From: Tabrizicola sp. | Lineage (GTDB): Bacteria; Pseudomonadota; Alphaproteobacteria; Rhodobacterales; Rhodobacteraceae | Direction: 5' to 3' | Length of the DNA stretch: 64,000 bases | Assembly: GCA_025458105.1 (NCBI GenBank) | Contig: JALOTD010000021.1 | Span: 1 to 64,000, forward strand | In this document: piece by piece, positions 1 through 64,000 of the stretch | How positions within the stretch are numbered: the first letter of the stretch is position 1 | Layout of the letters: each line of letters begins with the position of its first letter | Notes under the pieces: generated by a model | What the model was told of the DNA's origin: nothing | Seen by the model: only the letters and a program-made list of their open reading frames with translations | Databases searched by the model: none | Made by a program: the position numbers and the translations under genes

Positions 1-721
1 CGACTGGCACGCGATCTTCCTTGCCTATATCGCCTTTTCCGGGCTCACTATGCTCTGGCTGGGTCTTCGTCAGCCTGAAACCTTGCCCGTAGCGGCCCGA
101 CGCACCCTCAACCCCGCTGACCTGATCGCCGCCACGCGAGAGCTCTTCCGCCACCGCATCGTTCTCGTGTCAACCTTCTTGCAAGCCCTGACCCTAGGCG
201 CACTTTTTGCTACGCTCTCGACAATCCAGCCGATTTTCGAAATCGTGCATGGCCGGGCCGACAGCTTCCCCCTCTGGTTTGCCGTTATCGCCGTGGCCTC
301 GATGTCGGGCAGCCTCTTGAACAGCCGGATCGTGATGACCCTCGGCATGCGCCGGGTCGTGCGCGGCACCTATGTCGCATTGATCCTGCTGACACTGGCC
401 ACCTTGGCCGTACTCGCCTCTGGCATTGTCACGGGCGACGCGGCTTTCGTCGTGCAACTGATCTGGAGCGTCGGCCTCTTTGCAACCATGGGCCTGACCA
501 TGGGCAACCTGAACGCGCTGGCCATGGAACCCGTGGGCTATATCGCGGGACTGGCGGCCTCGGTCATTTCAGCGCTGGCGACGATCGGTTCGGTCCTGCT
601 GGCAATCCCGGTGGGCATTGCCTTCGACGGAACCAGCCTGCCCCTGCTGGCGGGCGTCGCGGTGTTGATCGGTGCGGCCCTTGTCCTCGCGCATCGGACC
701 CTCGATGAACGTCGATCCTAG
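1..721 (+). CDS. Bcr/CflA-type MFS drug-efflux transporter, 3' part
   Basis: The open frame enters from the left edge (frame of base 2), so the true start lies outside the window and the ATG at 50 is internal. About 240 residues are visible. The first part reads DWHAIFLAYIAFSGLTMLWL followed by an ...RQPETL segment, the typical centre of Bcr/CflA-family 12-TM exporters (end of TM6, then the cytoplasmic loop). Several hydrophobic helices with Gly/Ala-rich faces follow, giving roughly the C-terminal six-helix half. The role would be proton-driven export of drugs or small metabolites across the inner membrane; the substrate cannot be read from the sequence. The gene ends at a TAG and is followed at once by a REP-like hairpin, then by convergent mfd. 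The family call is a recognition of sequence style, and other MFS subfamilies remain possible. Confidence 0.75.
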   Translation, partial: DWHAIFLAYIAFSGLTMLWLGLRQPETLPVAARRTLNPADLIAATRELFRHRIVLVSTFLQALTLGALFATLSTIQPIFEIVHGRADSFPLWFAVIAVASMSGSLLNSRIVMTLGMRRVVRGTYVALILLTLATLAVLASGIVTGDAAFVVQLIWSVGLFATMGLTMGNLNALAMEPVGYIAGLAASVISALATIGSVLLAIPVGIAFDGTSLPLLAGVAVLIGAALVLAHRTLDERRS

Positions 722-726
722 GCCCT

Positions 727-768
727 CCCCTCTCCCCTTGGGGGAGAGGGGTCGGGGGTGAGGGGAAA
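727..768. repeat. REP-like GC hairpin, copy A
   Basis: An 11-bp perfect stem (CCCCTCTCCCC at 727-737, GGGGAGAGGGG at 741-751) with a 3-nt loop is followed by tcgggggtgagggg. The same module recurs at about 13554-13597 (same orientation) and 32876-32911 (inverted). It lies between two convergent genes and may also help end transcription of both, though it has no U-tract. Confidence 0.75.
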
Positions 769-786
769 GACCCGCTTTGTGCAGGG

Positions 787-3700
787 TCAGACCGCTCGCC
801 CGGCCTTCACCACCTCGGCCAGGTCCCGCGCGATGTTAAAGGCGCCCTTGATGCGGTCGCCCTCGGACTTCATCTCGCCTACCAGCACAATCTTGTTGCC
901 GTTCACCTTCGCCGCCGGGCCTTGCGCCCGCAGGAAATCCACCAGGCCTCCCGGGTTGGCGAACTTGTCGTTGTGGAAGGCGATCGTCGCCCCCTTCGGC
1001 CCTGCGTCCAGCTTCGAGATCCCCGCCCGCTTGCACATCGCCTTGATGCGCACGATCAGCATCAGCGTGTTCACTTCCTTGGGCAGCGCCCCGAACCGGT
1101 CGATCAGCTCCGCCGCGAAGCCTTCCAACTCCACCTTCGTCGTCAGGATATAGCTTTCAGGGATCATCACCGGCACGCCCAGGTTCAACTGCGGGCTCCA
1201 ATCGTCGGAAATCGTTGACAAACCCTGCAACTCGCCCGACTTGATCTTGGCAATCGTCTCCTCCAGCATTTGCTGGTAAAGCTCATAGCCCACTTCCTTG
1301 ATGTGGCCCGACTGCTCCTCGCCCAAAAGGTTCCCCGCCCCCCTCAGGTCCAGGTCATGGGACGCCAGGTTGAACCCCGCCCCCAACGAATCCAGGCTGC
1401 CCAAAAGCCGCAATCGCTTCACCGCCTGTGGGGTCAGCGGAGCCCGGGGCTTGGTCGTCAGATAGCAATAGGCCCGCGTCTTCGACCGCCCAACCCGGCC
1501 CCGGATCTGATACAGCTGGCTCAGCCCGAACATGTCCGCCCGGTGGACAATCATGGTGTTGGCCGTAGGAATATCCAGCCCACTTTCAACAATCGACGTG
1601 GCAAGAAGCACGTCATACTTGCCGTCGTAGAACTGGTTCATCCGGTCATCCAGATCGCCAGCCGCCAGCTGCCCATGGGCGATGACGTAACTCACCTCCG
1701 GCACATGGGTCTTCAGGAAATCCTCGACCTCGTGCAGATCGGCAATGCGCGGCACCACATAAAACGACTGCCCACCCCGGAATCTTTCGCGCAAAAGCGC
1801 CTCGCGGATCGTGATTGTGTCGAATTCGGAAACGTAAGTCCGGATCGCCAAGCGGTCGACCGGAGGAGTCGCGATGATCGACAGATCCCGCACCCCGGTC
1901 AGCGACAGCTGCAGGGTGCGCGGGATGGGCGTCGCGGTCAGGGTCAGCACATGAACCTCCGACCGCATCTCCTTCAGCCGCTCCTTGTGCGCCACGCCAA
2001 AGTGCTGCTCTTCGTCGATGATGAGGAGCCCCAGCTTCTTGAAGCTGACCCCCTTCGCCAACAGCGCATGGGTGCCGACGACGATGTCCACCGACCCGTC
2101 CGCCATCGCCGCCCGCGTGGCATTGGCGTCCTTCGCGGAAACAAACCGCGACAAGGGCCTGACCGAAATGGGAAATCCCCGGAACCTCTCCGCGAAACTC
2201 CGATAGTGCTGCCTCGCCAGCAGCGTCGTCGGGCAGATCACCGCCACCTGCATCCCCGACAAGGCCGCGACGAAAGCCGCCCGCATCGCAACCTCGGTCT
2301 TGCCGAACCCCACGTCGCCCACCACCAGCCGGTCCATGGGCGAGCCCTTCTCCAGGTCCGCCACCACATCGGCAATCGCCGCCAGCTGGTCGTCGGTCTC
2401 CTGATAGGGGAACCGCGCCGCGAAGGCCTCCCAGATCGAATGCGGCGCCTCCAGGATCGGGGCGTGGCGCAAGGCGCGCTCGGCCGCGACCTTCATCAGC
2501 CGGTCGGCGATCTCCTTGATCCGCTCTTTCAGCTTGGCCTTCTTCGCCTGCCAGGCCCCGCCGCCCAGGCGGTCCAGAAGCCCCTCCTCATGCCCATAGC
2601 GGCTGAGAAGCTCGATATTCTCCACCGGCAGGTAGAGCTTCGCGTTCTCGGCATATTCCAGCATCACGCAGGCATGCGGAGCGCCAAGCGCCGTGATCGT
2701 CTCGATCCCCAGATAGCGGCCCACGCCATGTTCGACATGCACCACCAGATCGCCCGGTGACAGCGTGTCGACCTCGCGCAGGAAATTCTCAGCCTTGCGC
2801 TTGCGCCGGGGTTTCCCGACCATCCGGTCGCCCAGCACGTCCTGTTCGGAAATCACCGCCAGGCCCGGCGCTACGAACCCCGCCTCCAGCGGCCAGACCA
2901 CCAGGAACAGACCGCCTTTCCCGTCGGGCACCTCGCGGAAATCCGCGATCTCCTTCGCCCCGGTCAGGCCGTTGTCCGACAAGAGGCCCTTCAGCCGCTC
3001 CCGCGCGCCGTCGGACCAGCTGGCCAGGACCACCTGACCGTCCTTCGACAAAGCGCGAACATGATCGGCCAAGGCCTCGAAAAGATTGATCTTCTCCTGC
3101 TGACGCTCAGGCGCGAAGTTGCGCCCCACACGGGCACCTGCATCCAGCACCCCCGGCCCCGGCGCCTGTGCAAGGGGCGACAACTGCACCAAGCGAGTCG
3201 CCGCCAAGGCTGCCTCCCAGGCCGCATCGTCAAGGTAAAGCTCCCCGGGTGGGACGGGCTTGTAGACCGTGTCGATCCGCCCCTTGGCCCCCATCGCCTC
3301 GGCCCGCGTGTCATAGCTGTCGTCGATGGCCTCCCACCGCGCCAGCCGCGCAGGCGTCATCTGATCGTCCAGCATCACGCTCGCGCCAGGCAGATAGTCG
3401 AACAGCGTCTCAAGGCCCGCATGGAAGAACGGCAGCCAATGCTCCATCCCCTGATGCTTGCGGCCCGCGCTGACGGCCTCGTACAGCGGGTCATCCGTCC
3501 CCGCCGCGCCAAAACTGATGCGGTAATTCTGCCGGAACCGCGCAATCGCGGCCTCGTCCAGGATCACCTCGGACACCGCGGAAAACTCGACCCTTTTCAG
3601 CTTTTCGATGGTCCGCTGGGACGCCGGGTCAAACCGCCGCGCGCCGTCCAGCACGTCGCCGAAGAAATCCAGCCGGATCGGCCCCCCGGGGCCGGGCGGA

Positions 3701-4188
3701 TAGATGTCGACGATCCCGCCGCGCAGCGCGTAATCCCCCGGCTCGGCCACTGTGGACACCGGCGAAAACCCCATCCGCGCCAGGAACCCCTTCAGCCGCC
3801 CCTCGTCCACGCGGCTCCCGACCTCGGCCCGGAAACTGGCCGCCCGCACCACCTCGCGCGCGGGTACCTTCTGCGTCGCCGCGTTCAGCGTCGTGAGCAA
3901 CACGAACGGCCCCGGCAGCCCGTCGGCCAGCACCGAGAGCGTCGCCATCCGCCGCGCCGAAATTTCGGGGTTGGGGCTTACCCGGTCGTAGGGCAGGCAA
4001 TCCCAGGCCGGAAAGTCCAGCACCACGACCTCGGGCGCCATGACGGCCAGCGCCGCCCGCATCGCCTCGGCCCGCTTGTCGTCGCGACCGACATGCACCA
4101 CCGGTCGACCCCGCGCCAGTTCGCGGGCCAAAAGGCGGGCGTCAAAGCCCTCGGGCGCGCCGCCCAGGATGATGCGTTCGGCCGTCAT
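787..4188 (-). CDS. mfd: Transcription-repair coupling factor Mfd
   Basis: Mfd removes RNA polymerase stalled at DNA lesions and recruits UvrA for nucleotide excision repair. The 1133-residue length is normal. The N-terminal UvrB-like module is followed by the RNA-polymerase-interacting domain (LSPGDLVVHVEHGVGRYLGI), then the two RecA-like translocase folds with Walker A GDVGFGKTEVAMRAAF and the DEEQ box (LLIIDEEQHFGV). The TRG-type region ends with the arginine-rich motif IRGRVGRSKTRAYCYL, before a C-terminal UvrA-regulating domain. The ATG at 4188 gives the canonical N-terminus. The next gene upstream on the same strand ends at 4195, so the two are probably co-transcribed. The identification is secure. 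Confidence 0.97.
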   Translation of the reverse strand: MTAERIILGGAPEGFDARLLARELARGRPVVHVGRDDKRAEAMRAALAVMAPEVVVLDFPAWDCLPYDRVSPNPEISARRMATLSVLADGLPGPFVLLTTLNAATQKVPAREVVRAASFRAEVGSRVDEGRLKGFLARMGFSPVSTVAEPGDYALRGGIVDIYPPGPGGPIRLDFFGDVLDGARRFDPASQRTIEKLKRVEFSAVSEVILDEAAIARFRQNYRISFGAAGTDDPLYEAVSAGRKHQGMEHWLPFFHAGLETLFDYLPGASVMLDDQMTPARLARWEAIDDSYDTRAEAMGAKGRIDTVYKPVPPGELYLDDAAWEAALAATRLVQLSPLAQAPGPGVLDAGARVGRNFAPERQQEKINLFEALADHVRALSKDGQVVLASWSDGARERLKGLLSDNGLTGAKEIADFREVPDGKGGLFLVVWPLEAGFVAPGLAVISEQDVLGDRMVGKPRRKRKAENFLREVDTLSPGDLVVHVEHGVGRYLGIETITALGAPHACVMLEYAENAKLYLPVENIELLSRYGHEEGLLDRLGGGAWQAKKAKLKERIKEIADRLMKVAAERALRHAPILEAPHSIWEAFAARFPYQETDDQLAAIADVVADLEKGSPMDRLVVGDVGFGKTEVAMRAAFVAALSGMQVAVICPTTLLARQHYRSFAERFRGFPISVRPLSRFVSAKDANATRAAMADGSVDIVVGTHALLAKGVSFKKLGLLIIDEEQHFGVAHKERLKEMRSEVHVLTLTATPIPRTLQLSLTGVRDLSIIATPPVDRLAIRTYVSEFDTITIREALLRERFRGGQSFYVVPRIADLHEVEDFLKTHVPEVSYVIAHGQLAAGDLDDRMNQFYDGKYDVLLATSIVESGLDIPTANTMIVHRADMFGLSQLYQIRGRVGRSKTRAYCYLTTKPRAPLTPQAVKRLRLLGSLDSLGAGFNLASHDLDLRGAGNLLGEEQSGHIKEVGYELYQQMLEETIAKIKSGELQGLSTISDDWSPQLNLGVPVMIPESYILTTKVELEGFAAELIDRFGALPKEVNTLMLIVRIKAMCKRAGISKLDAGPKGATIAFHNDKFANPGGLVDFLRAQGPAAKVNGNKIVLVGEMKSEGDRIKGAFNIARDLAEVVKAGRAV

Positions 4189-4194
4189 GACACC

Positions 4195-7919
<3,725 letters not shown>

Positions 7920-7964
7920 ACAGGGGTTCCGTGTCGTGGTCTCGGGCCGACAATCGCCCCAGAA

Positions 7965-7985
7965 TAGTTAACCGAAGCTTAACTA
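7965..7985. promoter_or_regulatory. Candidate CtrA-binding site upstream of cckA
   Basis: TAGTTAA (7965-7971), CCGAAGC (7972-7978), TTAACTA (7979-7985). This is a perfect 7-bp inverted repeat that reads as TTAA-N7-TTAAC on both strands, matching the established CtrA consensus exactly. It sits in the cckA leader 46-66 bases before the start codon, where an activator or autoregulator would bind. Confidence 0.65.
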
Positions 7986-8019
7986 TGTCGATGTTGCACG
8001 CAAGGGTTGAGTGAGCGCG

Positions 8020-9165
8020 CTAACGTCGTTTCAGGATGGCACAGTAAAAGCCGTCACCGCCATCCATCGGCAAGAAGGTCCGCTCACGCTCCAGCCTCCA
8101 GCCTGAATGACCAGACAGAAATGCGGCTATCTGTCCGGCATTCTCTGCATGCAGCAGGGAACAGGTGGCATAGGCCAGGGTGCCTGTTTCGCCGACCAGG
8201 CCTGATGCCTGCTCCAGAATGGCGGCCTGGGTTGCCATGACTTCGGCAAGACGCTCGGGCGTCAATGCCCATTTGCCTTCCGGATCGCGACGCCAGCTGC
8301 CCGACCCGGAACAGGGTGCATCAACCAGCACCAGATCGAAGGGCGCATAGGTCTGTGGCCGGTCCGTCAAGGTGACACTGATTCCTGCCCGCCGGGCCCG
8401 CTCAGGCAGATCGGCCATCCGGCGCGGCCAGGCATCATGCGCAAAGACCATCATCCGTGCCCGCGCCGCCATCGCCAGAGTCTTTCCGCCGCCCCCGGCG
8501 CAATAGTCCAGCACGCGCAGTCCGTCGCGCAGGTCAAGCATTTCGACCACCGCTTGCGACGCGGCATCCTGCAGTTCCACCAGGCCGGTCAGATAGGCTT
8601 CGGATGTTTGCACTTTGCGGGCGTTCCCCGTCACCACAACCGCCGTTTGCGCCAGCGGGTGCAGAGCGGTCTCGATGCCCTCCCGCGCAAGGACCGCCAT
8701 TGCCTCCGCGGGTCCGGCTTTTGCAAGGTTCACCCGCAGAAAAACCGGGGCACGCTGCCGAAGCGCGGCACAGACGGCAGAGCATTTCTCCCCAAGGCTC
8801 GCCGTCAGCGCCGGGACCAGCCAATCCGGCATGTCAAGCGAATCGGCGGCCTCAGGGTCGCGGCCAGCCTCCCCGGCTGCAGCCGGCGCAGGCGCGTGAC
8901 CCTCACCGGAAAACAGCTCTTCCTGCCCGGCCTCGCGCATCAGCCCCAAGACCAGGCCGCGCCCAGTCAGACTGCCACCCCGGGCCGCTGCCGACCGTTT
9001 CCGCCGCAGCGCGTCATAGACGATGTCACGCACGGCCGCCCGGTCTTTCGACCCGGCATAACGGCTGGCCCGGCCCCAGTTCGTCAGCGCTTTCTCTGTC
9101 GGATCTCCGGCCAACACCCGGTCCAGAACCGCAATCGCTGCCGCCAGCCGCGCGCCGGGGGTCAT
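8020..9165 (-). CDS. RsmB/NOP-family rRNA (cytosine-5) methyltransferase
   Basis: A class I SAM-dependent methyltransferase of the RsmB/NOP2/Sun family that methylates C5 of cytosine in 16S rRNA, judged by family. The 381-residue protein has a helical NusB-like RNA-binding N-terminus, then SAM motif I LDYCAGGGGKTLAMAA. The family cysteine lies in VDAPCSGSGSWRRDPEGKW and the catalytic cysteine in YATCSLLHAEN. It is somewhat shorter than E. coli RsmB, as is usual for alphaproteobacterial members. It lies 9 bases downstream of guaB on the same strand and is probably expressed with it. Which cytosine it modifies cannot be told from the sequence. Confidence 0.9.
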   Translation of the reverse strand: MTPGARLAAAIAVLDRVLAGDPTEKALTNWGRASRYAGSKDRAAVRDIVYDALRRKRSAAARGGSLTGRGLVLGLMREAGQEELFSGEGHAPAPAAAGEAGRDPEAADSLDMPDWLVPALTASLGEKCSAVCAALRQRAPVFLRVNLAKAGPAEAMAVLAREGIETALHPLAQTAVVVTGNARKVQTSEAYLTGLVELQDAASQAVVEMLDLRDGLRVLDYCAGGGGKTLAMAARARMMVFAHDAWPRRMADLPERARRAGISVTLTDRPQTYAPFDLVLVDAPCSGSGSWRRDPEGKWALTPERLAEVMATQAAILEQASGLVGETGTLAYATCSLLHAENAGQIAAFLSGHSGWRLERERTFLPMDGGDGFYCAILKRR

Positions 9166-9174
9166 GCCGCGACC

Positions 9175-11467
<2,293 letters not shown>

Positions 11468-11489
11468 TCAGACCCTTTCACATTTGCCC

Positions 11490-11586
11490 AAATATCCCCG
11501 CCGGAGGCACTCCCGAGCCTCTTGCGCGCCCTTTGCGCGCAAGAGGCGAGACAAAGAGTCTTCGCGCGTCAGCGCTCAATTTGAAA
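11490..11586. repeat. Intergenic repeat with variable central hairpin, copy 1
   Basis: Conserved left block AAATATCCCCGCCGGAGGC, then TCCCGAG, a 13-bp perfect stem (11517-11529 with 11535-11547, 5-nt loop), then CGAGACAAAG and the right block CAGCGCTCAATTTGAAA. The same left and right blocks recur in reverse orientation at 39979-40074 around a different hairpin. It lies between convergent genes and could act as a two-way terminator. Confidence 0.8.
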
Positions 11587-11611
11587 ACCGCCCCAAGCCC
11601 CGGGCGAGCCG

Positions 11612-12604
11612 TTACGCCTCTGCCGCGTTGGTCGCCGCCGCAAGCCTTCCCCCGGGCCAGCGCTTTAGCACCCACCAGGCAATCGCCGGGATTACCCCCA
11701 AGGCCACCGCCGTCAGAACGACTCCCGGCCAGATCCAGATCCCGCCCGTCACCGTCAGCGCCGTCGCAAGCGCGGCCAGCGGAAAGGTGAAGGCCCCCCA
11801 TAGGGCCGTGACACCTGCCGCCGTCACCCAGCGTCCAGCGACCAGCAGGACCACGGCATAGGCTACCCCCAGCCCGGCAAAGACCATCCCGGCAAGGGGT
11901 ATACCCAACAGTCCCGCCACCGACGACAACAGGGCCGCCGGAGCCAGGTGGATCGCCAGCAGGGGCCGCAAGGGCGCAGGTGGCACGGCTTTGGCGAACT
12001 GCGCCGCACTGAGCCCCCAGACCGCCAGCGCCACGGGCAGCGTCGCCCAGAACAGCACCGTCGCAAGGCCGCCCCACCCCAACGCCACCGCTGCCGGGGC
12101 CGCAACGATGAAGCCCACGTAACTCAAGTGCAGCGTCGGGTTCACTGCACGTGCCTCGGGCGGCAGGCTTAGCAGCAACCGCGCAAGCAGCGCCGCCAAC
12201 ACCCCATGCCCGATCAGCGCCGCCAGCATCAGCCCCAACGCCACTGGGGCCGCATGGGCCGCGATGATCGTCGCCGCCGCCATCCCCCCCATGGTCAGCG
12301 CCGCGAGCCCGGACCGACCTGGCAGAACCCGCAGATCCTCGACCACCACGCCCGGACGCCGCGCGGCCTTGACCGCATAGGCCAGCGTCGAAAAGGCCCA
12401 AAGCGCCACCACCAGCCCCGCCAGAAAGTCCACCGGCCCCTGGTCCCAGTCCATCCTTCCGACGGCCAGCCGCAACGCGATCACCAGCCCCAGAAGCCCC
12501 AGGATTGGCGGAAAGATGGCCGGTGGGGTCCGCGCAAAAGCCGCCACCTGCCGGGGCGGAAACTCAGGCGGGGGATAGCGCTTCGGGCGCGGCTCAAGGG
12601 TCAT
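11612..12604 (-). CDS. TehA/SLAC1-type (TDT family) membrane protein, 'tellurium resistance protein'
   Basis: A 330-residue, very hydrophobic protein with about ten transmembrane helices after a proline-rich cytoplasmic N-terminus (RYPPPEFPPRQVAAFARTPPAIFPPILGLLGL). The opening 'TPPAIFPPILGLLGL' and the regular helix spacing match the TDT/voltage-dependent anion channel family that includes TehA and SLAC1. The substrate is unknown; homologs pass anions or dicarboxylates, and the tellurite label is historical. The start at 12604 has AGGAGG six bases upstream. It converges with the amidotransferase and is about 100 bases downstream of the dioxygenase-like gene on the same strand. Confidence 0.7.
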   Translation of the reverse strand: MTLEPRPKRYPPPEFPPRQVAAFARTPPAIFPPILGLLGLVIALRLAVGRMDWDQGPVDFLAGLVVALWAFSTLAYAVKAARRPGVVVEDLRVLPGRSGLAALTMGGMAAATIIAAHAAPVALGLMLAALIGHGVLAALLARLLLSLPPEARAVNPTLHLSYVGFIVAAPAAVALGWGGLATVLFWATLPVALAVWGLSAAQFAKAVPPAPLRPLLAIHLAPAALLSSVAGLLGIPLAGMVFAGLGVAYAVVLLVAGRWVTAAGVTALWGAFTFPLAALATALTVTGGIWIWPGVVLTAVALGVIPAIAWWVLKRWPGGRLAAATNAAEA

Positions 12605-12689
12605 CCTGTCCTCCTGACGGGGCTGGGCATGGTTAAGGATTACCGAATGTCCACGCCCAACCCCTTGATCTTCCTCAACCCGATCGCCC

Positions 12690-12705
12690 TGTCCACGCGT
12701 GGACA
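12690..12705. repeat. 16-bp perfect palindrome TGTCCACGCGTGGACA
   Basis: Perfect two-fold symmetry directly after the stop of the dioxygenase-like gene (stop at 12706-12708, minus strand). A near-identical copy with one changed base pair lies 5 bases upstream of the cimA start codon (31094-31109). Its role is unknown; it may be an operator or a family-specific repeat. Confidence 0.6.
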
Positions 12706-13491
12706 CTATCCCCGCACAACCGGGAACCAGTCCTCGCGCAGCCGCTGCCCGACGACCATCCCATGCCCCGGAAACGGTGGCGAGGTCGGCCCCGGCCGCT
12801 CCACATAGCGGGCATCGTCCCCGACCAGCCGCAACGAGAACGCCCGCCGCCGCCGCGTCGTGGTGTTCCCCCGCGTGCCATGCAGCGTGCGAAAATTGAA
12901 GGCCACGGCATCCCCCGGCTCCATCTCCCATTCCAGGATCTTCATCCCCTCCGCTTCCGGGTCCGGGGCCGGCATATAATCATCCTCAACCGGATAGAAG
13001 TTCGTTTCTGACATCCAACGCGTCGGCAGGACGTCCTTCTCCCACAGATGCGATCCCGCCACGCAACGCAGCGCCGCCTCCTTCACCGGGTCCAGCGGGG
13101 ACCAGAAGCTCACCGTCTGCCTGCCTTCAACAAAGTAGTAGGGCCCATCCGTATGCCAGGGCGTCGGTTTCGTCGTCCCGGGTTCCTTCACCAGCACATG
13201 GTCGTGGAACAGCTGCACCCGTTCCGACCCCATCAGCCGCGCCGCCACTTCTGCCACCTGCGACTGCCGGATCACTGCCGCGAATTCCGGCACCTTCTGC
13301 CAATTGCAGTAATCGTCGAAGAAATACCCCGGCTCCCCCGGCTTCAAGGTTGCCATCTGCTGTGTCGGGTTGGCCATGTTCCGCGCCACGCCTGCGCGCA
13401 GCATCTCGACCCAGTCGGCCCACAGCCCCTTGACCAGCACCACCCCGTCGCGCTCGTAGGCCGCGACCATCTCGTCCGTCACCGTGACCAT
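12706..13491 (-). CDS. Phytanoyl-CoA dioxygenase (PhyH)-like Fe(II)/2-oxoglutarate oxygenase
   Basis: A 261-residue double-stranded beta-helix oxygenase. The facial triad is visible: HxD in PWHTDGPYYF and the distal His in NFRTLHGTRGN; the 2-oxoglutarate-binding Arg is probably the one after RRRAFSLR. The family hydroxylates varied small molecules and the substrate here is unknown. The start MVTVTDEMVAAYERDGVVLV at 13491 fits the family; an open frame extends through the GC-hairpin repeat upstream but is not coding. Its neighbours on the same strand are the TDT-type protein and a GNAT-like protein, which do not define a pathway. Confidence 0.8.
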   Translation of the reverse strand: MVTVTDEMVAAYERDGVVLVKGLWADWVEMLRAGVARNMANPTQQMATLKPGEPGYFFDDYCNWQKVPEFAAVIRQSQVAEVAARLMGSERVQLFHDHVLVKEPGTTKPTPWHTDGPYYFVEGRQTVSFWSPLDPVKEAALRCVAGSHLWEKDVLPTRWMSETNFYPVEDDYMPAPDPEAEGMKILEWEMEPGDAVAFNFRTLHGTRGNTTTRRRRAFSLRLVGDDARYVERPGPTSPPFPGHGMVVGQRLREDWFPVVRG

Positions 13492-13553
13492 GCCATCCCC
13501 CGTTTTCTCCACCCTGCCCCGCCGCCCTGCCTGGCGCAAGGCCGACCCGGGGG

Positions 13554-13597
13554 CCTCTCCCCTCGCCCCTCGGGGGAGAGGGGCCGGGGGTGAGGGG
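13554..13597. repeat. REP-like GC hairpin, copy B
   Basis: CCTCTCCCC (13554-13562) pairs with GGGGAGAGG (13573-13581) and is followed by ggccgggggtgagggg, the same layout as the copy at 727-768. It fills the gap between two minus-strand genes. Confidence 0.75.
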
Positions 13598-13600
13598 GTG

Positions 13601-14404
13601 TCACGGCAGGACAAGCATCGTTGCCCCCAAACGCTTCAAACGCGCGCCGGTGCCCAGCTTGAACCGGGCCAGCCCCGGCGCGGCCTCAGTGTCAACCGAC
13701 CCAAGGTCGAGCCACCGCACCCCCTCGGCCGCCAGGGCCTCGGCTGCCCGTGCCAGCATCACACCATGCACCCCCGCCGCCCGCGCGGCCTTCGAGGCCC
13801 AGCCCAGGTGATAGGTGGCCGACCCGTCATGCACGACAAAGGCCATCGCCGCCCCCATCTCGCCACCCTGCCGCCATTCCCACAGCCGCATGGCCCCCGT
13901 CGGCAGCGCCATCGAAAAGGCCGCGGGCAGGCTGCGATACCGACGCTCTCTCTGCTGGGCCGCCTCTGCCGCGATCAGCCGGGCGAGTGTTCCGGCATCC
14001 CCGGGCCGCACCCTCACCTTCCCTTCCACCGCCACCAGCCGGTTGCGCCACTTGCCCGCCAATCCCGCCCGCAAGTCACCCTCCAGCGACCAGACGGCCT
14101 GATGCACCGGAGTGACCAGGGGAACCAGGCCCAGCCCAGCGATCGGATCCTCCGGAACAGCCACCGTGACGCCCATCCACCGCGCAAGGCGTCGAAATCC
14201 CTGATGCTTGTCAGCCTCGGTCGCTCCCGGCGCCCAGAGCGGACCCCGAAACACTGACCTCAGCCGCCCCCGCTCCACCACCAGCGCGCGGCCACAGTCC
14301 AGGTCATGCCACCGCACCCGCGCTCCCATCGCTTGCAGGGCTGCCGCATAGGCTTCGCTTTGCTGCAGAGGAACGAATCCCTCAAATCCAATACACTCCG
14401 GCAT
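13601..14404 (-). CDS. GNAT/FemAB-like acyltransferase
   Basis: A 267-residue protein with the two-lobed GNAT look of FemAB-type proteins: an N-terminal PLQQSEAYAAALQAMGARV segment, an MGAAMAFVVHDGSATYHLGWAS strand-turn-strand in the C-terminal lobe, and a terminal strand-loop WLDLGSVDTEAAPGLARFK like the substrate-closing element of peptidoglycan bridge-forming enzymes. The substrate is unknown; Rhodobacteraceae lack interpeptide bridges, so a different acyl acceptor is likely. The ATG at 14404 lies 7 bases from a 34-bp palindrome that it shares with the divergent small membrane ORF. Confidence 0.6.
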   Translation of the reverse strand: MPECIGFEGFVPLQQSEAYAAALQAMGARVRWHDLDCGRALVVERGRLRSVFRGPLWAPGATEADKHQGFRRLARWMGVTVAVPEDPIAGLGLVPLVTPVHQAVWSLEGDLRAGLAGKWRNRLVAVEGKVRVRPGDAGTLARLIAAEAAQQRERRYRSLPAAFSMALPTGAMRLWEWRQGGEMGAAMAFVVHDGSATYHLGWASKAARAAGVHGVMLARAAEALAAEGVRWLDLGSVDTEAAPGLARFKLGTGARLKRLGATMLVLP

Positions 14405-14410
14405 CCCGAG

Positions 14411-14444
14411 ATTAACGGGGTGGAAAGCTTTCCATGCCGTTAAT
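14411..14444. promoter_or_regulatory. 34-bp nested palindrome between divergent genes
   Basis: Outer arms ATTAACGG (14411-14418) and CCGTTAAT (14437-14444) surround a perfect inner palindrome TGGAAAGCTTTCCA (14421-14434), with only the two dinucleotides GG and TG breaking symmetry. The inner part resembles LacI-family operators (the usual core has CG instead of GC at the centre). It is placed to control both the minus-strand acyltransferase and the plus-strand small ORF. Confidence 0.6.
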
Positions 14445-14450
14445 CAGGTC

Positions 14451-14576
14451 ATGAAACGGGTCTCGTTGAAAAAGACAGTCGCCCCAACCCCCAGGTTCAC
14501 ACTCTGGGTGCCGATCATCGCGGCCAGCGGTCTTAGCCTGTTCTGGTTGGGTCTCGTCGCGCTGATTCAGCGGTAA
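14451..14576 (+). CDS. Predicted 41-residue single-pass membrane protein
   Basis: The ATG at 14451 opens a 41-codon frame ending TAA at 14576. It has a basic N-terminus (MKRVSLKKT) followed by one strong hydrophobic helix (FTLWVPIIAASGLSLFWLGL) and ends VALIQR, as for a small inner-membrane protein with its N-terminus inside. It starts 7 bases after the nested palindrome, and its last 10 bases overlap the 3' end of convergent aglK. There is no clear Shine-Dalgarno. I do not recognise a family; the composition, not homology, makes it a candidate gene. Confidence 0.45.
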   Translation: MKRVSLKKTVAPTPRFTLWVPIIAASGLSLFWLGLVALIQR

Positions 14577-15652
14577 AGCAGCGACTTGCCGTTCGCGAAG
14601 AGATGCACCTTCTTCGGGTCTGCCGTCAGCTTCACGCTCTGCCGCCGCAGTTCCGGGCGGATACCTGGCAACTTTGCCACAACCTGCGCCGCCTCGCCCT
14701 GCCGCTTGAAGTAGAGGAGCGTCACCTCGCCCAAAGCTTCGGTGATCTCGACCTCGCCGGTAAAGATCGCCTCGCCTTCAGTCTCGACAAAGTCCTCGGG
14801 CCGGACGCCGATCTTGACCTTCATCCCCTTGTCCGACACCTGCGTCGGGATCGCCGACTTCGCCATACCGCCGCTGTCCAGACGGATCAGTGTTTCAGAC
14901 CCGGTGCCGACAACCTCTCCCGTCATCAGATTCATCGACGGGCTGCCGATGAACTGCGCGACGAACTCGTTTTCGGGCCGCTCATACAGCTCCAGTGGGC
15001 TGCCGACCTGGCTGATCCCGCCGCCCGCCAGCACCACGATCCGGCTGGCGAGCGTCATCGCCTCGACCTGGTCATGCGTCACATAGATCATCGTCGAATT
15101 CGGCATCGCCTCTTTCAGCTGGGCGATCTCAATCCGCGTCGCCACCCGCAAGGCGGCGTCAAGGTTCGACAGGGGCTCGTCGAAAAGATAGACCTTCGGG
15201 TCCCGCACGATCGACCGCCCGATCGCCACCCGCTGCCGCTGCCCACCCGACAACGCCTTGGGCAGACGGTCCAGATAGGGCGTCAGCTGCAGGATGCGTG
15301 CCGCCTTGTCCACGGCCGCGTCGATCTCGGCCTGGCTTTTCTTTGCGATCTTCAGCGCGAAACTCATGTTGTCCCGCACGGTCATATGCGGATAAAGCGC
15401 ATAGCTTTGGAACACCATTGCAATCCCGCGCTGCGCGGGCGGCACGTCGTTCATCCGCACGCCATCGATGGTGAAGTCGCCCCCGGTGATCCGCTCCAGC
15501 CCCGCGATCATTCGCAGCAAGGTCGACTTCCCGCAGCCCGAGGGGCCGACGAAGACGATCAGCTCGCCCGTCTTGATGTCAAGGTTGATGTTCTTCAACA
15601 CCTTGACCTCGCCATAGGCCTTTTCGACGTTCTTCAAGACCAGATCGGCCAT
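14567..15652 (-). CDS. aglK: Alpha-glucoside ABC transporter ATP-binding protein
   Basis: The ATPase that powers the alpha-glucoside importer. The 361-residue protein has Walker A GPSGCGKST, Q-loop VFQSYALYP, signature LSGGQRQRVAIGRS, Walker B VYLFDEPLSNLD and the switch histidine in YVTHDQVEAM. A C-terminal TOBE/MalK-type domain includes GVRPEDF. The start at 15652 has GGGGAG seven bases upstream. Last gene of the aglE-F-G-A-K operon, 14 bases after aglA. The symbol is given by operon context; the protein alone would be a UgpC/MalK-type ATPase. Confidence 0.9.
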   Translation of the reverse strand: MADLVLKNVEKAYGEVKVLKNINLDIKTGELIVFVGPSGCGKSTLLRMIAGLERITGGDFTIDGVRMNDVPPAQRGIAMVFQSYALYPHMTVRDNMSFALKIAKKSQAEIDAAVDKAARILQLTPYLDRLPKALSGGQRQRVAIGRSIVRDPKVYLFDEPLSNLDAALRVATRIEIAQLKEAMPNSTMIYVTHDQVEAMTLASRIVVLAGGGISQVGSPLELYERPENEFVAQFIGSPSMNLMTGEVVGTGSETLIRLDSGGMAKSAIPTQVSDKGMKVKIGVRPEDFVETEGEAIFTGEVEITEALGEVTLLYFKRQGEAAQVVAKLPGIRPELRRQSVKLTADPKKVHLFANGKSLLYR

Positions 15653-15666
15653 TGCCCTCTCCCCCC

Positions 15667-17310
15667 TTAGACCTGCTTTGCCAGACAAACATCCCAGGGG
15701 CCAAGCGTTACCCGCCCGCCCGTTGGAACCTTCGTGCCCAGGTCCGTTCCGATTGAAGCCCAGAGACCTGGCGGCAAGGCGATCTCCTCGGCCTTGTCCG
15801 ACAGGTTAAAGGCGCAGAAGAGATCTTCATCTCCTCTGCGCCGAAAACTCGTTACCCCACCCACCGCGGCGATGTCGTCCATCGCACCGGTTCGCAAAAC
15901 AGCATGCGCGCGCCGAAAGGCCAAGGCGCGGCGGTAATGTGCAAGGACCGAGGTATCATCATGGTCTTGTCTTGCAACTGACAAAGGCAAATGTGGCGGC
16001 GTTACCGGTAACCATGGCCGACCTGTACTGAAGCCGCCCGTGCCGTTGTCCGTCACCCAGACCATTGGGGTCCGCGCGCCATCACGCCCCTTGAACTCGG
16101 GCCAGAACTGGATGCCGTAAGGGTCGCGCAGATCCTCCAGCTGAAGGTCTGCCTCAGGAAGACCAAGTTCTTCCCCCTGATAAAGGCAAAGCGACCCCCG
16201 CAGGCACACGAGCAGTGTCGCGTAAGTCTTTGCCGCCGCATCGGAAAGGCTCCAGCGCGTGATGTGGCGCACCGTGTCGTGGTTGGAATAGGACCAGCAG
16301 GGCCAGGCATCGGGCGCGGCCGCCCGCATCCGGGCGAAGGTCTCGACCAGCCCCTCGGCCGTCAGCCGCTTGGGCTGCAGCATCTCGAACGGGTAGCACA
16401 TCTGCACCTTGTCCCCGCCCGAGGTATATTCGGCCATGATTTCGAGACCCCGCTGGGCATCGCCTACCTCGCCCACTGCGGCAGCATTGTAGGGGTTCAG
16501 GACCGCGCGGAACCGGCGCAGGAATTCCAGGTTCTCCGGCTGGTTCTTGGAAAACAGGTGCAGCTGGTGGTTGTAGGGGTTGACCGACGGCGCGATGCTG
16601 TCGTTCCGCAACTCCTTCGGCAAGCTCGGATTGTCCCGCAGATACTTGTCCGCGAAGTAGAAGTTGATCGTGTCCAGCCGGAACCCGTCGACCCCCCGCT
16701 TCAGCCAGAAGCGGGCGACGTCCAGAAGCGCGTCCTGCACCGGCATGTGGTGCAGGTTCAGGTCGGGCTGGCTGGTCAGGAAGTTGTGCAGGTAATACTG
16801 CTGGCGCCGGCTGTCCCATTCCCAGGCCGATCCGCCAAAGACCGACAGCCAGTTGTTGGGCGGTGTGCCGTCTGGCTTGGGCTCTGCCCAGACATACCAG
16901 TCGGCGCGGGCGTTCGTGTGGTCGCGGCGCGACTCCTTGAACCAGGGATGCTGGTCGCTGGTGTGGCTGAGGACCAGGTCGATCATCACCCGAAGGCCCA
17001 GGTCATGCGCCCGCGCGACCAGCACGTCAAAGTCCGTAAGGTTGCCGAACATCGGATCGACGTCGCAATAATCGCTGACGTCATAGCCGAAGTCCTTCAT
17101 CGGGCTGGTGAAGAACGGGCTGATCCAGATCGCATCCGCGCCTAAGGTCGCGATATGCTCCAGCCGCCCGGTGATGCCCGCCAGATCGCCAATCCCGTCG
17201 CCGTTCGAATCCTGAAAGCTGCGGGGATAGATCTGATAGATCACTGCGCCCCGCCACCAGTCGGGGTCTGCTGCCAGCACCGTCCGCGCTTCCCGTTCCA
17301 TCAAACTCAC
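15667..17310 (-). CDS. aglA: Alpha-glucosidase, GH13 family
   Basis: A cytoplasmic 547-residue GH13 enzyme that cleaves imported alpha-glucosides such as sucrose, maltose or trehalose. It opens WWRGAVIYQIYPRSFQDSNGDGIGDL, the typical start of oligo-alpha-glucosidases. Catalytic residues are visible: nucleophile Asp in DGFRLDTINFY, acid/base Glu in AAVGEVGD, and the transition-state His-Asp in YSNHDTVR. No signal peptide. The ATG at 17310 overlaps the aglG stop by 4 bases (ATGA), so translation is probably coupled. The order permease-glucosidase-ATPase is the established agl layout of rhizobia and Rhodobacteraceae. Confidence 0.93.
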   Translation of the reverse strand: MSLMEREARTVLAADPDWWRGAVIYQIYPRSFQDSNGDGIGDLAGITGRLEHIATLGADAIWISPFFTSPMKDFGYDVSDYCDVDPMFGNLTDFDVLVARAHDLGLRVMIDLVLSHTSDQHPWFKESRRDHTNARADWYVWAEPKPDGTPPNNWLSVFGGSAWEWDSRRQQYYLHNFLTSQPDLNLHHMPVQDALLDVARFWLKRGVDGFRLDTINFYFADKYLRDNPSLPKELRNDSIAPSVNPYNHQLHLFSKNQPENLEFLRRFRAVLNPYNAAAVGEVGDAQRGLEIMAEYTSGGDKVQMCYPFEMLQPKRLTAEGLVETFARMRAAAPDAWPCWSYSNHDTVRHITRWSLSDAAAKTYATLLVCLRGSLCLYQGEELGLPEADLQLEDLRDPYGIQFWPEFKGRDGARTPMVWVTDNGTGGFSTGRPWLPVTPPHLPLSVARQDHDDTSVLAHYRRALAFRRAHAVLRTGAMDDIAAVGGVTSFRRRGDEDLFCAFNLSDKAEEIALPPGLWASIGTDLGTKVPTGGRVTLGPWDVCLAKQV

Positions 17311-18443
17311 TTCACCGACCCCGCCAGAAGCCCGCGCACGAGGAACCGCTGCATCGAGAAGAAGACCAGAAGCGGCACAGCGATGGACACAAAGGCCGAG
17401 GCGCTCAGGATCTCCCAGTCACCACCGCGCGACCCCATCAGGTTCACGATGTTGCCGGTCAGCACCTGCTGGTCATTCGAGGTGCCAAGGAACACCAAGG
17501 CTACCAGAAGGTCGTTCCAGGTCCAGAGGAACTGGAAGATGGCAAAGCTGGCCAGCGCGGGGAAGCTGAGCGGCAGGATGATCTTGGTGAAGATCTGGAA
17601 ATCTGTCGCCCCGTCGACCTTGGCGTTCTCGATGATATCGCGCGGAAGGCCGACCATGTAGTTGCGCAAAAGGTAGATGGCCAATGGCAACCCGAACCCT
17701 GTGTGGGCCAGCCAGATGCCCAGATATCCCTTCCCGATGCCAATCGCGTTGTGGATCTGGAGGAGCGGGATCAGCGCCAACTGCAAGGGCACGACCAGCA
17801 ACCCGACAATCGCGGCAATCAAGAGCGCCCGCCCCGGAAACTCCATCCAGGCCAGCGCATAGGCCGCAAAGGCCGCCACGAGGATCGGGATGATCGTCGC
17901 GGGGATCGCCACTGTCGCCGTGTTCATGAAGGCCTGAAAGATCGACTGCCCGGCCATCGGGCTGAACAGCACCGTGTTGTAGTTGTTCGTCGTGAATTCA
18001 GGCGGCGTCGCGGCGGTGGTGAAGACACGCGGCAGGCGCGTCCCTTCCGTCGTGGCGCTCGAGGAGAAGACAAAGGCCCCGTCCGCCTGCACCGTCAGCG
18101 TCTGCCCGTCGCCCAGGTCCGCTGTTTCCCCCGGCGCATAGGCCGCAGGTTCGCGCGATGAGGTCCCCCAGGCGCTGACGGTCGAAGCGGTGGCGAACAG
18201 CCGTCCCTCGATGACGAAGACGCCATCCTTCTGCACCTCCTCGCCCTCGATCCGCATCGGCGACATCTGCTGTTCCTGCGTGAACAGCGCCCGCCACCAC
18301 CCGGAGGAGACGATCTGATCCCCCGACCGGAACGACGAGACCAGAAGCCCCAGCGTCGGGATCACCCAAAGCAGCACCAGAAGCCCGACCGACAGATGCA
18401 CGGCCCAGGTCAGTGCGGGCTTTTTCCCTGCGATGTTGTCCAT
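17307..18443 (-). CDS. aglG: Alpha-glucoside ABC transporter permease AglG
   Basis: An inner-membrane permease of the MalG type, 378 residues. After the first helix (LSVGLLVLLWVIPTLGLLVSSF) it has a long periplasmic insertion of about 130 residues (roughly 40-170) rich in Gly/Thr, which is longer than in MalG and typical of AglG. The C-terminal half has the usual helices, with the EAA-type loop around ENAKVDGATDFQIFTKIILPL contacting the ATPase. The start ATG shares one base with the aglF stop (TGATG). Works with AglF, AglE and AglK. Confidence 0.92.
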   Translation of the reverse strand: MDNIAGKKPALTWAVHLSVGLLVLLWVIPTLGLLVSSFRSGDQIVSSGWWRALFTQEQQMSPMRIEGEEVQKDGVFVIEGRLFATASTVSAWGTSSREPAAYAPGETADLGDGQTLTVQADGAFVFSSSATTEGTRLPRVFTTAATPPEFTTNNYNTVLFSPMAGQSIFQAFMNTATVAIPATIIPILVAAFAAYALAWMEFPGRALLIAAIVGLLVVPLQLALIPLLQIHNAIGIGKGYLGIWLAHTGFGLPLAIYLLRNYMVGLPRDIIENAKVDGATDFQIFTKIILPLSFPALASFAIFQFLWTWNDLLVALVFLGTSNDQQVLTGNIVNLMGSRGGDWEILSASAFVSIAVPLLVFFSMQRFLVRGLLAGSVK

Positions 18444-19597
18444 CAGCGCATCTCCTTCCGGGCGTTCCAGACGTTCCAGACCAGGATCGGCGTGACCAGA
18501 AGCAGGATGATCATCGCCGACGCCGAGCCGACGCCCCAATCCACCGCCACGAACAGCTTGTCATACATGTAGTTGGCCAGCACCTGAGTCTCCTGCTGGC
18601 CCCCGGTCATCGCGCGGACGATGTCGAAGACCTTCAGCACGGTGATCGTGATCGTGGTCCAGACGACCACGATCGTCCCCATGATCTGCGGCACCTTGAC
18701 CTTGAAGAATATCTGGAACGGGTTCGCCCCGTCGATGATCGCGGCCTCGATCGTGTCTTCCGGCACGCCCCGCAGGGCGGCGGACAGGATCACCATGGCA
18801 AAACCGGTCTGCAGCCAAATCAGGACCGCCATCAGGAAGAAGTTGTTCCAGAACGGAATCTGCAGCCAGAACTGCGGCTTGCCATAGGGCAGCTCGGCCG
18901 TCGCCGCTCCCAGGGCCCAGCTTAGCGCCACATAGATCAGCCCCGCGCCCACCGCGATGCCGATCAGCCGGAAGAGCTTGATCCAGGCGCCGCCCCGAGC
19001 GAGGTCCTGCACCAAGACGGTCGACCAGATGCCGCCCTCGAATTGCAGCCAGATCGCGTTCAGCAATCCGATCTGCGCTTGGCCCTCTTCCCGCGTGTCA
19101 TAGATCAGTTTCCAGATCACCGAGGCGCCGACAAAGGAAATCGCCATCGGCATGAAGATCAGCGACTTCGCGATATTGCCCCACTTGATCCGGTCGGTCA
19201 GCTGCGCGGCCAACAGGCCAAAGGCCGTCGACATCGCCGGCACCACGATCAGCCAGACCATGTTGTTGCGTAAGGATTCCCAGAATTTGTCCTCGCCGAA
19301 CATCTGGCGATAGTTTTCGAAGCCCACAAAGACCAGCTCACCCGCCTCGTTCCGGTTCAAGGACAGCCAGGCTGTCGCAAAGACCGGATAGGCCAGGTAC
19401 AAACCCAAGGCCGCCAGCGCGGGAAACAGGAAAAGCCAAGGCCGCACCATGTTGGCGCGGCTGATGTTCCGCCCGGCCTCGAGGCCGCGCGCAGGAAAGA
19501 TCACCTTGTCGAGAACGATGTTCGACGCCCAGAAGTAACCCACGCAACCGCCGACGCCGATCACGATGGTCAGTAGCGCCATCAAGGCCTGGTCCAT
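18443..19597 (-). CDS. aglF: Alpha-glucoside ABC transporter permease AglF
   Basis: The MalF-type partner permease, 384 residues. It carries an N-terminal extra helix (MALLTIVIGVGGCVGYFWAS), then WLFLFPALAALGLYLAYPVF, a further pair of helices around residues 190-220, and the EAA-type loop EAAIIDGANPFQIFFKVKVP that docks with AglK. GGGAGG lies just before the ATG at 19597. About 100 bases separate it from aglE, a gap common after binding-protein genes. Predicted substrate by operon: alpha-linked glucosides. Confidence 0.92.
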   Translation of the reverse strand: MDQALMALLTIVIGVGGCVGYFWASNIVLDKVIFPARGLEAGRNISRANMVRPWLFLFPALAALGLYLAYPVFATAWLSLNRNEAGELVFVGFENYRQMFGEDKFWESLRNNMVWLIVVPAMSTAFGLLAAQLTDRIKWGNIAKSLIFMPMAISFVGASVIWKLIYDTREEGQAQIGLLNAIWLQFEGGIWSTVLVQDLARGGAWIKLFRLIGIAVGAGLIYVALSWALGAATAELPYGKPQFWLQIPFWNNFFLMAVLIWLQTGFAMVILSAALRGVPEDTIEAAIIDGANPFQIFFKVKVPQIMGTIVVVWTTITITVLKVFDIVRAMTGGQQETQVLANYMYDKLFVAVDWGVGSASAMIILLLVTPILVWNVWNARKEMR

Positions 19598-19696
19598 CCG
19601 CCCCTCCCAAGGACTGTCCGTTGATCCGCTGGCCAGTTGTCCCGGCTCTCGCTTGTCAAGGCGGCGGGCCCGGATGCCGGACCCGCCGAATGTCGC

Positions 19697-21043
19697 TTAC
19701 TTCGGCCAGCTTGCCTGCACGGCGTCGGCCACTTCCTGCGCCGACTTGCCGCCGACAAAGTCGACCATCGCGGTCCAGAACGACCCGGCACCCACGGCGC
19801 CCGGCATCAGGTCCGACCCGTCGAAGCGGAAGGTCGTGGCCGCAGCCAGGATCTCGCCCTGCTTCTTCAGCGCGGCCGAACCGTAGAGATCGGTGTTCAC
19901 GCCCTTGTGCGGGGTGACGAAACCGGTCTGTGCCATCCAGACTTCGTGCGCGATCGGGGTCTTCAGGAACTCGATGAACGCACGCGCCGCTTCGCTGTCC
20001 TTCATGATGAAGGCAAGCGTGCCCGCACCCAGCACCGGCTGGCCCAGGTCCTTCTCGGCGAAGGCCGGGAAGTAGAAGAAGTCCGCATCCGTACCCAGTT
20101 CGGTGCCTTCAGGGAAGAAGGAGGGGATGAACGAGGCCTGACGGTGCATGTAGCAGCCAGGGGGCGAGGAGAAGAGGCCCTTGGGGCTGTCACGGAAGTC
20201 GGTCGAAGCGACCGCAGCGGCCCCACCCTGCACATAGGCATCGGTCTTGGCGAACTTGCCGAAGGTCTCGATGGCGCCCACGACTTCCGGGCTGTTGAAC
20301 GGCAGCTGGTTGGTTACCCACTGGTCGTAGATTTCCGGCGGCTGGGTGCGCAGCATGATGTCTTCGACCCAGTCGGTCGCAGGCCAGCCGGTCGCACCGC
20401 CCGAACCCAGACCGATGCACCAGGGCGTGCCACCGTCGGCCACGATCTGGTCGGTCAGCGCCAGCAGTTCCTCCATCGTGGTCGGAACGGCATAGCCCGC
20501 GTCTTCAAAGTTCTCGGGGCTGTACCAGACCAGCGACTTCACGTCGGCCTTGTAGGGGAAGGCAAACAGCGCTTCAGCGCCGTCCTTGCCCTTGTAGGTG
20601 CCAAGGGCAGCCCAGGACGCGCCCGCCCCATAGTTGTCAGTCAGCCAGGTCTTTGTCTCATCGCCCAGCGGCACGATAAAGCCCTTGGCCGCCAGGTCCG
20701 CAATCAGGCCCGGCTGCGGCAGCACCGCGACGTCCGGGGGAGAACCCGCCTCGGCGTCGATGATGATCTGCTGCTCATAGCCTTCTGAGGACGAATAGTT
20801 CACGTCCACACCCGAAGCGGCTTCGAAATAGGCCAGCATCGATTCGACCAGCACCTGGTCTTCGCCGCGCCAGGGCCCGAAGATGGTCAGGGTCTGACCG
20901 TCCAGGTTGGTCGCCTCGTCATAGGCCTTGTAGCTGTCCCAATTGAAGGCGCCTTCGCCGATGGGAAACTTGAAGTCCTGGGCCAGCGTGCCGCCAGCCG
21001 AAAGCGCCAGCGCCGCTGCGCTGACGAGAAGCGTCGTCTTCAT
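19697..21043 (-). CDS. aglE: Alpha-glucoside periplasmic binding protein AglE
   Basis: A 448-residue family 1 solute-binding protein exported by a signal peptide (MKTTLLVSAAALALSAGGTL, cleaved near LAQ). The mature part has the ABC sugar-binding look (TLTIFGPWRGEDQVLVESML; SPPDVAVLPQPGLIADL) and ends with the typical helix VADAVQASWPK. Two ATGs lie 6 bases apart (21049 and 21043). GGGAGG abuts the first and is six bases from the second, so I start at 21043. First gene of the operon; its leader holds a small GC hairpin (21061-21067 with 21073-21079) and the shared operators. Confidence 0.93.
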   Translation of the reverse strand: MKTTLLVSAAALALSAGGTLAQDFKFPIGEGAFNWDSYKAYDEATNLDGQTLTIFGPWRGEDQVLVESMLAYFEAASGVDVNYSSSEGYEQQIIIDAEAGSPPDVAVLPQPGLIADLAAKGFIVPLGDETKTWLTDNYGAGASWAALGTYKGKDGAEALFAFPYKADVKSLVWYSPENFEDAGYAVPTTMEELLALTDQIVADGGTPWCIGLGSGGATGWPATDWVEDIMLRTQPPEIYDQWVTNQLPFNSPEVVGAIETFGKFAKTDAYVQGGAAAVASTDFRDSPKGLFSSPPGCYMHRQASFIPSFFPEGTELGTDADFFYFPAFAEKDLGQPVLGAGTLAFIMKDSEAARAFIEFLKTPIAHEVWMAQTGFVTPHKGVNTDLYGSAALKKQGEILAAATTFRFDGSDLMPGAVGAGSFWTAMVDFVGGKSAQEVADAVQASWPK

Positions 21044-21306
21044 ATGCATCCTCCCGATTCCCCCGCCCTCATGGCGGGGCGCTTAACCATCGGCGGCAGA
21101 ATCGCTTCAAACCGCTTTGGATGGCTGAGCCTCGCCGATCAGCGTCTGCAAGTCAATCCAAAGCGCCTTCAAACCCTGCATTTGCCCGGTTGCCTGCCTC
21201 ATGACTGTCCCGTAAACGTTATAGGTGATCCGCGATACTTTTTGACGCAGGCCCTCGTGCTGATTAAGGTCCGGGCGATTGAAACCGTTTTGAGCACTCT
21301 GCGCCC
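21044..21306. promoter_or_regulatory. aglE/aglR divergent control region with LacI-type operators
   Basis: Three A/T-flanked CG-centred motifs typical of LacI-family sites are visible: TTCAAACCGCTTTGGA (21106-21121), TCCAAAGCGCCTTCAAA (21157-21173) and TTGAAACCGTTTTGAG (21279-21294). The first two share TCCAAAGCG in opposite orientation about 36 bases apart, so they could be bridged by a tetramer. The third is 13 bases before the aglR ATG and suits autorepression. Confidence 0.65.
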
Positions 21307-22335
21307 ATGAACCTCAAGGAACTTGCCACCAAGCTGGGACTGTCGCCCACGACTGTGTCGCGCGCACTGAACGGCTACCCCGAGGTGAATGAGGCCACGC
21401 GGGAACGTGTGGTGGCCGCAGCAAAACGCCATAACTATCACCCGAACACCCGCGCCATCCGTCTTGCCACCGGCCGCGCTATGGCCGTGGGCCACGTCAT
21501 CCCGATCGCCACCCGGCACGAGATCGTGAACCCCGTGTTCGCCGACTTTATCGCTGGCGCGGGCGAAACCTACAGCCGGAACGACTATGACATGGTCCTT
21601 TCGGTCGTCCCGGATGAAGATGAAGAGGCCACTTACCGTGGCCTGAAATCCAAGGGAAATGTCGACGGCGTCATTATCCACGCGCCCCGGATGAACGACC
21701 CCCGCATTCACTTGTTGCGCGAAATCGGCATGCCCTTCGTCGTCCATGGTCGTGCCACGGGCACCGTCGATCCCTATTGCTGGCTGGATGTGAACAACCG
21801 CCGTGCTTTCCAGCGCGCGACAGAGTTTCTTCTGGACCTCGGCCATACACGCATCGGCCTGGTCAACGGTCTTGAATTCATGGATTTCGCCATTCGCCGC
21901 CGCACCGGATATCTTGACGCGCTCGGTGTACGCGGCATCGCCCCCGACGCCGCACTGATGTTCTCTGACGAGATGACCGAGATCTCGGGCTTCCGTGCAA
22001 CACAGGCCATGCTCGCCCTGCCCCAGCCGCCCACCGCAATCCTGTGCGCCTCGATGATTTCCGGCATGGGCGCGCGCCGTGCGGTCGAGGCTGCAGGCCT
22101 GACTGTAGGCCGCGAGGTTTCGATCATCATCCACGACGACGACCTCAGCTACATGAAGAACGGCGAGGATGTGCCGATCTTCACCGCCACCCGTTCTTCG
22201 GTGCGCGAGGCCGGGCGCCTTGCCGCCGAGATGCTCCTTCACCTCATCGCTCACCCCGAGGACGGCCCCCAACAGCGCCTGCTGGAAGCCGAACTCATCA
22301 TCGGCCAGTCCACCGGCCCAGCCCCGAAAGCCTGA
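21307..22335 (+). CDS. aglR: LacI-family repressor of the alpha-glucoside genes
   Basis: A 342-residue LacI/GalR regulator. The N-terminal HTH reads LKELATKLGLSPTTVSRALNGYPEVNEATRERV, followed by the hinge region NTRAIRLATGRAMAVG and a two-lobed periplasmic-binding-like sensor domain. By position it should repress the divergent agl operon and its own GH1-glk genes until an alpha-glucoside or derived sugar binds. The sites between 21106 and 21294 are its likely operators. Only 1 base separates its stop from the GH1 start, so the three plus-strand genes form one unit. Confidence 0.9.
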   Translation: MNLKELATKLGLSPTTVSRALNGYPEVNEATRERVVAAAKRHNYHPNTRAIRLATGRAMAVGHVIPIATRHEIVNPVFADFIAGAGETYSRNDYDMVLSVVPDEDEEATYRGLKSKGNVDGVIIHAPRMNDPRIHLLREIGMPFVVHGRATGTVDPYCWLDVNNRRAFQRATEFLLDLGHTRIGLVNGLEFMDFAIRRRTGYLDALGVRGIAPDAALMFSDEMTEISGFRATQAMLALPQPPTAILCASMISGMGARRAVEAAGLTVGREVSIIIHDDDLSYMKNGEDVPIFTATRSSVREAGRLAAEMLLHLIAHPEDGPQQRLLEAELIIGQSTGPAPKA

Positions 22336-22336
22336 C

Positions 22337-23662
22337 ATGCTCTCTCGTTTCGACTTCCCGCCCGGCTTCGTTTTCGGTGCCGCAACCGCTGCGTACCAGA
22401 TCGAGGGAAGCGCATTCGGCGGCTGCGGCCCGTCGCACTGGGACACCTTCGCCGCCACCCCGGGCAACGTCGTCCGGGCCGAAGATGGTGCGCGGGCTTG
22501 CGACCACTTCCACCGGTGGGAAGACGACCTCGATCTCCTGAAAGCCGCCAACATGGACGGCTACCGCTTCTCCACCTCCTGGCCTCGTGTCATGCCTGAC
22601 GGCGTGAACATCAACCCGGAAGGCGTTGATTTCTATGATCGTCTGGTCGACGGAATGCTCGCCCGCGGCCTGAAGCCGTTTCAGACCCTCTACCACTGGG
22701 AAATGCCTTCAGCCCTGGCCGATCAGGGCGGCTGGACCAACCGTGACACCTGCCACCGCTTCGCCGATTTCTCCGAGGCGATCACCCGCCGCCTTGGTGA
22801 CCGCGTGGCTGCGATCGCCACGATCAACGAACCCTGGTGTGTCGCATGGCTTTCCCACTTCATGGGCATCCATGCCCCGGGCCTTCGCGACATCCGCGCC
22901 GCCGCGCGGGCCATGCACCATATCCTTCTGGCGCATGGCCTTTCCGTCGAACGTCTGCGCGGGATGGGCCAGCCGAACCTCGGCATCGTTCTGAACTTCG
23001 ACCACGCGAGCCCCGCCAGCAGCTCCCCGGAAGACCAAGCCGCCTCAGACCTTTGGGACGGGATCTTCAACCGCTGGTTCATCGAGGGCATCACGAAACA
23101 GACCTACCCGCAGAACGTGCTGGAGGGCCTTGGACCCCACATGCCAAACGGCTGGGAAAAGGACATGCCTGTCATCGGCCAGAAACTCGACTGGCTCGGC
23201 GTCAACTACTACACCCGGCACCTGCACGCCCACGCCCCCGGCACCCCCTGGCCCTCCTTGCGCGACGTCCCCGGAGACCGCCCCCGCACCCAGATGGGCT
23301 GGGAAATCTACCCCGAGGGCCTGCACCACTTCCTCACCCGCATGGCCAGGGACTACGTGGGCCAGACCCCGATCTATGTCACCGAAAACGGCATGGCCAA
23401 CGCCGACACCGTTGACGGGGGACAGGTCACAGACAAGGTCCGCGAAGATTTCCTTTTCGCCCATCTCGCCGCCACCAAGCAGGCCATTGTCGATGGGGCC
23501 AATGTGCAGGGCTTCTTCTACTGGTCACTCCTCGACAACTACGAATGGGCCGAGGGGTATGAGAAACGCTTTGGTCTTGTCCACGTCGACTTTGACACTC
23601 TGGCGCGCGTGCCGAAATCCTCGTACCACGCGCTCGCCCGCGCCTTGGCGCGTAACGACTGA
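22337..23662 (+). CDS. GH1 family beta-glucosidase
   Basis: A cytoplasmic 441-residue glycoside hydrolase of family 1. The N-terminus FPPGFVFGAATAAYQIEGSAF is the family signature. The acid/base Glu is in ATINEPWCVAWL, the nucleophile Glu in IYVTENGMAN, and the C-terminal FFYWSLLDNYEWAEGYEKRFGLVHVD is the usual ending. It hydrolyses beta-glucosides (cellobiose or aryl-glucosides). Together with AglA it widens the set of glucosides that this cluster can use. It starts 1 base after aglR and glk follows 11 bases after it, so all three are probably co-transcribed. Confidence 0.94.
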   Translation: MLSRFDFPPGFVFGAATAAYQIEGSAFGGCGPSHWDTFAATPGNVVRAEDGARACDHFHRWEDDLDLLKAANMDGYRFSTSWPRVMPDGVNINPEGVDFYDRLVDGMLARGLKPFQTLYHWEMPSALADQGGWTNRDTCHRFADFSEAITRRLGDRVAAIATINEPWCVAWLSHFMGIHAPGLRDIRAAARAMHHILLAHGLSVERLRGMGQPNLGIVLNFDHASPASSSPEDQAASDLWDGIFNRWFIEGITKQTYPQNVLEGLGPHMPNGWEKDMPVIGQKLDWLGVNYYTRHLHAHAPGTPWPSLRDVPGDRPRTQMGWEIYPEGLHHFLTRMARDYVGQTPIYVTENGMANADTVDGGQVTDKVREDFLFAHLAATKQAIVDGANVQGFFYWSLLDNYEWAEGYEKRFGLVHVDFDTLARVPKSSYHALARALARND

Positions 23663-23673
23663 AGGACCGCCCG

Positions 23674-24648
23674 ATGACCCTTTCCATCCTTGCCGATATC
23701 GGCGGCACAAACACGCGGGTTGCTCTGGCCGAGGGGTCAGAGGTGCGAATCGACTCGATCCGTCGTTTCCCGAACGGCGATTATCAGGCGCAAGGAAAGG
23801 ACATTGCCCACGTGCTGCGCGATTATCTGGACCAGACGGGCGCGCAAGTGACCGGGGTCTGTGTGGCCGCCGCCGGTCCGGTGCAGGACGGGGTGGCCGA
23901 GATGACCAACCTCTCCTGGGTGATCGACGCTTCGAAACTCACTGGGGCCACCGGGGCCAGCCGGGTCGCCATCCTGAACGATCTGCAAGCCCAGGGCCAG
24001 GCACTGGGGCATATTCCTGCAACGAACCTTCGCAGTGTGGTCGATGGCCCCGTGAAGCCGGGCGCGTCCATGCTGGTTGTCGGTCTTGGCACGGGCGTCA
24101 ACGCGGCCCCCGTCCATCCAGGCGCGCAGGGCCGCGTTGTGCCGCCCTCGGAATGCGGCCATGTCTCCATGCCCATCCGCACGGAAGAGGATTTCCAGCT
24201 TGCCCGCTTCATCGAGGCGAAGCTGCGCGCCGAAGGCGACGCACCCCACGCCGGGGTCGAGGAAGTCCTTGCCGGTCGCGGCCTTGCGAACCTCTACGCT
24301 TTTGCCGCCTATGCCGAGGGGCATCCGGCAAGCCTTACCTCGGCTGACGTCCTGAAAGCGCTTGGCGCGGGCGACCCCACCGCAGTCCACGCGGCGCGGC
24401 TCTACATCCACATCCTCGCCCAGATGCTGGCCGACCTCGCGCTGATCCACCTGCCCTATGGCGGCATCTATCTGATCGGTGGCATGTCCCGCGCGATGAC
24501 GCCGCATATGGCGACCTTCGGCCTTGGTCCCCAGTTCCGCGAGAAGCGCCGGGTCGACCTTCTGACCCAGGATTTCTCGATTACCGTGGTCGAGGATGAC
24601 TATGCCGCCCTGACCGGCTGCGCGGCCTATCTGGAAAGCCAGGCGTGA
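23674..24648 (+). CDS. glk: Glucokinase
   Basis: Phosphorylates glucose released by AglA and the GH1 enzyme to glucose-6-phosphate using ATP. The 324-residue protein has the phosphate-1 motif LADIGGTNTRVAL, VCVAAAGPVQDG, the phosphate-2/substrate loop VVGLGTGVNAA, then PSECGH and the adenosine motif IYLIGGMSRAM. It is of the bacterial Glk (PF02685) type, not ROK, as no CXCGXXGC zinc motif is present. Third gene of the aglR unit. It is followed by about 185 bases without a recognised gene. Confidence 0.92.
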   Translation: MTLSILADIGGTNTRVALAEGSEVRIDSIRRFPNGDYQAQGKDIAHVLRDYLDQTGAQVTGVCVAAAGPVQDGVAEMTNLSWVIDASKLTGATGASRVAILNDLQAQGQALGHIPATNLRSVVDGPVKPGASMLVVGLGTGVNAAPVHPGAQGRVVPPSECGHVSMPIRTEEDFQLARFIEAKLRAEGDAPHAGVEEVLAGRGLANLYAFAAYAEGHPASLTSADVLKALGAGDPTAVHAARLYIHILAQMLADLALIHLPYGGIYLIGGMSRAMTPHMATFGLGPQFREKRRVDLLTQDFSITVVEDDYAALTGCAAYLESQA

Positions 24649-24834
24649 TTCGGCTTCCTGGTTAAGACGCTCTCGACCGCCCGCGCGTAGAGACGGAAGG
24701 AAGACAGAGGCAAGACGGAAAGTAGACGCCGGAAAGACCTTGCAGGATCTGGATTAACGCAGCGTTCCCATAGGGTTGCCCGAAGCTCCTATACCTGCCT
24801 CCGGGGTGTTGCGCGAAAGACCGGCACCCTTTCG

Positions 24835-25497
24835 TCAACCAGCCCCAAGCCGCTCTCTGATGAACTGCAGGGCGACTCCCAACCCATCCGGCGCAATGCC
24901 ATGGCCCGTCCCTTGCATCACATGGCCATAGGTCGGGAACCCCGCCGCCACCAGCGCATCGCCCGCCTTGCCCATGTCATCAAACGGCACCACCGGGTCC
25001 TGATCGCCATGCACCAGCAGGACCGGCGGCTTGACCACCGCTTCCGCCGCCAGCGCCTCTGGTCTAAGAAGCCGCCCCGAGATCGCCACCACCCCGGCAA
25101 CCGCCTGCGACCGGCGCGGGGCGACATGCAGGCTCATCATCGCGCCTTGGGAAAAGCCAACCAGAACAAGGCTTTCGGGCGTCAGCCCTTCCTCCTCCAG
25201 CCGCGCATCCAGAAATCCGTTCAGGTCCCGCGACGCCGCCACCAGCCCCGCCTCGGCGGCCTCCTGGGGCGAGCCATCCAGCCATGGAATCGGGAACCAC
25301 TGATAGCCGAACCCCCCGCCGATGCAGCGCTCCGGCGCGTCAGGCGCAACGAAAGCAACCGCCGGCAGGTGCGGCCCCAGCACGTCGGCCAGCCCCAGAA
25401 GATCGGCCCCATCCGCGCCGTAGCCGTGCAGAAACACAACCATTCCCGTGGCTTGGCCCTTTGCCGCGCCCTTCCGCCCGAACCTGAGTTCCCGCAT
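24835..25497 (-). CDS. Phospholipase/carboxylesterase-type alpha/beta hydrolase
   Basis: A 220-residue serine hydrolase of the carboxylesterase/acyl-protein thioesterase family. It has MVVFLHGYGADG (oxyanion region), nucleophile elbow LVGFSQGAMMSLH, the acid in LVHGDQDPVVPF and the histidine in GTGHGIAPDG, so the triad is complete. No signal peptide, so it acts in the cytoplasm on small esters. The ATG at 25497 shares one base with the stop of the DNA glycosylase gene (TGATG), which suggests coupled translation. The true substrate is unknown. Confidence 0.88.
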   Translation of the reverse strand: MRELRFGRKGAAKGQATGMVVFLHGYGADGADLLGLADVLGPHLPAVAFVAPDAPERCIGGGFGYQWFPIPWLDGSPQEAAEAGLVAASRDLNGFLDARLEEEGLTPESLVLVGFSQGAMMSLHVAPRRSQAVAGVVAISGRLLRPEALAAEAVVKPPVLLVHGDQDPVVPFDDMGKAGDALVAAGFPTYGHVMQGTGHGIAPDGLGVALQFIRERLGAG

Positions 25498-26126
25498 CAG
25501 ATCACCCCTTCCCGTTCCTTTGCCACCCGGTAGTAGGCCCAAAGGATCCGCGCCGCAACCGACCGCCAGGGCGACCAATCCTCGGCCATCGCCCGTAAGG
25601 CCTTGTCCGTAGGGCGTTTTTCCAGCCCGAACAGCATCCGCGCGGCCTCTTGCAAGGCCAGATCGCCCGGCGCAAAGACATCGGCCCGGCCAAGCGCAAA
25701 CATCGCATAGATCTCTGCCGTCCAGACGCCGATCCCCGGGACCGCGACCAGGGTCCGCACGACATCCGCATCAGGAACGCCCCGCAAGGCATTGAAATCA
25801 ATGCCAGCCTGGGCCAGTGCGCGCCCATACCGCGCCTTCTGCCGACTTAAGCCCGCTGCCCGCAATTCCTCATCTGAGGCCGACGCCATCGCCCCCGCCT
25901 CGGTCAGCCCCAGGCCCTCCAGCCGCCCCCAGATCGCCCGGGCGCTGGCGACCGAGACCTGCTGCCCGACAATCGCCCGGAGCAGCGCCGCAAACCCGTC
26001 CGCCTCGCGGCGCAGCGGCAGGGGCCCAACCATTTCAAGGGCATAGGCATAGCGCGGCTCGCGCGCGGCCAGCCATGCCGCCCCCTCGGCCACGCAGTCC
26101 AGCGTCTGGATGATCCGTCCCACCAT
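25497..26126 (-). CDS. DNA-3-methyladenine glycosylase II-type (AlkA-like) base-excision enzyme
   Basis: A 209-residue HhH-GPD glycosylase that removes alkylated purines. It shows the N-terminal LLRAIVGQQVSVASARAIWGRL, the helix-hairpin-helix LVAVPGIGVWTAEIYAMFALGR, and the catalytic Asp in VFAPGDLALQEA. It lacks the Fe-S cluster cysteines of the Nth/MutY branch and the Ada-like extension of E. coli AlkA. I start at the ATG at 26126; 26147 would add seven residues. It is co-transcribed with the hydrolase and divergent from an MFS gene. Confidence 0.9.
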   Translation of the reverse strand: MVGRIIQTLDCVAEGAAWLAAREPRYAYALEMVGPLPLRREADGFAALLRAIVGQQVSVASARAIWGRLEGLGLTEAGAMASASDEELRAAGLSRQKARYGRALAQAGIDFNALRGVPDADVVRTLVAVPGIGVWTAEIYAMFALGRADVFAPGDLALQEAARMLFGLEKRPTDKALRAMAEDWSPWRSVAARILWAYYRVAKEREGVI

Positions 26127-26201
26127 GCCCCTTCCTGCCACTGGCAAACCCGACCCGCAACTCCCCTTGCTCTGCGCCCGCCCCGGGTCTACGCCTTTGG
26201 G

Positions 26202-27407
26202 ATGAGCAACGACACCCTCGCCCGCCGCAACGTCCTGGTCCTCGTCGCCGCCCAGGCGATCCTTGGCGCGCAGCTGCCGATGATCTTCACCATCGCGGGC
26301 TTGGCTGGCTCCAGCCTCGCGCCCAATGTCTGCTGGGCCACCCTTCCCATCACCATGATGGTCATCGGGTCGATGCTGACTGCCACGCCGCTGTCCTTGC
26401 TGATGCAGCGCTTTGGCCGTCGGGCCGGGTTCTTCTTCGGTGCGGCCGGGGGTGCGGCAGGGGCCGCCATCGGCGCCTACGGGCTGTCCACGGGCAGTTT
26501 TGTCATCTTCTGCATCGGTGCACTTCTGTCCGGCATCTACATGTCCGCAAACGGTTTTTACCGCTTTGCCGCTGTCGATACAGCGTCAGATGCCTTCCGC
26601 CCCAAGGCGATCAGCTGGGTCATGGCGGGGGGGCTTCTGTCCGCCGTCGTAGGGCCCCAACTGGTCAAGGTGACGGCCGATGAGATGGCGGTGCCCTTCC
26701 TCGGCTCCTACCTCGCAGTGATCCTTCTGAACCTCGTGGGCTCGCTCCTTTTCCTTGCGCTGAACATCCCGAAACCCAAGCCCCCGGCCGAAGGTAGCCC
26801 CCTTGGCCGCAGCCGGGCCGAACTGATCCGCAACCCCACGATCCTGGTCGCCATGATCTGCGCGACGGTCTCCTACGCGCTGATGAACCTGGTGATGACC
26901 TCCTCGCCCCTCGCCGTGGTGGGCTGCGGCTTCGACAAGGGCAACGCGGCGGACGTGGTCACGGCCCATGTTCTGGCGATGTACGCCCCGAGCTTCTTCA
27001 CCGGCCACCTGATCGCCCGGTTCGGGACGGAACGGATCATTGCCCTTGGCCTCATGATCCTGGCCGCTGCCGGGGCCGTGGCGATGGCCGGCGTTCAGCT
27101 GGAGAACTTCTTCATCGCACTCATCCTTCTTGGCTTGGGCTGGAACTTCGGCTTCATCGGTGCGACCACGATGCTGACCAGCGCCCAACGCCCGGAGGAA
27201 CGCGGGCGGTTGCAGGGATTGAACGACCTGGTCGTCTTTGGCGGCGTGACGATGGCGAGCTTCTCGTCGGGTGGGCTGATGAACTGCTCGGGCGGGTCGA
27301 TCCAGGTCGGCTGGCAAATGGTCAACATGGCCATGCTACCGTTCCTTGTCCTGGCGGGGGGCGCGCTGATCTGGCTTTGGCTACGCCCGCAGGAAACCCG
27401 GGCCTGA
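26202..27407 (+). CDS. MFS transporter, 12 helices
   Basis: A 401-residue major facilitator protein. The motif-A-like loop after TM2 is QRFGRRAGFFFGAAGG, and the second half contains ARFGTERIIALGLMILAA. The cytoplasmic central loop (PKPKPPAEGSPLGRS) splits two six-helix halves. The loop between helices 4 and 5 (VDTASDAFRPKAISWVMAGG) is like that in a group of uncharacterised Rhodobacteraceae exporters. Substrate unknown. The stop at 27405-27407 lies inside a tandem 16-bp duplication (27403-27434). Confidence 0.85.
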   Translation: MSNDTLARRNVLVLVAAQAILGAQLPMIFTIAGLAGSSLAPNVCWATLPITMMVIGSMLTATPLSLLMQRFGRRAGFFFGAAGGAAGAAIGAYGLSTGSFVIFCIGALLSGIYMSANGFYRFAAVDTASDAFRPKAISWVMAGGLLSAVVGPQLVKVTADEMAVPFLGSYLAVILLNLVGSLLFLALNIPKPKPPAEGSPLGRSRAELIRNPTILVAMICATVSYALMNLVMTSSPLAVVGCGFDKGNAADVVTAHVLAMYAPSFFTGHLIARFGTERIIALGLMILAAAGAVAMAGVQLENFFIALILLGLGWNFGFIGATTMLTSAQRPEERGRLQGLNDLVVFGGVTMASFSSGGLMNCSGGSIQVGWQMVNMAMLPFLVLAGGALIWLWLRPQETRA

Positions 27408-27584
27408 AGAAAGCCGATCCTGAAGAAAGCCGATAAGGTTTGCGAAATCACGCCCCCTGTGGGATGCTAACAGCATAGAGCACGTCGGCACGGTATTGTT
27501 CCGCATGGCGCGCCCTACAATACTACAGCACTTTTTTTCAGGCCTTTCAGGGCCATAACATTTCCTTTTAATGTGAGGCTGGCC

Positions 27585-28709
27585 ATGGCCGAAGTTCGCG
27601 ACAGCAATTTGCCGGTTCCTGAGAACCAGAATCGCTTTGGGCAGTTTCCCGTAATTGTTGGCATCCCGATTGCCTTGTTTTTGACTTTGCTCATTCTCGG
27701 TGTCTCTCAGGCCACCGGGTTCTGGCGCGCCCTGGGCACGGGGCTGATAGTAAGCGCCGCCTCTGGCCTTGTCGGGGCGTTTTTCGGTTTTCTCTTCGGT
27801 ATGCCACGGGATCTTTCCAATCGGCCCGGTACGCAGGGCTCACCTTCTCTCGACGGGGGTGAGGTCGATGCAGATCAGGCCGCCGTCACGAAGTCCCCAA
27901 CGGACACTGGCAGGATCACTTGGGCCAACAACAATCTGGTCGAAGTTTCAGACTGGTTGACAAAAATCATCGTCGGCATCGGGCTGGTGGAGTTCCGACA
28001 ACTGGTGCCCTGGTTTGCCGAGATCTCAAACACCGCCGGGGCTGCCGCCGGTTTTGCCGACGAAAGCGCCCAGTCGGCCTTTGGTGCCAGCGTGATGCTG
28101 GCAAGTTTCGTCTACGGCTTCCTTCTTGCCTATATCTATGCGCGGACGATCATTGCGGTGATCTTCGCCAAGGCGCAGAACGAGGTCGATACCGAACTGC
28201 GGCGCGAACTGGCGAAGGTAAAGACCGAGAAAGCCGCTCTGGCCACTGAGAAAGCCATGTTGGAAGAGCGTGAGGCAGTAGGCCAGCGGCGCTTCGAGGC
28301 CGTGGTCAAGGATCTGCCGGAGCAGATGAAAGGCCCCTCTGCCGTTCTGGCTGCGCTTTACGGCGCGCCGCCCGAGGGATTTACCGAGGCCATCGCCAAA
28401 GCCCGGGACCTTCTGACCGATCCGGACCAAAGCCTGAACCCGCGGCTTCATGCGTATCTCGCCTTCGGTCTTGGGCAGGACTACCGCTACCGTCAAGAAC
28501 GGGCGGCCTCGCCTCAGGTGCTAAAGGCTTTGGCGGATGAAGCCTACGGCGCCTTGGAGAAGGCGTTGTCGCTGGACCCCGGACTGAAGCCATGGCTGCA
28601 CGGTCTGTGGTCCCGGGAGGATCCGGCCTTTCGGCCCGAAGAGGATGATCTGGTCGTCTTCTGGGACCATCCTGAAGAGAAGTCGCGCTTTGCCAAGCTT
28701 CTGACCTAG
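27585..28709 (+). CDS. Membrane protein with coiled coil and helical C-terminus, unknown function
   Basis: A 374-residue protein I do not recognise. It has two N-terminal helices (FPVIVGIPIALFLTLLILGV; GLIVSAASGLVGAFFGFLFG), a cytoplasmic-looking loop with acidic and polar residues, and a helix near residues 180-205 (ASVMLASFVYGFLLAYIYAR). A charged coiled coil follows (ELRRELAKVKTEKAALATEKAM), then an alpha-helical region (about 270-340) with a TPR-like feel. The start at 27585 has GAGG seven bases upstream; an ATG four codons earlier has none. AT content is a little above its neighbours. It converges with the squalene-synthase-like gene at 28717. Confidence 0.7.
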   Translation: MAEVRDSNLPVPENQNRFGQFPVIVGIPIALFLTLLILGVSQATGFWRALGTGLIVSAASGLVGAFFGFLFGMPRDLSNRPGTQGSPSLDGGEVDADQAAVTKSPTDTGRITWANNNLVEVSDWLTKIIVGIGLVEFRQLVPWFAEISNTAGAAAGFADESAQSAFGASVMLASFVYGFLLAYIYARTIIAVIFAKAQNEVDTELRRELAKVKTEKAALATEKAMLEEREAVGQRRFEAVVKDLPEQMKGPSAVLAALYGAPPEGFTEAIAKARDLLTDPDQSLNPRLHAYLAFGLGQDYRYRQERAASPQVLKALADEAYGALEKALSLDPGLKPWLHGLWSREDPAFRPEEDDLVVFWDHPEEKSRFAKLLT

Positions 28710-28716
28710 AGACCGG

Positions 28717-29469
28717 TCAGAAGCGGCCAGTCAGAGATTGCCAAAGCAGAAGGCCTCTTCGGGAAAACTCGGATAGCTGGGACAATGTTCCTCCAGTAAG
28801 TGATTGTTTTAGAATGGCTTCGGCCTGCCAGCCAGCCAGAAGGGCTGGGGCAACCGCCTTTGGCACATCGCGTCGCGCGGCCCGAGCTTGCGCCAGCTTG
28901 GCCAATCCCATCTCTGCCAGATCCCTGGTCCCAAGGCCTTGTGGCAAGGGGTGGCGTCCCCGCGCAGCAAGTTCGGGAACTGCCAGAAGATAGCGTGCCG
29001 CCGCGGCTGCCCAGCCGTAGGCCCGGACCGGGGCCTCGGCCGCATCGGGCGCGCCAAGTGCCCGCGCTGCAAGCCACATCAGCCCGGCGCCGGTGTCTTC
29101 AAGATAGGATGCCAGACCATCCTGTCCTTCATGCTGGTCGCAGGCAATATCCCAGCGCCGGGCGGCGATCAGACGGTCCAGCGCATCGACCGGCAATCCG
29201 AAGTCCCGGATCAGGTCGTGCAGTGGACCTGCCACTTCGTGCGCCCTGGCCGCGCCAGAAGCCGCGCTTGACACCACATCGCGCCACCATTGCAGCCGCA
29301 TTTCGGCAATTAGCGGTTCCTGCGTGACCCAAGGCGCGCGGGCGACCTCAAGGTTGAAAGCATACAGCGGGAAAAGCTGCGCCCGCACCTCAACGGGGGC
29401 TGCCATCACCGCGCGGAACCGGTCTGGATCGCCCCGCTGCACCAGCTCTGCGCAGGCGTCGACAGTCAC
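28717..29469 (-). CDS. Squalene/phytoene synthase-family protein, NDUFAF6-like
   Basis: A 250-residue trans-isoprenyl-synthase fold protein (AFNLEVARAPWVTQEPLIAEMRLQWWRDVV; LYAFNLE). It is short, and the two Asp-rich motifs that bind prenyl diphosphates are not intact (WDIACDQHEGQ replaces the first), so it probably does not make carotenoids. Proteins of this type in alphaproteobacteria resemble mitochondrial NDUFAF6, a complex I assembly factor; that role is inference. The GTG start at 29469 overlaps the cimA stop by 4 bases (GTGA), which fixes the start and implies coupled translation. Confidence 0.72.
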   Translation of the reverse strand: MTVDACAELVQRGDPDRFRAVMAAPVEVRAQLFPLYAFNLEVARAPWVTQEPLIAEMRLQWWRDVVSSAASGAARAHEVAGPLHDLIRDFGLPVDALDRLIAARRWDIACDQHEGQDGLASYLEDTGAGLMWLAARALGAPDAAEAPVRAYGWAAAAARYLLAVPELAARGRHPLPQGLGTRDLAEMGLAKLAQARAARRDVPKAVAPALLAGWQAEAILKQSLTGGTLSQLSEFSRRGLLLWQSLTGRF

Positions 29470-31088
29470 TTCGGGCCCCCGAAGTCGCGGATCAGCTTCC
29501 ACTGGATCGCATCGAGCAGCGCCTCGAAAGAGGCATCCACGATGTTCGCGCTGACCCCCACCGTCGACCAGCGCCGTCCCTGCCCGTCTTCGCTGTCGAT
29601 GATGACCCGGGTTACGGCTTCGGTGCCACCGTTGGTGATGCGAACTTTGAAGTCCACGAGCTTCATGTCGTCGATGCAGTCCTGATACGGCCCCAGGTCC
29701 TTGGCCAGGGCCTTCGCCAGCGCGTTCACCGGCCCCCGGTCATGGCCGTCTTCGCCCATGCTGTCGGAAACCGACATGTTCTTCCGGTCGCCAATCTTGA
29801 CCACCACTACCGCCTCAGAGAGCGAGATCATCCGGTCGTACTTGTTTTTCCGCCGCTCCACTGTCACCCGGTAGCGCTTGACCTCGAAGAACTCCGGACA
29901 GAGGCCCAGTTCCCGCCGCGCGACCAACTCGAACGAGGCCTGCGCGCCGTCATAGGCATAGCCCTGATCCTCGCGCGCCTTGACGGTCTCGATGATCCGG
30001 CCCAGCCGCGCGTCCTTCGGGTCGACCTCGATCCCCGCCGCCGCCAGCCGTGCCCGCAGATTCGACAGGCCCGCCTGGTTCGACATCGGGATGACGCGTT
30101 CGTTCCCTACCAGCGCGGGGTCGATGTGTTCGTACGTCGTCGGGTCCTTCAGGATGGCACTCGCATGCAGGCCTGCCTTGTGGGCGAAGGCGCTTGCACC
30201 CACGTAAGGGGCCGACCGCAAGGGCACGCGGTTCAGGATGTCGTCCAGCATGCGCGAGATCTTGAGGAGGCCCTGCATCGCGTCGCGGCTGACCCCTGTT
30301 TCGAACCGGCTGGCGTAGGGCTCCTTGAGCAGCAGAGTCGGGATCAGCGTCGTCAGGTTCGCGTTGCCGCAGCGCTCCCCGAGGCCGTTCAGCGTGCCCT
30401 GGATTTGCCGGGCTCCCGCTTCGACGGCGGCGAGCGAGTTGGCGACGGCGTTGCCGGTGTCGTCGTGGCAATGGATACCCAACCGGTCACCAGGAATACC
30501 CGCAGCGATCACCTCGGCGGTGACGCGGCCGACCTCGGCGGGGAGCGTGCCGCCGTTGGTGTCGCAGAGGACGATCCAGCGGGCACCGGCGTCCAGGGCG
30601 GCGCGAAGGCAGGACAGGGCGTAACCGGGGTTCGCCCGATAGCCGTCAAAGAAGTGCTCCGCGTCGAAAAGCGCCTCGCGGCCTTTCGCGACGAGGTGGC
30701 GGATGGAGCTTGCGATGGCCTCGCGGTTTTCGTCCAGCGTCACGGCGAGGGCGGTGGTGACGTGGAAATCATGGGTCTTGCCGACCAGGCAGACCGCCGG
30801 GGTACCAGCATTCAGGACGGCGGCGAGGACGTCGTCGTTCTCGGCTGACCGGCCCACGCGGCGGGTCATGCCGAAGGCGGTGAGGGTGGCTTTCGTTTCC
30901 GCGGGGGCCGCGAAGAAGTCGCTGTCGGTCGGGTTCGCGCCGGGCCAGCCGCCCTCGATGTAATCGACCCCGAGGGTGTCGAGGGCCGCCGCGATCTGAT
31001 GTTTCTCGGCGGTCGAGAACTGGACCCCTTGGGTCTGCTGGCCGTCGCGGAGCGTGGTGTCGAAGAGGAAGAGGCGCTGGCGGGTCAT
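29466..31088 (-). CDS. cimA: (R)-citramalate synthase
   Basis: CimA condenses pyruvate and acetyl-CoA to citramalate, a threonine-independent route to 2-oxobutyrate and isoleucine. The 540-residue protein is an HMG-CoA-lyase-like TIM barrel opening LFLFDTTLRDGQQTQGVQFS. Metal ligands are in GIHCHDDTGNAVANS and GTLNGLGERCGNANL; the C-terminal third is a LeuA-type regulatory dimer domain (SDSMGEDGHDRGPVNALAKAL). The second half of the family (TIGR00977-like, 520-540 residues) is matched better than LeuA. Start taken at the ATG at 31088; a GTG four codons upstream is possible. A 16-bp palindrome lies just before the start. Confidence 0.9.
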   Translation of the reverse strand: MTRQRLFLFDTTLRDGQQTQGVQFSTAEKHQIAAALDTLGVDYIEGGWPGANPTDSDFFAAPAETKATLTAFGMTRRVGRSAENDDVLAAVLNAGTPAVCLVGKTHDFHVTTALAVTLDENREAIASSIRHLVAKGREALFDAEHFFDGYRANPGYALSCLRAALDAGARWIVLCDTNGGTLPAEVGRVTAEVIAAGIPGDRLGIHCHDDTGNAVANSLAAVEAGARQIQGTLNGLGERCGNANLTTLIPTLLLKEPYASRFETGVSRDAMQGLLKISRMLDDILNRVPLRSAPYVGASAFAHKAGLHASAILKDPTTYEHIDPALVGNERVIPMSNQAGLSNLRARLAAAGIEVDPKDARLGRIIETVKAREDQGYAYDGAQASFELVARRELGLCPEFFEVKRYRVTVERRKNKYDRMISLSEAVVVVKIGDRKNMSVSDSMGEDGHDRGPVNALAKALAKDLGPYQDCIDDMKLVDFKVRITNGGTEAVTRVIIDSEDGQGRRWSTVGVSANIVDASFEALLDAIQWKLIRDFGGPK

Positions 31089-31093
31089 CGGTT

Positions 31094-31109
31094 TGTCCAC
31101 GCGTGGTCA
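31094..31109. repeat. Near-palindrome TGTCCACGCGTGGTCA before cimA
   Basis: Differs by one base from the perfect palindrome at 12690-12705. It covers positions -6 to -21 relative to the cimA ATG, where a bound protein or RNA structure could affect initiation. Confidence 0.55.
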
Positions 31110-31186
31110 GGATTTCAGGGGAAGCGATTTCAAGGGCTTAGCCGTGGACATTAGAGTGGTGTTAACCGTGACCCTGGGGCCGGGAC

Positions 31187-31252
31187 AAAATCCTTCGAAG
31201 GATTTTGCAAATTTCTTCAAAGAAATTTGTCCGGAGTTTTCGAAAACTCCGG
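31187..31252. repeat. Triple tandem hairpin element between cysS and cimA
   Basis: Three perfect palindromes follow one another with 1-base gaps: a 20-bp one (31187-31206, centre CCTTCGAAGG), a 10-bp stem with 2-nt loop (31208-31217 with 31220-31229) and a 22-bp one (31231-31252, centre GTTTTCGAAAAC). Each is centred on TTCGAA or TTCAAA. The compound design suggests a family-specific repetitive element, and it may also end the cysS transcript. Confidence 0.8.
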
Positions 31253-31267
31253 CGTCGCGCGGGGTGG

Positions 31268-32672
31268 TCACGGGAGTGCCTCCAGTTTGGCGGGGTCGAA
31301 GCTAGCATGCATCTCGGCCATGACGCCTTGAGGTATAGCCTTCAGCTCCAGTCCTGCCCGAACCGCAACTGCCTTGATCTGATCGGCTGCAGCGTAGTCC
31401 TTCGCCGCGCGGCGCTCCTGCCAGAGTTCCGCAAAGGCTTTCACTCGGGCAAAGTACTTGTCCTGGTCCCCTTCGCCCGCCACGAAGACAGTCCCATAGG
31501 TGGCCTCGACCTTCTTCCAGTTCCAGTTCGCCGTCTCAAGACCCAGCAATCCCAGTAGCCCCGCTGACGCCTTCACCCCGGCCCAGTCCCCCTCGCCCGC
31601 CGCAGCGTGCAGGGCAGCTAGCGCGCCCGCCGTGTTCAGATCGTCCGCCAGCGCCTCGACCACGCCCGGCAGCGGAGCGGATGCGGCAACCGAGGCCGTC
31701 GCCGCCCGCCACTTCCGCAACGTCGCCTCGGCCTGCCGCGCCTTCTCGGCCGTCCAGTCCATCGGGCTACGGTAATGCGTCATCAGGAAGACGAACCGGA
31801 TCACTTCGCCCGGAATCCTCTGGTTCAGCAAATCCCGCACGGTGAAGAAGTTGCCCAGGGACTTGGACATCTTCTTCCCCTCGACCTGCAGCATCTCGTT
31901 GTGCAGCCAGTAATGCGCGAAATCCCCGTGAGGGTGGGCGCAGGCGCTTTGGGCGATTTCGTTTTCGTGGTGGGGGAATTGCAGGTCCAAACCGCCGCCG
32001 TGGATGTCGAAGCTTTCGCCCAGAAGCTCATGCGCCATGGCAGAGCATTCGATGTGCCAGCCGGGGCGGCCCTTGCCCCAGGGTGAAGGCCACCCCGGTT
32101 CCTGACCGCTGGAGGGTTTCCAGAGCCTCGACCCGTGCGCCTGCGATCATGTCGTCGACGGAGCGGCCGGAGAGCTTGCCGTAGTCCTTGTAGGAGCGGA
32201 CGCGGAAGAGGACATGCCCCTCGACGGCATAGGCGTGGCCCGAGGCGATCAACCCCTCGGTCATCGCGATCATCTGGCCGATGAAGGCGGTCGCGCGGGG
32301 CTCATGGTCAGGCCGCAGCGCGCCGAGCGCGTCCATGTCGGCGTGATACCAGGCGATGGTTTCCTCGGTCCGCTGGTGGATCAGGTCCTCGAGTGTCCCC
32401 GGGGCGCCCGCCTCTTGGCGGCGCAAGGCCTCGGCGTTGATCTTGTCGTCGACGTCGGTGAAGTTGCGGACATAGGTGACGTGGTCCGCCCCGTAGACGT
32501 GGCGCAAGAGGCGGTAGAGCGTGTCGAAGACCACCACAGGCCGGGCGTTCCCCAGATGCGCGCGGTCATAGACGGTGGGGCCGCAGACATACATGCGCAC
32601 GTTCGACGGGTCGATCGGCCGGAAGTCCTCTTTCCGGCGCGTCTTCGAATTGGTCAGGCGGATCGTCGTCAT
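31268..32672 (-). pseudogene. cysS: Cysteinyl-tRNA synthetase, broken by an internal frameshifting deletion
   Basis: CysS charges tRNA-Cys and is normally essential. The 5' part (from ATG 32672) is intact, with the HIGH-region [18 protein letters not shown] and DDKINAEAL. The 3' part carries [32 protein letters not shown] and the KMSKS motif [11 protein letters not shown]. The two parts are in different frames. At about 32126 the text jumps from ARVE straight to [12 protein letters not shown], whereas family members have roughly a dozen residues (around a YKRDPMDFV segment) between them. The missing length must be 3n+2, consistent with about 35 bases. Either the assembly lost a short stretch or the gene is dead and another copy exists. 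Upstream ATG is preferred over a TTG at 32687. Confidence 0.88.
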
Positions 32673-32875
32673 GTCAGTCGTTCCCAAGCGCAGGCGGTCT
32701 TACCCGGCGCGGGTGTGGCTTTTCATCCTGAGGGAATGACGAAGCACCCGCGCGACCGAAGTCAGCGGGTAATGCAGCAGGTGCGGATGATGTGCCACGT
32801 CGTCATGCAAAGCGGCCTAGCACGGGAAGGCGGGACCACGCAAGCATTCTGGCCGCTCTGCTGGTGGCAGGCGCC

Positions 32876-32911
32876 CCCCTCACCCTAACCCTCTCCCCCG
32901 GGGGGAGAGGG
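32876..32911. repeat. REP-like GC hairpin, copy C (inverted)
   Basis: The stem CCCTCTCCCCC (32889-32899) with GGGGGAGAGGG (32901-32911) is preceded by CCCCTCACCCTAAC, the reverse complement of the tail seen in copies A and B. It lies between the cysS start region and the lipoprotein gene at 32936. The rest of the gap (32673-32875) shows no recognised feature. Confidence 0.75.
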
Positions 32912-32935
32912 AAGGCCCGGTTGAACCGGTCCGCG

Positions 32936-33553
32936 TCAGTTGCCCTGACGGCTGAACTCATCCCGGTTGTCGGGGCCGATGCCCAGCCAGCCGGCAACGG
33001 TCTTGGCGACGTGGTTGGTGATCATCGACTTCTGCGTGACACCTTTGGCGCGCGCGGCCTTCATCTGGTCACCGGAGAGCGCCGGAAGCTCGGCCCGGAT
33101 ATCGGTCGGGCCAAGCAGAACCGCCCCGCTGCGGGCGTCGCGGATCGTCGCGGTGAAGTCGATGTTGTGGACACCCCAGTTCTGGCCGCGCAGTTCCGCC
33201 TCAAACGTCAACGCGTGGAAGCGGGTGACAGTCACATCGACAATGACCGGAACGCTGCCCCGAAGGCCCTGGGCGCCCCGGGTGACAGCCGTGTCGATGA
33301 TCGTCGCGACCTGGGCATGACGGTCGCCCAGCGGATCCTCACGCCAGACGATGTCGGCGTTCGGCAAAAGGGTCTTTGCCTCGCTTACGGTCAATGTCTT
33401 CGGCACGGAAACGCGCACATCGGCAAGGCGCCAAGCGGCACTGGTGCTGGGAGGCACAGGATCGTAGTCAGTCTTGAACGATGCCCCGCCGACGCAAGCC
33501 GACAGGACGACAGCAGAAACACCCAACAGGGCAGCTCGGCGGGAGAGGGACAT
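32936..33553 (-). CDS. Predicted lipoprotein, DUF6778-like
   Basis: A 205-residue exported lipoprotein: MSLSRRAALLGVSAVVLSAC is a signal with lipobox LSAC, modified at Cys20. The mature part alternates strands (ADVRVSVPKTLTV; VPVIVDVTVTRFHALTF; NIDFTATIRDARSGAVLLGP), as in small outer-membrane-associated lipoproteins. It resembles a Rhodobacteraceae group that I recall as DUF6778; the function is unknown. AAGG lies upstream of the ATG at 33553; a GTG/ATG further upstream would place the signal peptide internally. Divergent from the decarboxylase gene. Confidence 0.72.
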   Translation of the reverse strand: MSLSRRAALLGVSAVVLSACVGGASFKTDYDPVPPSTSAAWRLADVRVSVPKTLTVSEAKTLLPNADIVWREDPLGDRHAQVATIIDTAVTRGAQGLRGSVPVIVDVTVTRFHALTFEAELRGQNWGVHNIDFTATIRDARSGAVLLGPTDIRAELPALSGDQMKAARAKGVTQKSMITNHVAKTVAGWLGIGPDNRDEFSRQGN

Positions 33554-33710
33554 GGCACAGCCTTTCGCAATCAAGAACGCGATCTTCCTGGACCCAAATG
33601 GTTAAGGACTCACCTTGGCCGGAACAAGGAGGCAGCGTGTCGGATTCGGGATGGCGGCTTGCTGTTTCGGCTTAATCATGCCCATTTGCGCGGCATTGCG
33701 GGAGGCGGGC

Positions 33711-35096
33711 ATGGATCACGAAGACTTGCGGTTGTGGTCGAAACGGGCGGCAGACTGGGCGGCGGATTATCACTCCGGGCTGAGGGAACGACCGGTACGG
33801 GCGCCGCTGGAGCCGGGCGCGGTGGCGCGGCAGGTGCCGAACGGGCCACCCGAGTTGGCGGAACCGATGGCGGAGATCTGGGCCGATTTCGAGCGCATCG
33901 TACCTGCGGGCATGACGCATTGGCAGCATCCGCGTTTCTTCGCCTATTTCCCGGCGAATGCGGCTCCGGCCAGCATGCTGGCAGAACAGTTGGTCAACGC
34001 GATGGCCTGCAATGCGTTGATCTGGCAAACCTCTCCCGCCGCGACCGAGATCGAGCAGGTGATGGTCGACTGGCTGCGGCAAGCGGTGGGGCTGCCCGAG
34101 GGGTTCGTCGGCACGATCCATGATTCGGCCACGAATGCCACGCTTTCGGCGGTGCTGACCATGCGCGAGAAAGCGCTGGGATGGCGCGGGCTGGAGGCGG
34201 GGTTGGCGGGCGGGCCGGTCCTGCGCTTTTACGCCAGTGCCGAGACGCACTCCTCGGTCGACAAGGCGATCCGGGTCGCAGGGATCGGGCAGCGAAACCT
34301 TGTGAAGGTGGTGACCGATGCGGACCGCGCAATGACGGGTGCGGCGCTTCAGGCGGCTATTGCGGCGGACCGGGCGGCGGGGTTGCAGCCTGCGGGGGTG
34401 ATCCTTTGTGCGGGCGGGACCAGCGTGGGGGCCTTCGACCGGATTGCCGAGTGCCTGGCTGTCTGCCGTGCCGAGGGCGTGCCGAGCCATGTGGATGCGG
34501 CCTGGGCGGGCAGTGCGATGATCTGTCCGGAGTTCAGAAGCCTTTGGGAGGGTGTTGAGGCGGCAGACTCGGTCGTCTTCAACCCGCATAAGTGGTTGGG
34601 CGCGCAGTTCGACTGCTCGGTCCAGTTTCTGAAGGACCCCGGCGCTCAGGTCAGGACCCTGGGGCTGCGCCCGACCTACCTGGAGACCGCCGGGCGGGAG
34701 GAAATCGTCAATTTCAATGAGTGGACGGTTCCCCTGGGCCGCCGTTTCCGGGCGTTGAAGCTTTGGTTCGTCCTGCGGGCCTATGGGCTGCAGGGTTTGC
34801 GGGCGCGGATCCGCAATCATGTGTCCTGGGCGGTGGAACTGCGGGACCGAATCGCTGCCCTTCCTGGCATCGAGATCGTGACCGAGCCGCGCCTGTCGCT
34901 GTTCACCTTTGCCCTGGCCGATGCGACAGAGACCGAGGCGCTGTTAAACAGGATCAATGACGATGGGCGCATTTACCTGACGCAGACGCGGGTTGACGGT
35001 CGTTTTGCCATCCGGATTCAGATCGGATCGTTTGACTGTTGTCGCGAAGATGTCATGCTGGTCGAAACAACCCTCAAAGACCTGCTTGCCCCATGA
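33711..35096 (+). CDS. PLP-dependent aromatic-L-amino-acid decarboxylase family protein
   Basis: A 461-residue group II decarboxylase. Conserved blocks include THWQHPRFFAYFPANAAPASMLAEQL, the DSATNATLSAVLTMRE region, the Schiff-base lysine in VVFNPHKWLGAQFDCS, and DAAWAGSAMICPEFR. Family members decarboxylate tyrosine, tryptophan or phenylalanine, or act as aldehyde synthases; the substrate cannot be fixed from sequence. The start at 33711 has GGGAGG five bases upstream; an open frame reaches back to 33615 without one. The stop overlaps the next ATG by 4 bases (ATGA), coupling it to the TPM-domain gene. Confidence 0.9.
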   Translation: MDHEDLRLWSKRAADWAADYHSGLRERPVRAPLEPGAVARQVPNGPPELAEPMAEIWADFERIVPAGMTHWQHPRFFAYFPANAAPASMLAEQLVNAMACNALIWQTSPAATEIEQVMVDWLRQAVGLPEGFVGTIHDSATNATLSAVLTMREKALGWRGLEAGLAGGPVLRFYASAETHSSVDKAIRVAGIGQRNLVKVVTDADRAMTGAALQAAIAADRAAGLQPAGVILCAGGTSVGAFDRIAECLAVCRAEGVPSHVDAAWAGSAMICPEFRSLWEGVEAADSVVFNPHKWLGAQFDCSVQFLKDPGAQVRTLGLRPTYLETAGREEIVNFNEWTVPLGRRFRALKLWFVLRAYGLQGLRARIRNHVSWAVELRDRIAALPGIEIVTEPRLSLFTFALADATETEALLNRINDDGRIYLTQTRVDGRFAIRIQIGSFDCCREDVMLVETTLKDLLAP

Positions 35097-35998
35097 TCCG
35101 TTACGCAATCGTTTGCGCCCTTGCGCTTGTCCACCTCTCTGTGCCGTTGGCAGCGCAGACTTTGCCCGAACCCCTGACCGATACCGTTTCGGATTTCGCC
35201 CAGGTTCTGGACGACGCGGCAGAGGCCAAAATCGCCGGACTGCTGCAACAGACGCGGGAAGAGACGGGCGTGCACGTGACGGTCGCGACCATGCCCGCGA
35301 TCGAGGCTTATGGTGGCTCACCGGGCCAAAGGCTGGATGCCTATGCCAAGGGCCTGTTCAATGCCTGGGGTGTCGGTGATGCCGAACGCAACGATGGTAT
35401 CCTTATGCTGGTCGTAACAGATGCCCGGGAAGTGCGCATCGCGCTTGGGGCCGGATACGATGCGGTCTATGACGGGCGCGCCTCGCGGGTGCTGTCGACG
35501 GCTGTCTTGCCCGAGTTCCGCGAAGGGCGTCTGGCAGAGGGGATCGAGGCCGGGATCCGCTCTGCCCGGGTCCAGTTGATCGATCCCTGGCTGGAAGGGC
35601 GACCGGTGGGATTGACCGACGGTTTCGAAAGTGAAGGCCGAGACTGGTCGCAAGCCGTGCCCATCGCGGGCTTTGGTGGCGTGGTCGGCCTGTTCCTGTG
35701 GTGGGTTCTGCGCAAGGCACGCCTGTCCCGCGAATGCCCGAAATGTGGAGAACAGACGCTGACCCGCACGCGCGAGGTGATCGAGCCCGCAACTTTTCTG
35801 TCGCGCGGTACGGGGTTAGAGCACTTGTTGTGCACGAGTTGCGGATTTACCGGCCGTCGCACCTATTCGATCAGTCGCTTGAGCAGCGGGTCGCGGAGCT
35901 CTGCCTTCGGGGCCTCGGGCGGGTCTGGTGGAGGATCATCCGGCGGCGGCTTTGGCGGGGGAAAATCCTCGGGCGGCGGGGCAAGCGGGAAGTGGTAA
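35093..35998 (+). CDS. TPM-domain membrane protein with zinc ribbon and Gly/Ser-rich tail
   Basis: A 301-residue protein with a signal sequence (MIRYAIVCALALVHLSVPLAAQ) and a TPM domain (TDTVSDFAQVLDDAAEAKI to about residue 160; NDGILMLVVTDAREVRIALGAGYD is typical). A membrane helix follows at about 198-218, then a CPKCGEQ...CTSCGF zinc-ribbon pair, and a C-terminus of Gly/Ser repeats. TPM (YgcG/TLP18.3/MOLO-1/PF04536) proteins are extracytoplasmic; plant members have phosphatase activity. Coupled by overlap to the decarboxylase, with which no functional link is known. Confidence 0.85.
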   Translation: MIRYAIVCALALVHLSVPLAAQTLPEPLTDTVSDFAQVLDDAAEAKIAGLLQQTREETGVHVTVATMPAIEAYGGSPGQRLDAYAKGLFNAWGVGDAERNDGILMLVVTDAREVRIALGAGYDAVYDGRASRVLSTAVLPEFREGRLAEGIEAGIRSARVQLIDPWLEGRPVGLTDGFESEGRDWSQAVPIAGFGGVVGLFLWWVLRKARLSRECPKCGEQTLTRTREVIEPATFLSRGTGLEHLLCTSCGFTGRRTYSISRLSSGSRSSAFGASGGSGGGSSGGGFGGGKSSGGGASGKW

Positions 35999-36066
35999 CT
36001 CTTGGCGCGGACCCAAGCGCCGGATAGGCGACGCAGGCAGGATTGGCCCGCGCCGCCAGGCTTTTG

Positions 36067-36660
36067 TCAGAAGCGCAAGGAAACCTTCGCTTTCAGGGTC
36101 GTCGCGTCCAGATCGACGCCCGAACCATCGAAGTTGTCGAACTGGTGCTGCAGAAGCTCACCACCCACGGTCCAGCGGTCGTTGATCGCTGTGTCGATGC
36201 CCGCGCCCAGGAACCAGCCGTTGTCCGACAGGCCTACGCCGCCGACAGTCGCATCGGCATAGGCGGCACCGGTCGTCGCGTAGATCAGGCTGTTGCCGAA
36301 CTCGGCGCCGCCCATCAGCTTGATCCGGGCCACATCGTCCAGCGATCCGGCACCAGCGCCGAGTTCGATGTCCGCGCTGTCATAGTCAAGTTCAGCCCCG
36401 GCGACATACTGGCCGAAGTCCCAGCGATAGCCGGCATGAACGCCGCCCAGCCAGCCATTGCCGTCAAGGCCGGCACCGTTGGAATCGACGTCGCCATAGC
36501 CAAGCTGCGCACCGGCATAGAAGCCGGACCAGTCAGCCGACGCGATGACCGGCTCAACCGGTGCGGCGATGACAGGTTCGGGTTCTGCCACGGTCGGACC
36601 GCCGGCAAGGGCCGGTCCGCAAAGGGCGACAGTGGCCAGAACTGCTGCGATAGATCTCAT
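36067..36660 (-). CDS. Outer-membrane beta-barrel protein (porin/opacity-like)
   Basis: A 197-residue outer-membrane protein with signal peptide MRSIAAVLATVALCGPALA and a short Pro/Glu linker (VAEPEPVIAAPVEPVIA). An eight-strand barrel follows, opening DWSGFYAGAQLGYGDVD and ending with the C-terminal Phe after ATTLKAKVSLRF, the usual BamA-recognised end. Related to the OmpA-like transmembrane (PF13505) group with unknown cargo. It stands alone, downstream of the uup remnant on the same strand with about 180 non-coding bases between, which should hold its promoter. Confidence 0.85.
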   Translation of the reverse strand: MRSIAAVLATVALCGPALAGGPTVAEPEPVIAAPVEPVIASADWSGFYAGAQLGYGDVDSNGAGLDGNGWLGGVHAGYRWDFGQYVAGAELDYDSADIELGAGAGSLDDVARIKLMGGAEFGNSLIYATTGAAYADATVGGVGLSDNGWFLGAGIDTAINDRWTVGGELLQHQFDNFDGSGVDLDATTLKAKVSLRF

Positions 36661-36842
36661 GTTTTGTCTCCTTGTTCCGGCAACCCGTGCAGGGGCGCGG
36701 GTCGCTCACATGCAAGGCTGGGGGTCTTGGAGAGGGGGGACAAGGTCCCCTCACGGCCGCTTGAAGGCCCGTGTTCGGCCATGGCTGGATGCTGCCGAGT
36801 GTTGCTGGCCGTTTCGGCTGGAGCTTGCCGGGATCGGCGGCC

Positions 36843-38589
36843 CTAGGCCCGGTCGGCAAGTTCCAGCCACTCCGTTTCGGCGGCATCGAGGGCGGATTGA
36901 CGTTCGGTGAGCGCCTCGGTCGCCTTGCGGAACTTCACCGGTTCACGGGTGAAAAGTTCGGGGTCGGCGAGCAGTTCGGACAGTTTGGCGATCTCGGCTT
37001 CCAGACGCTGGATCATGGCAGGAAGGTCGTCGAGGCGCTTCTTTTCGGTAAAGGACAGGCCCTGGGACTTGGGGGCCTCTGCCTTGGCGGGGGCGGCTTT
37101 CTGTGCCGGTTTGTCGGGGCTTGCGGCCTCTGGTGCCGGGCGTTGGGCGGCATAGTCGGACCAGCCGCCGGGATAGACGGTCGCGCTGCCCTGCCCTTCC
37201 AGCGCGACGGTCGCCGTGGCCACGCGGTCGATGAAATCGCGGTCGTGGGAGACCAGAAGGACGGTGCCGTCGTATTCGCCCAGGATGTCCTGGAGGAGGT
37301 CCATCGTTTCGACGTCAAGGTCGTTGGTCGGTTCGTCAAGGATCAGAAGGTTCGACGGCTGCGCCATCAGCTTGGCCAGAAGGAGTCGCGCCTTCTCGCC
37401 GCCCGAAAGGCTGCGCACGGGCGCGCGGGCCTGGATGTCGTCGAAGAGGAAGTCCTTGAGATATCCGACCACATGCCGGGGCTGGCCGCGGACCATCACC
37501 TGATCGGCCGCGCCCGAGACGCGCATCAGGGGATCGCCGGTCAGATTTTCCCACAAGCTCGCCTCGGGGTCGAGCCGGGCACGGGTCTGGTCGAAGACGG
37601 CGACTTCCAGGTTGGTGCCCAGGGCGACGGTGCCGCTGTCGGGTTGGGTTTCGCCGGTCAGGAGCTTGAGGAGCGTCGTCTTGCCCACGCCGTTCGGGCC
37701 GACAAAGGCCACGCGGTCGCCGCGCAGGACGCGGAGCGAGAAGTCGCGGATGATGGGCTTTCCGCCGTAGGTCTTGGCGATCTTCTCGGCCTCGATGACC
37801 TTTTTCCCCGAGGTCGGGCCGGACTCGAAGGCCAGCGCGGCCGCGAACCCGGCCTTGGTTACGCTTGCGGCGGGCCGAGATGCCTTCGACGGCCCACCGC
37901 GCCTCGGCCTTGATCTTGCGGTCAAGCTTGTGGCGGGCCTCGTCTTCCTCGGCCCAAGTGGTTTCGCGCCATTCCTCAAACCCCTCGAACCCGTTGTCGC
38001 GGCGGCGAAGGACGCCCCGGTCAAGCCAGAGCGTGGCTTTCGTGAGTGCCCGCAGGAAGGCGCGGTCGTGAGAGATCAGGACAAATGCGGCGCGGGTGTC
38101 CTTCAGTTCGGCCTCCAGCCATTCGATGGCCTGGATGTCGAGGTGGTTGGTCGGTTCGTCCAGCAGCATCAATTCCGGCGCCTCGGCCAGAAGCTTGGCG
38201 AGTGCGGCGCGGCGGCGTTCGCCCCCGGATGCCGTAGCGACGGGGGTTTCGGGGTTGAACTTCAGCCCCTCGGCCACGACGGCAAGGCGGTAGTCCTGGC
38301 CTTCCGGCAGGGCGGATGCCGCGAAATCGCCCAGCGTGGCGAAGCGGGACAGGTCCGGATCCTGCTCCATGTAGCCGACAGTCACGCCGGGGGGGATGGT
38401 ACGACTGCCACTGTCGGGGTCGTGCAGGCCCGCCATCAGCTTCATCAGCGTCGACTTGCCCGAGCCGTTGCGCCCCACCAGCGCCAGCCGGTCGCCAGGC
38501 TGGACGGTCAGCGAGACCCCATCTAGCAGAGGATTGCCGCCGAAGGTCAGCGAGACGGTGTTCAGTTGCAGAAGCGGTGCGCGTGCCAT
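36843..38589 (-). pseudogene. uup: ABC-F ATPase Uup-like, frameshifted by an internal deletion
   Basis: Uup-type ABC-F proteins bind ribosomes and affect precise excision of repeats. Both ATPase cassettes are visible. The first has Walker A VGRNGSGKST, signature ASGGERRRAAL and LLDEPTNHLDI; the second has VGPNGVGKTT, SLSGGEKARLLL and ILDEPTNDLDV, with a C-terminal coiled coil (ETEWLELADRA end). Between them the frame breaks at about 37845-37860. Read in the first frame it gives ARRKRNQGRVR (expected linker start); in the second it gives TKAGFAAALAFESGPTSGKK (expected linker end). The single block CCAAGGCCGGGTTCG satisfies both readings, as if a segment of length 3n+2 had been lost between two copies of it. 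Real mutation or assembly error. Confidence 0.85.
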
Positions 38590-38639
38590 GAGGCGCGAGG
38601 TAGACAGGGATGGCGCCCGCGTCAATGTCCCTGGCGCCG

Positions 38640-39065
38640 TCAGGGCATCGCCGCTGTTCGGCGCGCAAGCCGCATCGGAACCAGGAACAGGGCCAGAAAG
38701 ACCAGGTTCGCAGCCACGTTCAAGGTTGCCCCGGCCAGGACCGACGCAGCGCTGTCGATGACAAACCAGGTCAGAACCGAAATCAGGATCACGCGACGCA
38801 CCTCGGCAGGACTGCGCGCGAAGGGACTGCCCGCCAGTTGCCAGATCATCGCCCCCCAGCCCGCAAGCACACCCCCGGAAATGGCCAGCATCAGCCGCGT
38901 CTCGGCCGCCGCAAGGGTCTGCGCACTATCCAGCGGCCAGATCAGGAGATCCGCAAGCAGGCGCAAGGGGGCGGCGAGAGGTGGCCAGGCCGAAAGGGCC
39001 AAGGCCAGACCGGTCAGACATGTCACGCCAGCTGCAAACCGCAGGCCCTTTTGTTCGGCAGTCAT
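38640..39065 (-). CDS. Small integral membrane protein, unknown function
   Basis: A 141-residue protein with four predicted helices (FAAGVTCLTGLALALSAW; LLADLLIWPLD; ISGGVLAGWGAMIWQLAG; VILISVLTWFVIDSAASVLAG with NLVFLALFLVPM). I do not recognise a characterised family. The start at 39065 has GGAGG five bases upstream, whereas the ATG at 39077 has none. It diverges from an XRE regulator gene at 39196, which may control it; the 130-base gap would hold both promoters. Confidence 0.7.
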   Translation of the reverse strand: MTAEQKGLRFAAGVTCLTGLALALSAWPPLAAPLRLLADLLIWPLDSAQTLAAAETRLMLAISGGVLAGWGAMIWQLAGSPFARSPAEVRRVILISVLTWFVIDSAASVLAGATLNVAANLVFLALFLVPMRLARRTAAMP

Positions 39066-39195
39066 TTGAACCTCCATCTTTCATCAGGCCCCACTGATGC
39101 CAGCCAACTGCGTCGCCTTCCAATTCCCTGCGAGGTAAGTGTCTTGCTGCCCTGCATCGGCTACATTGCCAAGGAGGCCCAGTTGGAGACGTCCC

Positions 39196-39963
39196 GTGAA
39201 CGATTTTCCCTCTGTCTTGCGTCACTGGCGCCGGACCCGAAGGCTGAGCCAGCTGACGCTTGCGTCTGAGGCTGCAGTCTCGCCGCGCCACCTGGCCTTT
39301 CTGGAGACCGGACGTTCGCGCCCTTCGCGGAGAATGGTGCTGCGCCTTGCCGAAGTGATGGGCCTGCCCCAGGGCGACCAGAACGGGCTTTTGGCAGCGG
39401 CGGGGTTTACGCCGCAGTTCCCCGTCCTGCCGCTTGCGGCCGAGGAGATGGCACAGGTCCGCGCCGCGATGGGCTGGATGATCGACCGTCACGCCCCCTA
39501 CCCCGCGCTGATCCTTGACCGTTTCTGGCGGATCATCGACCTGAATGGCCCGGCCAAGGCTCTGTTCGGCCCGGCGGGATTCGGCGCGGGGGTCAGCCTT
39601 CTTGACGCGCTGTCGGACCTGTCCGTCTTTGCCGCGCTGATCGAGAACTGGGTCGAGGTCGGCCACCACACCGCCCTGCGCCTGAAGGCCGAAAGTGCCC
39701 GTGCCGGAGGGATCGACGCGCTGGATCGGGCTGTGGTCGCCCTCATGGCCAACCCGCAAATTGCGGCCCATCAGCCCCGCGCGATGGGCCGGGCGATCCT
39801 GCCCACCATCTACCGGATGGGTGAAGCGCGACTGGCGATGTTTTCCACCTATGCCCAGTTCGGCGCGGCCGAGGAAGTGGCGCTTTCGGACATGAAGATC
39901 GAACTGATGTTCCCCGCTGATGCCGCGACTGCGACGGTCTTTGCTGGTCTTGGCGCCGGTTGA
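39196..39963 (+). CDS. XRE-family regulator with MmyB-like ligand-binding domain
   Basis: A 255-residue transcription regulator. The N-terminal HTH is LRHWRRTRRLSQLTLASEAAVSPRHLAFLETGRSRPS. The C-terminal two thirds match the MmyB/PAS-like ligand-binding domain (PF17765) of actinobacterial and alphaproteobacterial regulators (PALILDRFWRIIDLNGPAKALFG; MNLEV-type core). Members of this group bind fatty acids or small ligands. The start is a GTG at 39196 with GGAG seven bases upstream. It is divergent from the small membrane protein and followed by an intergenic repeat. Confidence 0.82.
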   Translation: MNDFPSVLRHWRRTRRLSQLTLASEAAVSPRHLAFLETGRSRPSRRMVLRLAEVMGLPQGDQNGLLAAAGFTPQFPVLPLAAEEMAQVRAAMGWMIDRHAPYPALILDRFWRIIDLNGPAKALFGPAGFGAGVSLLDALSDLSVFAALIENWVEVGHHTALRLKAESARAGGIDALDRAVVALMANPQIAAHQPRAMGRAILPTIYRMGEARLAMFSTYAQFGAAEEVALSDMKIELMFPADAATATVFAGLGAG

Positions 39964-39978
39964 CCGGGTCAGGACGAC

Positions 39979-40074
39979 TTTCAAATTGAGCGCTTTCAGC
40001 GCGAAGTCCCTTTGTCTCGCGGTTTTGCGTGAAGGACGCAAAACCACTCGGATGCGCCTCCGGCGGGGATATTT
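39979..40074. repeat. Intergenic repeat with variable central hairpin, copy 2 (inverted)
   Basis: TTTCAAATTGAGCGC (39979-39993), then CTTTGTCTCG, a 10-bp perfect stem (40021-40030 with 40036-40045, 5-nt loop), then CTCGGA and GCCTCCGGCGGGGATATTT (40056-40074). It is the reverse complement layout of 11490-11586 with an unrelated hairpin sequence in the middle. Confidence 0.8.
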
Positions 40075-40126
40075 GTCGAAGAGAAAGCCGTTTTGCGCGA
40101 GCGGCGCCCAATGCTAGGAAGACGCC

Positions 40127-40858
40127 ATGCCCTTCCGCAGCCTTGACCCCGCGCAGATCCTGACCACCGCCGAACGGCTGGAAGCCCGCGTGCGCGAGCG
40201 CTTCCCGGACCGGGGCCTTGCGCGGGTGGCGGGCGAGGTCGCGGCGCTGGCCCGCGCGGTGCGCGCCGAGGTCGATGTCCTGTCCCCGCCGATCTGGTGG
40301 CTGCGCGGCCTTGTTGCCTGGGTGGTCCTGGCCGGGGCCGCGGTCTTCGTCTGGGTGGGCTCCATCCTTCCCCTGCGCGAGGTCGGGCAGGACGCCATCG
40401 GGTCAGTCCAAAGCATCGAGGCCGCAATCAACACGCTGCTTCTGGCGGGCCTTGGCCTGGTGGCGCTGGTCCGGCTGGAGGCGCGGGTCAAGCGGCAGCG
40501 CGTGGCGCGCGGGCTGCACAGCCTGCGTTCAGTGATCCACGTGATCGACATGCACCAGTTGACCAAGGACCCGGTCACCCTGTCGCCGGACTTCACGCCC
40601 ACCGAAACTTCGCCCGCCCGCGACCTGACAGCGGTCGAGATGTCGCGCTACCTCGACTACTGTTCCGAACTTCTGGCGCTGACCGGCAAGCTCGCCGCGC
40701 TGTATTCCCAGGCGGTGCCGGATGAAGGGGTGGCCCAGGCGGTGACCGACATCGAGCTTTTGGGCGCAAGCCTGTCGCGGAAGATCTGGCAGAAGATCAG
40801 CCTGATCGACGCGTCCGCCCCCGCGCCGCGGCGCAAGACGCGATTGCCCACCCCGTGA
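40127..40858 (+). CDS. Membrane protein with two helices and helical cytoplasmic domains, unknown
   Basis: A 243-residue protein with an N-terminal helical segment (residues 1-55), two hydrophobic helices (GLVAWVVLAGAAVFVWVGSI; INTLLLAGLGLVALVRLEA), and a C-terminal helical domain that includes HVIDMHQLTKDP and SRYLDYCSELLALTGKLAALYSQ. The HQLTKDP...YLDYCSE...YSQ pattern occurs in a set of conserved proteobacterial hypothetical proteins; I know no function for them. Next to a cupin and a RamA-like gene on the same strand, about 70 bases before the cupin. Confidence 0.75.
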   Translation: MPFRSLDPAQILTTAERLEARVRERFPDRGLARVAGEVAALARAVRAEVDVLSPPIWWLRGLVAWVVLAGAAVFVWVGSILPLREVGQDAIGSVQSIEAAINTLLLAGLGLVALVRLEARVKRQRVARGLHSLRSVIHVIDMHQLTKDPVTLSPDFTPTETSPARDLTAVEMSRYLDYCSELLALTGKLAALYSQAVPDEGVAQAVTDIELLGASLSRKIWQKISLIDASAPAPRRKTRLPTP

Positions 40859-40928
40859 CGGAATGGGGCCGCCATTTGCCGCATTCCAGCATTGCAGCCG
40901 CCGCGCGCCGGACTAGAACCGGGTCAGC

Positions 40929-41345
40929 ATGACGAGGCCGGCCGCCATCCGCATCGACGCGCAGGACTGCGCCCCCGCCCGCTGGGACGACCCGGCGCGC
41001 GGCACCTTGTCGTGGCGGACGCTGATCTCGGGCGAGGTGACACCGACGGACGCGCTGGTCTGCGGCATCGCCGAGATGCAGCCCGGTGAGACCTTCGCGC
41101 TGCACCGCCATGCCGAACCCGAGGTCTATTTCGGGATCGAAGGCGAGGGCGAGGTCCTGATCGACGGGGTTTCCCACCGGCTTGCCCCTGGGGTCGCCCT
41201 TTACATTCCCTCGATGGCCGAGCATGGCGTGCCGATGGCCACGCAAGGCTTGCGCTGGTTTTACGCCTTCGCGCGCGACCGCTTCGACCAGATCCAGTAC
41301 CACTTCACCCACGAAGACCCCGCACAGGGGCAGAGGCCGGAATGA
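40929..41345 (+). CDS. Cupin-domain protein
   Basis: A 138-residue single-cupin protein. Motif 1 reads ETFALHRHAEPEVYFGIEGEGEVLIDG (HxH...E) and motif 2 ends LYIPSMAEHGVPM (His), giving a complete three-His-one-Glu metal site. It probably binds or isomerises a small metabolite; the substrate is unknown. Its stop overlaps the ATG of the ASKHA/ferredoxin gene by 4 bases (ATGA), so the two proteins are made together, which suggests a shared pathway in methyl or one-carbon metabolism (inference). Confidence 0.85.
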   Translation: MTRPAAIRIDAQDCAPARWDDPARGTLSWRTLISGEVTPTDALVCGIAEMQPGETFALHRHAEPEVYFGIEGEGEVLIDGVSHRLAPGVALYIPSMAEHGVPMATQGLRWFYAFARDRFDQIQYHFTHEDPAQGQRPE

Positions 41346-43393
41346 ACGCCGAGATGACTGACGACGCACTCGTGATCTTCACCCCCTCGGGCAAGCGGGG
41401 GCGCTTTGCGCTTGGCACGCCCGTCCTGACCGCCGCGCGGCAGCTTGGGGTGGACCTCGACAGCGTCTGCGGCGGGCGCGGCATCTGTTCCAAGTGCCAG
41501 ATCACCCCGGGCTATGGCGAGTTCCCGAAGCACGGCGTCACGGTGGCCGAGGATGCGCTGTCCGAATGGAACGCGGTCGAGGATCGCTACAAACGCATCC
41601 GCGGGCTGATCGACGGGCGGCGTCTGGGCTGCCAGGCCAAGGTGATGGGCGATGTCGTGATCGACGTGCCACCCGAATCCCAGGTCCACAAGCAAGTGAT
41701 CCGCAAGTCCGCGACCGAGCGGGTGATGGTGATGGACCCCGCCACCCGCGCCGTCTATGTCGAGGTCGAAGAGCCCGACATGCACGAGCCGACCGGCGAC
41801 TTCGAACGCCTCGCCCGGGCGCTGAAGGACCAGTGGCAGGTCGACGCGATCGAGGCCGACCTTTCCGTCCTGCGCCGCTTGCAGCCCGTCCTGCGCAAGG
41901 GGGAGTGGAAGGTCACCGTGGTCCTGCACAAGGGCAACCACGACGCCGCGACCCGCGTGCTGGACATCTTCCCCGGCTTCCACGAGGGGCCTCTGCTAGG
42001 CCTCGCCGTCGATCTTGGCTCGACCACCATCGCCGCGCATCTTTGCGACCTGTCCGACGGCAAGGTGCTGGCGTCTTCCGGCCTGATGAACCCTCAGATC
42101 CGGTTCGGCGAAGACCTGATGTCCCGCGTGAGCTATGCGATGATGAACCCGGGCGGCGATGTCGAGATGACCCGCGTCGTGCGCGAGGCGATCAACACGC
42201 TGGCCCGCGCGATTGCTGAGGAGGCCAAGGTCGATCCGGCGGCGATCTACGAGATGGTCATCGTCTTCAACCCGGTCATGCACCACCTGTTCCTGGGCGT
42301 CGATCCGGTGGAACTGGGCCAGGCCCCCTTTGCGCTGGCAACCTCCGGCAGCCTCAGCCTTGATGCCCGCGACGTGGACCTGACGAGCCTCAACCGCAAC
42401 GCCCGCGTCTATGTCCTGCCCTGCATCGCGGGCCATGTTGGCGCGGACTGCGCGGCGGTGGCATTGTCCGAACAGCCGAACCAATCCAAGGACATGGTCC
42501 TGATTGTTGACGTGGGCACTAATGCCGAGATCCTGCTCGGCAACGAAACCCGCGTTCTCGCCTGCTCCTCGCCCACCGGCCCGGCTTTTGAGGGCGCGCA
42601 AATCTCCAGCGGGCAGCGTGCGGCCCCCGGTGCCATCGAGCGGGTGGAGATCGACCCCGCCACCAAGGAACCGCGCTTCCGCGTCATCGGCTCTGACCTC
42701 TGGTCCGACGATCCGGGCTTTGCGGCGGCAACCGCCACCACCGGCGTTACCGGCATCTGCGGCTCGGGCATCATCGAGGCGGTGGCCGAGATGCGCCTTG
42801 CGGGACTTGTGGACGCGGGCGGGTTGATCGGCGGGCCGGACCAGACCGGCACGCCGCGTTGCGAACCCACGGGGCGGACCCACAGCTATCTGATCCATGA
42901 CGGCAGCGCCGAGGGCGGGCCACGGATCAGCGTGACGCAAGGCGACATCCGGGCGATCCAGCTGGCGAAGTCCGCGCTGTATGCGGGCGCGCGGCTTCTG
43001 ATGGACGAGATAGGCGTCGACACCGTCGACCGCGTCACCTTGGCCGGGGCCTTCGGCGCGCATATCAGCCCGAAACACGCGATGGTGCTGGGCATGATCC
43101 CCGACGTGCCACTCGACCGCGTGACCAGTGCCGGCAACGCCGCGGGGACCGGCGCCCGGATCGCCTTGTGCAGCGTCGCCGCGCGGGATCAGATCGAGGC
43201 GACGGTTCACCAGATCCACAAGGTCGAAACCGCCATCGAACCCCGTTTCCAGGAGCATTTCGTCAACGCGAACGCCATCCCGCACGCGGTGGACCCGTTC
43301 CCGAACCTGAACGGAATCGTCCATCTGCCTGACGTGAGCTTCAACACGGCGGGCCAGAGTGGCGATGGTGGGCGGCGGCGGCGGCGCAGCTAG
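41342..43393 (+). CDS. RamA-like corrinoid-activation protein: 2Fe-2S ferredoxin domain plus ASKHA ATPase domain
   Basis: A 683-residue protein of the reductive-activator (RACE/DUF4445) family that uses ATP to reduce inactive Co(II) corrinoid cofactors of methyltransferases. The N-terminal [2Fe-2S] domain has VCGGRGICSKCQ and a later RLGCQAK cysteine. The middle has a linker domain, and the ASKHA part has LAVDLGSTTIAAHLCDL (phosphate 1), VLIVDVGTNAEILLGN (phosphate 2), and SGIIEAVAEM with VTLAGAFGAHIS. The gene implies that a corrinoid-dependent methyltransferase exists elsewhere in the genome; none is in the window. Followed by a 54-base gap and the ECF sigma gene. Confidence 0.88.
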   Translation: MNAEMTDDALVIFTPSGKRGRFALGTPVLTAARQLGVDLDSVCGGRGICSKCQITPGYGEFPKHGVTVAEDALSEWNAVEDRYKRIRGLIDGRRLGCQAKVMGDVVIDVPPESQVHKQVIRKSATERVMVMDPATRAVYVEVEEPDMHEPTGDFERLARALKDQWQVDAIEADLSVLRRLQPVLRKGEWKVTVVLHKGNHDAATRVLDIFPGFHEGPLLGLAVDLGSTTIAAHLCDLSDGKVLASSGLMNPQIRFGEDLMSRVSYAMMNPGGDVEMTRVVREAINTLARAIAEEAKVDPAAIYEMVIVFNPVMHHLFLGVDPVELGQAPFALATSGSLSLDARDVDLTSLNRNARVYVLPCIAGHVGADCAAVALSEQPNQSKDMVLIVDVGTNAEILLGNETRVLACSSPTGPAFEGAQISSGQRAAPGAIERVEIDPATKEPRFRVIGSDLWSDDPGFAAATATTGVTGICGSGIIEAVAEMRLAGLVDAGGLIGGPDQTGTPRCEPTGRTHSYLIHDGSAEGGPRISVTQGDIRAIQLAKSALYAGARLLMDEIGVDTVDRVTLAGAFGAHISPKHAMVLGMIPDVPLDRVTSAGNAAGTGARIALCSVAARDQIEATVHQIHKVETAIEPRFQEHFVNANAIPHAVDPFPNLNGIVHLPDVSFNTAGQSGDGGRRRRRS

Positions 43394-43447
43394 CATCACT
43401 TTTAGCATCAGCTTGCGCTGGCGTTGAAATTGCTTAACGTCTGCGAC

Positions 43448-43984
43448 ATGTCCGACGACCCGATTGCCGCGTTGATCCTGCGTTGTGCCGCCCAAGACCG
43501 CGTGGCGTTCCGAACGCTTTATCGTGACAGTTCTGCGAAACTCATGGGCGTGCTCCTCCGTATCCTAAAGGAACGCGCGGCGGCGGAGGATGTTTTGCAG
43601 GAGGTCTATACCAGAGTCTGGCTGAGGGCGGGCCGCTATGATCCAACCAAGGGGCGGGGCATGACATGGCTGATCGCCATCGCCCGGAATTTGGCCATCG
43701 ACCGTCTCCGCAGCCGGATGGAGACCCTCGACGACGACGGGCTGGATGCAGTGCCCGATCACGCCCCGCGCGCCGAGACGCGTCTGGTGGCAATGGGCGA
43801 GGCGCGGCGGATTGTCGATTGTTTCGCCACGCTGGAGCCTGACCGGGCCGAGGCGGTGCGCGGTGCCTATCTTGAGGGCCTTTCCTACCTGGATCTGGCC
43901 GCGCGCCATGCAGTGCCGCTGAACACCATGCGTACCTGGTTGCGTCGCAGCCTTCTGAAACTGAAGGAGTGTCTGGACCCATGA
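43448..43984 (+). CDS. ECF sigma factor (SigK/RpoE-like)
   Basis: A 178-residue ECF sigma-70. Region 2 reads AEDVLQEVYTRVWLRAG...MTWLIAIARNLAIDRLRSR, and region 4 GLSYLDLAARHAVPLNTMRTWLRRSLLKLKECL. The start is taken at the ATG at 43448; a TTG eight codons upstream is unlikely. Its stop overlaps the anti-sigma ATG (ATGA). The sigma/anti-sigma/fasciclin order is a known arrangement in alphaproteobacteria; the trigger is thought to be oxidative or envelope stress, which is not shown here. Confidence 0.92.
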   Translation: MSDDPIAALILRCAAQDRVAFRTLYRDSSAKLMGVLLRILKERAAAEDVLQEVYTRVWLRAGRYDPTKGRGMTWLIAIARNLAIDRLRSRMETLDDDGLDAVPDHAPRAETRLVAMGEARRIVDCFATLEPDRAEAVRGAYLEGLSYLDLAARHAVPLNTMRTWLRRSLLKLKECLDP

Positions 43985-44649
43985 CCGACACCCCGCTGAC
44001 CCCGAAAGACGCCGATGACGCGTTGGCCGCCGAATATGTTCTGGGCGTGCAGGACCTGACCGAACGCAGCGCGACCGAGGCGCGGATCAAGTCCGACCCC
44101 GGATTTTCGGCACTGGTCGTGGCGTGGGAGCACCGGCTTGCAGGGTTGAACGACGACTTTGCCGAGGTCCCTGCCCCGGACCTGTTGCCCAGGATCGAGG
44201 CCCGCCTGTTCCCGGAGGCCCCGAGGCCCCCTCGAACCGGCGCGGGCTTTGGACTGGTGCGCTGGCTTTCAGGCGCAGCCGCAGGGGTTCTGGTGCTGAT
44301 CGTCGCAGTAGCAACGGTACTGCCGCCGCAGCAGGCATTGGTTGCGGTACTGGCCACGGCGGACAACCGCCTGGCCTATGAAGTGCGCAGTCAGGGCGAT
44401 ACCTTGCGCGTGACCAGAGTGTCCGGCCTTCCCGCGGGTGAGGGTCGGGTCCACGAATTGTGGGTCATTGCTCCAGGCGCCGCCCCGGTCTCGCTGGGCC
44501 TTCTGGAGGGCGAAACCCTGGTGGTCAACTATCCGACACCGTTGCCGGGCTGGTCCATGGCGGTTTCGATCGAGCCGGAAGGGGGGTCGCCCACTGGCGC
44601 GCCGACCGGCCCGGTGATCCTGGTGGCGCAGGTTCTGGGACAGGCCTGA
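43981..44649 (+). CDS. Membrane-bound anti-sigma factor, RskA-like
   Basis: A 222-residue protein with a cytoplasmic N-terminus (DDALAAEYVLGVQDLTERSATEARIKSD) that would hold the sigma factor. One membrane helix is at about residues 95-117 (SGAAAGVLVLIVAVATVLP), and the periplasmic RskA domain includes GEGRVHELWVIAPGAAPVSLGLLEG and the final PTGPVILVAQVLG. No zinc-binding HxxxCxxC motif, as in anti-sigma-K proteins. Four-base overlap with the sigma gene ensures balanced synthesis. Confidence 0.88.
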   Translation: MTDTPLTPKDADDALAAEYVLGVQDLTERSATEARIKSDPGFSALVVAWEHRLAGLNDDFAEVPAPDLLPRIEARLFPEAPRPPRTGAGFGLVRWLSGAAAGVLVLIVAVATVLPPQQALVAVLATADNRLAYEVRSQGDTLRVTRVSGLPAGEGRVHELWVIAPGAAPVSLGLLEGETLVVNYPTPLPGWSMAVSIEPEGGSPTGAPTGPVILVAQVLGQA

Positions 44650-44754
44650 TCACGAAACGGTGAGTAGGCACGCTCTCTGAAACTTCCTTCGGAACGGACC
44701 CGTTCCTTCGGGTGTGAGGCGGGAATGGCCCCGCCCGAAACCGGAGGAAGACCG

Positions 44755-45300
44755 ATGAAAATCCTGAAGATCGCGACCGCTGTCCTTGCCCTGTCGACTG
44801 GCATGGCACTGGCTGAGAATCCGATGGTCGGCGGCGCGCCGATGTATGAGGACAAGAACATCGTGGAGAACGCGGTCAATTCGGCCGATCACACCACGCT
44901 GGTTGCGGCTGTGCAGGCTGCTGGCCTGGTCGAGACCCTGCAGGGCGAAGGTCCGTTCACAGTCTTCGCGCCGACGAACGACGCCTTCGCGAAGCTGCCC
45001 GCCGGAACCGTGGAAACCCTGCTGAAGCCGGAAAACAAGGATCAGCTGGTCAAGATCCTGACCTGCCATGTGGTCGCGGCGAATGCGATGGCGGCCGACA
45101 TCCAGAAGATGATCGCCGACGACGGCGGCATGCACACCGTCTCGACCGTGGGCGGCTGCGATTTCACCACGATGGTGGAAGACGGCATGGTCAAGATCAA
45201 GGATGGCATGGGCAATGTGGCGACCGTCACCATTGCCGACGTCAAGCAGTCGAACGGCGTGATCCACGTCATCGACACTGTGCTTTTGCCCGCGATGTAA
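44755..45300 (+). CDS. Secreted fasciclin (FAS1) domain protein
   Basis: A 181-residue periplasmic or surface protein. The signal peptide is [20 protein letters not shown]; one FAS1 domain follows, with the H1 block [23 protein letters not shown] and the H2 block [15 protein letters not shown]. Two cysteines (CHV, GGCDF) could form a disulfide. FAS1 domains mediate adhesion. GGAGG is seven bases before the ATG at 44755. It is the expected target or partner of the preceding ECF sigma/anti-sigma pair and ends at a strong terminator. Confidence 0.92.
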
Positions 45301-45329
45301 CGTCCCCACGTCCATCGGGCAAGGCAGGG

Positions 45330-45363
45330 AACCGCCGGGTGCGTCACTCACCCGGCGGTTTTT
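45330..45363 (+). terminator. Rho-independent terminator after the fasciclin gene
   Basis: 12-bp perfect stem (AACCGCCGGGTG at 45330-45341, CACCCGGCGGTT at 45349-45360), 7-nt loop, followed by TTT. Confidence 0.85.
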
Positions 45364-45430
45364 GCTGCCTTGATCGGTGCCTGACCTTGGGTCAGACTGC
45401 CAGCAGAACTTTCATGTTTCGGAGATTCCC

Positions 45431-47086
45431 ATGCGCCTATTGCCTGTGCTTTGCCTGGTCACGGCATTTGTTACCCCTATTGCCGCCTTTGCCGAGGGCA
45501 AGTCGATCATCGTTCTGGATGCCTCGGGTTCGATGTGGGGCCAGATCGACGGTCGTGCAAAGCTGGAAATCGCGCGCGAGGCGCTGGGGTCCGTCCTGTC
45601 TGGGATCGATCCGGCAACGGAAATCGGGCTGATGGCCTATGGCCACCGCGAAAAGGGCAGCTGCGAGGACATTGAGCTTGTGGTGCCGCCCGGCGCAGGC
45701 ACGGCCCAGGCGATCACGGATGCCGCAAATGCGATGAAGTTCCTGGGCAAGACGCCGCTTTCGGAAGCGGTAAAGCGGGCGGCGGCGGAACTGAAATCGA
45801 CCGAAGAGGCCGCAACTGTAATCCTTATCACCGACGGGATCGAAACTTGCGAGGCCGACCCTTGCGCCCTTGGGGCGGAACTTGAAGCTTCTGGCGTCAA
45901 CTTCACCGCCCATGTCGTGGGCTTTGGCCTGACCGAGGAAGAGGGCCAAGCCGTGGCCTGTCTGGCCGAGAATACGGGGGGCAAGTACATTCAGGCCTCG
46001 GACGCAGGGTCGCTGGTCGAGGCGCTGAAGACCACGGTCGTCGTGGCAACGCCCGAGCCTGAACCTGCCCCTCCGCCAGAGCCGGAGGCGCTGGCCGAAA
46101 ATGTCGATCCTCAGGCTCTCCTGGTCGCGGGGGGGCCCGATCTGGACGAACGGGTCATCCAGGATGTGGTCTTCACCTTCACGCCGATCGGCGCGGATGG
46201 TAGCCCCGCTGGCGACGATGTGACGATCTATGGGCGCTCGCTTGGCGCGCTGCCGGAAGGCAAGTACCGGATGGTCACAGAACTGCATGAGGCCATGGTC
46301 GAACAGCTGGTCGACATCGGCCCTGCAAGCGCTTTGTCCAGTCCGGTCGCAGTTTTGGATGCGGGCATCCTGAACCTCACCTTGCGCCCTGCGCCCGGTG
46401 CCGATCCTGACCCGGACGCATCGTGGGAAGTGCGAGGCCCGGACGATGTCAGCGATTATGGCTACGGCACGGCCTTCCGGGTGTTCCCGGCTGCCGAATA
46501 TGCGCTGAAGGCCAAGCTTGGTGCCGCGGAAGTCAACCAATCCGTCGTGATCGAGGCCGGAAAGACCCTGGACCTTGACCTCATTGTCGGCGTTGGCCTG
46601 GCAGTGGTCGAGGCAAGCTATGCTGACGGCGTGAAGGTCGAAGGCGGCGACCATTTCGTGGAAATCTTCGGTGCGGCCAAGGACATCGATGGCAACCGCA
46701 AGTCGGTCACCTATACCTACGGTGCGGGCGCAAGCTTTGATCTGCCAGCGGGCGATTACGTTGCCGTTGTCACGCTGGGCGCCGCGTCGACCGAAGTGCC
46801 CTTCACGGTGAAGGTTGGCGAGCGGGTGGACATCCTCGCGCCCCTGAATGCCGGGGTTGCCGCCTTCACCTTCGGCGATAGCAATACCTATCTGGAAGTG
46901 CTGAGCTCTACCAAGGACATCAACGGCAACCGCAAGAGCTTTGGCTACGGTTATGGGCCGAACTGGCAGTCGACCTTCCCGGCGGGGGACTACATCGCCA
47001 TGGTCGACTTTGCTGGCGCAAAGACGGAAACACCCTTTACCGTCAAGGCGGGAGAACGGCTGGAGCTGACGATCACCAAGCCCTGA
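45431..47086 (+). CDS. Secreted von Willebrand factor A protein with tandem C-terminal repeats
   Basis: A 551-residue exported protein. A signal peptide (MRLLPVLCLVTAFVTPIAAFA) precedes a VWA domain whose MIDAS motif IIVLDASGSMWG and later TDGIETCEADPC are intact. A Pro/Glu linker (EPEPAPPPEPEA) follows, then several beta domains. The last two are repeats of about 85 residues sharing AKDI(D/N)GNRKS...YGYG...PAGDY.A.V and PFTVK.GER. It likely binds metal and a protein ligand at the cell envelope. GGAG precedes the ATG at 45431. AT-neutral, core-like codon use; last core gene before the integrated element. Confidence 0.85.
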   Translation: MRLLPVLCLVTAFVTPIAAFAEGKSIIVLDASGSMWGQIDGRAKLEIAREALGSVLSGIDPATEIGLMAYGHREKGSCEDIELVVPPGAGTAQAITDAANAMKFLGKTPLSEAVKRAAAELKSTEEAATVILITDGIETCEADPCALGAELEASGVNFTAHVVGFGLTEEEGQAVACLAENTGGKYIQASDAGSLVEALKTTVVVATPEPEPAPPPEPEALAENVDPQALLVAGGPDLDERVIQDVVFTFTPIGADGSPAGDDVTIYGRSLGALPEGKYRMVTELHEAMVEQLVDIGPASALSSPVAVLDAGILNLTLRPAPGADPDPDASWEVRGPDDVSDYGYGTAFRVFPAAEYALKAKLGAAEVNQSVVIEAGKTLDLDLIVGVGLAVVEASYADGVKVEGGDHFVEIFGAAKDIDGNRKSVTYTYGAGASFDLPAGDYVAVVTLGAASTEVPFTVKVGERVDILAPLNAGVAAFTFGDSNTYLEVLSSTKDINGNRKSFGYGYGPNWQSTFPAGDYIAMVDFAGAKTETPFTVKAGERLELTITKP

Positions 47087-47093
47087 TGCCCGT

Positions 47094-47121
47094 GCCGGGG
47101 CCGCTTGACCTTGGCCCCGGC
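47094..47121 (+). terminator. GC-rich hairpin after the VWA gene
   Basis: 9-bp stem GCCGGGGCC (47094-47102) with GGCCCCGGC (47113-47121), 10-nt loop, 8 bases after the stop codon. No U-tract, so it may be a weak terminator or a 3'-end stabiliser. It lies 21 bases upstream of the tRNA 5' half. Confidence 0.55.
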
Positions 47122-47142
47122 TTGGCATACCTCAAAGGTGTT

Positions 47143-47179
47143 GCGGGTGTAGCTCAATGGTAGAGCAGAAGCTTCCCAA
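47143..47179 (+). pseudogene. tRNA-Gly(CCC), 5' half cut in the anticodon loop by the integrated element
   Basis: Bases 47143-47179 are the acceptor strand GCGGGTG, the D arm (GCTC-AATGGTA-GAGC), the anticodon 5' stem GAAGC and the loop TTCCCAA. The matching 3' half lies at 62460-62496. Joined at the shared TTCCCAA, they make a normal 74-nt tRNA-Gly with anticodon CCC and encoded CCA; the acceptor pairs GCGGGTG with CACCCGC. Nothing resembling the missing 3' half follows the left junction, so this host tRNA gene is inactive. Confidence 0.9.
47173..47179. other. attL core
   Basis: TTCCCAA, identical to the attR core. It equals the complete 7-nt anticodon loop. On the host side it is flanked by GAAGC; on the element side by ACATATGCG. 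Confidence 0.88.
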
Positions 47180-47242
47180 ACATATGCGCTCGCCGCGATT
47201 TTCCGCCTAACTTCAAGCACATGGGCAGACTAGAAACCGCCG

Positions 47243-47263
47243 GTTTGTAGGCGTTTTGCAGGC
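47243..47263. other. Candidate integrase arm sites, left end
   Basis: Two adjacent direct repeats, GTTTGTAGGC (47243-47252) and GTTTTGCAGGC (47253-47263), match the pair near attR (62322-62343). Arm-type sites near both ends are expected for lambda/P4-type integrases. Confidence 0.6.
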
Positions 47264-47274
47264 GTGCAATGGCA

Positions 47275-48297
47275 TCAAAAATCTTCGTGTGTCGGCTCAT
47301 TCCTGAAATCTACAGACAGCATCTGTGATGCCGTTGAAGCAAAACTTCTGTTCGCGCCGCGGATGGCTTGCGCAGCCTGACGACCTTCGCTGTGAAAACG
47401 CCCCAACTGGTCTCTTAAGTCTGGGAGACGTTCGGTGTTGATGAGAAGGCGAACTGCGGTTCCGGGCATGTTTCCAACCAGATCCACCTTGTCTGTCGCG
47501 GTGAGGTGCAATGCGGCGCTACCGCTGCAAAGCATAAATGAACCCCCGTTCCGACATATCCGATTGGTCATGTAAAGGCCGTATCCGGAGTTCTGCCATA
47601 CGTCAGTACCCTTGCCAGCAAGGGGATTGCCTGAGACACCGGGCATTAGAGCCATTTGGATTGCTTCACGGTCATCCAGTCCAGCAAAGCTGGTGTTGCG
47701 AGACAAACTCTGCCGAATGCCGAGACCTGCATCAGCTATGCCCACTTCGACCTGATTCCGAGATGGCCAATGCTGTGCACAAAGGAACAACTCTGCCGCT
47801 TCGCTGTGCTCTACCGCATTCCTGATGATTTCACGGATCGAGTACGCCAGCGTATCATACAGCGGCCCGCGATCTGCCCGGGTCAAGACAGCCGAGAGTT
47901 CCCGAGCTCTCGTTTCTACAACGTCGCCGACTTCTACCCAGCGTTCGAGTGCTTCGCGCCGAATATCTGCCACAGCGAGCTTTGTGATTGGGACGTAGTT
48001 GTCACTACCGGGGGCTTCTCCTGGCAAGTTGCCGTGCTGTAGTCCGAAGGAATAGAAGAAGCCAAGGTGGGCAGCATACGAGTGGTGTTCGTGGTTGCGC
48101 GCTCTGCACCGGCAATGAGAACGGCTGTCTCTAAAGCGCTTGAGGATTATGGACAGCAGCAACATTGAGAACGGCGGAAACCACCGAGCCCTCCCGAAGT
48201 CGAACTCGTACTCATCGGCCATCGGCAGTTCATCAAGATCAGAAGCAAACGCGAGAACCGAGGGAGGTGCAAGGCTGGTGGGGATGGTTACCAGCAA
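47275..48297 (-). CDS. GHKL ATPase with a possible N-terminal STAS-like domain
   Basis: A 340-residue protein starting at TTG 48297, which has GGAGG five bases upstream (no ATG gives a sensible N-terminus). The C-terminal GHKL ATP-binding fold shows N-box SIREIIRNAVEHSE (about 153-166), G1 box IADAGLGIRQ (187-196) and G2 box NSGYGLYMTNRI (236-247). The N-terminal YEFDFGRARWFPPFSMLLLS resembles the strand-helix of STAS-like proteins. There is no H-box or receiver, so this is not a classical two-component kinase; anti-sigma-like or defence-type GHKL ATPases are closer. It is the element's gene nearest attL, downstream of the element tRNA and on the same strand as the nuclease-methylase gene. 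Confidence 0.75.
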   Translation of the reverse strand: MLVTIPTSLAPPSVLAFASDLDELPMADEYEFDFGRARWFPPFSMLLLSIILKRFRDSRSHCRCRARNHEHHSYAAHLGFFYSFGLQHGNLPGEAPGSDNYVPITKLAVADIRREALERWVEVGDVVETRARELSAVLTRADRGPLYDTLAYSIREIIRNAVEHSEAAELFLCAQHWPSRNQVEVGIADAGLGIRQSLSRNTSFAGLDDREAIQMALMPGVSGNPLAGKGTDVWQNSGYGLYMTNRICRNGGSFMLCSGSAALHLTATDKVDLVGNMPGTAVRLLINTERLPDLRDQLGRFHSEGRQAAQAIRGANRSFASTASQMLSVDFRNEPTHEDF

Positions 48298-48338
48298 AGC
48301 CGCCTCCAGTTGCCTAGTTGGTCTTCTGCCATGGGAGC

Positions 48339-48412
48339 TGGAGCGGGCGAAGGGAATCGAACCCTCGTCTGGAGCTTGGGAAGCTCTCGCTCTACCATTG
48401 AGCTACGCCCGC
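48339..48412 (-). tRNA. Element-borne tRNA-Gly(CCC), complete, CCA encoded
   Basis: Reads leftward from 48412: acceptor GCGGGCG, D arm GCTC/GAGC, anticodon stem AGAGC with loop TTCCCAA (anticodon CCC), variable AGAC, T arm GAGGG-TTCGATT-CCCTT, acceptor CGCCCGC, discriminator T, CCA at 48341-48339. Total 74 nt. Compared with the interrupted host copy it has the compensated acceptor pair C6-G67 instead of T6-A67 and a changed anticodon stem, but the same loop. It should replace the host tRNA that integration destroys. The 27-43 pair is mismatched in both copies. Confidence 0.93.
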
Positions 48413-48464
48413 GACACTGCCTTGCCTACCGTTTCAGTGAGCCAGGTTCAAGGCGGAATCAGTG

Positions 48465-51020
48465 TCAAACCTGCACCACATGCGACGAGCGCGGCTGAAT
48501 GTTGGCGGCCGGAGTGGTCTTCGCCAGTTCCTCGCGGGCAACACGTCCGAGAACCAGATGGCCTGCCTTGCTCTCTTCGATCCGCTCTGCGAACTGATCG
48601 CGCACATCTTTCGATTTGATCGTGGGCAAGATGATCGAACCGATATCCTCGGTGGAGATCGACGACAAACCGTCTGAGCCAGTTGCGAGCGCGCGCATCT
48701 GCACGCGGAACGCCTCCGACGACAGGCCGAATACCAAATCGGGAAGGAGGTCCTCCTTGCCCGGGATCACCTCGAAGTGCGTGCATCCCGTGGTCACGAC
48801 GAGATGACCGTCTGCCGCTTCGTCTCCGGCAATCATCCATTTGCCTGCACTTGACCAAATGTTCGCAATGAAGATGTCCCCGGGGGCCGCTACGAGTTTG
48901 CCACGATCAGGTAGCGCCCATCCAAAGTAGTCAGCCGCGACGTAGGAGCCGAAGTTCTCATAGATCTTCTCGATCTCGACATAGCGGTAGGTTTCGCTCG
49001 ACTTCTTCTTGAGCTTGCGCGTTACAGGTTGGAGTACGTCGCCAACCTTGAAGTGATCGACCGCGCCGATTGCCGCAACGAGGTCTGCGTGCTTCTGCGA
49101 CCAGCGCTTTGGGTCAAGGCAGAGATCGTCACGAGCCACGATACTTGCCATCTGCACGACATAGCCAGAGCCTGACGCTGCGCCGGGAACACCAGCGGCG
49201 AGCCAGTCGAAAGCATCGACAACTGTCGAGGAATAGAGGCCCGACAGAACGCGCTCGAAGTCGGCATCCAGAACTGGCTCATTCGTCGTAGCGTCAAGTA
49301 CGAGCGAACCATCTTTCGGGTCACGGCGATAGATGCGCCCGGAACGTTTGCTCTGCAAATCCCAACCGACCTTCTCGACAAGGTTGAAGTGAACGGGATG
49401 ATCAGGAACGGAAGAAAGGTCTGTCAGTGGCACATCACGTTTTTCGAGGATGACGACTGATGCCGAAACATCAGCGCCAGACTTCTTGAACGTGAAGCGC
49501 GGGAAACCGATGATCGCCGCAACCTTGGCTTGGCGCAGGAGCCAGTCGCGGAAAACGAGGTAGCGCCCGCCGCGGTTTCCAAGATACCCGTTTGGCAGTA
49601 TGATGCCAACGCGGCCGCCGGGATTGATCGACCGAAGGCAAACTTCGACGAACAGGAGGCCAGTCTCCTGGGATTTCAAGGGTACACGCTTGCCGCCGAC
49701 TTCCTCTGTTCCCAGGTCGAAGAGCGCGAGCACTTCTTTACGCTTTTCGACGATCCGGGTACCGAATGGCGGGTTGCACAAGGCAACTGTATACTTGCCT
49801 TCGTGCTTCTTTATGTCCTTAAGGCTGTCGCCAAGCGATATGTTCGATGACCCGTCGCCGTTCAAGATCATGTTGAACACGGAGAGGTTGACTGCCATGT
49901 CCGCTGTATCTACCCCGTAAAGTTGTGGGGCAATGTTAGCACCGTGCCGCTCCTCTGCGATGCGCATCGCACCGACGAGGAAGTCGGACGTGCCACATGC
50001 AGGATCGCGCACCACGTCACCAAATTTCGGGTTCACGATGCGGACGATGAGGTCAATAACCTCGTAAGGGGTGAAGTATTGGCCGAGGTCCACCTTGTAG
50101 AGGAAGCGCCCGAAGTACATGAAGAAGTCTTGAATCACTTGCGGCGACGACCCGAGTATGTCGATGGGGCAGATAATCTTCGACACAAGTCGCAGGGTCG
50201 CGCCCGTGCATTCGATCTTCTTTGATGGTCGCTTGGGCAAATGCGAGCCATAGACGGTCAGGGCAGTTTCCAGTCCTTTCTCAAAAATGCCCAGAACATC
50301 AGAGTCTGAAACACCACGGATAGAGAAGTCCTGAATGATCATGCGGCCATTCTTTGGGCGCGCACTCTGTTCGTCGAATATCTTTGTAAGCAATATCTGA
50401 AACAGAATGGAATATCGGTCGTCCTTTGAAAGCCCTGCCTGATGAAGAATATCATCAAGGCGAGAAAATCGACGAACAAGATCCGCCGCAGGTTTCAAAT
50501 CCTTATAGTGGATATCTTTGGCAGCAAGTGGGACACCAAAGTTAGGCAGCGTTGCAATCGAGGCCTCTTTTGTTTCGATAGTTGAGCCATTCATCTCCTT
50601 GTAGAAGATGGTCTGCTCGACATCGTCCCAGTAGATTCCCAGTGCGTCAGTTGATGGGATCAGGTCAAGCGCAGGCTTGAGTTGATCGTTCTTTGCCGAT
50701 TCTGCGTCCGCAGAATCGCGCTTTATCTCGCCAATGATTTTCATGCATCCTCGCCGTTTGTCATCGGCAAGTATTTTTACGTCCGTTACCGGGCGGTCGT
50801 AAACCACAACATCGGCGCGAAGCGAATTCTTCCCTTTGTGGCCAAACTTGATCACCTTTGTTTCCGCTTCAATTCGATCTTTGGGATACCCCTTTGAAAG
50901 AAGCAAATTGATGCAGTCGATCCTTCGCTTTTCTTCTGTGAAGGTCAATCCGTCTTTCGCCTTCACCTTAGCTTTGAGCGCGCCACGGATCGGGCAGAAA
51001 AGTTGCGGATTAGTGGTCAT
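48465..51020 (-). CDS. Single-chain restriction-modification-like protein: HsdR-N nuclease domain, N6-adenine methylase, target-recognition region
   Basis: An 851-residue fusion. The N-terminal HSDR_N-type PD-(D/E)xK domain (residues ~25-145) has catalytic-looking D70 in LRADVVVYD, E98 and K100 in IIGEIKRD, and Q113. The N6-methylase domain has GQYFTPYEV (~313-321), SAM motif I DPACGTSDF (~339-347) and catalytic NPPFGTR (~416-422). From ~640 to the end it looks like HsdS-type target recognition (VTRKLKKKSSETYRYVEIEKIYENFG; SSISTEDIGSIILPTI). There is no DEAD-box translocase, so it is closer to type IIG than type I. The start ATG at 51020 has AGGGG six bases upstream. A 6-bp inverted repeat in the promoter may be its operator. 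The element tRNA lies between it and the GHKL ATPase gene downstream. Confidence 0.85.
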   Translation of the reverse strand: MTTNPQLFCPIRGALKAKVKAKDGLTFTEEKRRIDCINLLLSKGYPKDRIEAETKVIKFGHKGKNSLRADVVVYDRPVTDVKILADDKRRGCMKIIGEIKRDSADAESAKNDQLKPALDLIPSTDALGIYWDDVEQTIFYKEMNGSTIETKEASIATLPNFGVPLAAKDIHYKDLKPAADLVRRFSRLDDILHQAGLSKDDRYSILFQILLTKIFDEQSARPKNGRMIIQDFSIRGVSDSDVLGIFEKGLETALTVYGSHLPKRPSKKIECTGATLRLVSKIICPIDILGSSPQVIQDFFMYFGRFLYKVDLGQYFTPYEVIDLIVRIVNPKFGDVVRDPACGTSDFLVGAMRIAEERHGANIAPQLYGVDTADMAVNLSVFNMILNGDGSSNISLGDSLKDIKKHEGKYTVALCNPPFGTRIVEKRKEVLALFDLGTEEVGGKRVPLKSQETGLLFVEVCLRSINPGGRVGIILPNGYLGNRGGRYLVFRDWLLRQAKVAAIIGFPRFTFKKSGADVSASVVILEKRDVPLTDLSSVPDHPVHFNLVEKVGWDLQSKRSGRIYRRDPKDGSLVLDATTNEPVLDADFERVLSGLYSSTVVDAFDWLAAGVPGAASGSGYVVQMASIVARDDLCLDPKRWSQKHADLVAAIGAVDHFKVGDVLQPVTRKLKKKSSETYRYVEIEKIYENFGSYVAADYFGWALPDRGKLVAAPGDIFIANIWSSAGKWMIAGDEAADGHLVVTTGCTHFEVIPGKEDLLPDLVFGLSSEAFRVQMRALATGSDGLSSISTEDIGSIILPTIKSKDVRDQFAERIEESKAGHLVLGRVAREELAKTTPAANIQPRSSHVVQV

Positions 51021-51040
51021 GACTGCCCCCTGACTCACGG

Positions 51041-51058
51041 GTTACACCCCGTTGTAAC
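51041..51058. promoter_or_regulatory. Inverted repeat GTTACA-N6-TGTAAC upstream of the nuclease-methylase gene
   Basis: Perfect 6-bp arms (51041-51046, 51053-51058) with spacer CCCCGT, 20 bases before the methylase ATG and in the divergent gap facing the DUF3489 gene. The geometry suits a dimeric HTH repressor. Confidence 0.5.
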
Positions 51059-51198
51059 ACCGTTCTTGCACGGCGTACCGCTACGGGCAACACCTTACAG
51101 CGGGTCAGTCCAATCTTCGGTTGATCGCTTCCGTGGATGGGTCTTAGTGAAAGTGTCGTTCCGGGATTGTTCCTGCGAACCTATCAACGGAGAACGAC

Positions 51199-51672
51199 AT
51201 GACCGACTTCGTCGACATGACCAAAGTCCAACTTTCCGCCCTGATCGGTGGAATGACCCCGAGCCAGATCAAGAAGACGTCCCACGCAGACCTCGTGCGT
51301 ATGGCAGCCGAGGCGTCGTCGCCCACGCGACAGCCCATGTTTGCCTCTAAGCGGACGACGGCGCAAACCCAACAGCCTGCCAAGGGGAAGCCTACCAAGG
51401 TCGCGCCCAAGACTGCCCGCAAACCCGGCGCAGACTGCGTTCTGTTCCCGCCCGCAGACAGCCAGAAGGAGCCGAAGGCGGGCAGCAAGCGGGCGACCAT
51501 CATCGACCTGCTGCGCGCCGCCCAGGGCACCACGGTTGACGAGATTGCAGCTGCTACCGCGTGGCGGCGCGATGTTGCGGCGTCTGCCCTCTATGTCGAT
51601 GTGAAGGGCAGCGGTTTCGGCGTCGAACGCCGCGACGGGCGTCTGCACCTCCTGCCGCACAAGGTGAAGTGA
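51199..51672 (+). CDS. DUF3489-domain protein
   Basis: A 157-residue protein. The C-terminal part (SKRATIIDLLRAAQGTTVDEIAAATAWRRDVAASALYVDVKGSGFGVERR) is a winged-helix-like DUF3489 domain, common on prophages and plasmids of alphaproteobacteria. The middle is a Lys/Pro/Ala-rich linker with a DNA-binding look (KGKPTKVAPKTARKPGA). It is probably a small DNA-binding regulator. It is the only gene in the element on the plus strand; GGAG is six bases before the ATG. It ends at a bidirectional terminator. Confidence 0.8.
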   Translation: MTDFVDMTKVQLSALIGGMTPSQIKKTSHADLVRMAAEASSPTRQPMFASKRTTAQTQQPAKGKPTKVAPKTARKPGADCVLFPPADSQKEPKAGSKRATIIDLLRAAQGTTVDEIAAATAWRRDVAASALYVDVKGSGFGVERRDGRLHLLPHKVK

Positions 51673-51683
51673 TCCAGAGACGA

Positions 51684-51709
51684 AAGGGGCGGCCCGATGG
51701 CCGCCCCTT
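51684..51709. terminator. Bidirectional terminator
   Basis: 11-bp perfect stem AAGGGGCGGCC (51684-51694) with GGCCGCCCCTT (51699-51709), tetraloop CGAT, between the convergent genes ending at 51672 and 51717. Confidence 0.75.
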
Positions 51710-51716
51710 CCTCGCT

Positions 51717-51914
51717 TCAATAAGGTGCCCTGCGGCAGGTGAAGTACCACCTGTCGCTGTGCCGCGTGAGCGTCTGACTTTCGCCATCCTTGACGACCGT
51801 CAGGCGCGTCACCCCCCTGCTCTCAAGGAGCCGCTTGAGAACGTTCCTCTGTTCAACCGTGTGACTCGACGGCTTGAGGAAAAGGTCCGGGGCGGCGATT
51901 TCGCTGTTCGACAT
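51717..51914 (-). CDS. 65-residue hypothetical protein
   Basis: MSNSEIAAPDLFLKPSS... ending RWYFTCRRAPY, with a strand-helix pattern (VEQRNVLKRLLESRGVTRLTVVKDGE). AAGGAG lies eight bases upstream of the ATG at 51914, which argues that it is real. I do not recognise it. It lies between the terminator and the terminase genes; the 212 bases upstream of it (51915-52126) show no other gene. Confidence 0.55.
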   Translation of the reverse strand: MSNSEIAAPDLFLKPSSHTVEQRNVLKRLLESRGVTRLTVVKDGESQTLTRHSDRWYFTCRRAPY

Positions 51915-52126
51915 GTGCCAATCTCCTTTCGTTCAGTGCACAAGGAGAATGTCGCCGACCTGTCAGTCGAAGTCGCTCACAGCCCGTTGCAACGGGCACC
52001 AGAGTCTTGCCGCCCGCAGCAGCGCCCGAGCGAAGGCGGTTCGCGGTCGCGCCCTACGCCGACACGGCGAACACCGAGACGCCGCCTAGCTGACGAAAAA
52101 TCGCGGGGTAGCGGGCGGGTGGCGCG

Positions 52127-52846
52127 TCACCAGTAGCCGCGAAGTCGCGACTCCCCCACATGCGCTCCGACCGACCGATGGTCGGACAGCCAGAAAGCCA
52201 TCGCGGTCGCCATCGCCATATCGAGGTGGCCGTCAGCCATGTCGCCGTCGATCCGCACGCGACCCGAAGGAGCGACCGACAACTCGAACGCCTCAAGTTC
52301 CGCCTGCAACTCCGTCCGCTTCGCGAACGACCCGATCTGCAACTCGCCTGTGTGCAGGGCCGAGTTCAGCGTGCCGAGAAGAAGGTTCCGAGAAACGTTG
52401 TTGAACGTCACGCCCCGTTCCTTCGTCTCGTTCTCGTTGTCTCCCCCGACGATCTGCATCCGCGTGTGGAGAACGCTCTTTGTGTTCAGCAGGTCGCAGA
52501 AGGCGCGACCGGGGCCACCAGCGTCCACGACGAGATAGCCCGAAGACGCGAACGGCTGCTGCATCATCAGGTTCTGGACAACATGGGCGAGGTCCACATA
52601 GGACATGAGGGGAATGAACTCCGCCTTCACGACGACGCGGCGGCGAGGGGCAAGCTCTTGTGCATAGGTCGTCCAGCGAGGCACGCGCTCGTCAAGAATA
52701 ACGGAATATGCAGTGCGGTCGCGACTTTGGGCAATATCTAGCCCGACGAGGTAGCGACGATAGCCGGGGACGACCGGCACGGCTGGGTCGGAGCAGGGAA
52801 GGATCAATCGGTCGCCCTTCTGCACGAGTTCAGCGGATGCCTGCAT
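52127..52846 (-). CDS. Phage terminase large subunit, nuclease part (separate gene)
   Basis: A 239-residue RuvC/RNase H-like nuclease of a terminase. The first Asp is in YLVGLDIAQSRDRTAYSV, the second in YLVVDAGGPGRAFC, and the C-terminal Asp in MADGHLDMAMATAMAF. It would cut concatemeric DNA during packaging. In most phages this domain is fused behind the ATPase; here it has its own ATG at 52846 with AGGAG six bases upstream, and this start overlaps the end of the ATPase gene by 17 bases. The signals suggest a true two-gene arrangement with coupled translation rather than a chance frameshift. Confidence 0.8.
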   Translation of the reverse strand: MQASAELVQKGDRLILPCSDPAVPVVPGYRRYLVGLDIAQSRDRTAYSVILDERVPRWTTYAQELAPRRRVVVKAEFIPLMSYVDLAHVVQNLMMQQPFASSGYLVVDAGGPGRAFCDLLNTKSVLHTRMQIVGGDNENETKERGVTFNNVSRNLLLGTLNSALHTGELQIGSFAKRTELQAELEAFELSVAPSGRVRIDGDMADGHLDMAMATAMAFWLSDHRSVGAHVGESRLRGYW

Positions 52847-53618
52847 AGATGTCTCCTTTCAGCACAAGTTCGGGGGTGTCGGTGAACGCGGCCTCGATGG
52901 TTGAGGGATCGAAGAAGGGCGTGCCGCCGCCCATCCACCTCAACTCGTGTTCGACGGCGAATTGGATTGGCGGCATGAACCGCTTGTCGAAGGCGACCTT
53001 CTCGGCCATGCGCGGCAAGTCGGTCGAACGGGCGGTGATCTTTTCGACCTCCTCGTTCTCCATCCAAAGGCGGTGCGCGAACCCGCCCTTTCGACCGGGC
53101 GTCGTGATCAGCCGGATAAGACCGCCCTCCTCTCGGATGGGCAGTGTGGCGTCGTAGACGGCATCCCCGATGAAGGCCCCCTCCTCATAGATCAGGATGC
53201 CGCCGTTCTTCACGCCCCAGCCACGGGCGGATTCCCCGTCCTGGCCTGCGGGCACGCAGACGATGGCCGACCCGTTTTCGAGTTCCATCACCTGCTGCGT
53301 CAGGCGCGTCTTCTGGATCGGCAACGCCATCGCCTGCCACGCTTGCAGGCACTTCTTGAACAGCAGGGTTGACTGCGAAAGCGTAGGCGACAGGATCAGC
53401 ACGGTTCGGTCGGGGGCAGAGACTGTCTGCGCTGCAAGCACGCCCGTCGTCTGCGACTTGCCGATCCGTCGCGATGCAAGGCACATAGCGAACGGCGCTG
53501 TGGAATTCAGTAGTTGCCGCTGCCACGGGTCACAGGGTCCACCGACAACGCGCTCGAACAGGGCAGTCGGGTCTACCCGTTCTTCGAGCGTGCGGAGGAA
53601 TAGCGAGAGGTCATTCAA
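52830..53618 (-). CDS. Phage terminase large subunit, ATPase part (separate gene)
   Basis: A 262-residue packaging motor ATPase. It shows an N-terminal VGGPCDPWQRQLLNS adenine-binding style segment, Walker A-like LASRRIGKSQT (about 48-57), ILSPTLSQSTLLFKK, Walker B with catalytic Glu ILIYEEGAFIGDA (about 141-153) and coupling motif LIRLITTPGRKGG. The start is TTG 53618 with GGAG eight bases upstream, overlapping the small terminase stop by 8 bases. It ends soon after the ATPase core, and the nuclease domain is the next gene. Confidence 0.85.
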   Translation of the reverse strand: MNDLSLFLRTLEERVDPTALFERVVGGPCDPWQRQLLNSTAPFAMCLASRRIGKSQTTGVLAAQTVSAPDRTVLILSPTLSQSTLLFKKCLQAWQAMALPIQKTRLTQQVMELENGSAIVCVPAGQDGESARGWGVKNGGILIYEEGAFIGDAVYDATLPIREEGGLIRLITTPGRKGGFAHRLWMENEEVEKITARSTDLPRMAEKVAFDKRFMPPIQFAVEHELRWMGGGTPFFDPSTIEAAFTDTPELVLKGDIYAGIR

Positions 53619-54219
53619 GCCGAAGTCTCCGCTGCTGAACGAGTTCGCGGAACAGGTCGAAGGCGTCGGGATACTCCTCGAAAACGAGGTAGAGCACCTC
53701 CTGCAACTTCGACCATTCAGGGCTTTCGTTGATGGAAAGGACGACGGTCGTTTTCTCTTTCAGCGCCGTGTAGGACTTCAGCAACCGCTCGAAAGACTGC
53801 CCCTGATCGCGCAGCAGTTGGGCAAGTGCTGGGGCGAGATCTTCAATATCGCGCCCGTCACCAACCTTCTGCTTGATCTGGCTGTAGATGTCGCGCTGTT
53901 CGCGGATGATCTGCCGCAAACCGCTCTGAACGTCGTCCTGCCCCTCGTTGATCTTCTCGTCGAGGTCGCGCTGTTCCGCCTCCTGCGCCTCAGCCAGGAT
54001 GATCTTGCGGAGTTCGTTGGTGATGTACTTCTTCTTGAACCGCAGGCAGGTCTCGTAATCGACGCCCGTGCGGCGACCGATCTCTGCGAGGCTGCGGCGA
54101 CCAAGAACAATGTCGCAGACGATCTCGCCGACATCCGCGCGGTTACGCAGCACGCCTCGCCTACCCGTCCCGGACTCCTTCGGCAGAGCCTTCAAGACGC
54201 GATCCATGCGGATGCTCAC
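53611..54219 (-). CDS. Probable terminase small subunit
   Basis: A 202-residue helical protein with an N-terminal HTH (EIVCDIVLGRRSLAEIGRRTGVDYETCLRFKKKYI) and long amphipathic helices, as in small terminases that bind the pac/cos site and form rings. It lies directly upstream of the ATPase and overlaps it by 8 bases, the usual position. The GTG start at 54219 has AGGAG eight bases upstream and overlaps the preceding stop by 4 bases (GTGA). Called by position and HTH, not by a recognised family. Confidence 0.65.
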   Translation of the reverse strand: MSIRMDRVLKALPKESGTGRRGVLRNRADVGEIVCDIVLGRRSLAEIGRRTGVDYETCLRFKKKYITNELRKIILAEAQEAEQRDLDEKINEGQDDVQSGLRQIIREQRDIYSQIKQKVGDGRDIEDLAPALAQLLRDQGQSFERLLKSYTALKEKTTVVLSINESPEWSKLQEVLYLVFEEYPDAFDLFRELVQQRRLRLE

Positions 54220-54476
54220 GCCTGCAACTCCTGAACGAGTTCATCGGCCAGCGGCAGGAGGTCAGGCGCAAGGCGGCGCAGTATCGGACGCGCATCTTCA
54301 CCGACGAAGCGGTCGCGCGACACACGCGCGATGAAATCCGGTTCGGGCGCGGCGAACAAGCAGTCAAGGAGGGCGTTCTTGACGACGGCGACGTGGGTTG
54401 CGGTCGGGCGCTTAAACGTCGTCAGGCAATAAGAGGTCGCAAGGTTGTCGGCTTTGTCGGACAGGGAGTTCCGCAT
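54216..54476 (-). CDS. 86-residue hypothetical protein of the packaging operon
   Basis: MRNSLSDKADNLATSY... ending PLADELVQELQA, helical and unrecognised. It sits between the coiled-coil gene (4 bases upstream) and the small terminase gene (4-base overlap), so it is almost certainly translated as part of the packaging operon. It has no clear Shine-Dalgarno and may rely on re-initiation. Confidence 0.6.
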   Translation of the reverse strand: MRNSLSDKADNLATSYCLTTFKRPTATHVAVVKNALLDCLFAAPEPDFIARVSRDRFVGEDARPILRRLAPDLLPLADELVQELQA

Positions 54477-54480
54477 GGCA

Positions 54481-54849
54481 TCAGTCCCCGACGATCTGGA
54501 CGGTGGTTCCGTTCTGCGCCGCCGCAGCCTTTGCGCGACGATACAACACGGGGTCGCGCGCCTGCTGACGGGTCAGCTTCACGGGGTCAGGGTTGAAGGC
54601 GTCCTTGATCGTCGAGGGTGCGTCACCGCGTTCGAGCAGCGCCTTCAACTGACCGAACTCCTGCTGTTGCTTCTCGCGGTCGCGCTGCGAGTCCTTGAGC
54701 TGGTCGAGGAGTTTCGTCGTGTTGTCTTTGAGACCGCCGATCTGCTCTTCGATCTTCTTCGTCAGCGACTCCTGCATCGCCTCCAAGAGTTTCGGGGTCG
54801 CGCGCTCGATGAACTGCTCCATGAGCTTGTCGTTGTGGTCGTCTGCCAT
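54481..54849 (-). CDS. 122-residue coiled-coil protein, possible scaffold-like
   Basis: Acidic and basic residues alternate over a long predicted coiled coil (LEAMQESLTKKIEEQIGGLKDNTTKLLDQLKDSQRDREKQQQEFGQLKALLE), with a short C-terminal tail. AGGAG six bases before the ATG at 54849 fixes the start; the frame runs on to 54906. Size and coil recall phage scaffolding or head-decoration proteins, but no capsid gene accompanies it, so the role is uncertain. Confidence 0.6.
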   Translation of the reverse strand: MADDHNDKLMEQFIERATPKLLEAMQESLTKKIEEQIGGLKDNTTKLLDQLKDSQRDREKQQQEFGQLKALLERGDAPSTIKDAFNPDPVKLTRQQARDPVLYRRAKAAAAQNGTTVQIVGD

Positions 54850-54936
54850 CTGCTTCTCCTGTTCAAAATGAAGACGGGCCCCTGATGGAGCCCGCCCCCT
54901 GAACATGGAGATGCAGGAACTCCCAGCCCTACCCCA

Positions 54937-55656
54937 TCAATATGCGGCAGCAGACTGGCGCGGTTCGACCACAGTGTTTCCCACTTCATCGGAAGCGGTC
55001 AGCCGCCACACGCCCTTTCCGGCGCGCTCCACCAGACCTCGGCGGGCTGCTTCTTCAAGGCGCGTGCGCGCGGGGCCATAAGTCAGGGCGACAGCGTTGC
55101 AGACTTGGCCGATGGTGCACGGACCGTCTTTCAAGGCATCGACGACGCGGGCAATTTCAGCATCGAGCGCCGATGCGCGACCCTGTTGCCACTGGAGCAT
55201 TTCCGCACGGCGTTCTGCCTTTTCGCGACGGATCGCTTCAAGTTGTCTGCTGCGTTCTAGGTTTGCTTTGCGGCGCTGCGCGGCTTCTAGCCAACGGGCT
55301 TGTGCGCCTTCGGTCGCGCGTTTCCGCTCTTGGTATAGGTCACGCGTTTCTGTGATGGCCACGACACGGTCAAACTTCGAACCGGGATAGAAGTCTACAA
55401 GGCAGTCATCACCCTCTAGGAGGGCGATGATCGTCTGCCTAAGGCGATCCGGGTTCTTGCCAGCAGCCAAGCACCAGAATGCTCTAGATTCTGCAAACGC
55501 GCCGCTCTGATCGGTCAGGAAACGGACAGCTTCCAGTTTGCCGTCGGAGGTCGGATTTGCATCTGATGCGCCAGAGGCAGTAGCGGCCGCTTTCACAAAG
55601 AGGTCTTGGACAGCCTGCCGCAGGACGGCCGACGCCAGTGCTTCCGTGGGTGTCAT
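54937..55656 (-). CDS. Coiled-coil protein with C-terminal winged helix
   Basis: A 239-residue protein. The middle is a charged helix (KRATEGAQARWLEAAQRRKANLERSRQLEAIRREKAERRAEMLQW). The C-terminal ~65 residues look like a winged HTH (IARVVDALKDGPCTIGQVCNAVALTYGPARTRLEEAARRGLVERAGKGVWRLT). It may be a DNA-binding structural or regulatory protein. The ATG at 55656 overlaps the portal stop by 4 bases (ATGA). I know no family. Confidence 0.6.
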   Translation of the reverse strand: MTPTEALASAVLRQAVQDLFVKAAATASGASDANPTSDGKLEAVRFLTDQSGAFAESRAFWCLAAGKNPDRLRQTIIALLEGDDCLVDFYPGSKFDRVVAITETRDLYQERKRATEGAQARWLEAAQRRKANLERSRQLEAIRREKAERRAEMLQWQQGRASALDAEIARVVDALKDGPCTIGQVCNAVALTYGPARTRLEEAARRGLVERAGKGVWRLTASDEVGNTVVEPRQSAAAY

Positions 55657-57023
55657 TCGGCGGCGATGCTTGAGAAGGTGCGGATCACGTCGGACAGATC
55701 GCCCCCTTCCTCCTCGATCATGTCCTTCTCGTCTTCGAGCGGCCTGTCCGCACGGGCGATCTCGCCTGCCTGCAAGTTCTCGTAGAACGTCTGCCGCGAG
55801 ATTGCGCCCGACTGCCACAGCTTCATCTGCGCCTCGATCATCTTCGGGTCCATCGACGCCTCGATGAAGTCGCGCGACAAGCTGATCTTCGCCGCGTCAG
55901 GGTCTGCGCCAACCCACTGCGAGGCGACCCGCAGCAGGAAGTTCAGACCTGCCTCGACGTTAACGACGACACCATGCAGGAGAGCAAGCTCCGACCGCGT
56001 GCGCTGTGTGGCCGTGTCGATGCTCTCCGACCGCACCTGCGTCACCGACAGCATCCGCGCGCCGAGCGTCGCCATCTGGTTCACAAGGTCGTCCATCTCC
56101 TCCTTCATCGCGGCGACACCGACGCCTTGGAATTCGAGCATTCCGACCTGACAGCCTTCAGGCAGGTTCCACAAGGTGCCCGCGCCGATGGACACGGGAA
56201 CGCGGTCGGCAGGCACACTGCCTGCGATCCAAGGGGTCGGCGCAGCCGTCAGGTGTAGGCTGTGGCGACGGTCGCAGGAGGTGCATAGATGCGCCAAGGC
56301 GGTCTTGCACAGGGCAAGGAAAGGCGGCGTCACGTCATCCGGCCGCAGGCCTTCGTGAGAGATCATCAGGAAGGGGATAAACGGGATGGTGCGACCACCA
56401 ACGGTCGGGACGATCTCTTCGCCGATGTTCACGCGGGTCTTGTTGTTGTCCCGAATGAAGCGGCGGAACGTGTAAACGGCCCCCTGTTCGAGCGACAGTT
56501 CATAGGTGATCGGCGAACCCTCCCACTGCTCGTCCGATGACAGCCAGACGCGGGTCAGAACCTTCTTGCCATTCACATATGCCGTCTCGAAGTCTTCGAT
56601 GCTCTCTGCCGGAAAGGTGCTGATGTGCGGTACGGTGGTCGGCGTGTTGCCTTCCGTCGGCAGGTCAAGCAGCAGCCCGAAGCGACCCATCGACATGACC
56701 TCGCGGGTCGCCTCCTCGATCAGCAAGGCGAGCGGCGTTCCGTCATGAGTTGCAGACAGGCGCAGAGGTTCAAGGCGCGGCGGAAGGGTGATGACGGGGT
56801 CCTTGCGCAGAGCGAGGCCTACAAGGGCGCGCAGGGTCATCTCGGGCGCGCCGTAGAAGTGCCCACGGGCGAGGTAGCTCTTGTAGGCGTCGAGCGTCAT
56901 GCCTGACGGTTGAGGGACGTAGAGTTGCCCTTGGTCCTTCACAGCGTCTTCGCCTTCAAGGCAGTCACGGATCAGGCGGTAGTGGGATTGGAGACGATCC
57001 CAGCGGGAGCGGCGGTTAGACAT
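55653..57023 (-). CDS. Phage portal protein, DUF4055-like
   Basis: A 456-residue protein of the portal type. It opens SNRRSRWDRLQSHYRLIRDCLEG, has GTPLALLIEEATREVMSMGRFGLLLDLP and FPAESIEDFETA, the stem-like LCTSCDRRHSLHLTAAPTPWIAGS, and a helical C-terminus with acidic tail (EDEKDMIEEEGGDLSD). This matches DUF4055 proteins, which sit next to terminases in siphophage-like genomes and act as portals. The portal ring is the entry gate for DNA in a capsid, yet no capsid gene is present. AlphaFold-type comparison would settle the fold. Confidence 0.75.
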   Translation of the reverse strand: MSNRRSRWDRLQSHYRLIRDCLEGEDAVKDQGQLYVPQPSGMTLDAYKSYLARGHFYGAPEMTLRALVGLALRKDPVITLPPRLEPLRLSATHDGTPLALLIEEATREVMSMGRFGLLLDLPTEGNTPTTVPHISTFPAESIEDFETAYVNGKKVLTRVWLSSDEQWEGSPITYELSLEQGAVYTFRRFIRDNNKTRVNIGEEIVPTVGGRTIPFIPFLMISHEGLRPDDVTPPFLALCKTALAHLCTSCDRRHSLHLTAAPTPWIAGSVPADRVPVSIGAGTLWNLPEGCQVGMLEFQGVGVAAMKEEMDDLVNQMATLGARMLSVTQVRSESIDTATQRTRSELALLHGVVVNVEAGLNFLLRVASQWVGADPDAAKISLSRDFIEASMDPKMIEAQMKLWQSGAISRQTFYENLQAGEIARADRPLEDEKDMIEEEGGDLSDVIRTFSSIAAE

Positions 57024-57028
57024 GGCGG

Positions 57029-57295
57029 CTACCCTTCAAGGATCAGCGGGATCAGGTGCGGATAGCCGATCAAGAAAAGTCCCGGTCCGTGGTGAACCGC
57101 AACGCCATCGCGGCGACGTTCGAGGCGGATTGCGCCTTCGCCGCCGTCGCGGGACTCAGGGTCGGAGAGGAAGGCGCGCAGAGCGGTGAGGAGGGATTGC
57201 TTGCTGAGGGGGACCGGGAAGACGGCGCTCGTGGAGTTGGTGATCTGTTTCAGTTCGGACGCGTTGTCGCCGGTCGCCGTAAGGGTGATGGTCAT
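57029..57295 (-). CDS. 88-residue hypothetical protein
   Basis: MTITLTATGDNASELKQITNSTSAVF... ending LFLIGYPHLIPLILEG. GAAGG lies six bases before the ATG at 57295. Mostly strand-rich with a basic, charged centre; unrecognised. It ends 5 bases before the portal gene and probably shares its transcript. The longer open frame reaching 57673 is not supported. Confidence 0.5.
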   Translation of the reverse strand: MTITLTATGDNASELKQITNSTSAVFPVPLSKQSLLTALRAFLSDPESRDGGEGAIRLERRRDGVAVHHGPGLFLIGYPHLIPLILEG

Positions 57296-57485
57296 TTGAG
57301 CCTTCTTTGCGGTCGCGACCAAGAGGGGGTGAAAGGAGTCGGGGATGCAGTCCCGCGTGCGCTTTCCCTCTTGGTCGCTTGTGTGACAGCCGAGCGCACA
57401 GCATGACGATACAGCCTGCGCGGGAACGTCGTCGCGGGCAGAACAAGGTGTTGTCGGGCGCAGGCGCAGGAGAATGAGGTGGAGG

Positions 57486-57689
57486 TCATTCGCCGGGAAA
57501 GCATTGCTTTGCGAACCGCAGATATTCGCGCTCTGCCCGTTCGAGGGCGGCGGGGTCAGGGTGACGGACCTGCGACAGGTAGCAGGTGGCGAGCAGGTGA
57601 AGGGCGACCTTGCGCTCTTCGATTGGGAGGGGCGGCGGCGCGTCAGGGGTGACGTGGGCGACACCGTTCTCATCGAGGTAAGGAGGCAT
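57486..57689 (-). CDS. 67-residue hypothetical protein
   Basis: MPPYLDENGVAHVTPDAPPPLPIEERKVALHLLATCYLSQVRHPDPAALERAEREYLRFAKQCFPGE: a Pro-rich start and a helical C-terminal half. The start codon is chosen on composition, as no strong Shine-Dalgarno is seen. First gene of the leftward packaging operon; about 190 bases separate it from the next gene. Confidence 0.45.
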   Translation of the reverse strand: MPPYLDENGVAHVTPDAPPPLPIEERKVALHLLATCYLSQVRHPDPAALERAEREYLRFAKQCFPGE

Positions 57690-58262
57690 GGTCACGGGCC
57701 TGTCGTCGTGGGGATGCGACCATGATCGGCGGACGCGCGGGCCTGCCGCAAACGGTGTCTGAGGATGGACCTCGGATGGGCGGGGCGACAAAGTTCTGGA
57801 AAAAATCTGTCCGACCGTGGGGGCGGGTCCGTCGATCTGCGGCAGGGGGTCCCCTTCCACCCTACCCCGACGCCGTGTTGTGCGTCCGATCTAGGTAGGG
57901 GCAAGATGATGTGTCTGCGCCTTCGCCTTATGTTCAGACAACATATGACATGCGTTACAGATCAAGCAGTTAGCGCACGGTTTGTAGGTGCGCTGTAGGC
58001 GAGGGTCGTTTCAGGCGCAGGATCCAGATACGGCAGCAATGTTGACGCACCACGGAGCGACCGCCGCGAGTTACGGTGCGACCTGCCATCATGCGACGCC
58101 ACGACGTGGGACGCAAAACTCGCAAACACCAATAACTCTTAAACTAGCTTGTCGAGATAAATGGATGGATGGATGGTGAGCAAAACAGTCAGCATCCATC
58201 CATCCATTTAATTGTGTGCGACACTTTGCTGCCGCACACCGTTTTCGTAGTTTGCGTCCCGC
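57690..58262. other. 573-bp gene-free region with an iterated inverted repeat; possible replication origin or terminator
   Basis: No gene is supported here. It contains an 18-bp perfect inverted repeat: TAAATGGATGGATGGATG (58158-58175) and its complement at 58193-58210, 17-nt spacer. Each arm holds tandem ATGG units. The surrounding ~150 bases are AT-richer than the rest of the element. It follows the primase-helicase gene and precedes the packaging operon, so it may hold the operon promoter and an origin recognised by the primase. Confidence 0.5.
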
Positions 58263-60704
58263 TCACGCGATGCCCGCACTCCTGTCCCGCGACTCCGCGT
58301 AGACCTTCGCCATCTCGAAGACGTCGTCCGCCGATGCTTCCACTTCGCGCTGCTTCTGGAAGATGAATTCCCGATCCCGCCCGCGCGTGACGACCCAACC
58401 CGTTGACTTGGCGAGCAGCGATACACACTCCGGTATCCGCGACCCCATCACTCGCGCGTTGGACGGAACGTCAGCCATTGAGATCGGGATCGGCGCTTCC
58501 TTAAGCGTGTCCCTCAGCTCCATCAGCAGCCTGCCCGCCGTGTCGCGGTAGACTGACCCCACGCCCTTGTCGAACCCCTTCAGATGGTGGACGAGAAACT
58601 GATAGACGCTATCAGCCTCGCCAGACTCGAGCGCGATGGACATCCGCATCAATTCGTAGTGCGACATGAACCAGCCATCAGGCCGCCCCATAAGACGCGC
58701 CACACTCTCGCCGACGCGCGTGAAGACCCCGAACCGTGCCGTCGTCTGTTCGATCCCGTGAACGTCGCGCATCACCCGAGAGACGAGGTCGAACAGCACA
58801 CCCCGATACTTCGGCAGCATCGCACGGCGACGGGAAAGGAACTCTTCCTCGTCGATGTAAGCCGTCGGCTTGGTCAGGGTGATCCTGATGATCCGCTCGA
58901 TAAGGTCCTGCTTATAGAAGGTCGGATCGACCCCCGCGACAAGCACAGGGCGCATCGCATCCAGCGCGAACACGTCACCATCCGAGTACTTCTTCCGCCT
59001 GGACATACCACCGCCCGTCGCCATGCGGCAGAGTGCGTCTGAGAACTTGCTGAGCGAAGTCACGTTGTCGAAGGACAGCACGGCTGACTGATAGGCGGAC
59101 ACGACAAGGTCTTCCTCGCTCTGCGGGTCGCCTGCCTGCGCGCCGACCTTTGGATCGACAATCTGGACGATGGTGCTCAACGTGGACGACTTGCCCGACC
59201 CTGCAATCCCGTCGAGTATCGCGATGGGACACTGCCCGCCGGGATGGATGATCGTTGTCGCCATCCAAGCCAGCAAGAAGATCATCGAGTCCTGATCGAC
59301 ATTGAAGAAGGCGAGGAGTTCATCGAGCGACCCGCCACGTTCGACGGCCATCGGCAATCCGACACCTTTGCGGAACTGGACAGGGGCCGCATTGTTGACC
59401 CGCCACCCCTCCTCGTCGATCTCGACGATGGTGCGTTCCTTATCGGCAAGGAAGACGTAGCGCTTGCCGCCGACCTTCGCGAACCGCAAGGCGATCTCCT
59501 CTGGTTCGGTGTCGCGAGCCATCGCCATAGCGATCATCTGAGCGCCCTTGACGGCGCGCTCGTCCGGCAAGTTCTGTTCCTTCCGATACAGCGCGAGGGC
59601 GACCGTTTCCTTGAACTCATTCGAGTCGATCTGCACGAAGTCCCGTTCCCGCAGTTCCGCATACGCCTTGTCTGACTGGTCGCGGAGGATCTTCACGTCA
59701 GTGAGGAAGTCGAGAGCGAGCAGTTTGCGGCGTTCCGACTGCGTGAATGGCCATTTGCCGCTGTAACCGTTTTCCTTCGCGATGTACCAGAACGACAGGG
59801 GCGAGTAGTTCTTCGCGCCTGAAAGCTGGTTCCACTCGTCCTCGTCGCCGTGCCGATAGGCAGATGACGACTTCGACCACTCGACCCAGCGATCACGCGC
59901 CCAGTCGTTCTCTTTGCCGAAGGCGACCTGAAGGCAGATGCCCGCAGCACCCCACTGCGCACGGTCGTCCGCACTGAACCTCTTGATGAAGGCGTCGAAG
60001 GCCGCGTCCCGATCAACGTCGGGCGACTGCTCTGCCTTCTTCTTTCCGGGCTTCTGCATCGGCACGAAGCGCAGATCGAGGTCTTCAACGGAACACTCCT
60101 CAAGGTCAACCATCGTGCCCGAACGCACGAGCCGCATGGGCACGGATTTCCGACCGCAAGGGATCGCGACGTTCTGCCACCCGAACCCTTTCGGCAGAAC
60201 CTCAACCCCGTGTTCAATGCTGATGACCTGCCCCTTCGCGTTGAACTGCTTCTTGTTGAGGCTGCCCGACGCGACCGGCACGAACTTCGTGTTCTCGACT
60301 TTCACCCCATCGAGGAGGCGCTTTGCGTCCTCCTTGAGCTTATCGACCCGGCGAGCGTTCCCGAACGCAAGCCAGATGTGGTAGCCGTTTCCGCCGCCAG
60401 AGCGGAACAGCAGGAAAGGAAGGCCCAACTCCTCAAGGTGAAGGGCCACGTCGATGGTCGGCGTCTTGGCAATGCCCTCGCCCGACTTGTCGTCGAAGTC
60501 GAGAACGAGGAAGTGCGACTTTTCGCGGTCGGGATCGGCGCACAGATACATGCCAAGCGCCTGCCCACCCGAAAGGTGCGCCTGCAATGCGTCCGCCGTG
60601 ATCGGGCCGTCCACGGGCGTGTATCCCGCCTCGCCGTTCGCCGCGAAGTAACGCGTGTGCCGCTCCCTGTGTCCGAGCGCGACGATCTGCTCAATGATGG
60701 TCAC
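58263..60704 (-). CDS. AEP-type primase-helicase (satellite/prophage replication protein)
   Basis: An 813-residue replication protein. The N-terminal archaeo-eukaryotic primase domain has the Asp pair in FLVLDFDDKSG (about 65-75) and GGGNGYHIWLAF. A PriCT-2-like block follows (AAGICLQVAFGKENDWARDRWVEWSKSSS...SFWYIAKENG), then a C-terminal ATPase with Walker A ILDGIAGSGKSSTLS (~510) and a helicase-like sensor region. It would start and unwind element DNA, like the alpha protein of P4. I choose the GTG at 60704, seven bases after GGAGGG; a TTG at 60710 overlapping the AlpA stop is too close to it. Confidence 0.85.
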   Translation of the reverse strand: MTIIEQIVALGHRERHTRYFAANGEAGYTPVDGPITADALQAHLSGGQALGMYLCADPDREKSHFLVLDFDDKSGEGIAKTPTIDVALHLEELGLPFLLFRSGGGNGYHIWLAFGNARRVDKLKEDAKRLLDGVKVENTKFVPVASGSLNKKQFNAKGQVISIEHGVEVLPKGFGWQNVAIPCGRKSVPMRLVRSGTMVDLEECSVEDLDLRFVPMQKPGKKKAEQSPDVDRDAAFDAFIKRFSADDRAQWGAAGICLQVAFGKENDWARDRWVEWSKSSSAYRHGDEDEWNQLSGAKNYSPLSFWYIAKENGYSGKWPFTQSERRKLLALDFLTDVKILRDQSDKAYAELRERDFVQIDSNEFKETVALALYRKEQNLPDERAVKGAQMIAMAMARDTEPEEIALRFAKVGGKRYVFLADKERTIVEIDEEGWRVNNAAPVQFRKGVGLPMAVERGGSLDELLAFFNVDQDSMIFLLAWMATTIIHPGGQCPIAILDGIAGSGKSSTLSTIVQIVDPKVGAQAGDPQSEEDLVVSAYQSAVLSFDNVTSLSKFSDALCRMATGGGMSRRKKYSDGDVFALDAMRPVLVAGVDPTFYKQDLIERIIRITLTKPTAYIDEEEFLSRRRAMLPKYRGVLFDLVSRVMRDVHGIEQTTARFGVFTRVGESVARLMGRPDGWFMSHYELMRMSIALESGEADSVYQFLVHHLKGFDKGVGSVYRDTAGRLLMELRDTLKEAPIPISMADVPSNARVMGSRIPECVSLLAKSTGWVVTRGRDREFIFQKQREVEASADDVFEMAKVYAESRDRSAGIA

Positions 60705-60706
60705 GG

Positions 60707-60910
60707 TCAAGCCCTCCGAGGCTCGACCCGCCCGCTCTCCACGAAGGCGTCGAGGTCAGACTTCTTGTAGCGGACGCGACCTTCGCCAAGTTTGTGGAAG
60801 GCCGGGCCGCGCTTCACCATCCGCCACCATTCAAGGCAGGACTTGCTGTAGCCGAGATATGCCGCTGCCTGAGCGGTATCGAAGAGGGTGTCATTGTTCG
60901 TGTCGCGCAT
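60707..60910 (-). CDS. AlpA/excisionase-like HTH protein
   Basis: A 67-residue MerR-like winged HTH of the HTH_17 type: FDTAQAAAYLGYSKSCLEWWRMVKRGPAFHKLGEGRVRYKKSDLDAFVESGR. Such proteins activate or direct excision in P4-like satellites and integrative elements. GGAG precedes the ATG at 60910 by about nine bases. It lies directly before the primase gene and is probably co-transcribed with it. Confidence 0.82.
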   Translation of the reverse strand: MRDTNNDTLFDTAQAAAYLGYSKSCLEWWRMVKRGPAFHKLGEGRVRYKKSDLDAFVESGRVEPRRA

Positions 60911-61184
60911 AGCGAAACATCTCCAGTTCAGGATGATGTCTCGCTGCGCGTCCCGTGGGTGGTCCTGCCTTTAGCTTGACGGTGGCTTTTGTTCCACCTA
61001 GCCGCAGTGCCGTTGCGTCCCACGCAGTCAGGCTCTCGCCCAATTCGCAGCCATCAGGTCGTCACGTTCACCACGACCAAGACGGATTGATAGTTCGAGT
61101 AACTTAGGACCTCCCTCAAGGCATTGCAAGACGCCTGAGAAAGAATTTCTCACTAAATCAGGTGGTTGCGTTTAAACGCAGAGG
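60911..61184. promoter_or_regulatory. Gap between alpA-like and integrase genes; early promoter region
   Basis: 274 bases with no supported gene. They must hold the leftward early promoter. A perfect 12-bp palindrome GCGTTTAAACGC lies at 61168-61179, 5 bases after the integrase stop; a second GTTTAAACGCG occurs within the last integrase codons (61202-61212). Confidence 0.4.
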
Positions 61185-62309
61185 TCAGAGGAGGTCGCGC
61201 TGTTTAAACGCGCCTACCACCGCCTTCATCGGTTCGATCAGATGCCGGTAAGCGGTCGCGCTGTAACGCCTGCCCGTGACAGAGGTCGGGGTATGGTTCA
61301 ACAGGTGTCCAACCGTGCCCTCACTGAGGCCTGCGTCGTGCTCAGCAACCGTCGCGAATGTGCGGCGATGGTCGTGCGGCGACCAAGGCAACTCCGCCGG
61401 CCTCCGCAGGTGCAGCGCCTGACGTTTGCCGTGGAACACGAATTCCGAGCGGTAGATGCGCATCGGGTCAATGATCGCATGGTGGACGTCGAGCAGCGGC
61501 AAGTCGAAAGGCCTGCCGTTCTTTGTCGTCGGCAAGTGCAAGTGATCATCGAACACCTGATCCCAGCGCAGCGCCATCGCCTCATCGCGGCGAAGGCCCG
61601 TGAACAGCAGGAAGCGGTAGTATGCGCGGTGCACGTCATTTTCGAGGGCATCGACCGATTTCTTCCACAAGTCGAAGTCGTCGATGACCGTCTTCGGTGG
61701 TTCTTCCGGGTGCCATTCAATCGCGATGGTCGGACAGACCGGCAGTTCGTGGGTCTTGAGGGCGTGGTTGTAGACCGAACGGAAGGTCTTAAGCGTGTGG
61801 TTCGCTGCACGCTGCCCGCCCATCTGTTTCGGGCGTCCACGGACGTCCTTGCCCGAGCGAACGACCGAGATGCGCTCGTGCGCCTCGACGCACATCGACC
61901 GCGTGATCTCGTCGAGGGGCAGTTTCAGCCAAGCCTTCAGGTGCGACTTCATTTGCGACGCGACCATCCCCCTGTTGTGCTCTGACCGCAGTTTCGCGCG
62001 TGCGAGGTACCGTTCGAGGGCCTCTTCAAGCGTCGGCGTCTTCTTGGCTGTCAGCTTCTTCGCCGCGACCCCCGTTGCATGTTCGGTCGCGAGTTCGAGC
62101 GCCGCAACACGAGCGTCGAAGGCGTCGATCAGCGGATAGTTCCCGATCTTGATCCGCTGCGTCAGGCCTTTCACGTCCTTCTGGAAGTAGAAGGTCTTTG
62201 TCGTCTTGCCCGTGAAAAGGGCGAACCCCTTGATCTCCGTGTCCCACAGTCTCGCGTTCGGTGGAGCCTTCTTGCAGGCGGTCTCCGTCAGTTTGGTGAG
62301 TTCAGGCAT
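61185..62309 (-). CDS. int: P4-type tyrosine integrase
   Basis: A 374-residue site-specific recombinase. The N-terminal arm-binding domain is DUF4102-like (KGFALFTGKTTKTFYFQKDVKGLTQRIKIGNYP), followed by a core-binding SAM-like domain. The catalytic set is R240 (TGLRRDEA), K263 (TTKNG), H312 and R315 (SPHDHRRTF), H335 (VGHLLNH) and nucleophile Y349 (GRRYSAT). It is 144 bases from attR, as is usual. The ATG at 62309 has GGAG immediately before it, a poor spacing that may keep expression low. It should recombine the anticodon-loop core TTCCCAA. Confidence 0.93.
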   Translation of the reverse strand: MPELTKLTETACKKAPPNARLWDTEIKGFALFTGKTTKTFYFQKDVKGLTQRIKIGNYPLIDAFDARVAALELATEHATGVAAKKLTAKKTPTLEEALERYLARAKLRSEHNRGMVASQMKSHLKAWLKLPLDEITRSMCVEAHERISVVRSGKDVRGRPKQMGGQRAANHTLKTFRSVYNHALKTHELPVCPTIAIEWHPEEPPKTVIDDFDLWKKSVDALENDVHRAYYRFLLFTGLRRDEAMALRWDQVFDDHLHLPTTKNGRPFDLPLLDVHHAIIDPMRIYRSEFVFHGKRQALHLRRPAELPWSPHDHRRTFATVAEHDAGLSEGTVGHLLNHTPTSVTGRRYSATAYRHLIEPMKAVVGAFKQRDLL

Positions 62310-62321
62310 CTCCGTTCATCC

Positions 62322-62343
62322 CTTTTGCAGGCCTTTTGTAGGC
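62322..62343. other. Candidate integrase arm sites, right end
   Basis: CTTTTGCAGGC (62322-62332) and CTTTTGTAGGC (62333-62343), direct repeats matching those at 47243-47263. Between them and attR lie further TTGCAA-containing stretches (CTTTGCAACACATTGCAAGG, 62411-62430) that may bind Int or Xis. Confidence 0.6.
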
Positions 62344-62452
62344 AGCGCATTGCAGCGTGGTAGATCACGCTGGGACGATACATCAACGGCAAGTCATTGT
62401 TTTTCAACCGCTTTGCAACACATTGCAAGGTGCTCATACTGATGTGCTATAG

Positions 62453-62496
62453 TTCCCAAGCTTACGACGAGGGTTCGATTCCCTTCACCCGCTCCA
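62453..62496 (+). pseudogene. tRNA-Gly(CCC), 3' half with attR core
   Basis: attR core TTCCCAA (62453-62459), then the anticodon 3' stem GCTTA, variable CGAC, T arm GAGGG-TTCGATT-CCCTT, acceptor CACCCGC, T, and CCA (62494-62496). Upstream is element DNA (TGTGCTATAG) with no 5' tRNA half, so the gene is not restored at this junction either. Confidence 0.9.
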
Positions 62497-62612
62497 AGTC
62501 ATAAGCGTCGTCCCTTGGGGCGGCGCTTTGCTTTTGTCGCTGATCTTGCCTGCAGGGCATGGCGCTGCTAGCCATTGGTCCATCCTGCGACATTCGGGAC
62601 AAGGGGTCATCC

Positions 62613-62924
62613 ATGCGCGCTTCGTTCACGTCAGCCATTGCTTTTCTTGGTCTTGCGGCCTGTGTATCCGAGACGCCCTCCGCCGACCCCTATCCCTTTG
62701 TCGGCAGCTGGGATTGCGGGGTTGCGACGTTCACCTTCACCAACACAACCTACAACAACGGCACCGACACCTATCCAATCCGGTTTGTGGCCCGGGACGG
62801 GCGAAACTACACGTTGCGGCTGGGGGATGGCTCGACCATCGGTCTTGGCCTTGTCACCGACACCGGGCTGACCTGGATTTCCGGCGCGACCAGCGACCAG
62901 TTCAGCTGTCGCCGCGTGAACTGA
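62613..62924 (+). CDS. Small predicted lipoprotein
   Basis: A 103-residue protein. MRASFTSAIAFLGLAACVSE gives a signal with lipobox GLAAC. The mature part (VGSWDCGVATFTFTNTTYNN...SDQFSCRRVN) has two cysteines that may pair, in a small beta-barrel style like MliC/membrane-bound lysozyme inhibitors, though I cannot confirm that family. AAGGGG precedes the ATG at 62613. First core gene after the element. Confidence 0.65.
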   Translation: MRASFTSAIAFLGLAACVSETPSADPYPFVGSWDCGVATFTFTNTTYNNGTDTYPIRFVARDGRNYTLRLGDGSTIGLGLVTDTGLTWISGATSDQFSCRRVN

Positions 62925-62979
62925 CTTCCGTTCGGTAAGCGGACCGGGTAACTGGTCGCGATCAACAACGGAGCATTCC

Positions 62980-63333
62980 ATGTCCAGCACTATCACCCGC
63001 TACGGTACCGGCCCCCGCATGTCCGAAGCTGTGGCCTACAACGGCATCCTGTGGGTCGCAGGCCAAGTCGGTCAGCCCGGCGCAAGCGTTGCCGAGCAGA
63101 CCCGCCAGTGTCTGGCCGAAGTCGATCGCATTCTCGCAACGGCCGGCACCGACAAGACCCGGATCCTTTCGGCCCAAATCTGGCTTGCCGATATCTCGAC
63201 CTTTGCCGAAATGAACTCGGTCTGGGACCAATGGGTGCCGCAGGGCCATACGCCCGCGCGGGCCACTGGCGAGGCCAAACTCGCGACGCCGGACTACAAG
63301 GTCGAAGTCATTGTGACCGCGGCGCTGGCCTGA
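62980..63333 (+). CDS. RidA/YjgF-family protein (YoaB-like)
   Basis: A 117-residue member of the Rid family. The family pattern is seen in SEAVAYNGILWVAGQVGQ, EQTRQCLAEVDRILATAGTDKTRIL and the C-terminal PARATGEAKLATPDYKVEV. RidA proper hydrolyses reactive enamines/imines from PLP enzymes, using an Arg; the Arg here is in PARATGE. The YoaB-like subgroup's substrate is less certain. GGAG is seven bases before the ATG. Two hairpins follow. Confidence 0.85.
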   Translation: MSSTITRYGTGPRMSEAVAYNGILWVAGQVGQPGASVAEQTRQCLAEVDRILATAGTDKTRILSAQIWLADISTFAEMNSVWDQWVPQGHTPARATGEAKLATPDYKVEVIVTAALA

Positions 63334-63367
63334 TCTTTCAGGTAAGGGAAACCCGATCTGTCACCTG

Positions 63368-63415
63368 TTTGGGGTATGCGCCCCAAAGCGCCCCTTCCTA
63401 TGCACGGGAAGGGGC
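63368..63415. repeat. Two tandem hairpins with TATGC loops
   Basis: First: TTTGGGG (63368-63374) with CCCCAAA (63381-63387), loop TATGCG. Second: GCCCCTTCC (63390-63398) with GGAAGGGGC (63407-63415), loop TATGCACG. They lie between the RidA gene and the next start codon; a run of A's follows, so neither is a standard terminator on the plus strand. Confidence 0.6.
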
Positions 63416-63451
63416 AAAAAGCCCCGGTTCCTTCCAAAAAAGGGCTTGCAG

Positions 63452-63787
63452 ATGTCTTCTCCCTCACCGCTCCTCACCCGTGGTTTTCTGGTTGGCGTTC
63501 TTATTCTGTCAACGGCCTATGGCGCATCGGCGCTGACGGTCAATCGCACGAACAAGCTGATCGACGGGACTTATGTTCCCGTGCTGGTCGTCAAGGTTGG
63601 CGGCGAAACCCATGTCCACCAGATTGGCGAGGATGGCTTGACCCGGTCGATCCTTTTCAACCGCAAGCGCGCGCTGGAATGGGCACGTGACCGCTATGGC
63701 GCGGAAATCGTCGACATCGCCGAGGACAGCGGCGGCGATGGTGGTGGGGGTTACAGCTATGACGGCGATGATGGCGCCTATACATGA
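63452..63787 (+). CDS. Small secreted protein, unknown function
   Basis: A 111-residue protein with signal peptide MSSPSPLLTRGFLVGVLILSTAYGASA, a short strand-rich domain (YVPVLVVKVGGETHVHQIGE) and a Gly/Asp-rich tail. The start is the ATG at 63452 with AAGGG nine bases upstream. The stop overlaps the next ATG by 4 bases (ATGA), tying it to the glycosyltransferase-like gene. Not recognised. Confidence 0.65.
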   Translation: MSSPSPLLTRGFLVGVLILSTAYGASALTVNRTNKLIDGTYVPVLVVKVGGETHVHQIGEDGLTRSILFNRKRALEWARDRYGAEIVDIAEDSGGDGGGGYSYDGDDGAYT

Positions 63788-64000
63788 GCCGCCCCCGGGC
63801 GCTTCTGGCCAATGAGGCCGGGGGCGGCCGAGGCCACGTCACGACGCTTGCCACGGTCGCGCGGGCGCTTGGGCGCAAGGTAACGCTGGTCTCGGCCTTG
63901 GCGCGCGACGCTTATGCCAAAGAAGTCTCTGACTTGTGCGAAAGCAGCTTCAAGCCGCCGCTTCTGTCCCGCACGCGCGAAGACGAGGTGCGCCTGGGCT
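63784..64000 (+). CDS. Glycosyltransferase-like protein, N-terminal part (cut by window end)
   Basis: 72 residues are visible: MSRPRALLANEAGGGRGHVTTLATVARALGRKVTLVSALARDAY. The Gly-rich EAGGGRGHVTTL loop followed by a helix and strand is the opening of GT-B/UDP-glycosyltransferase-like proteins. The frame is open at the right edge. The acceptor and donor are unknown. Translationally coupled to the small secreted protein gene. Confidence 0.65.
   Translation, partial: MSRPRALLANEAGGGRGHVTTLATVARALGRKVTLVSALARDAYAKEVSDLCESSFKPPLLSRTREDEVRLG

Follow-up and report, generated by a model that had tools for sequence, protein, structure and literature searches.

Elements with related integrases in Rhodobacteraceae split glycine tRNA genes in the anticodon loop and bring a probable same-anticodon replacement

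In a Tabrizicola sp. genome (contig JALOTD010000021.1, positions 1 to 64,000, hereafter the window), a tRNA-Gly(CCC) gene is interrupted in its anticodon loop by an element of about 15 kb, which we read, with a probability of about 0.88, as a site-specific element that breaks tRNA-Gly in the anticodon loop and replaces it by its own tRNA of the same anticodon. Integrase relatives in the same bacterial family likewise split tRNA-Gly and bring their own replacement, and hosts would therefore come to depend on the element for reading some glycine codons.

When the two host halves (Table 1) are joined, they form a 74-nt tRNA-Gly(CCC) with CCA; the intact gene has exactly this sequence in 21 of 31 other congeneric genomes, and an uninterrupted locus homologous to both flanks of the element is present in 10 of 28 congeners (to the downstream flank in 24 of 28). 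The TTCCCAA core is the complete 7-nt anticodon loop, and identity stops there on both sides. Both ARAGORN and Rfam detect a single tRNA in the window, the element's own, and none at either junction. These results uphold the original prediction that the host gene is cut in two, that the direct repeat equals the whole loop, that neither junction rebuilds a tRNA and that the element extends from one core to the other, and the search for empty sites that it had proposed gave the intact genes and uninterrupted loci above.

Table 1. Features of the split tRNA-Gly(CCC) locus and its element (positions in the window)
Feature	Position	Strand	Evidence or remark
Host tRNA-Gly(CCC) 5' half, terminating in anticodon loop	47143..47179	+	100% match, positions 1-37 of intact congeneric gene
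Host tRNA-Gly(CCC) 3' half, opening with anticodon loop	62453..62496	+	100% match, positions 31-74 of intact congeneric gene
att core TTCCCAA, 5'-half junction	47173..47179	+	
att core TTCCCAA, 3'-half junction	62453..62459	+	
Entire integrated element, core to core, ~15.3 kb	47173..62459	.	Core repeat, split tRNA, empty site in congeners
Likely integrase arm sites, TTTGYAGGC pair, 11 bp apart	47244..47263	+	Repeat count against expectation
340-aa protein between spare tRNA and core, weakly DrmA-like	47275..48297	-	PADLOC DrmA, E 1.7e-10; L191 relative matches HATPase_c
Complete spare tRNA-Gly(CCC) with CCA	48339..48412 (ARAGORN), 48342-48412 (Rfam)	-	ARAGORN, Rfam; cloverleaf fold
Candidate promoter, TTGAAC, 17 nt, TAGGCA, 10 nt ahead of spare tRNA	48423..48451	-	Best consensus fit, 6/12 positions, uncontrolled scan
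N6 DNA methyltransferase, 857 aa, defence-type cargo	48465..51038	-	Pfam N6_Mtase; type I MTase and mad2 models; MADS2 below cut-off
Large terminase, presumed C-terminal part, separate ORF	52127..52846	-	phrog_27743 (function unknown); relatives arranged alike
Large terminase, N-terminal part	52830..53618	-	phrog_7579, phrog_2
Conserved 202-aa protein, candidate small terminase by position only	53611..54219	-	Cluster C7 in relatives; without family match
Portal protein, 456 aa	55653..57023	-	phrog_145, E 2.6e-98; DUF4055
Primase-helicase, 815 aa	58263..60710	-	Pfam AEP-TOTE, PriCT_2
Helix-turn-helix, excisionase-like regulator, 67 aa	60707..60910	-	Cluster C3; L190 relative matches phrog_66, excisionase
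Tyrosine integrase, 374 aa	61185..62309	-	Pfam Phage_integrase and arm-binding domain, phrog_1
Likely integrase arm sites, second TTTGYAGGC pair, 11 bp apart	62324..62343	+	Same repeat search

The complete tRNA-Gly(CCC) that had been placed inside the element was recovered by both programs, and it differs from the host tRNA at 8 of 74 positions. The changes at pair 6:67 (U-A to C-G) and pair 28:42 (A-U to G-C) are compensated, whereas pair 27:43 is mismatched in host tRNA and spare alike and positions 26 and 44 differ too, so that the earlier description of compensated stem pairs was mostly right. Conceivably the altered anticodon stem shields the spare from being targeted again, although native tRNAs vary at this site too. 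That the spare is not a recent copy holds in the window and fails in a Rhodobaculum genome (G325), whose spare has the same sequence as its host halves. Cultured carriers include Rhodobaculum claviforme and Defluviimonas denitrificans DSM 18921, and in the latter spare and host gene are strongly different. The replacement idea, which a second intact chromosomal gene was expected to weaken, is left standing by a search that found no complete tRNA-Gly(CCC) besides the element's in the window's genome. This genome is a draft of 165 contigs, 90% complete, and genes such as those for Tyr and Ile are missing from its fetched tRNAs, so that a second CCC gene could be absent from the assembly.

tRNA-Gly(UCC) is able to read GGG by wobble, and losing tRNA-Gly(CCC) alone may therefore be tolerable; the spare should be obligatory in the UCC clade of the integrase family and may be dispensable for CCC. 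Of the obligate 'break and replace' strategy originally proposed, integration in the loop, the lack of rebuilding and the supply of the same isoacceptor stand, while its obligate character is weakened by the possible tolerance of CCC loss, and the strategy itself had already been described (see below). The element may also act as an addiction trait.

Of 25 integrase loci (the window counted), 22 adjoin half of a Gly tRNA gene that is broken at the anticodon loop, 10 of them CCC and 12 UCC, and no tRNA half lies beside the other 3. At all 12 loci where one contig holds the two halves, the element includes a complete tRNA with the anticodon of the broken gene, and it is the sole cognate gene found in the genome. 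One of the searches behind this result sees only Gly-type 3' regions fitting its pattern, with matches judged as tRNA from the matched letters; this pattern overlooked the UCC gene of G086 (75 nt), shown by other searches. No complete cognate gene was found in the fragmentary genome G331. As to the question whether elements with related integrases each carry tRNA-Gly(CCC), a spare is present in 12/12 contiguous loci, its anticodon being UCC at UCC loci. Among phages, plasmids and viral contigs, integrase relatives reach at most about 33% identity, the top ones over short pieces. The draft state of the window's genome, with its 165 contigs, might suggest a chimera of assembly or binning, yet the split-and-spare arrangement recurs in many genomes, including two as single contigs (G172 and G086), and an artefact is extremely improbable.

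All 12 resolved loci of the UCC clade have a spacer of exactly 93 nt between spare and att core, although these spacers average 50% identity; in the CCC clade the distance is variable. It could be argued that the spare is incidental cargo with no role in replacement, as tRNAs are carried by many phages for codon supply or anticodon nuclease escape (PMC10865867) and CCC loss on its own may be tolerable; this is quite unlikely given that the spare anticodon is that of the broken gene in 12/12 contiguous loci, that the spare is the sole cognate gene found, and that UCC-clade spares keep a constant distance from the core. A 3' half was sought downstream of the UCC gene in 30 genomes. It is present at 93 nt in 3 of them, matching at 36-37 of 37 positions, and a further genome (G022) has the core at 93 nt, followed by other sequence. 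In the other 26 of 30 the match was no better than the best of 50 shuffles, except in G011 (23 vs 21), and replacement of the UCC tRNA in most congeners is therefore unsupported.

In G003, all that is left of the native UCC gene is a 3' half and, 24 kb from it, a 5' half that has decayed, and the genome no longer has an integrase relative; it is probably a fossil case, with the former spare as resident gene. A scar from recombination of 5' halves may account for G010; for G003 this reading was ruled out because the native upstream flank lies 24.0 kb away, beside the decayed 5' half. The same decayed half bears on whether the host halves are a split tRNA joined at the RNA level: the window's halves are intact in sequence, but a complete tRNA gene is present and the relative's 5' half has decayed, which together exclude trans-splicing for practical purposes. 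Trans-spliced tRNA halves are known from archaea and are not known from such bacteria.

The integrase residues R240, K263, H312, R315, H339 and Y349, which we take to be catalytic, are invariant across 9 aligned relatives. The arm-like motif TTTGYAGGC has 5 matches in the window against 0.87 expected, and was not found in G041 with the pattern used. Seven elements of this type, from different genera, measure 14.3-15.8 kb; portal and second terminase ORF are present in 7/7 and a primase in 6/7, and relatives show the same two-part terminase. Among the proteins scanned, no family of capsid or tail proteins was recognised, nor any family of the kind that defines cf-PICI, which encode a major capsid protein and head maturation functions in addition to portal and terminase, and the carriers do not resemble complete phages. 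The window's type of element resembles a phage satellite that has a slot for defence genes, and sampled UCC carriers look like non-phage islands. Were the ~15-kb carrier instead a decayed prophage, the tRNA story would stay as it is; this alternative draws on the relatedness of portal and terminase to complete-phage counterparts (the portal is 43% identical to that of Dinoroseobacter phage R5C), on the spread of the terminase over two ORFs and on there being no known helper phage. It is nonetheless the less likely reading, as elements of similar size in different genera share core genes, capsid and tail families were not recognised in the proteins scanned, and relatives' terminases are split identically. 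As a satellite, the element would presumably be packaged by a helper phage.

We propose that the tyrosine integrase uses the anticodon loop of tRNA-Gly, 7 bp long, for recombination, the anticodon stem acting as symmetric core sites. Because element and target have only the loop in common, the host gene is destroyed on integration; host fitness or life would be preserved by the complete same-anticodon tRNA-Gly that the element carries, probably expressed from its own promoter, at the end away from the integrase. Owing to this position, spare tRNA, attP and integrase would be adjacent in the excised circle as one cassette. The sister integrase clade would act likewise at tRNA-Gly(UCC), on different carriers. 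Whether such a mobile cassette crosses unrelated carriers, repeatedly captures single-copy Gly tRNAs and has given some hosts their resident UCC gene for good is, in our estimate, an even bet; its carriers may be satellite-like elements with defence genes and metabolic islands, in Rhodobacteraceae hosts. If so, the two GGG-reading isoacceptors and the sole GGA reader of the window's genome would be element-supplied.

Break-and-replace is already known as 'tRNA-dependent lysogeny' in actinobacteriophages, reported in 2024, where dependence on the tRNA was proven by deletion and plasmid tests in Fionnbharth, cluster L and others (PMC10865867). As in that system, a tyrosine integrase uses an attB inside a host tRNA gene, the short core (8-17 bp there, 7 nt here) is here too small for the tRNA to be rebuilt at either junction, and the mobile DNA brings a tRNA of the broken gene's kind (the same isotype there, the same anticodon here). 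The present elements differ in their hosts and in their integrase, with no relative above about 30% identity in the phage collection, and in their carriers, which are satellite-like elements and islands, and UCC-clade spares occupy a fixed position next to the att core; moreover, actinobacteriophages at Gly(CCC) and Gly(TCC) all rebuild the tRNA (Table 2 of PMC10865867), which the elements here do not. A similar replacement was reported in 2018 for Pasteurellaceae ICEs, which are conjugative, target tRNA-Leu and belong to another bacterial class (PMC6028734). In Sinorhizobium meliloti, prophages resembling Mesorhizobium phage Lo5R7ANS replace an inactivated tRNA-Leu(UAG) by the prophage copy; these are alphaproteobacterial like the present elements, but involve a different tRNA and are prophages (PMC11476347). 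Compared with phage satellites (P4-like, PICI and cf-PICI; PMC10690885), the ~15-kb elements are similarly compact, with integrase, replication and packaging genes, here also with defence cargo; they are unlike them in having their own portal and terminase while capsid and tail families go unrecognised. What is new is the family of integrases that target tRNA-Gly, together with the fixed geometry, the carriers and a fossil of a spare turned resident gene, while the principle is known.

These findings suggest that an entire proteobacterial integrase family stably inherits the strategy of disrupting a single-copy tRNA gene and supplying a substitute, and that this strategy spans satellite-like elements and metabolic islands besides phages. 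A UCC gene followed by its own 3' half 93 nt later offers a quick sign of such islands. Careless deletion of the element would cost the host a tRNA, and this cost may help islands carrying defence or respiratory genes to persist; a 'housekeeping' tRNA may in fact be a gene of a mobile element.

On the sequence comparisons made here, it is well supported that the break-and-replace arrangement is real. As first noted, the host tRNA-Gly(CCC) gene is cut in two in the window (Table), and the direct repeat TTCCCAA (the core), which equals the entire 7-nt anticodon loop, is the sole sequence common to both halves. Joining the halves gives a 74-nt tRNA-Gly(CCC) gene that 21 of 31 other congeneric genomes carry in identical form; 28 of the 31 have a single full-length match (89% or higher), and the three with no complete match (G014, G019 and G026) are all drafts. 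The claims that a complete tRNA (the spare) lies inside the element and that neither junction rebuilds the host tRNA agree with ARAGORN and Rfam, each of which reports a single tRNA across the window, that of the element. This tRNA differs from the host tRNA at 8 of 74 positions; both can be folded into a cloverleaf, and folding the 5' junction sequence gave none. The proposed empty site was also recovered, as both flanks of the window are shared by 10 of 28 congeneric loci (downstream flank 24, upstream flank 12, with under 300 nt of upstream sequence in two loci).

A second tRNA-Gly(CCC), which would have weakened the idea of replacement, was sought in the 165-contig draft (90% complete) of the window's genome. 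An Rfam search gave 40 tRNA matches, and ARAGORN, run on 37 stretches around the remaining matches, reported 38 tRNAs, including one Gly(GCC) and one Gly(UCC) and no second Gly(CCC), in a set that is incomplete, with no Tyr or Ile gene in it, for instance. Searching by pattern for Gly-type 3' regions had the same outcome, with no further CCC gene.

Relatives of the window's tyrosine integrase comprised seven loci from a genome contig collection and, at E<=1e-60, 15 from 295 family genomes, one of them the window's own, with L077 and G041 counted once as one locus. Within the genus, the only relative in 32 genomes was the window's own, and a UCC-type query gave two of 32, one being the window's own again; 385 genomes of the class (E<=1e-50) gave two, both within this family. 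A tRNA-Gly half cut at the anticodon loop lies immediately upstream of the integrase in 22 of 25 loci, window included (10 CCC, 12 UCC), and no such half was found beside it at G101b, G067b and G270b. Of these 22, the window, G041 and G331 have the integrase beside the 3' half, and the remaining 19 have it beside the 5' half. In a tree that leaves out four of the 25 sequences as too short, the eight CCC sequences form a single clade (100/100), separate from 11 UCC sequences and two rows marked 'none', so that a single isoacceptor change would be enough to explain the targets. The integrases of G325 (Rhodobaculum) and G330 are 98% identical, and these two are therefore not independent cases.

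Whether relatives also carry the tRNA was answered at the 12 loci where a single contig spans both halves (CCC: window, G041, G187, G259, G325, G327, G328; UCC: G102, G172, G101, G247, G086); in 12 of 12, the element between the halves includes a complete tRNA of matching anticodon. Those genomes yielded no complete cognate gene besides this spare, the other Gly genes having different anticodons (ARAGORN; GCC type read from letters). Five further genomes (G062, G067, G296, G297, G330) have spare and 3' half together on a separate contig; G129, G329 and G270 have a complete cognate gene without an adjoining 3' half, and no complete cognate gene was found in G331. G172 and G086 are single-contig assemblies with a broken UCC gene. 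Under the established rules of decoding, GGA is expected to be read by the UCC isoacceptor alone, and the UCC-type spare should therefore be essential to its host.

In the UCC type, exactly 93 nt separate the 3' end of the spare from the core in all 12 loci resolved by script, including three for which no integrase is known (G000 contig C85, G010 and G003), and these spacers have a mean identity of 50% (range 38-73%). Fourteen loci had been submitted; G086 (93 nt by coordinates) and G129, which has no 3' half, were left unresolved by the script. In the CCC type the distance is not constant: G187, G325, G327 and G330 have 119-161 nt from spare 3' end to half 3' end, G041 has a spare-to-core gap of about 140 nt, and the window, G259 and G328 have a distance of about 1.2-1.35 kb. 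Repeats resembling GCCTACAAA are candidate integrase arm sites: the window has two TTTGYAGGC pairs, 11 bp apart in each, one near either element end, and the motif has five matches in 64 kb (0.87 expected; none of 100 shuffles reaches five). At least one arm-like site lies within 250 nt of a core in six of seven CCC elements, and the same pattern found none there in G041. Promoter-like hexamers lie upstream of spares in a scan made without a control.

A native-type 3' half also lies 93 nt behind the UCC gene of the window's own genome (C85:1419-1629, L203), an apparent second replacement; the contig starts 1.4 kb upstream of that gene, with ORFs resembling (by eye) an IS3-type transposase, so the rest of the element is not seen. 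Both the GGA and the GGG tRNAs of this genome thus seem to be element-supplied. A 3' half of this kind, at 93 nt, follows the UCC gene in three of 30 congeners tested. In G003 (contig C11; L205, L218), a native-type 3' half lies 93 nt behind a complete UCC gene, and the upstream flank of the native locus, identified from G001, lies with a decayed 5' half 24.0 kb from that gene; no integrase relative was found, and we read this as a fossil 24-kb insertion. G022 has the core alone, 93 nt after a spare UCC tRNA and followed by non-tRNA sequence (L161, contig C5; L221, contig C144), perhaps through the stacking of a second element there; the live UCC integrase of G022 is on another contig.

The seven CCC elements (about 14.3-15.8 kb) all have the integrase, portal and second terminase ORF, and six have the primase-helicase; the remaining small genes occur in fewer, partly owing to simple gene calling. 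The proteins scanned gave no recognisable capsid or tail family (weak matches, E above 0.07, were disregarded), and we call these elements satellite-like and infer that they use a helper. Among phages, the portal best matches Pan1 of Pseudanabaena (46%) and R5C of Dinoroseobacter (43%), and portal relatives occur in 63 viral contigs at identities of at most 47%, except for one 62% match across 52 residues. The terminase parts have no match in R5C, and the primase has just two matches, both distant. Cargo occupies a variable slot between terminase and spare tRNA. Among ten proteins from four UCC carriers no phage family was found. Two DUF3604 proteins and a cyclase were recognised in G172, pentapeptide repeats in G102 and a peptidase in G270. 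G101 has an Fe-S protein, a radical SAM protein and two cytochrome-D1 proteins, read here as denitrification genes, and these belong to an island of ~36 kb in tRNA-Gly(UCC) (L207, L208).

Table. Features of the elements (L, fetched loci; G, genomes)
Feature	Location	Content or note
Host tRNA-Gly(CCC) halves	window 47143-47179 and 62453-62496	
Satellite-like backbone	window 51199-55000 region to 60910; L189-L193, L199	integrase, primase, portal, two-ORF terminase; conserved, ~15 kb
Variable-slot cargo, defence-type	window 48465-51038; L189:677-3087; L190:12682-14500; L193:1644-2990	
Slot cargo, window	48465-51038	N6-methylase
Slot cargo, G187		PstI/BsuBI-type restriction system
Slot cargo, G325		cytosine methylase + Vsr; G327 likewise, by cluster
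Slot cargo, G041		DRT2 reverse transcriptase, above its cut-off
Slot cargo, G259		HATPase-type proteins
DrmA/HATPase-like gene	window 47275-48297(-); L191:15002-16027(+)	immediately behind the spare tRNA, before the att core; two elements

In the accessible parts of the published work, tRNA-dependent lysogeny has been named and tested (PMC10865867), with a Lactobacillus johnsonii prophage mentioned as a likely additional case and Gly(CCC) and Gly(TCC) phages appearing in the table as rebuilding types only. Pasteurellaceae ICEs in tRNA-Leu are reported to carry an intact copy at one end of the element (PMC6028734), and a replaced tRNA-Leu(UAG) is described in Sinorhizobium (PMC11476347); no such replacement appears for phiLM21-like prophages (PMC12429752), and tRNA-Gly is among the integration sites of Rhodobacteraceae prophages (PMC8224337). 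Neither such replacement in Rhodobacteraceae nor the 93-nt geometry was found described in the literature searched, which lies mostly outside subscription journals. The principle is already known; what is new is the variant, the lineage and the carriers.
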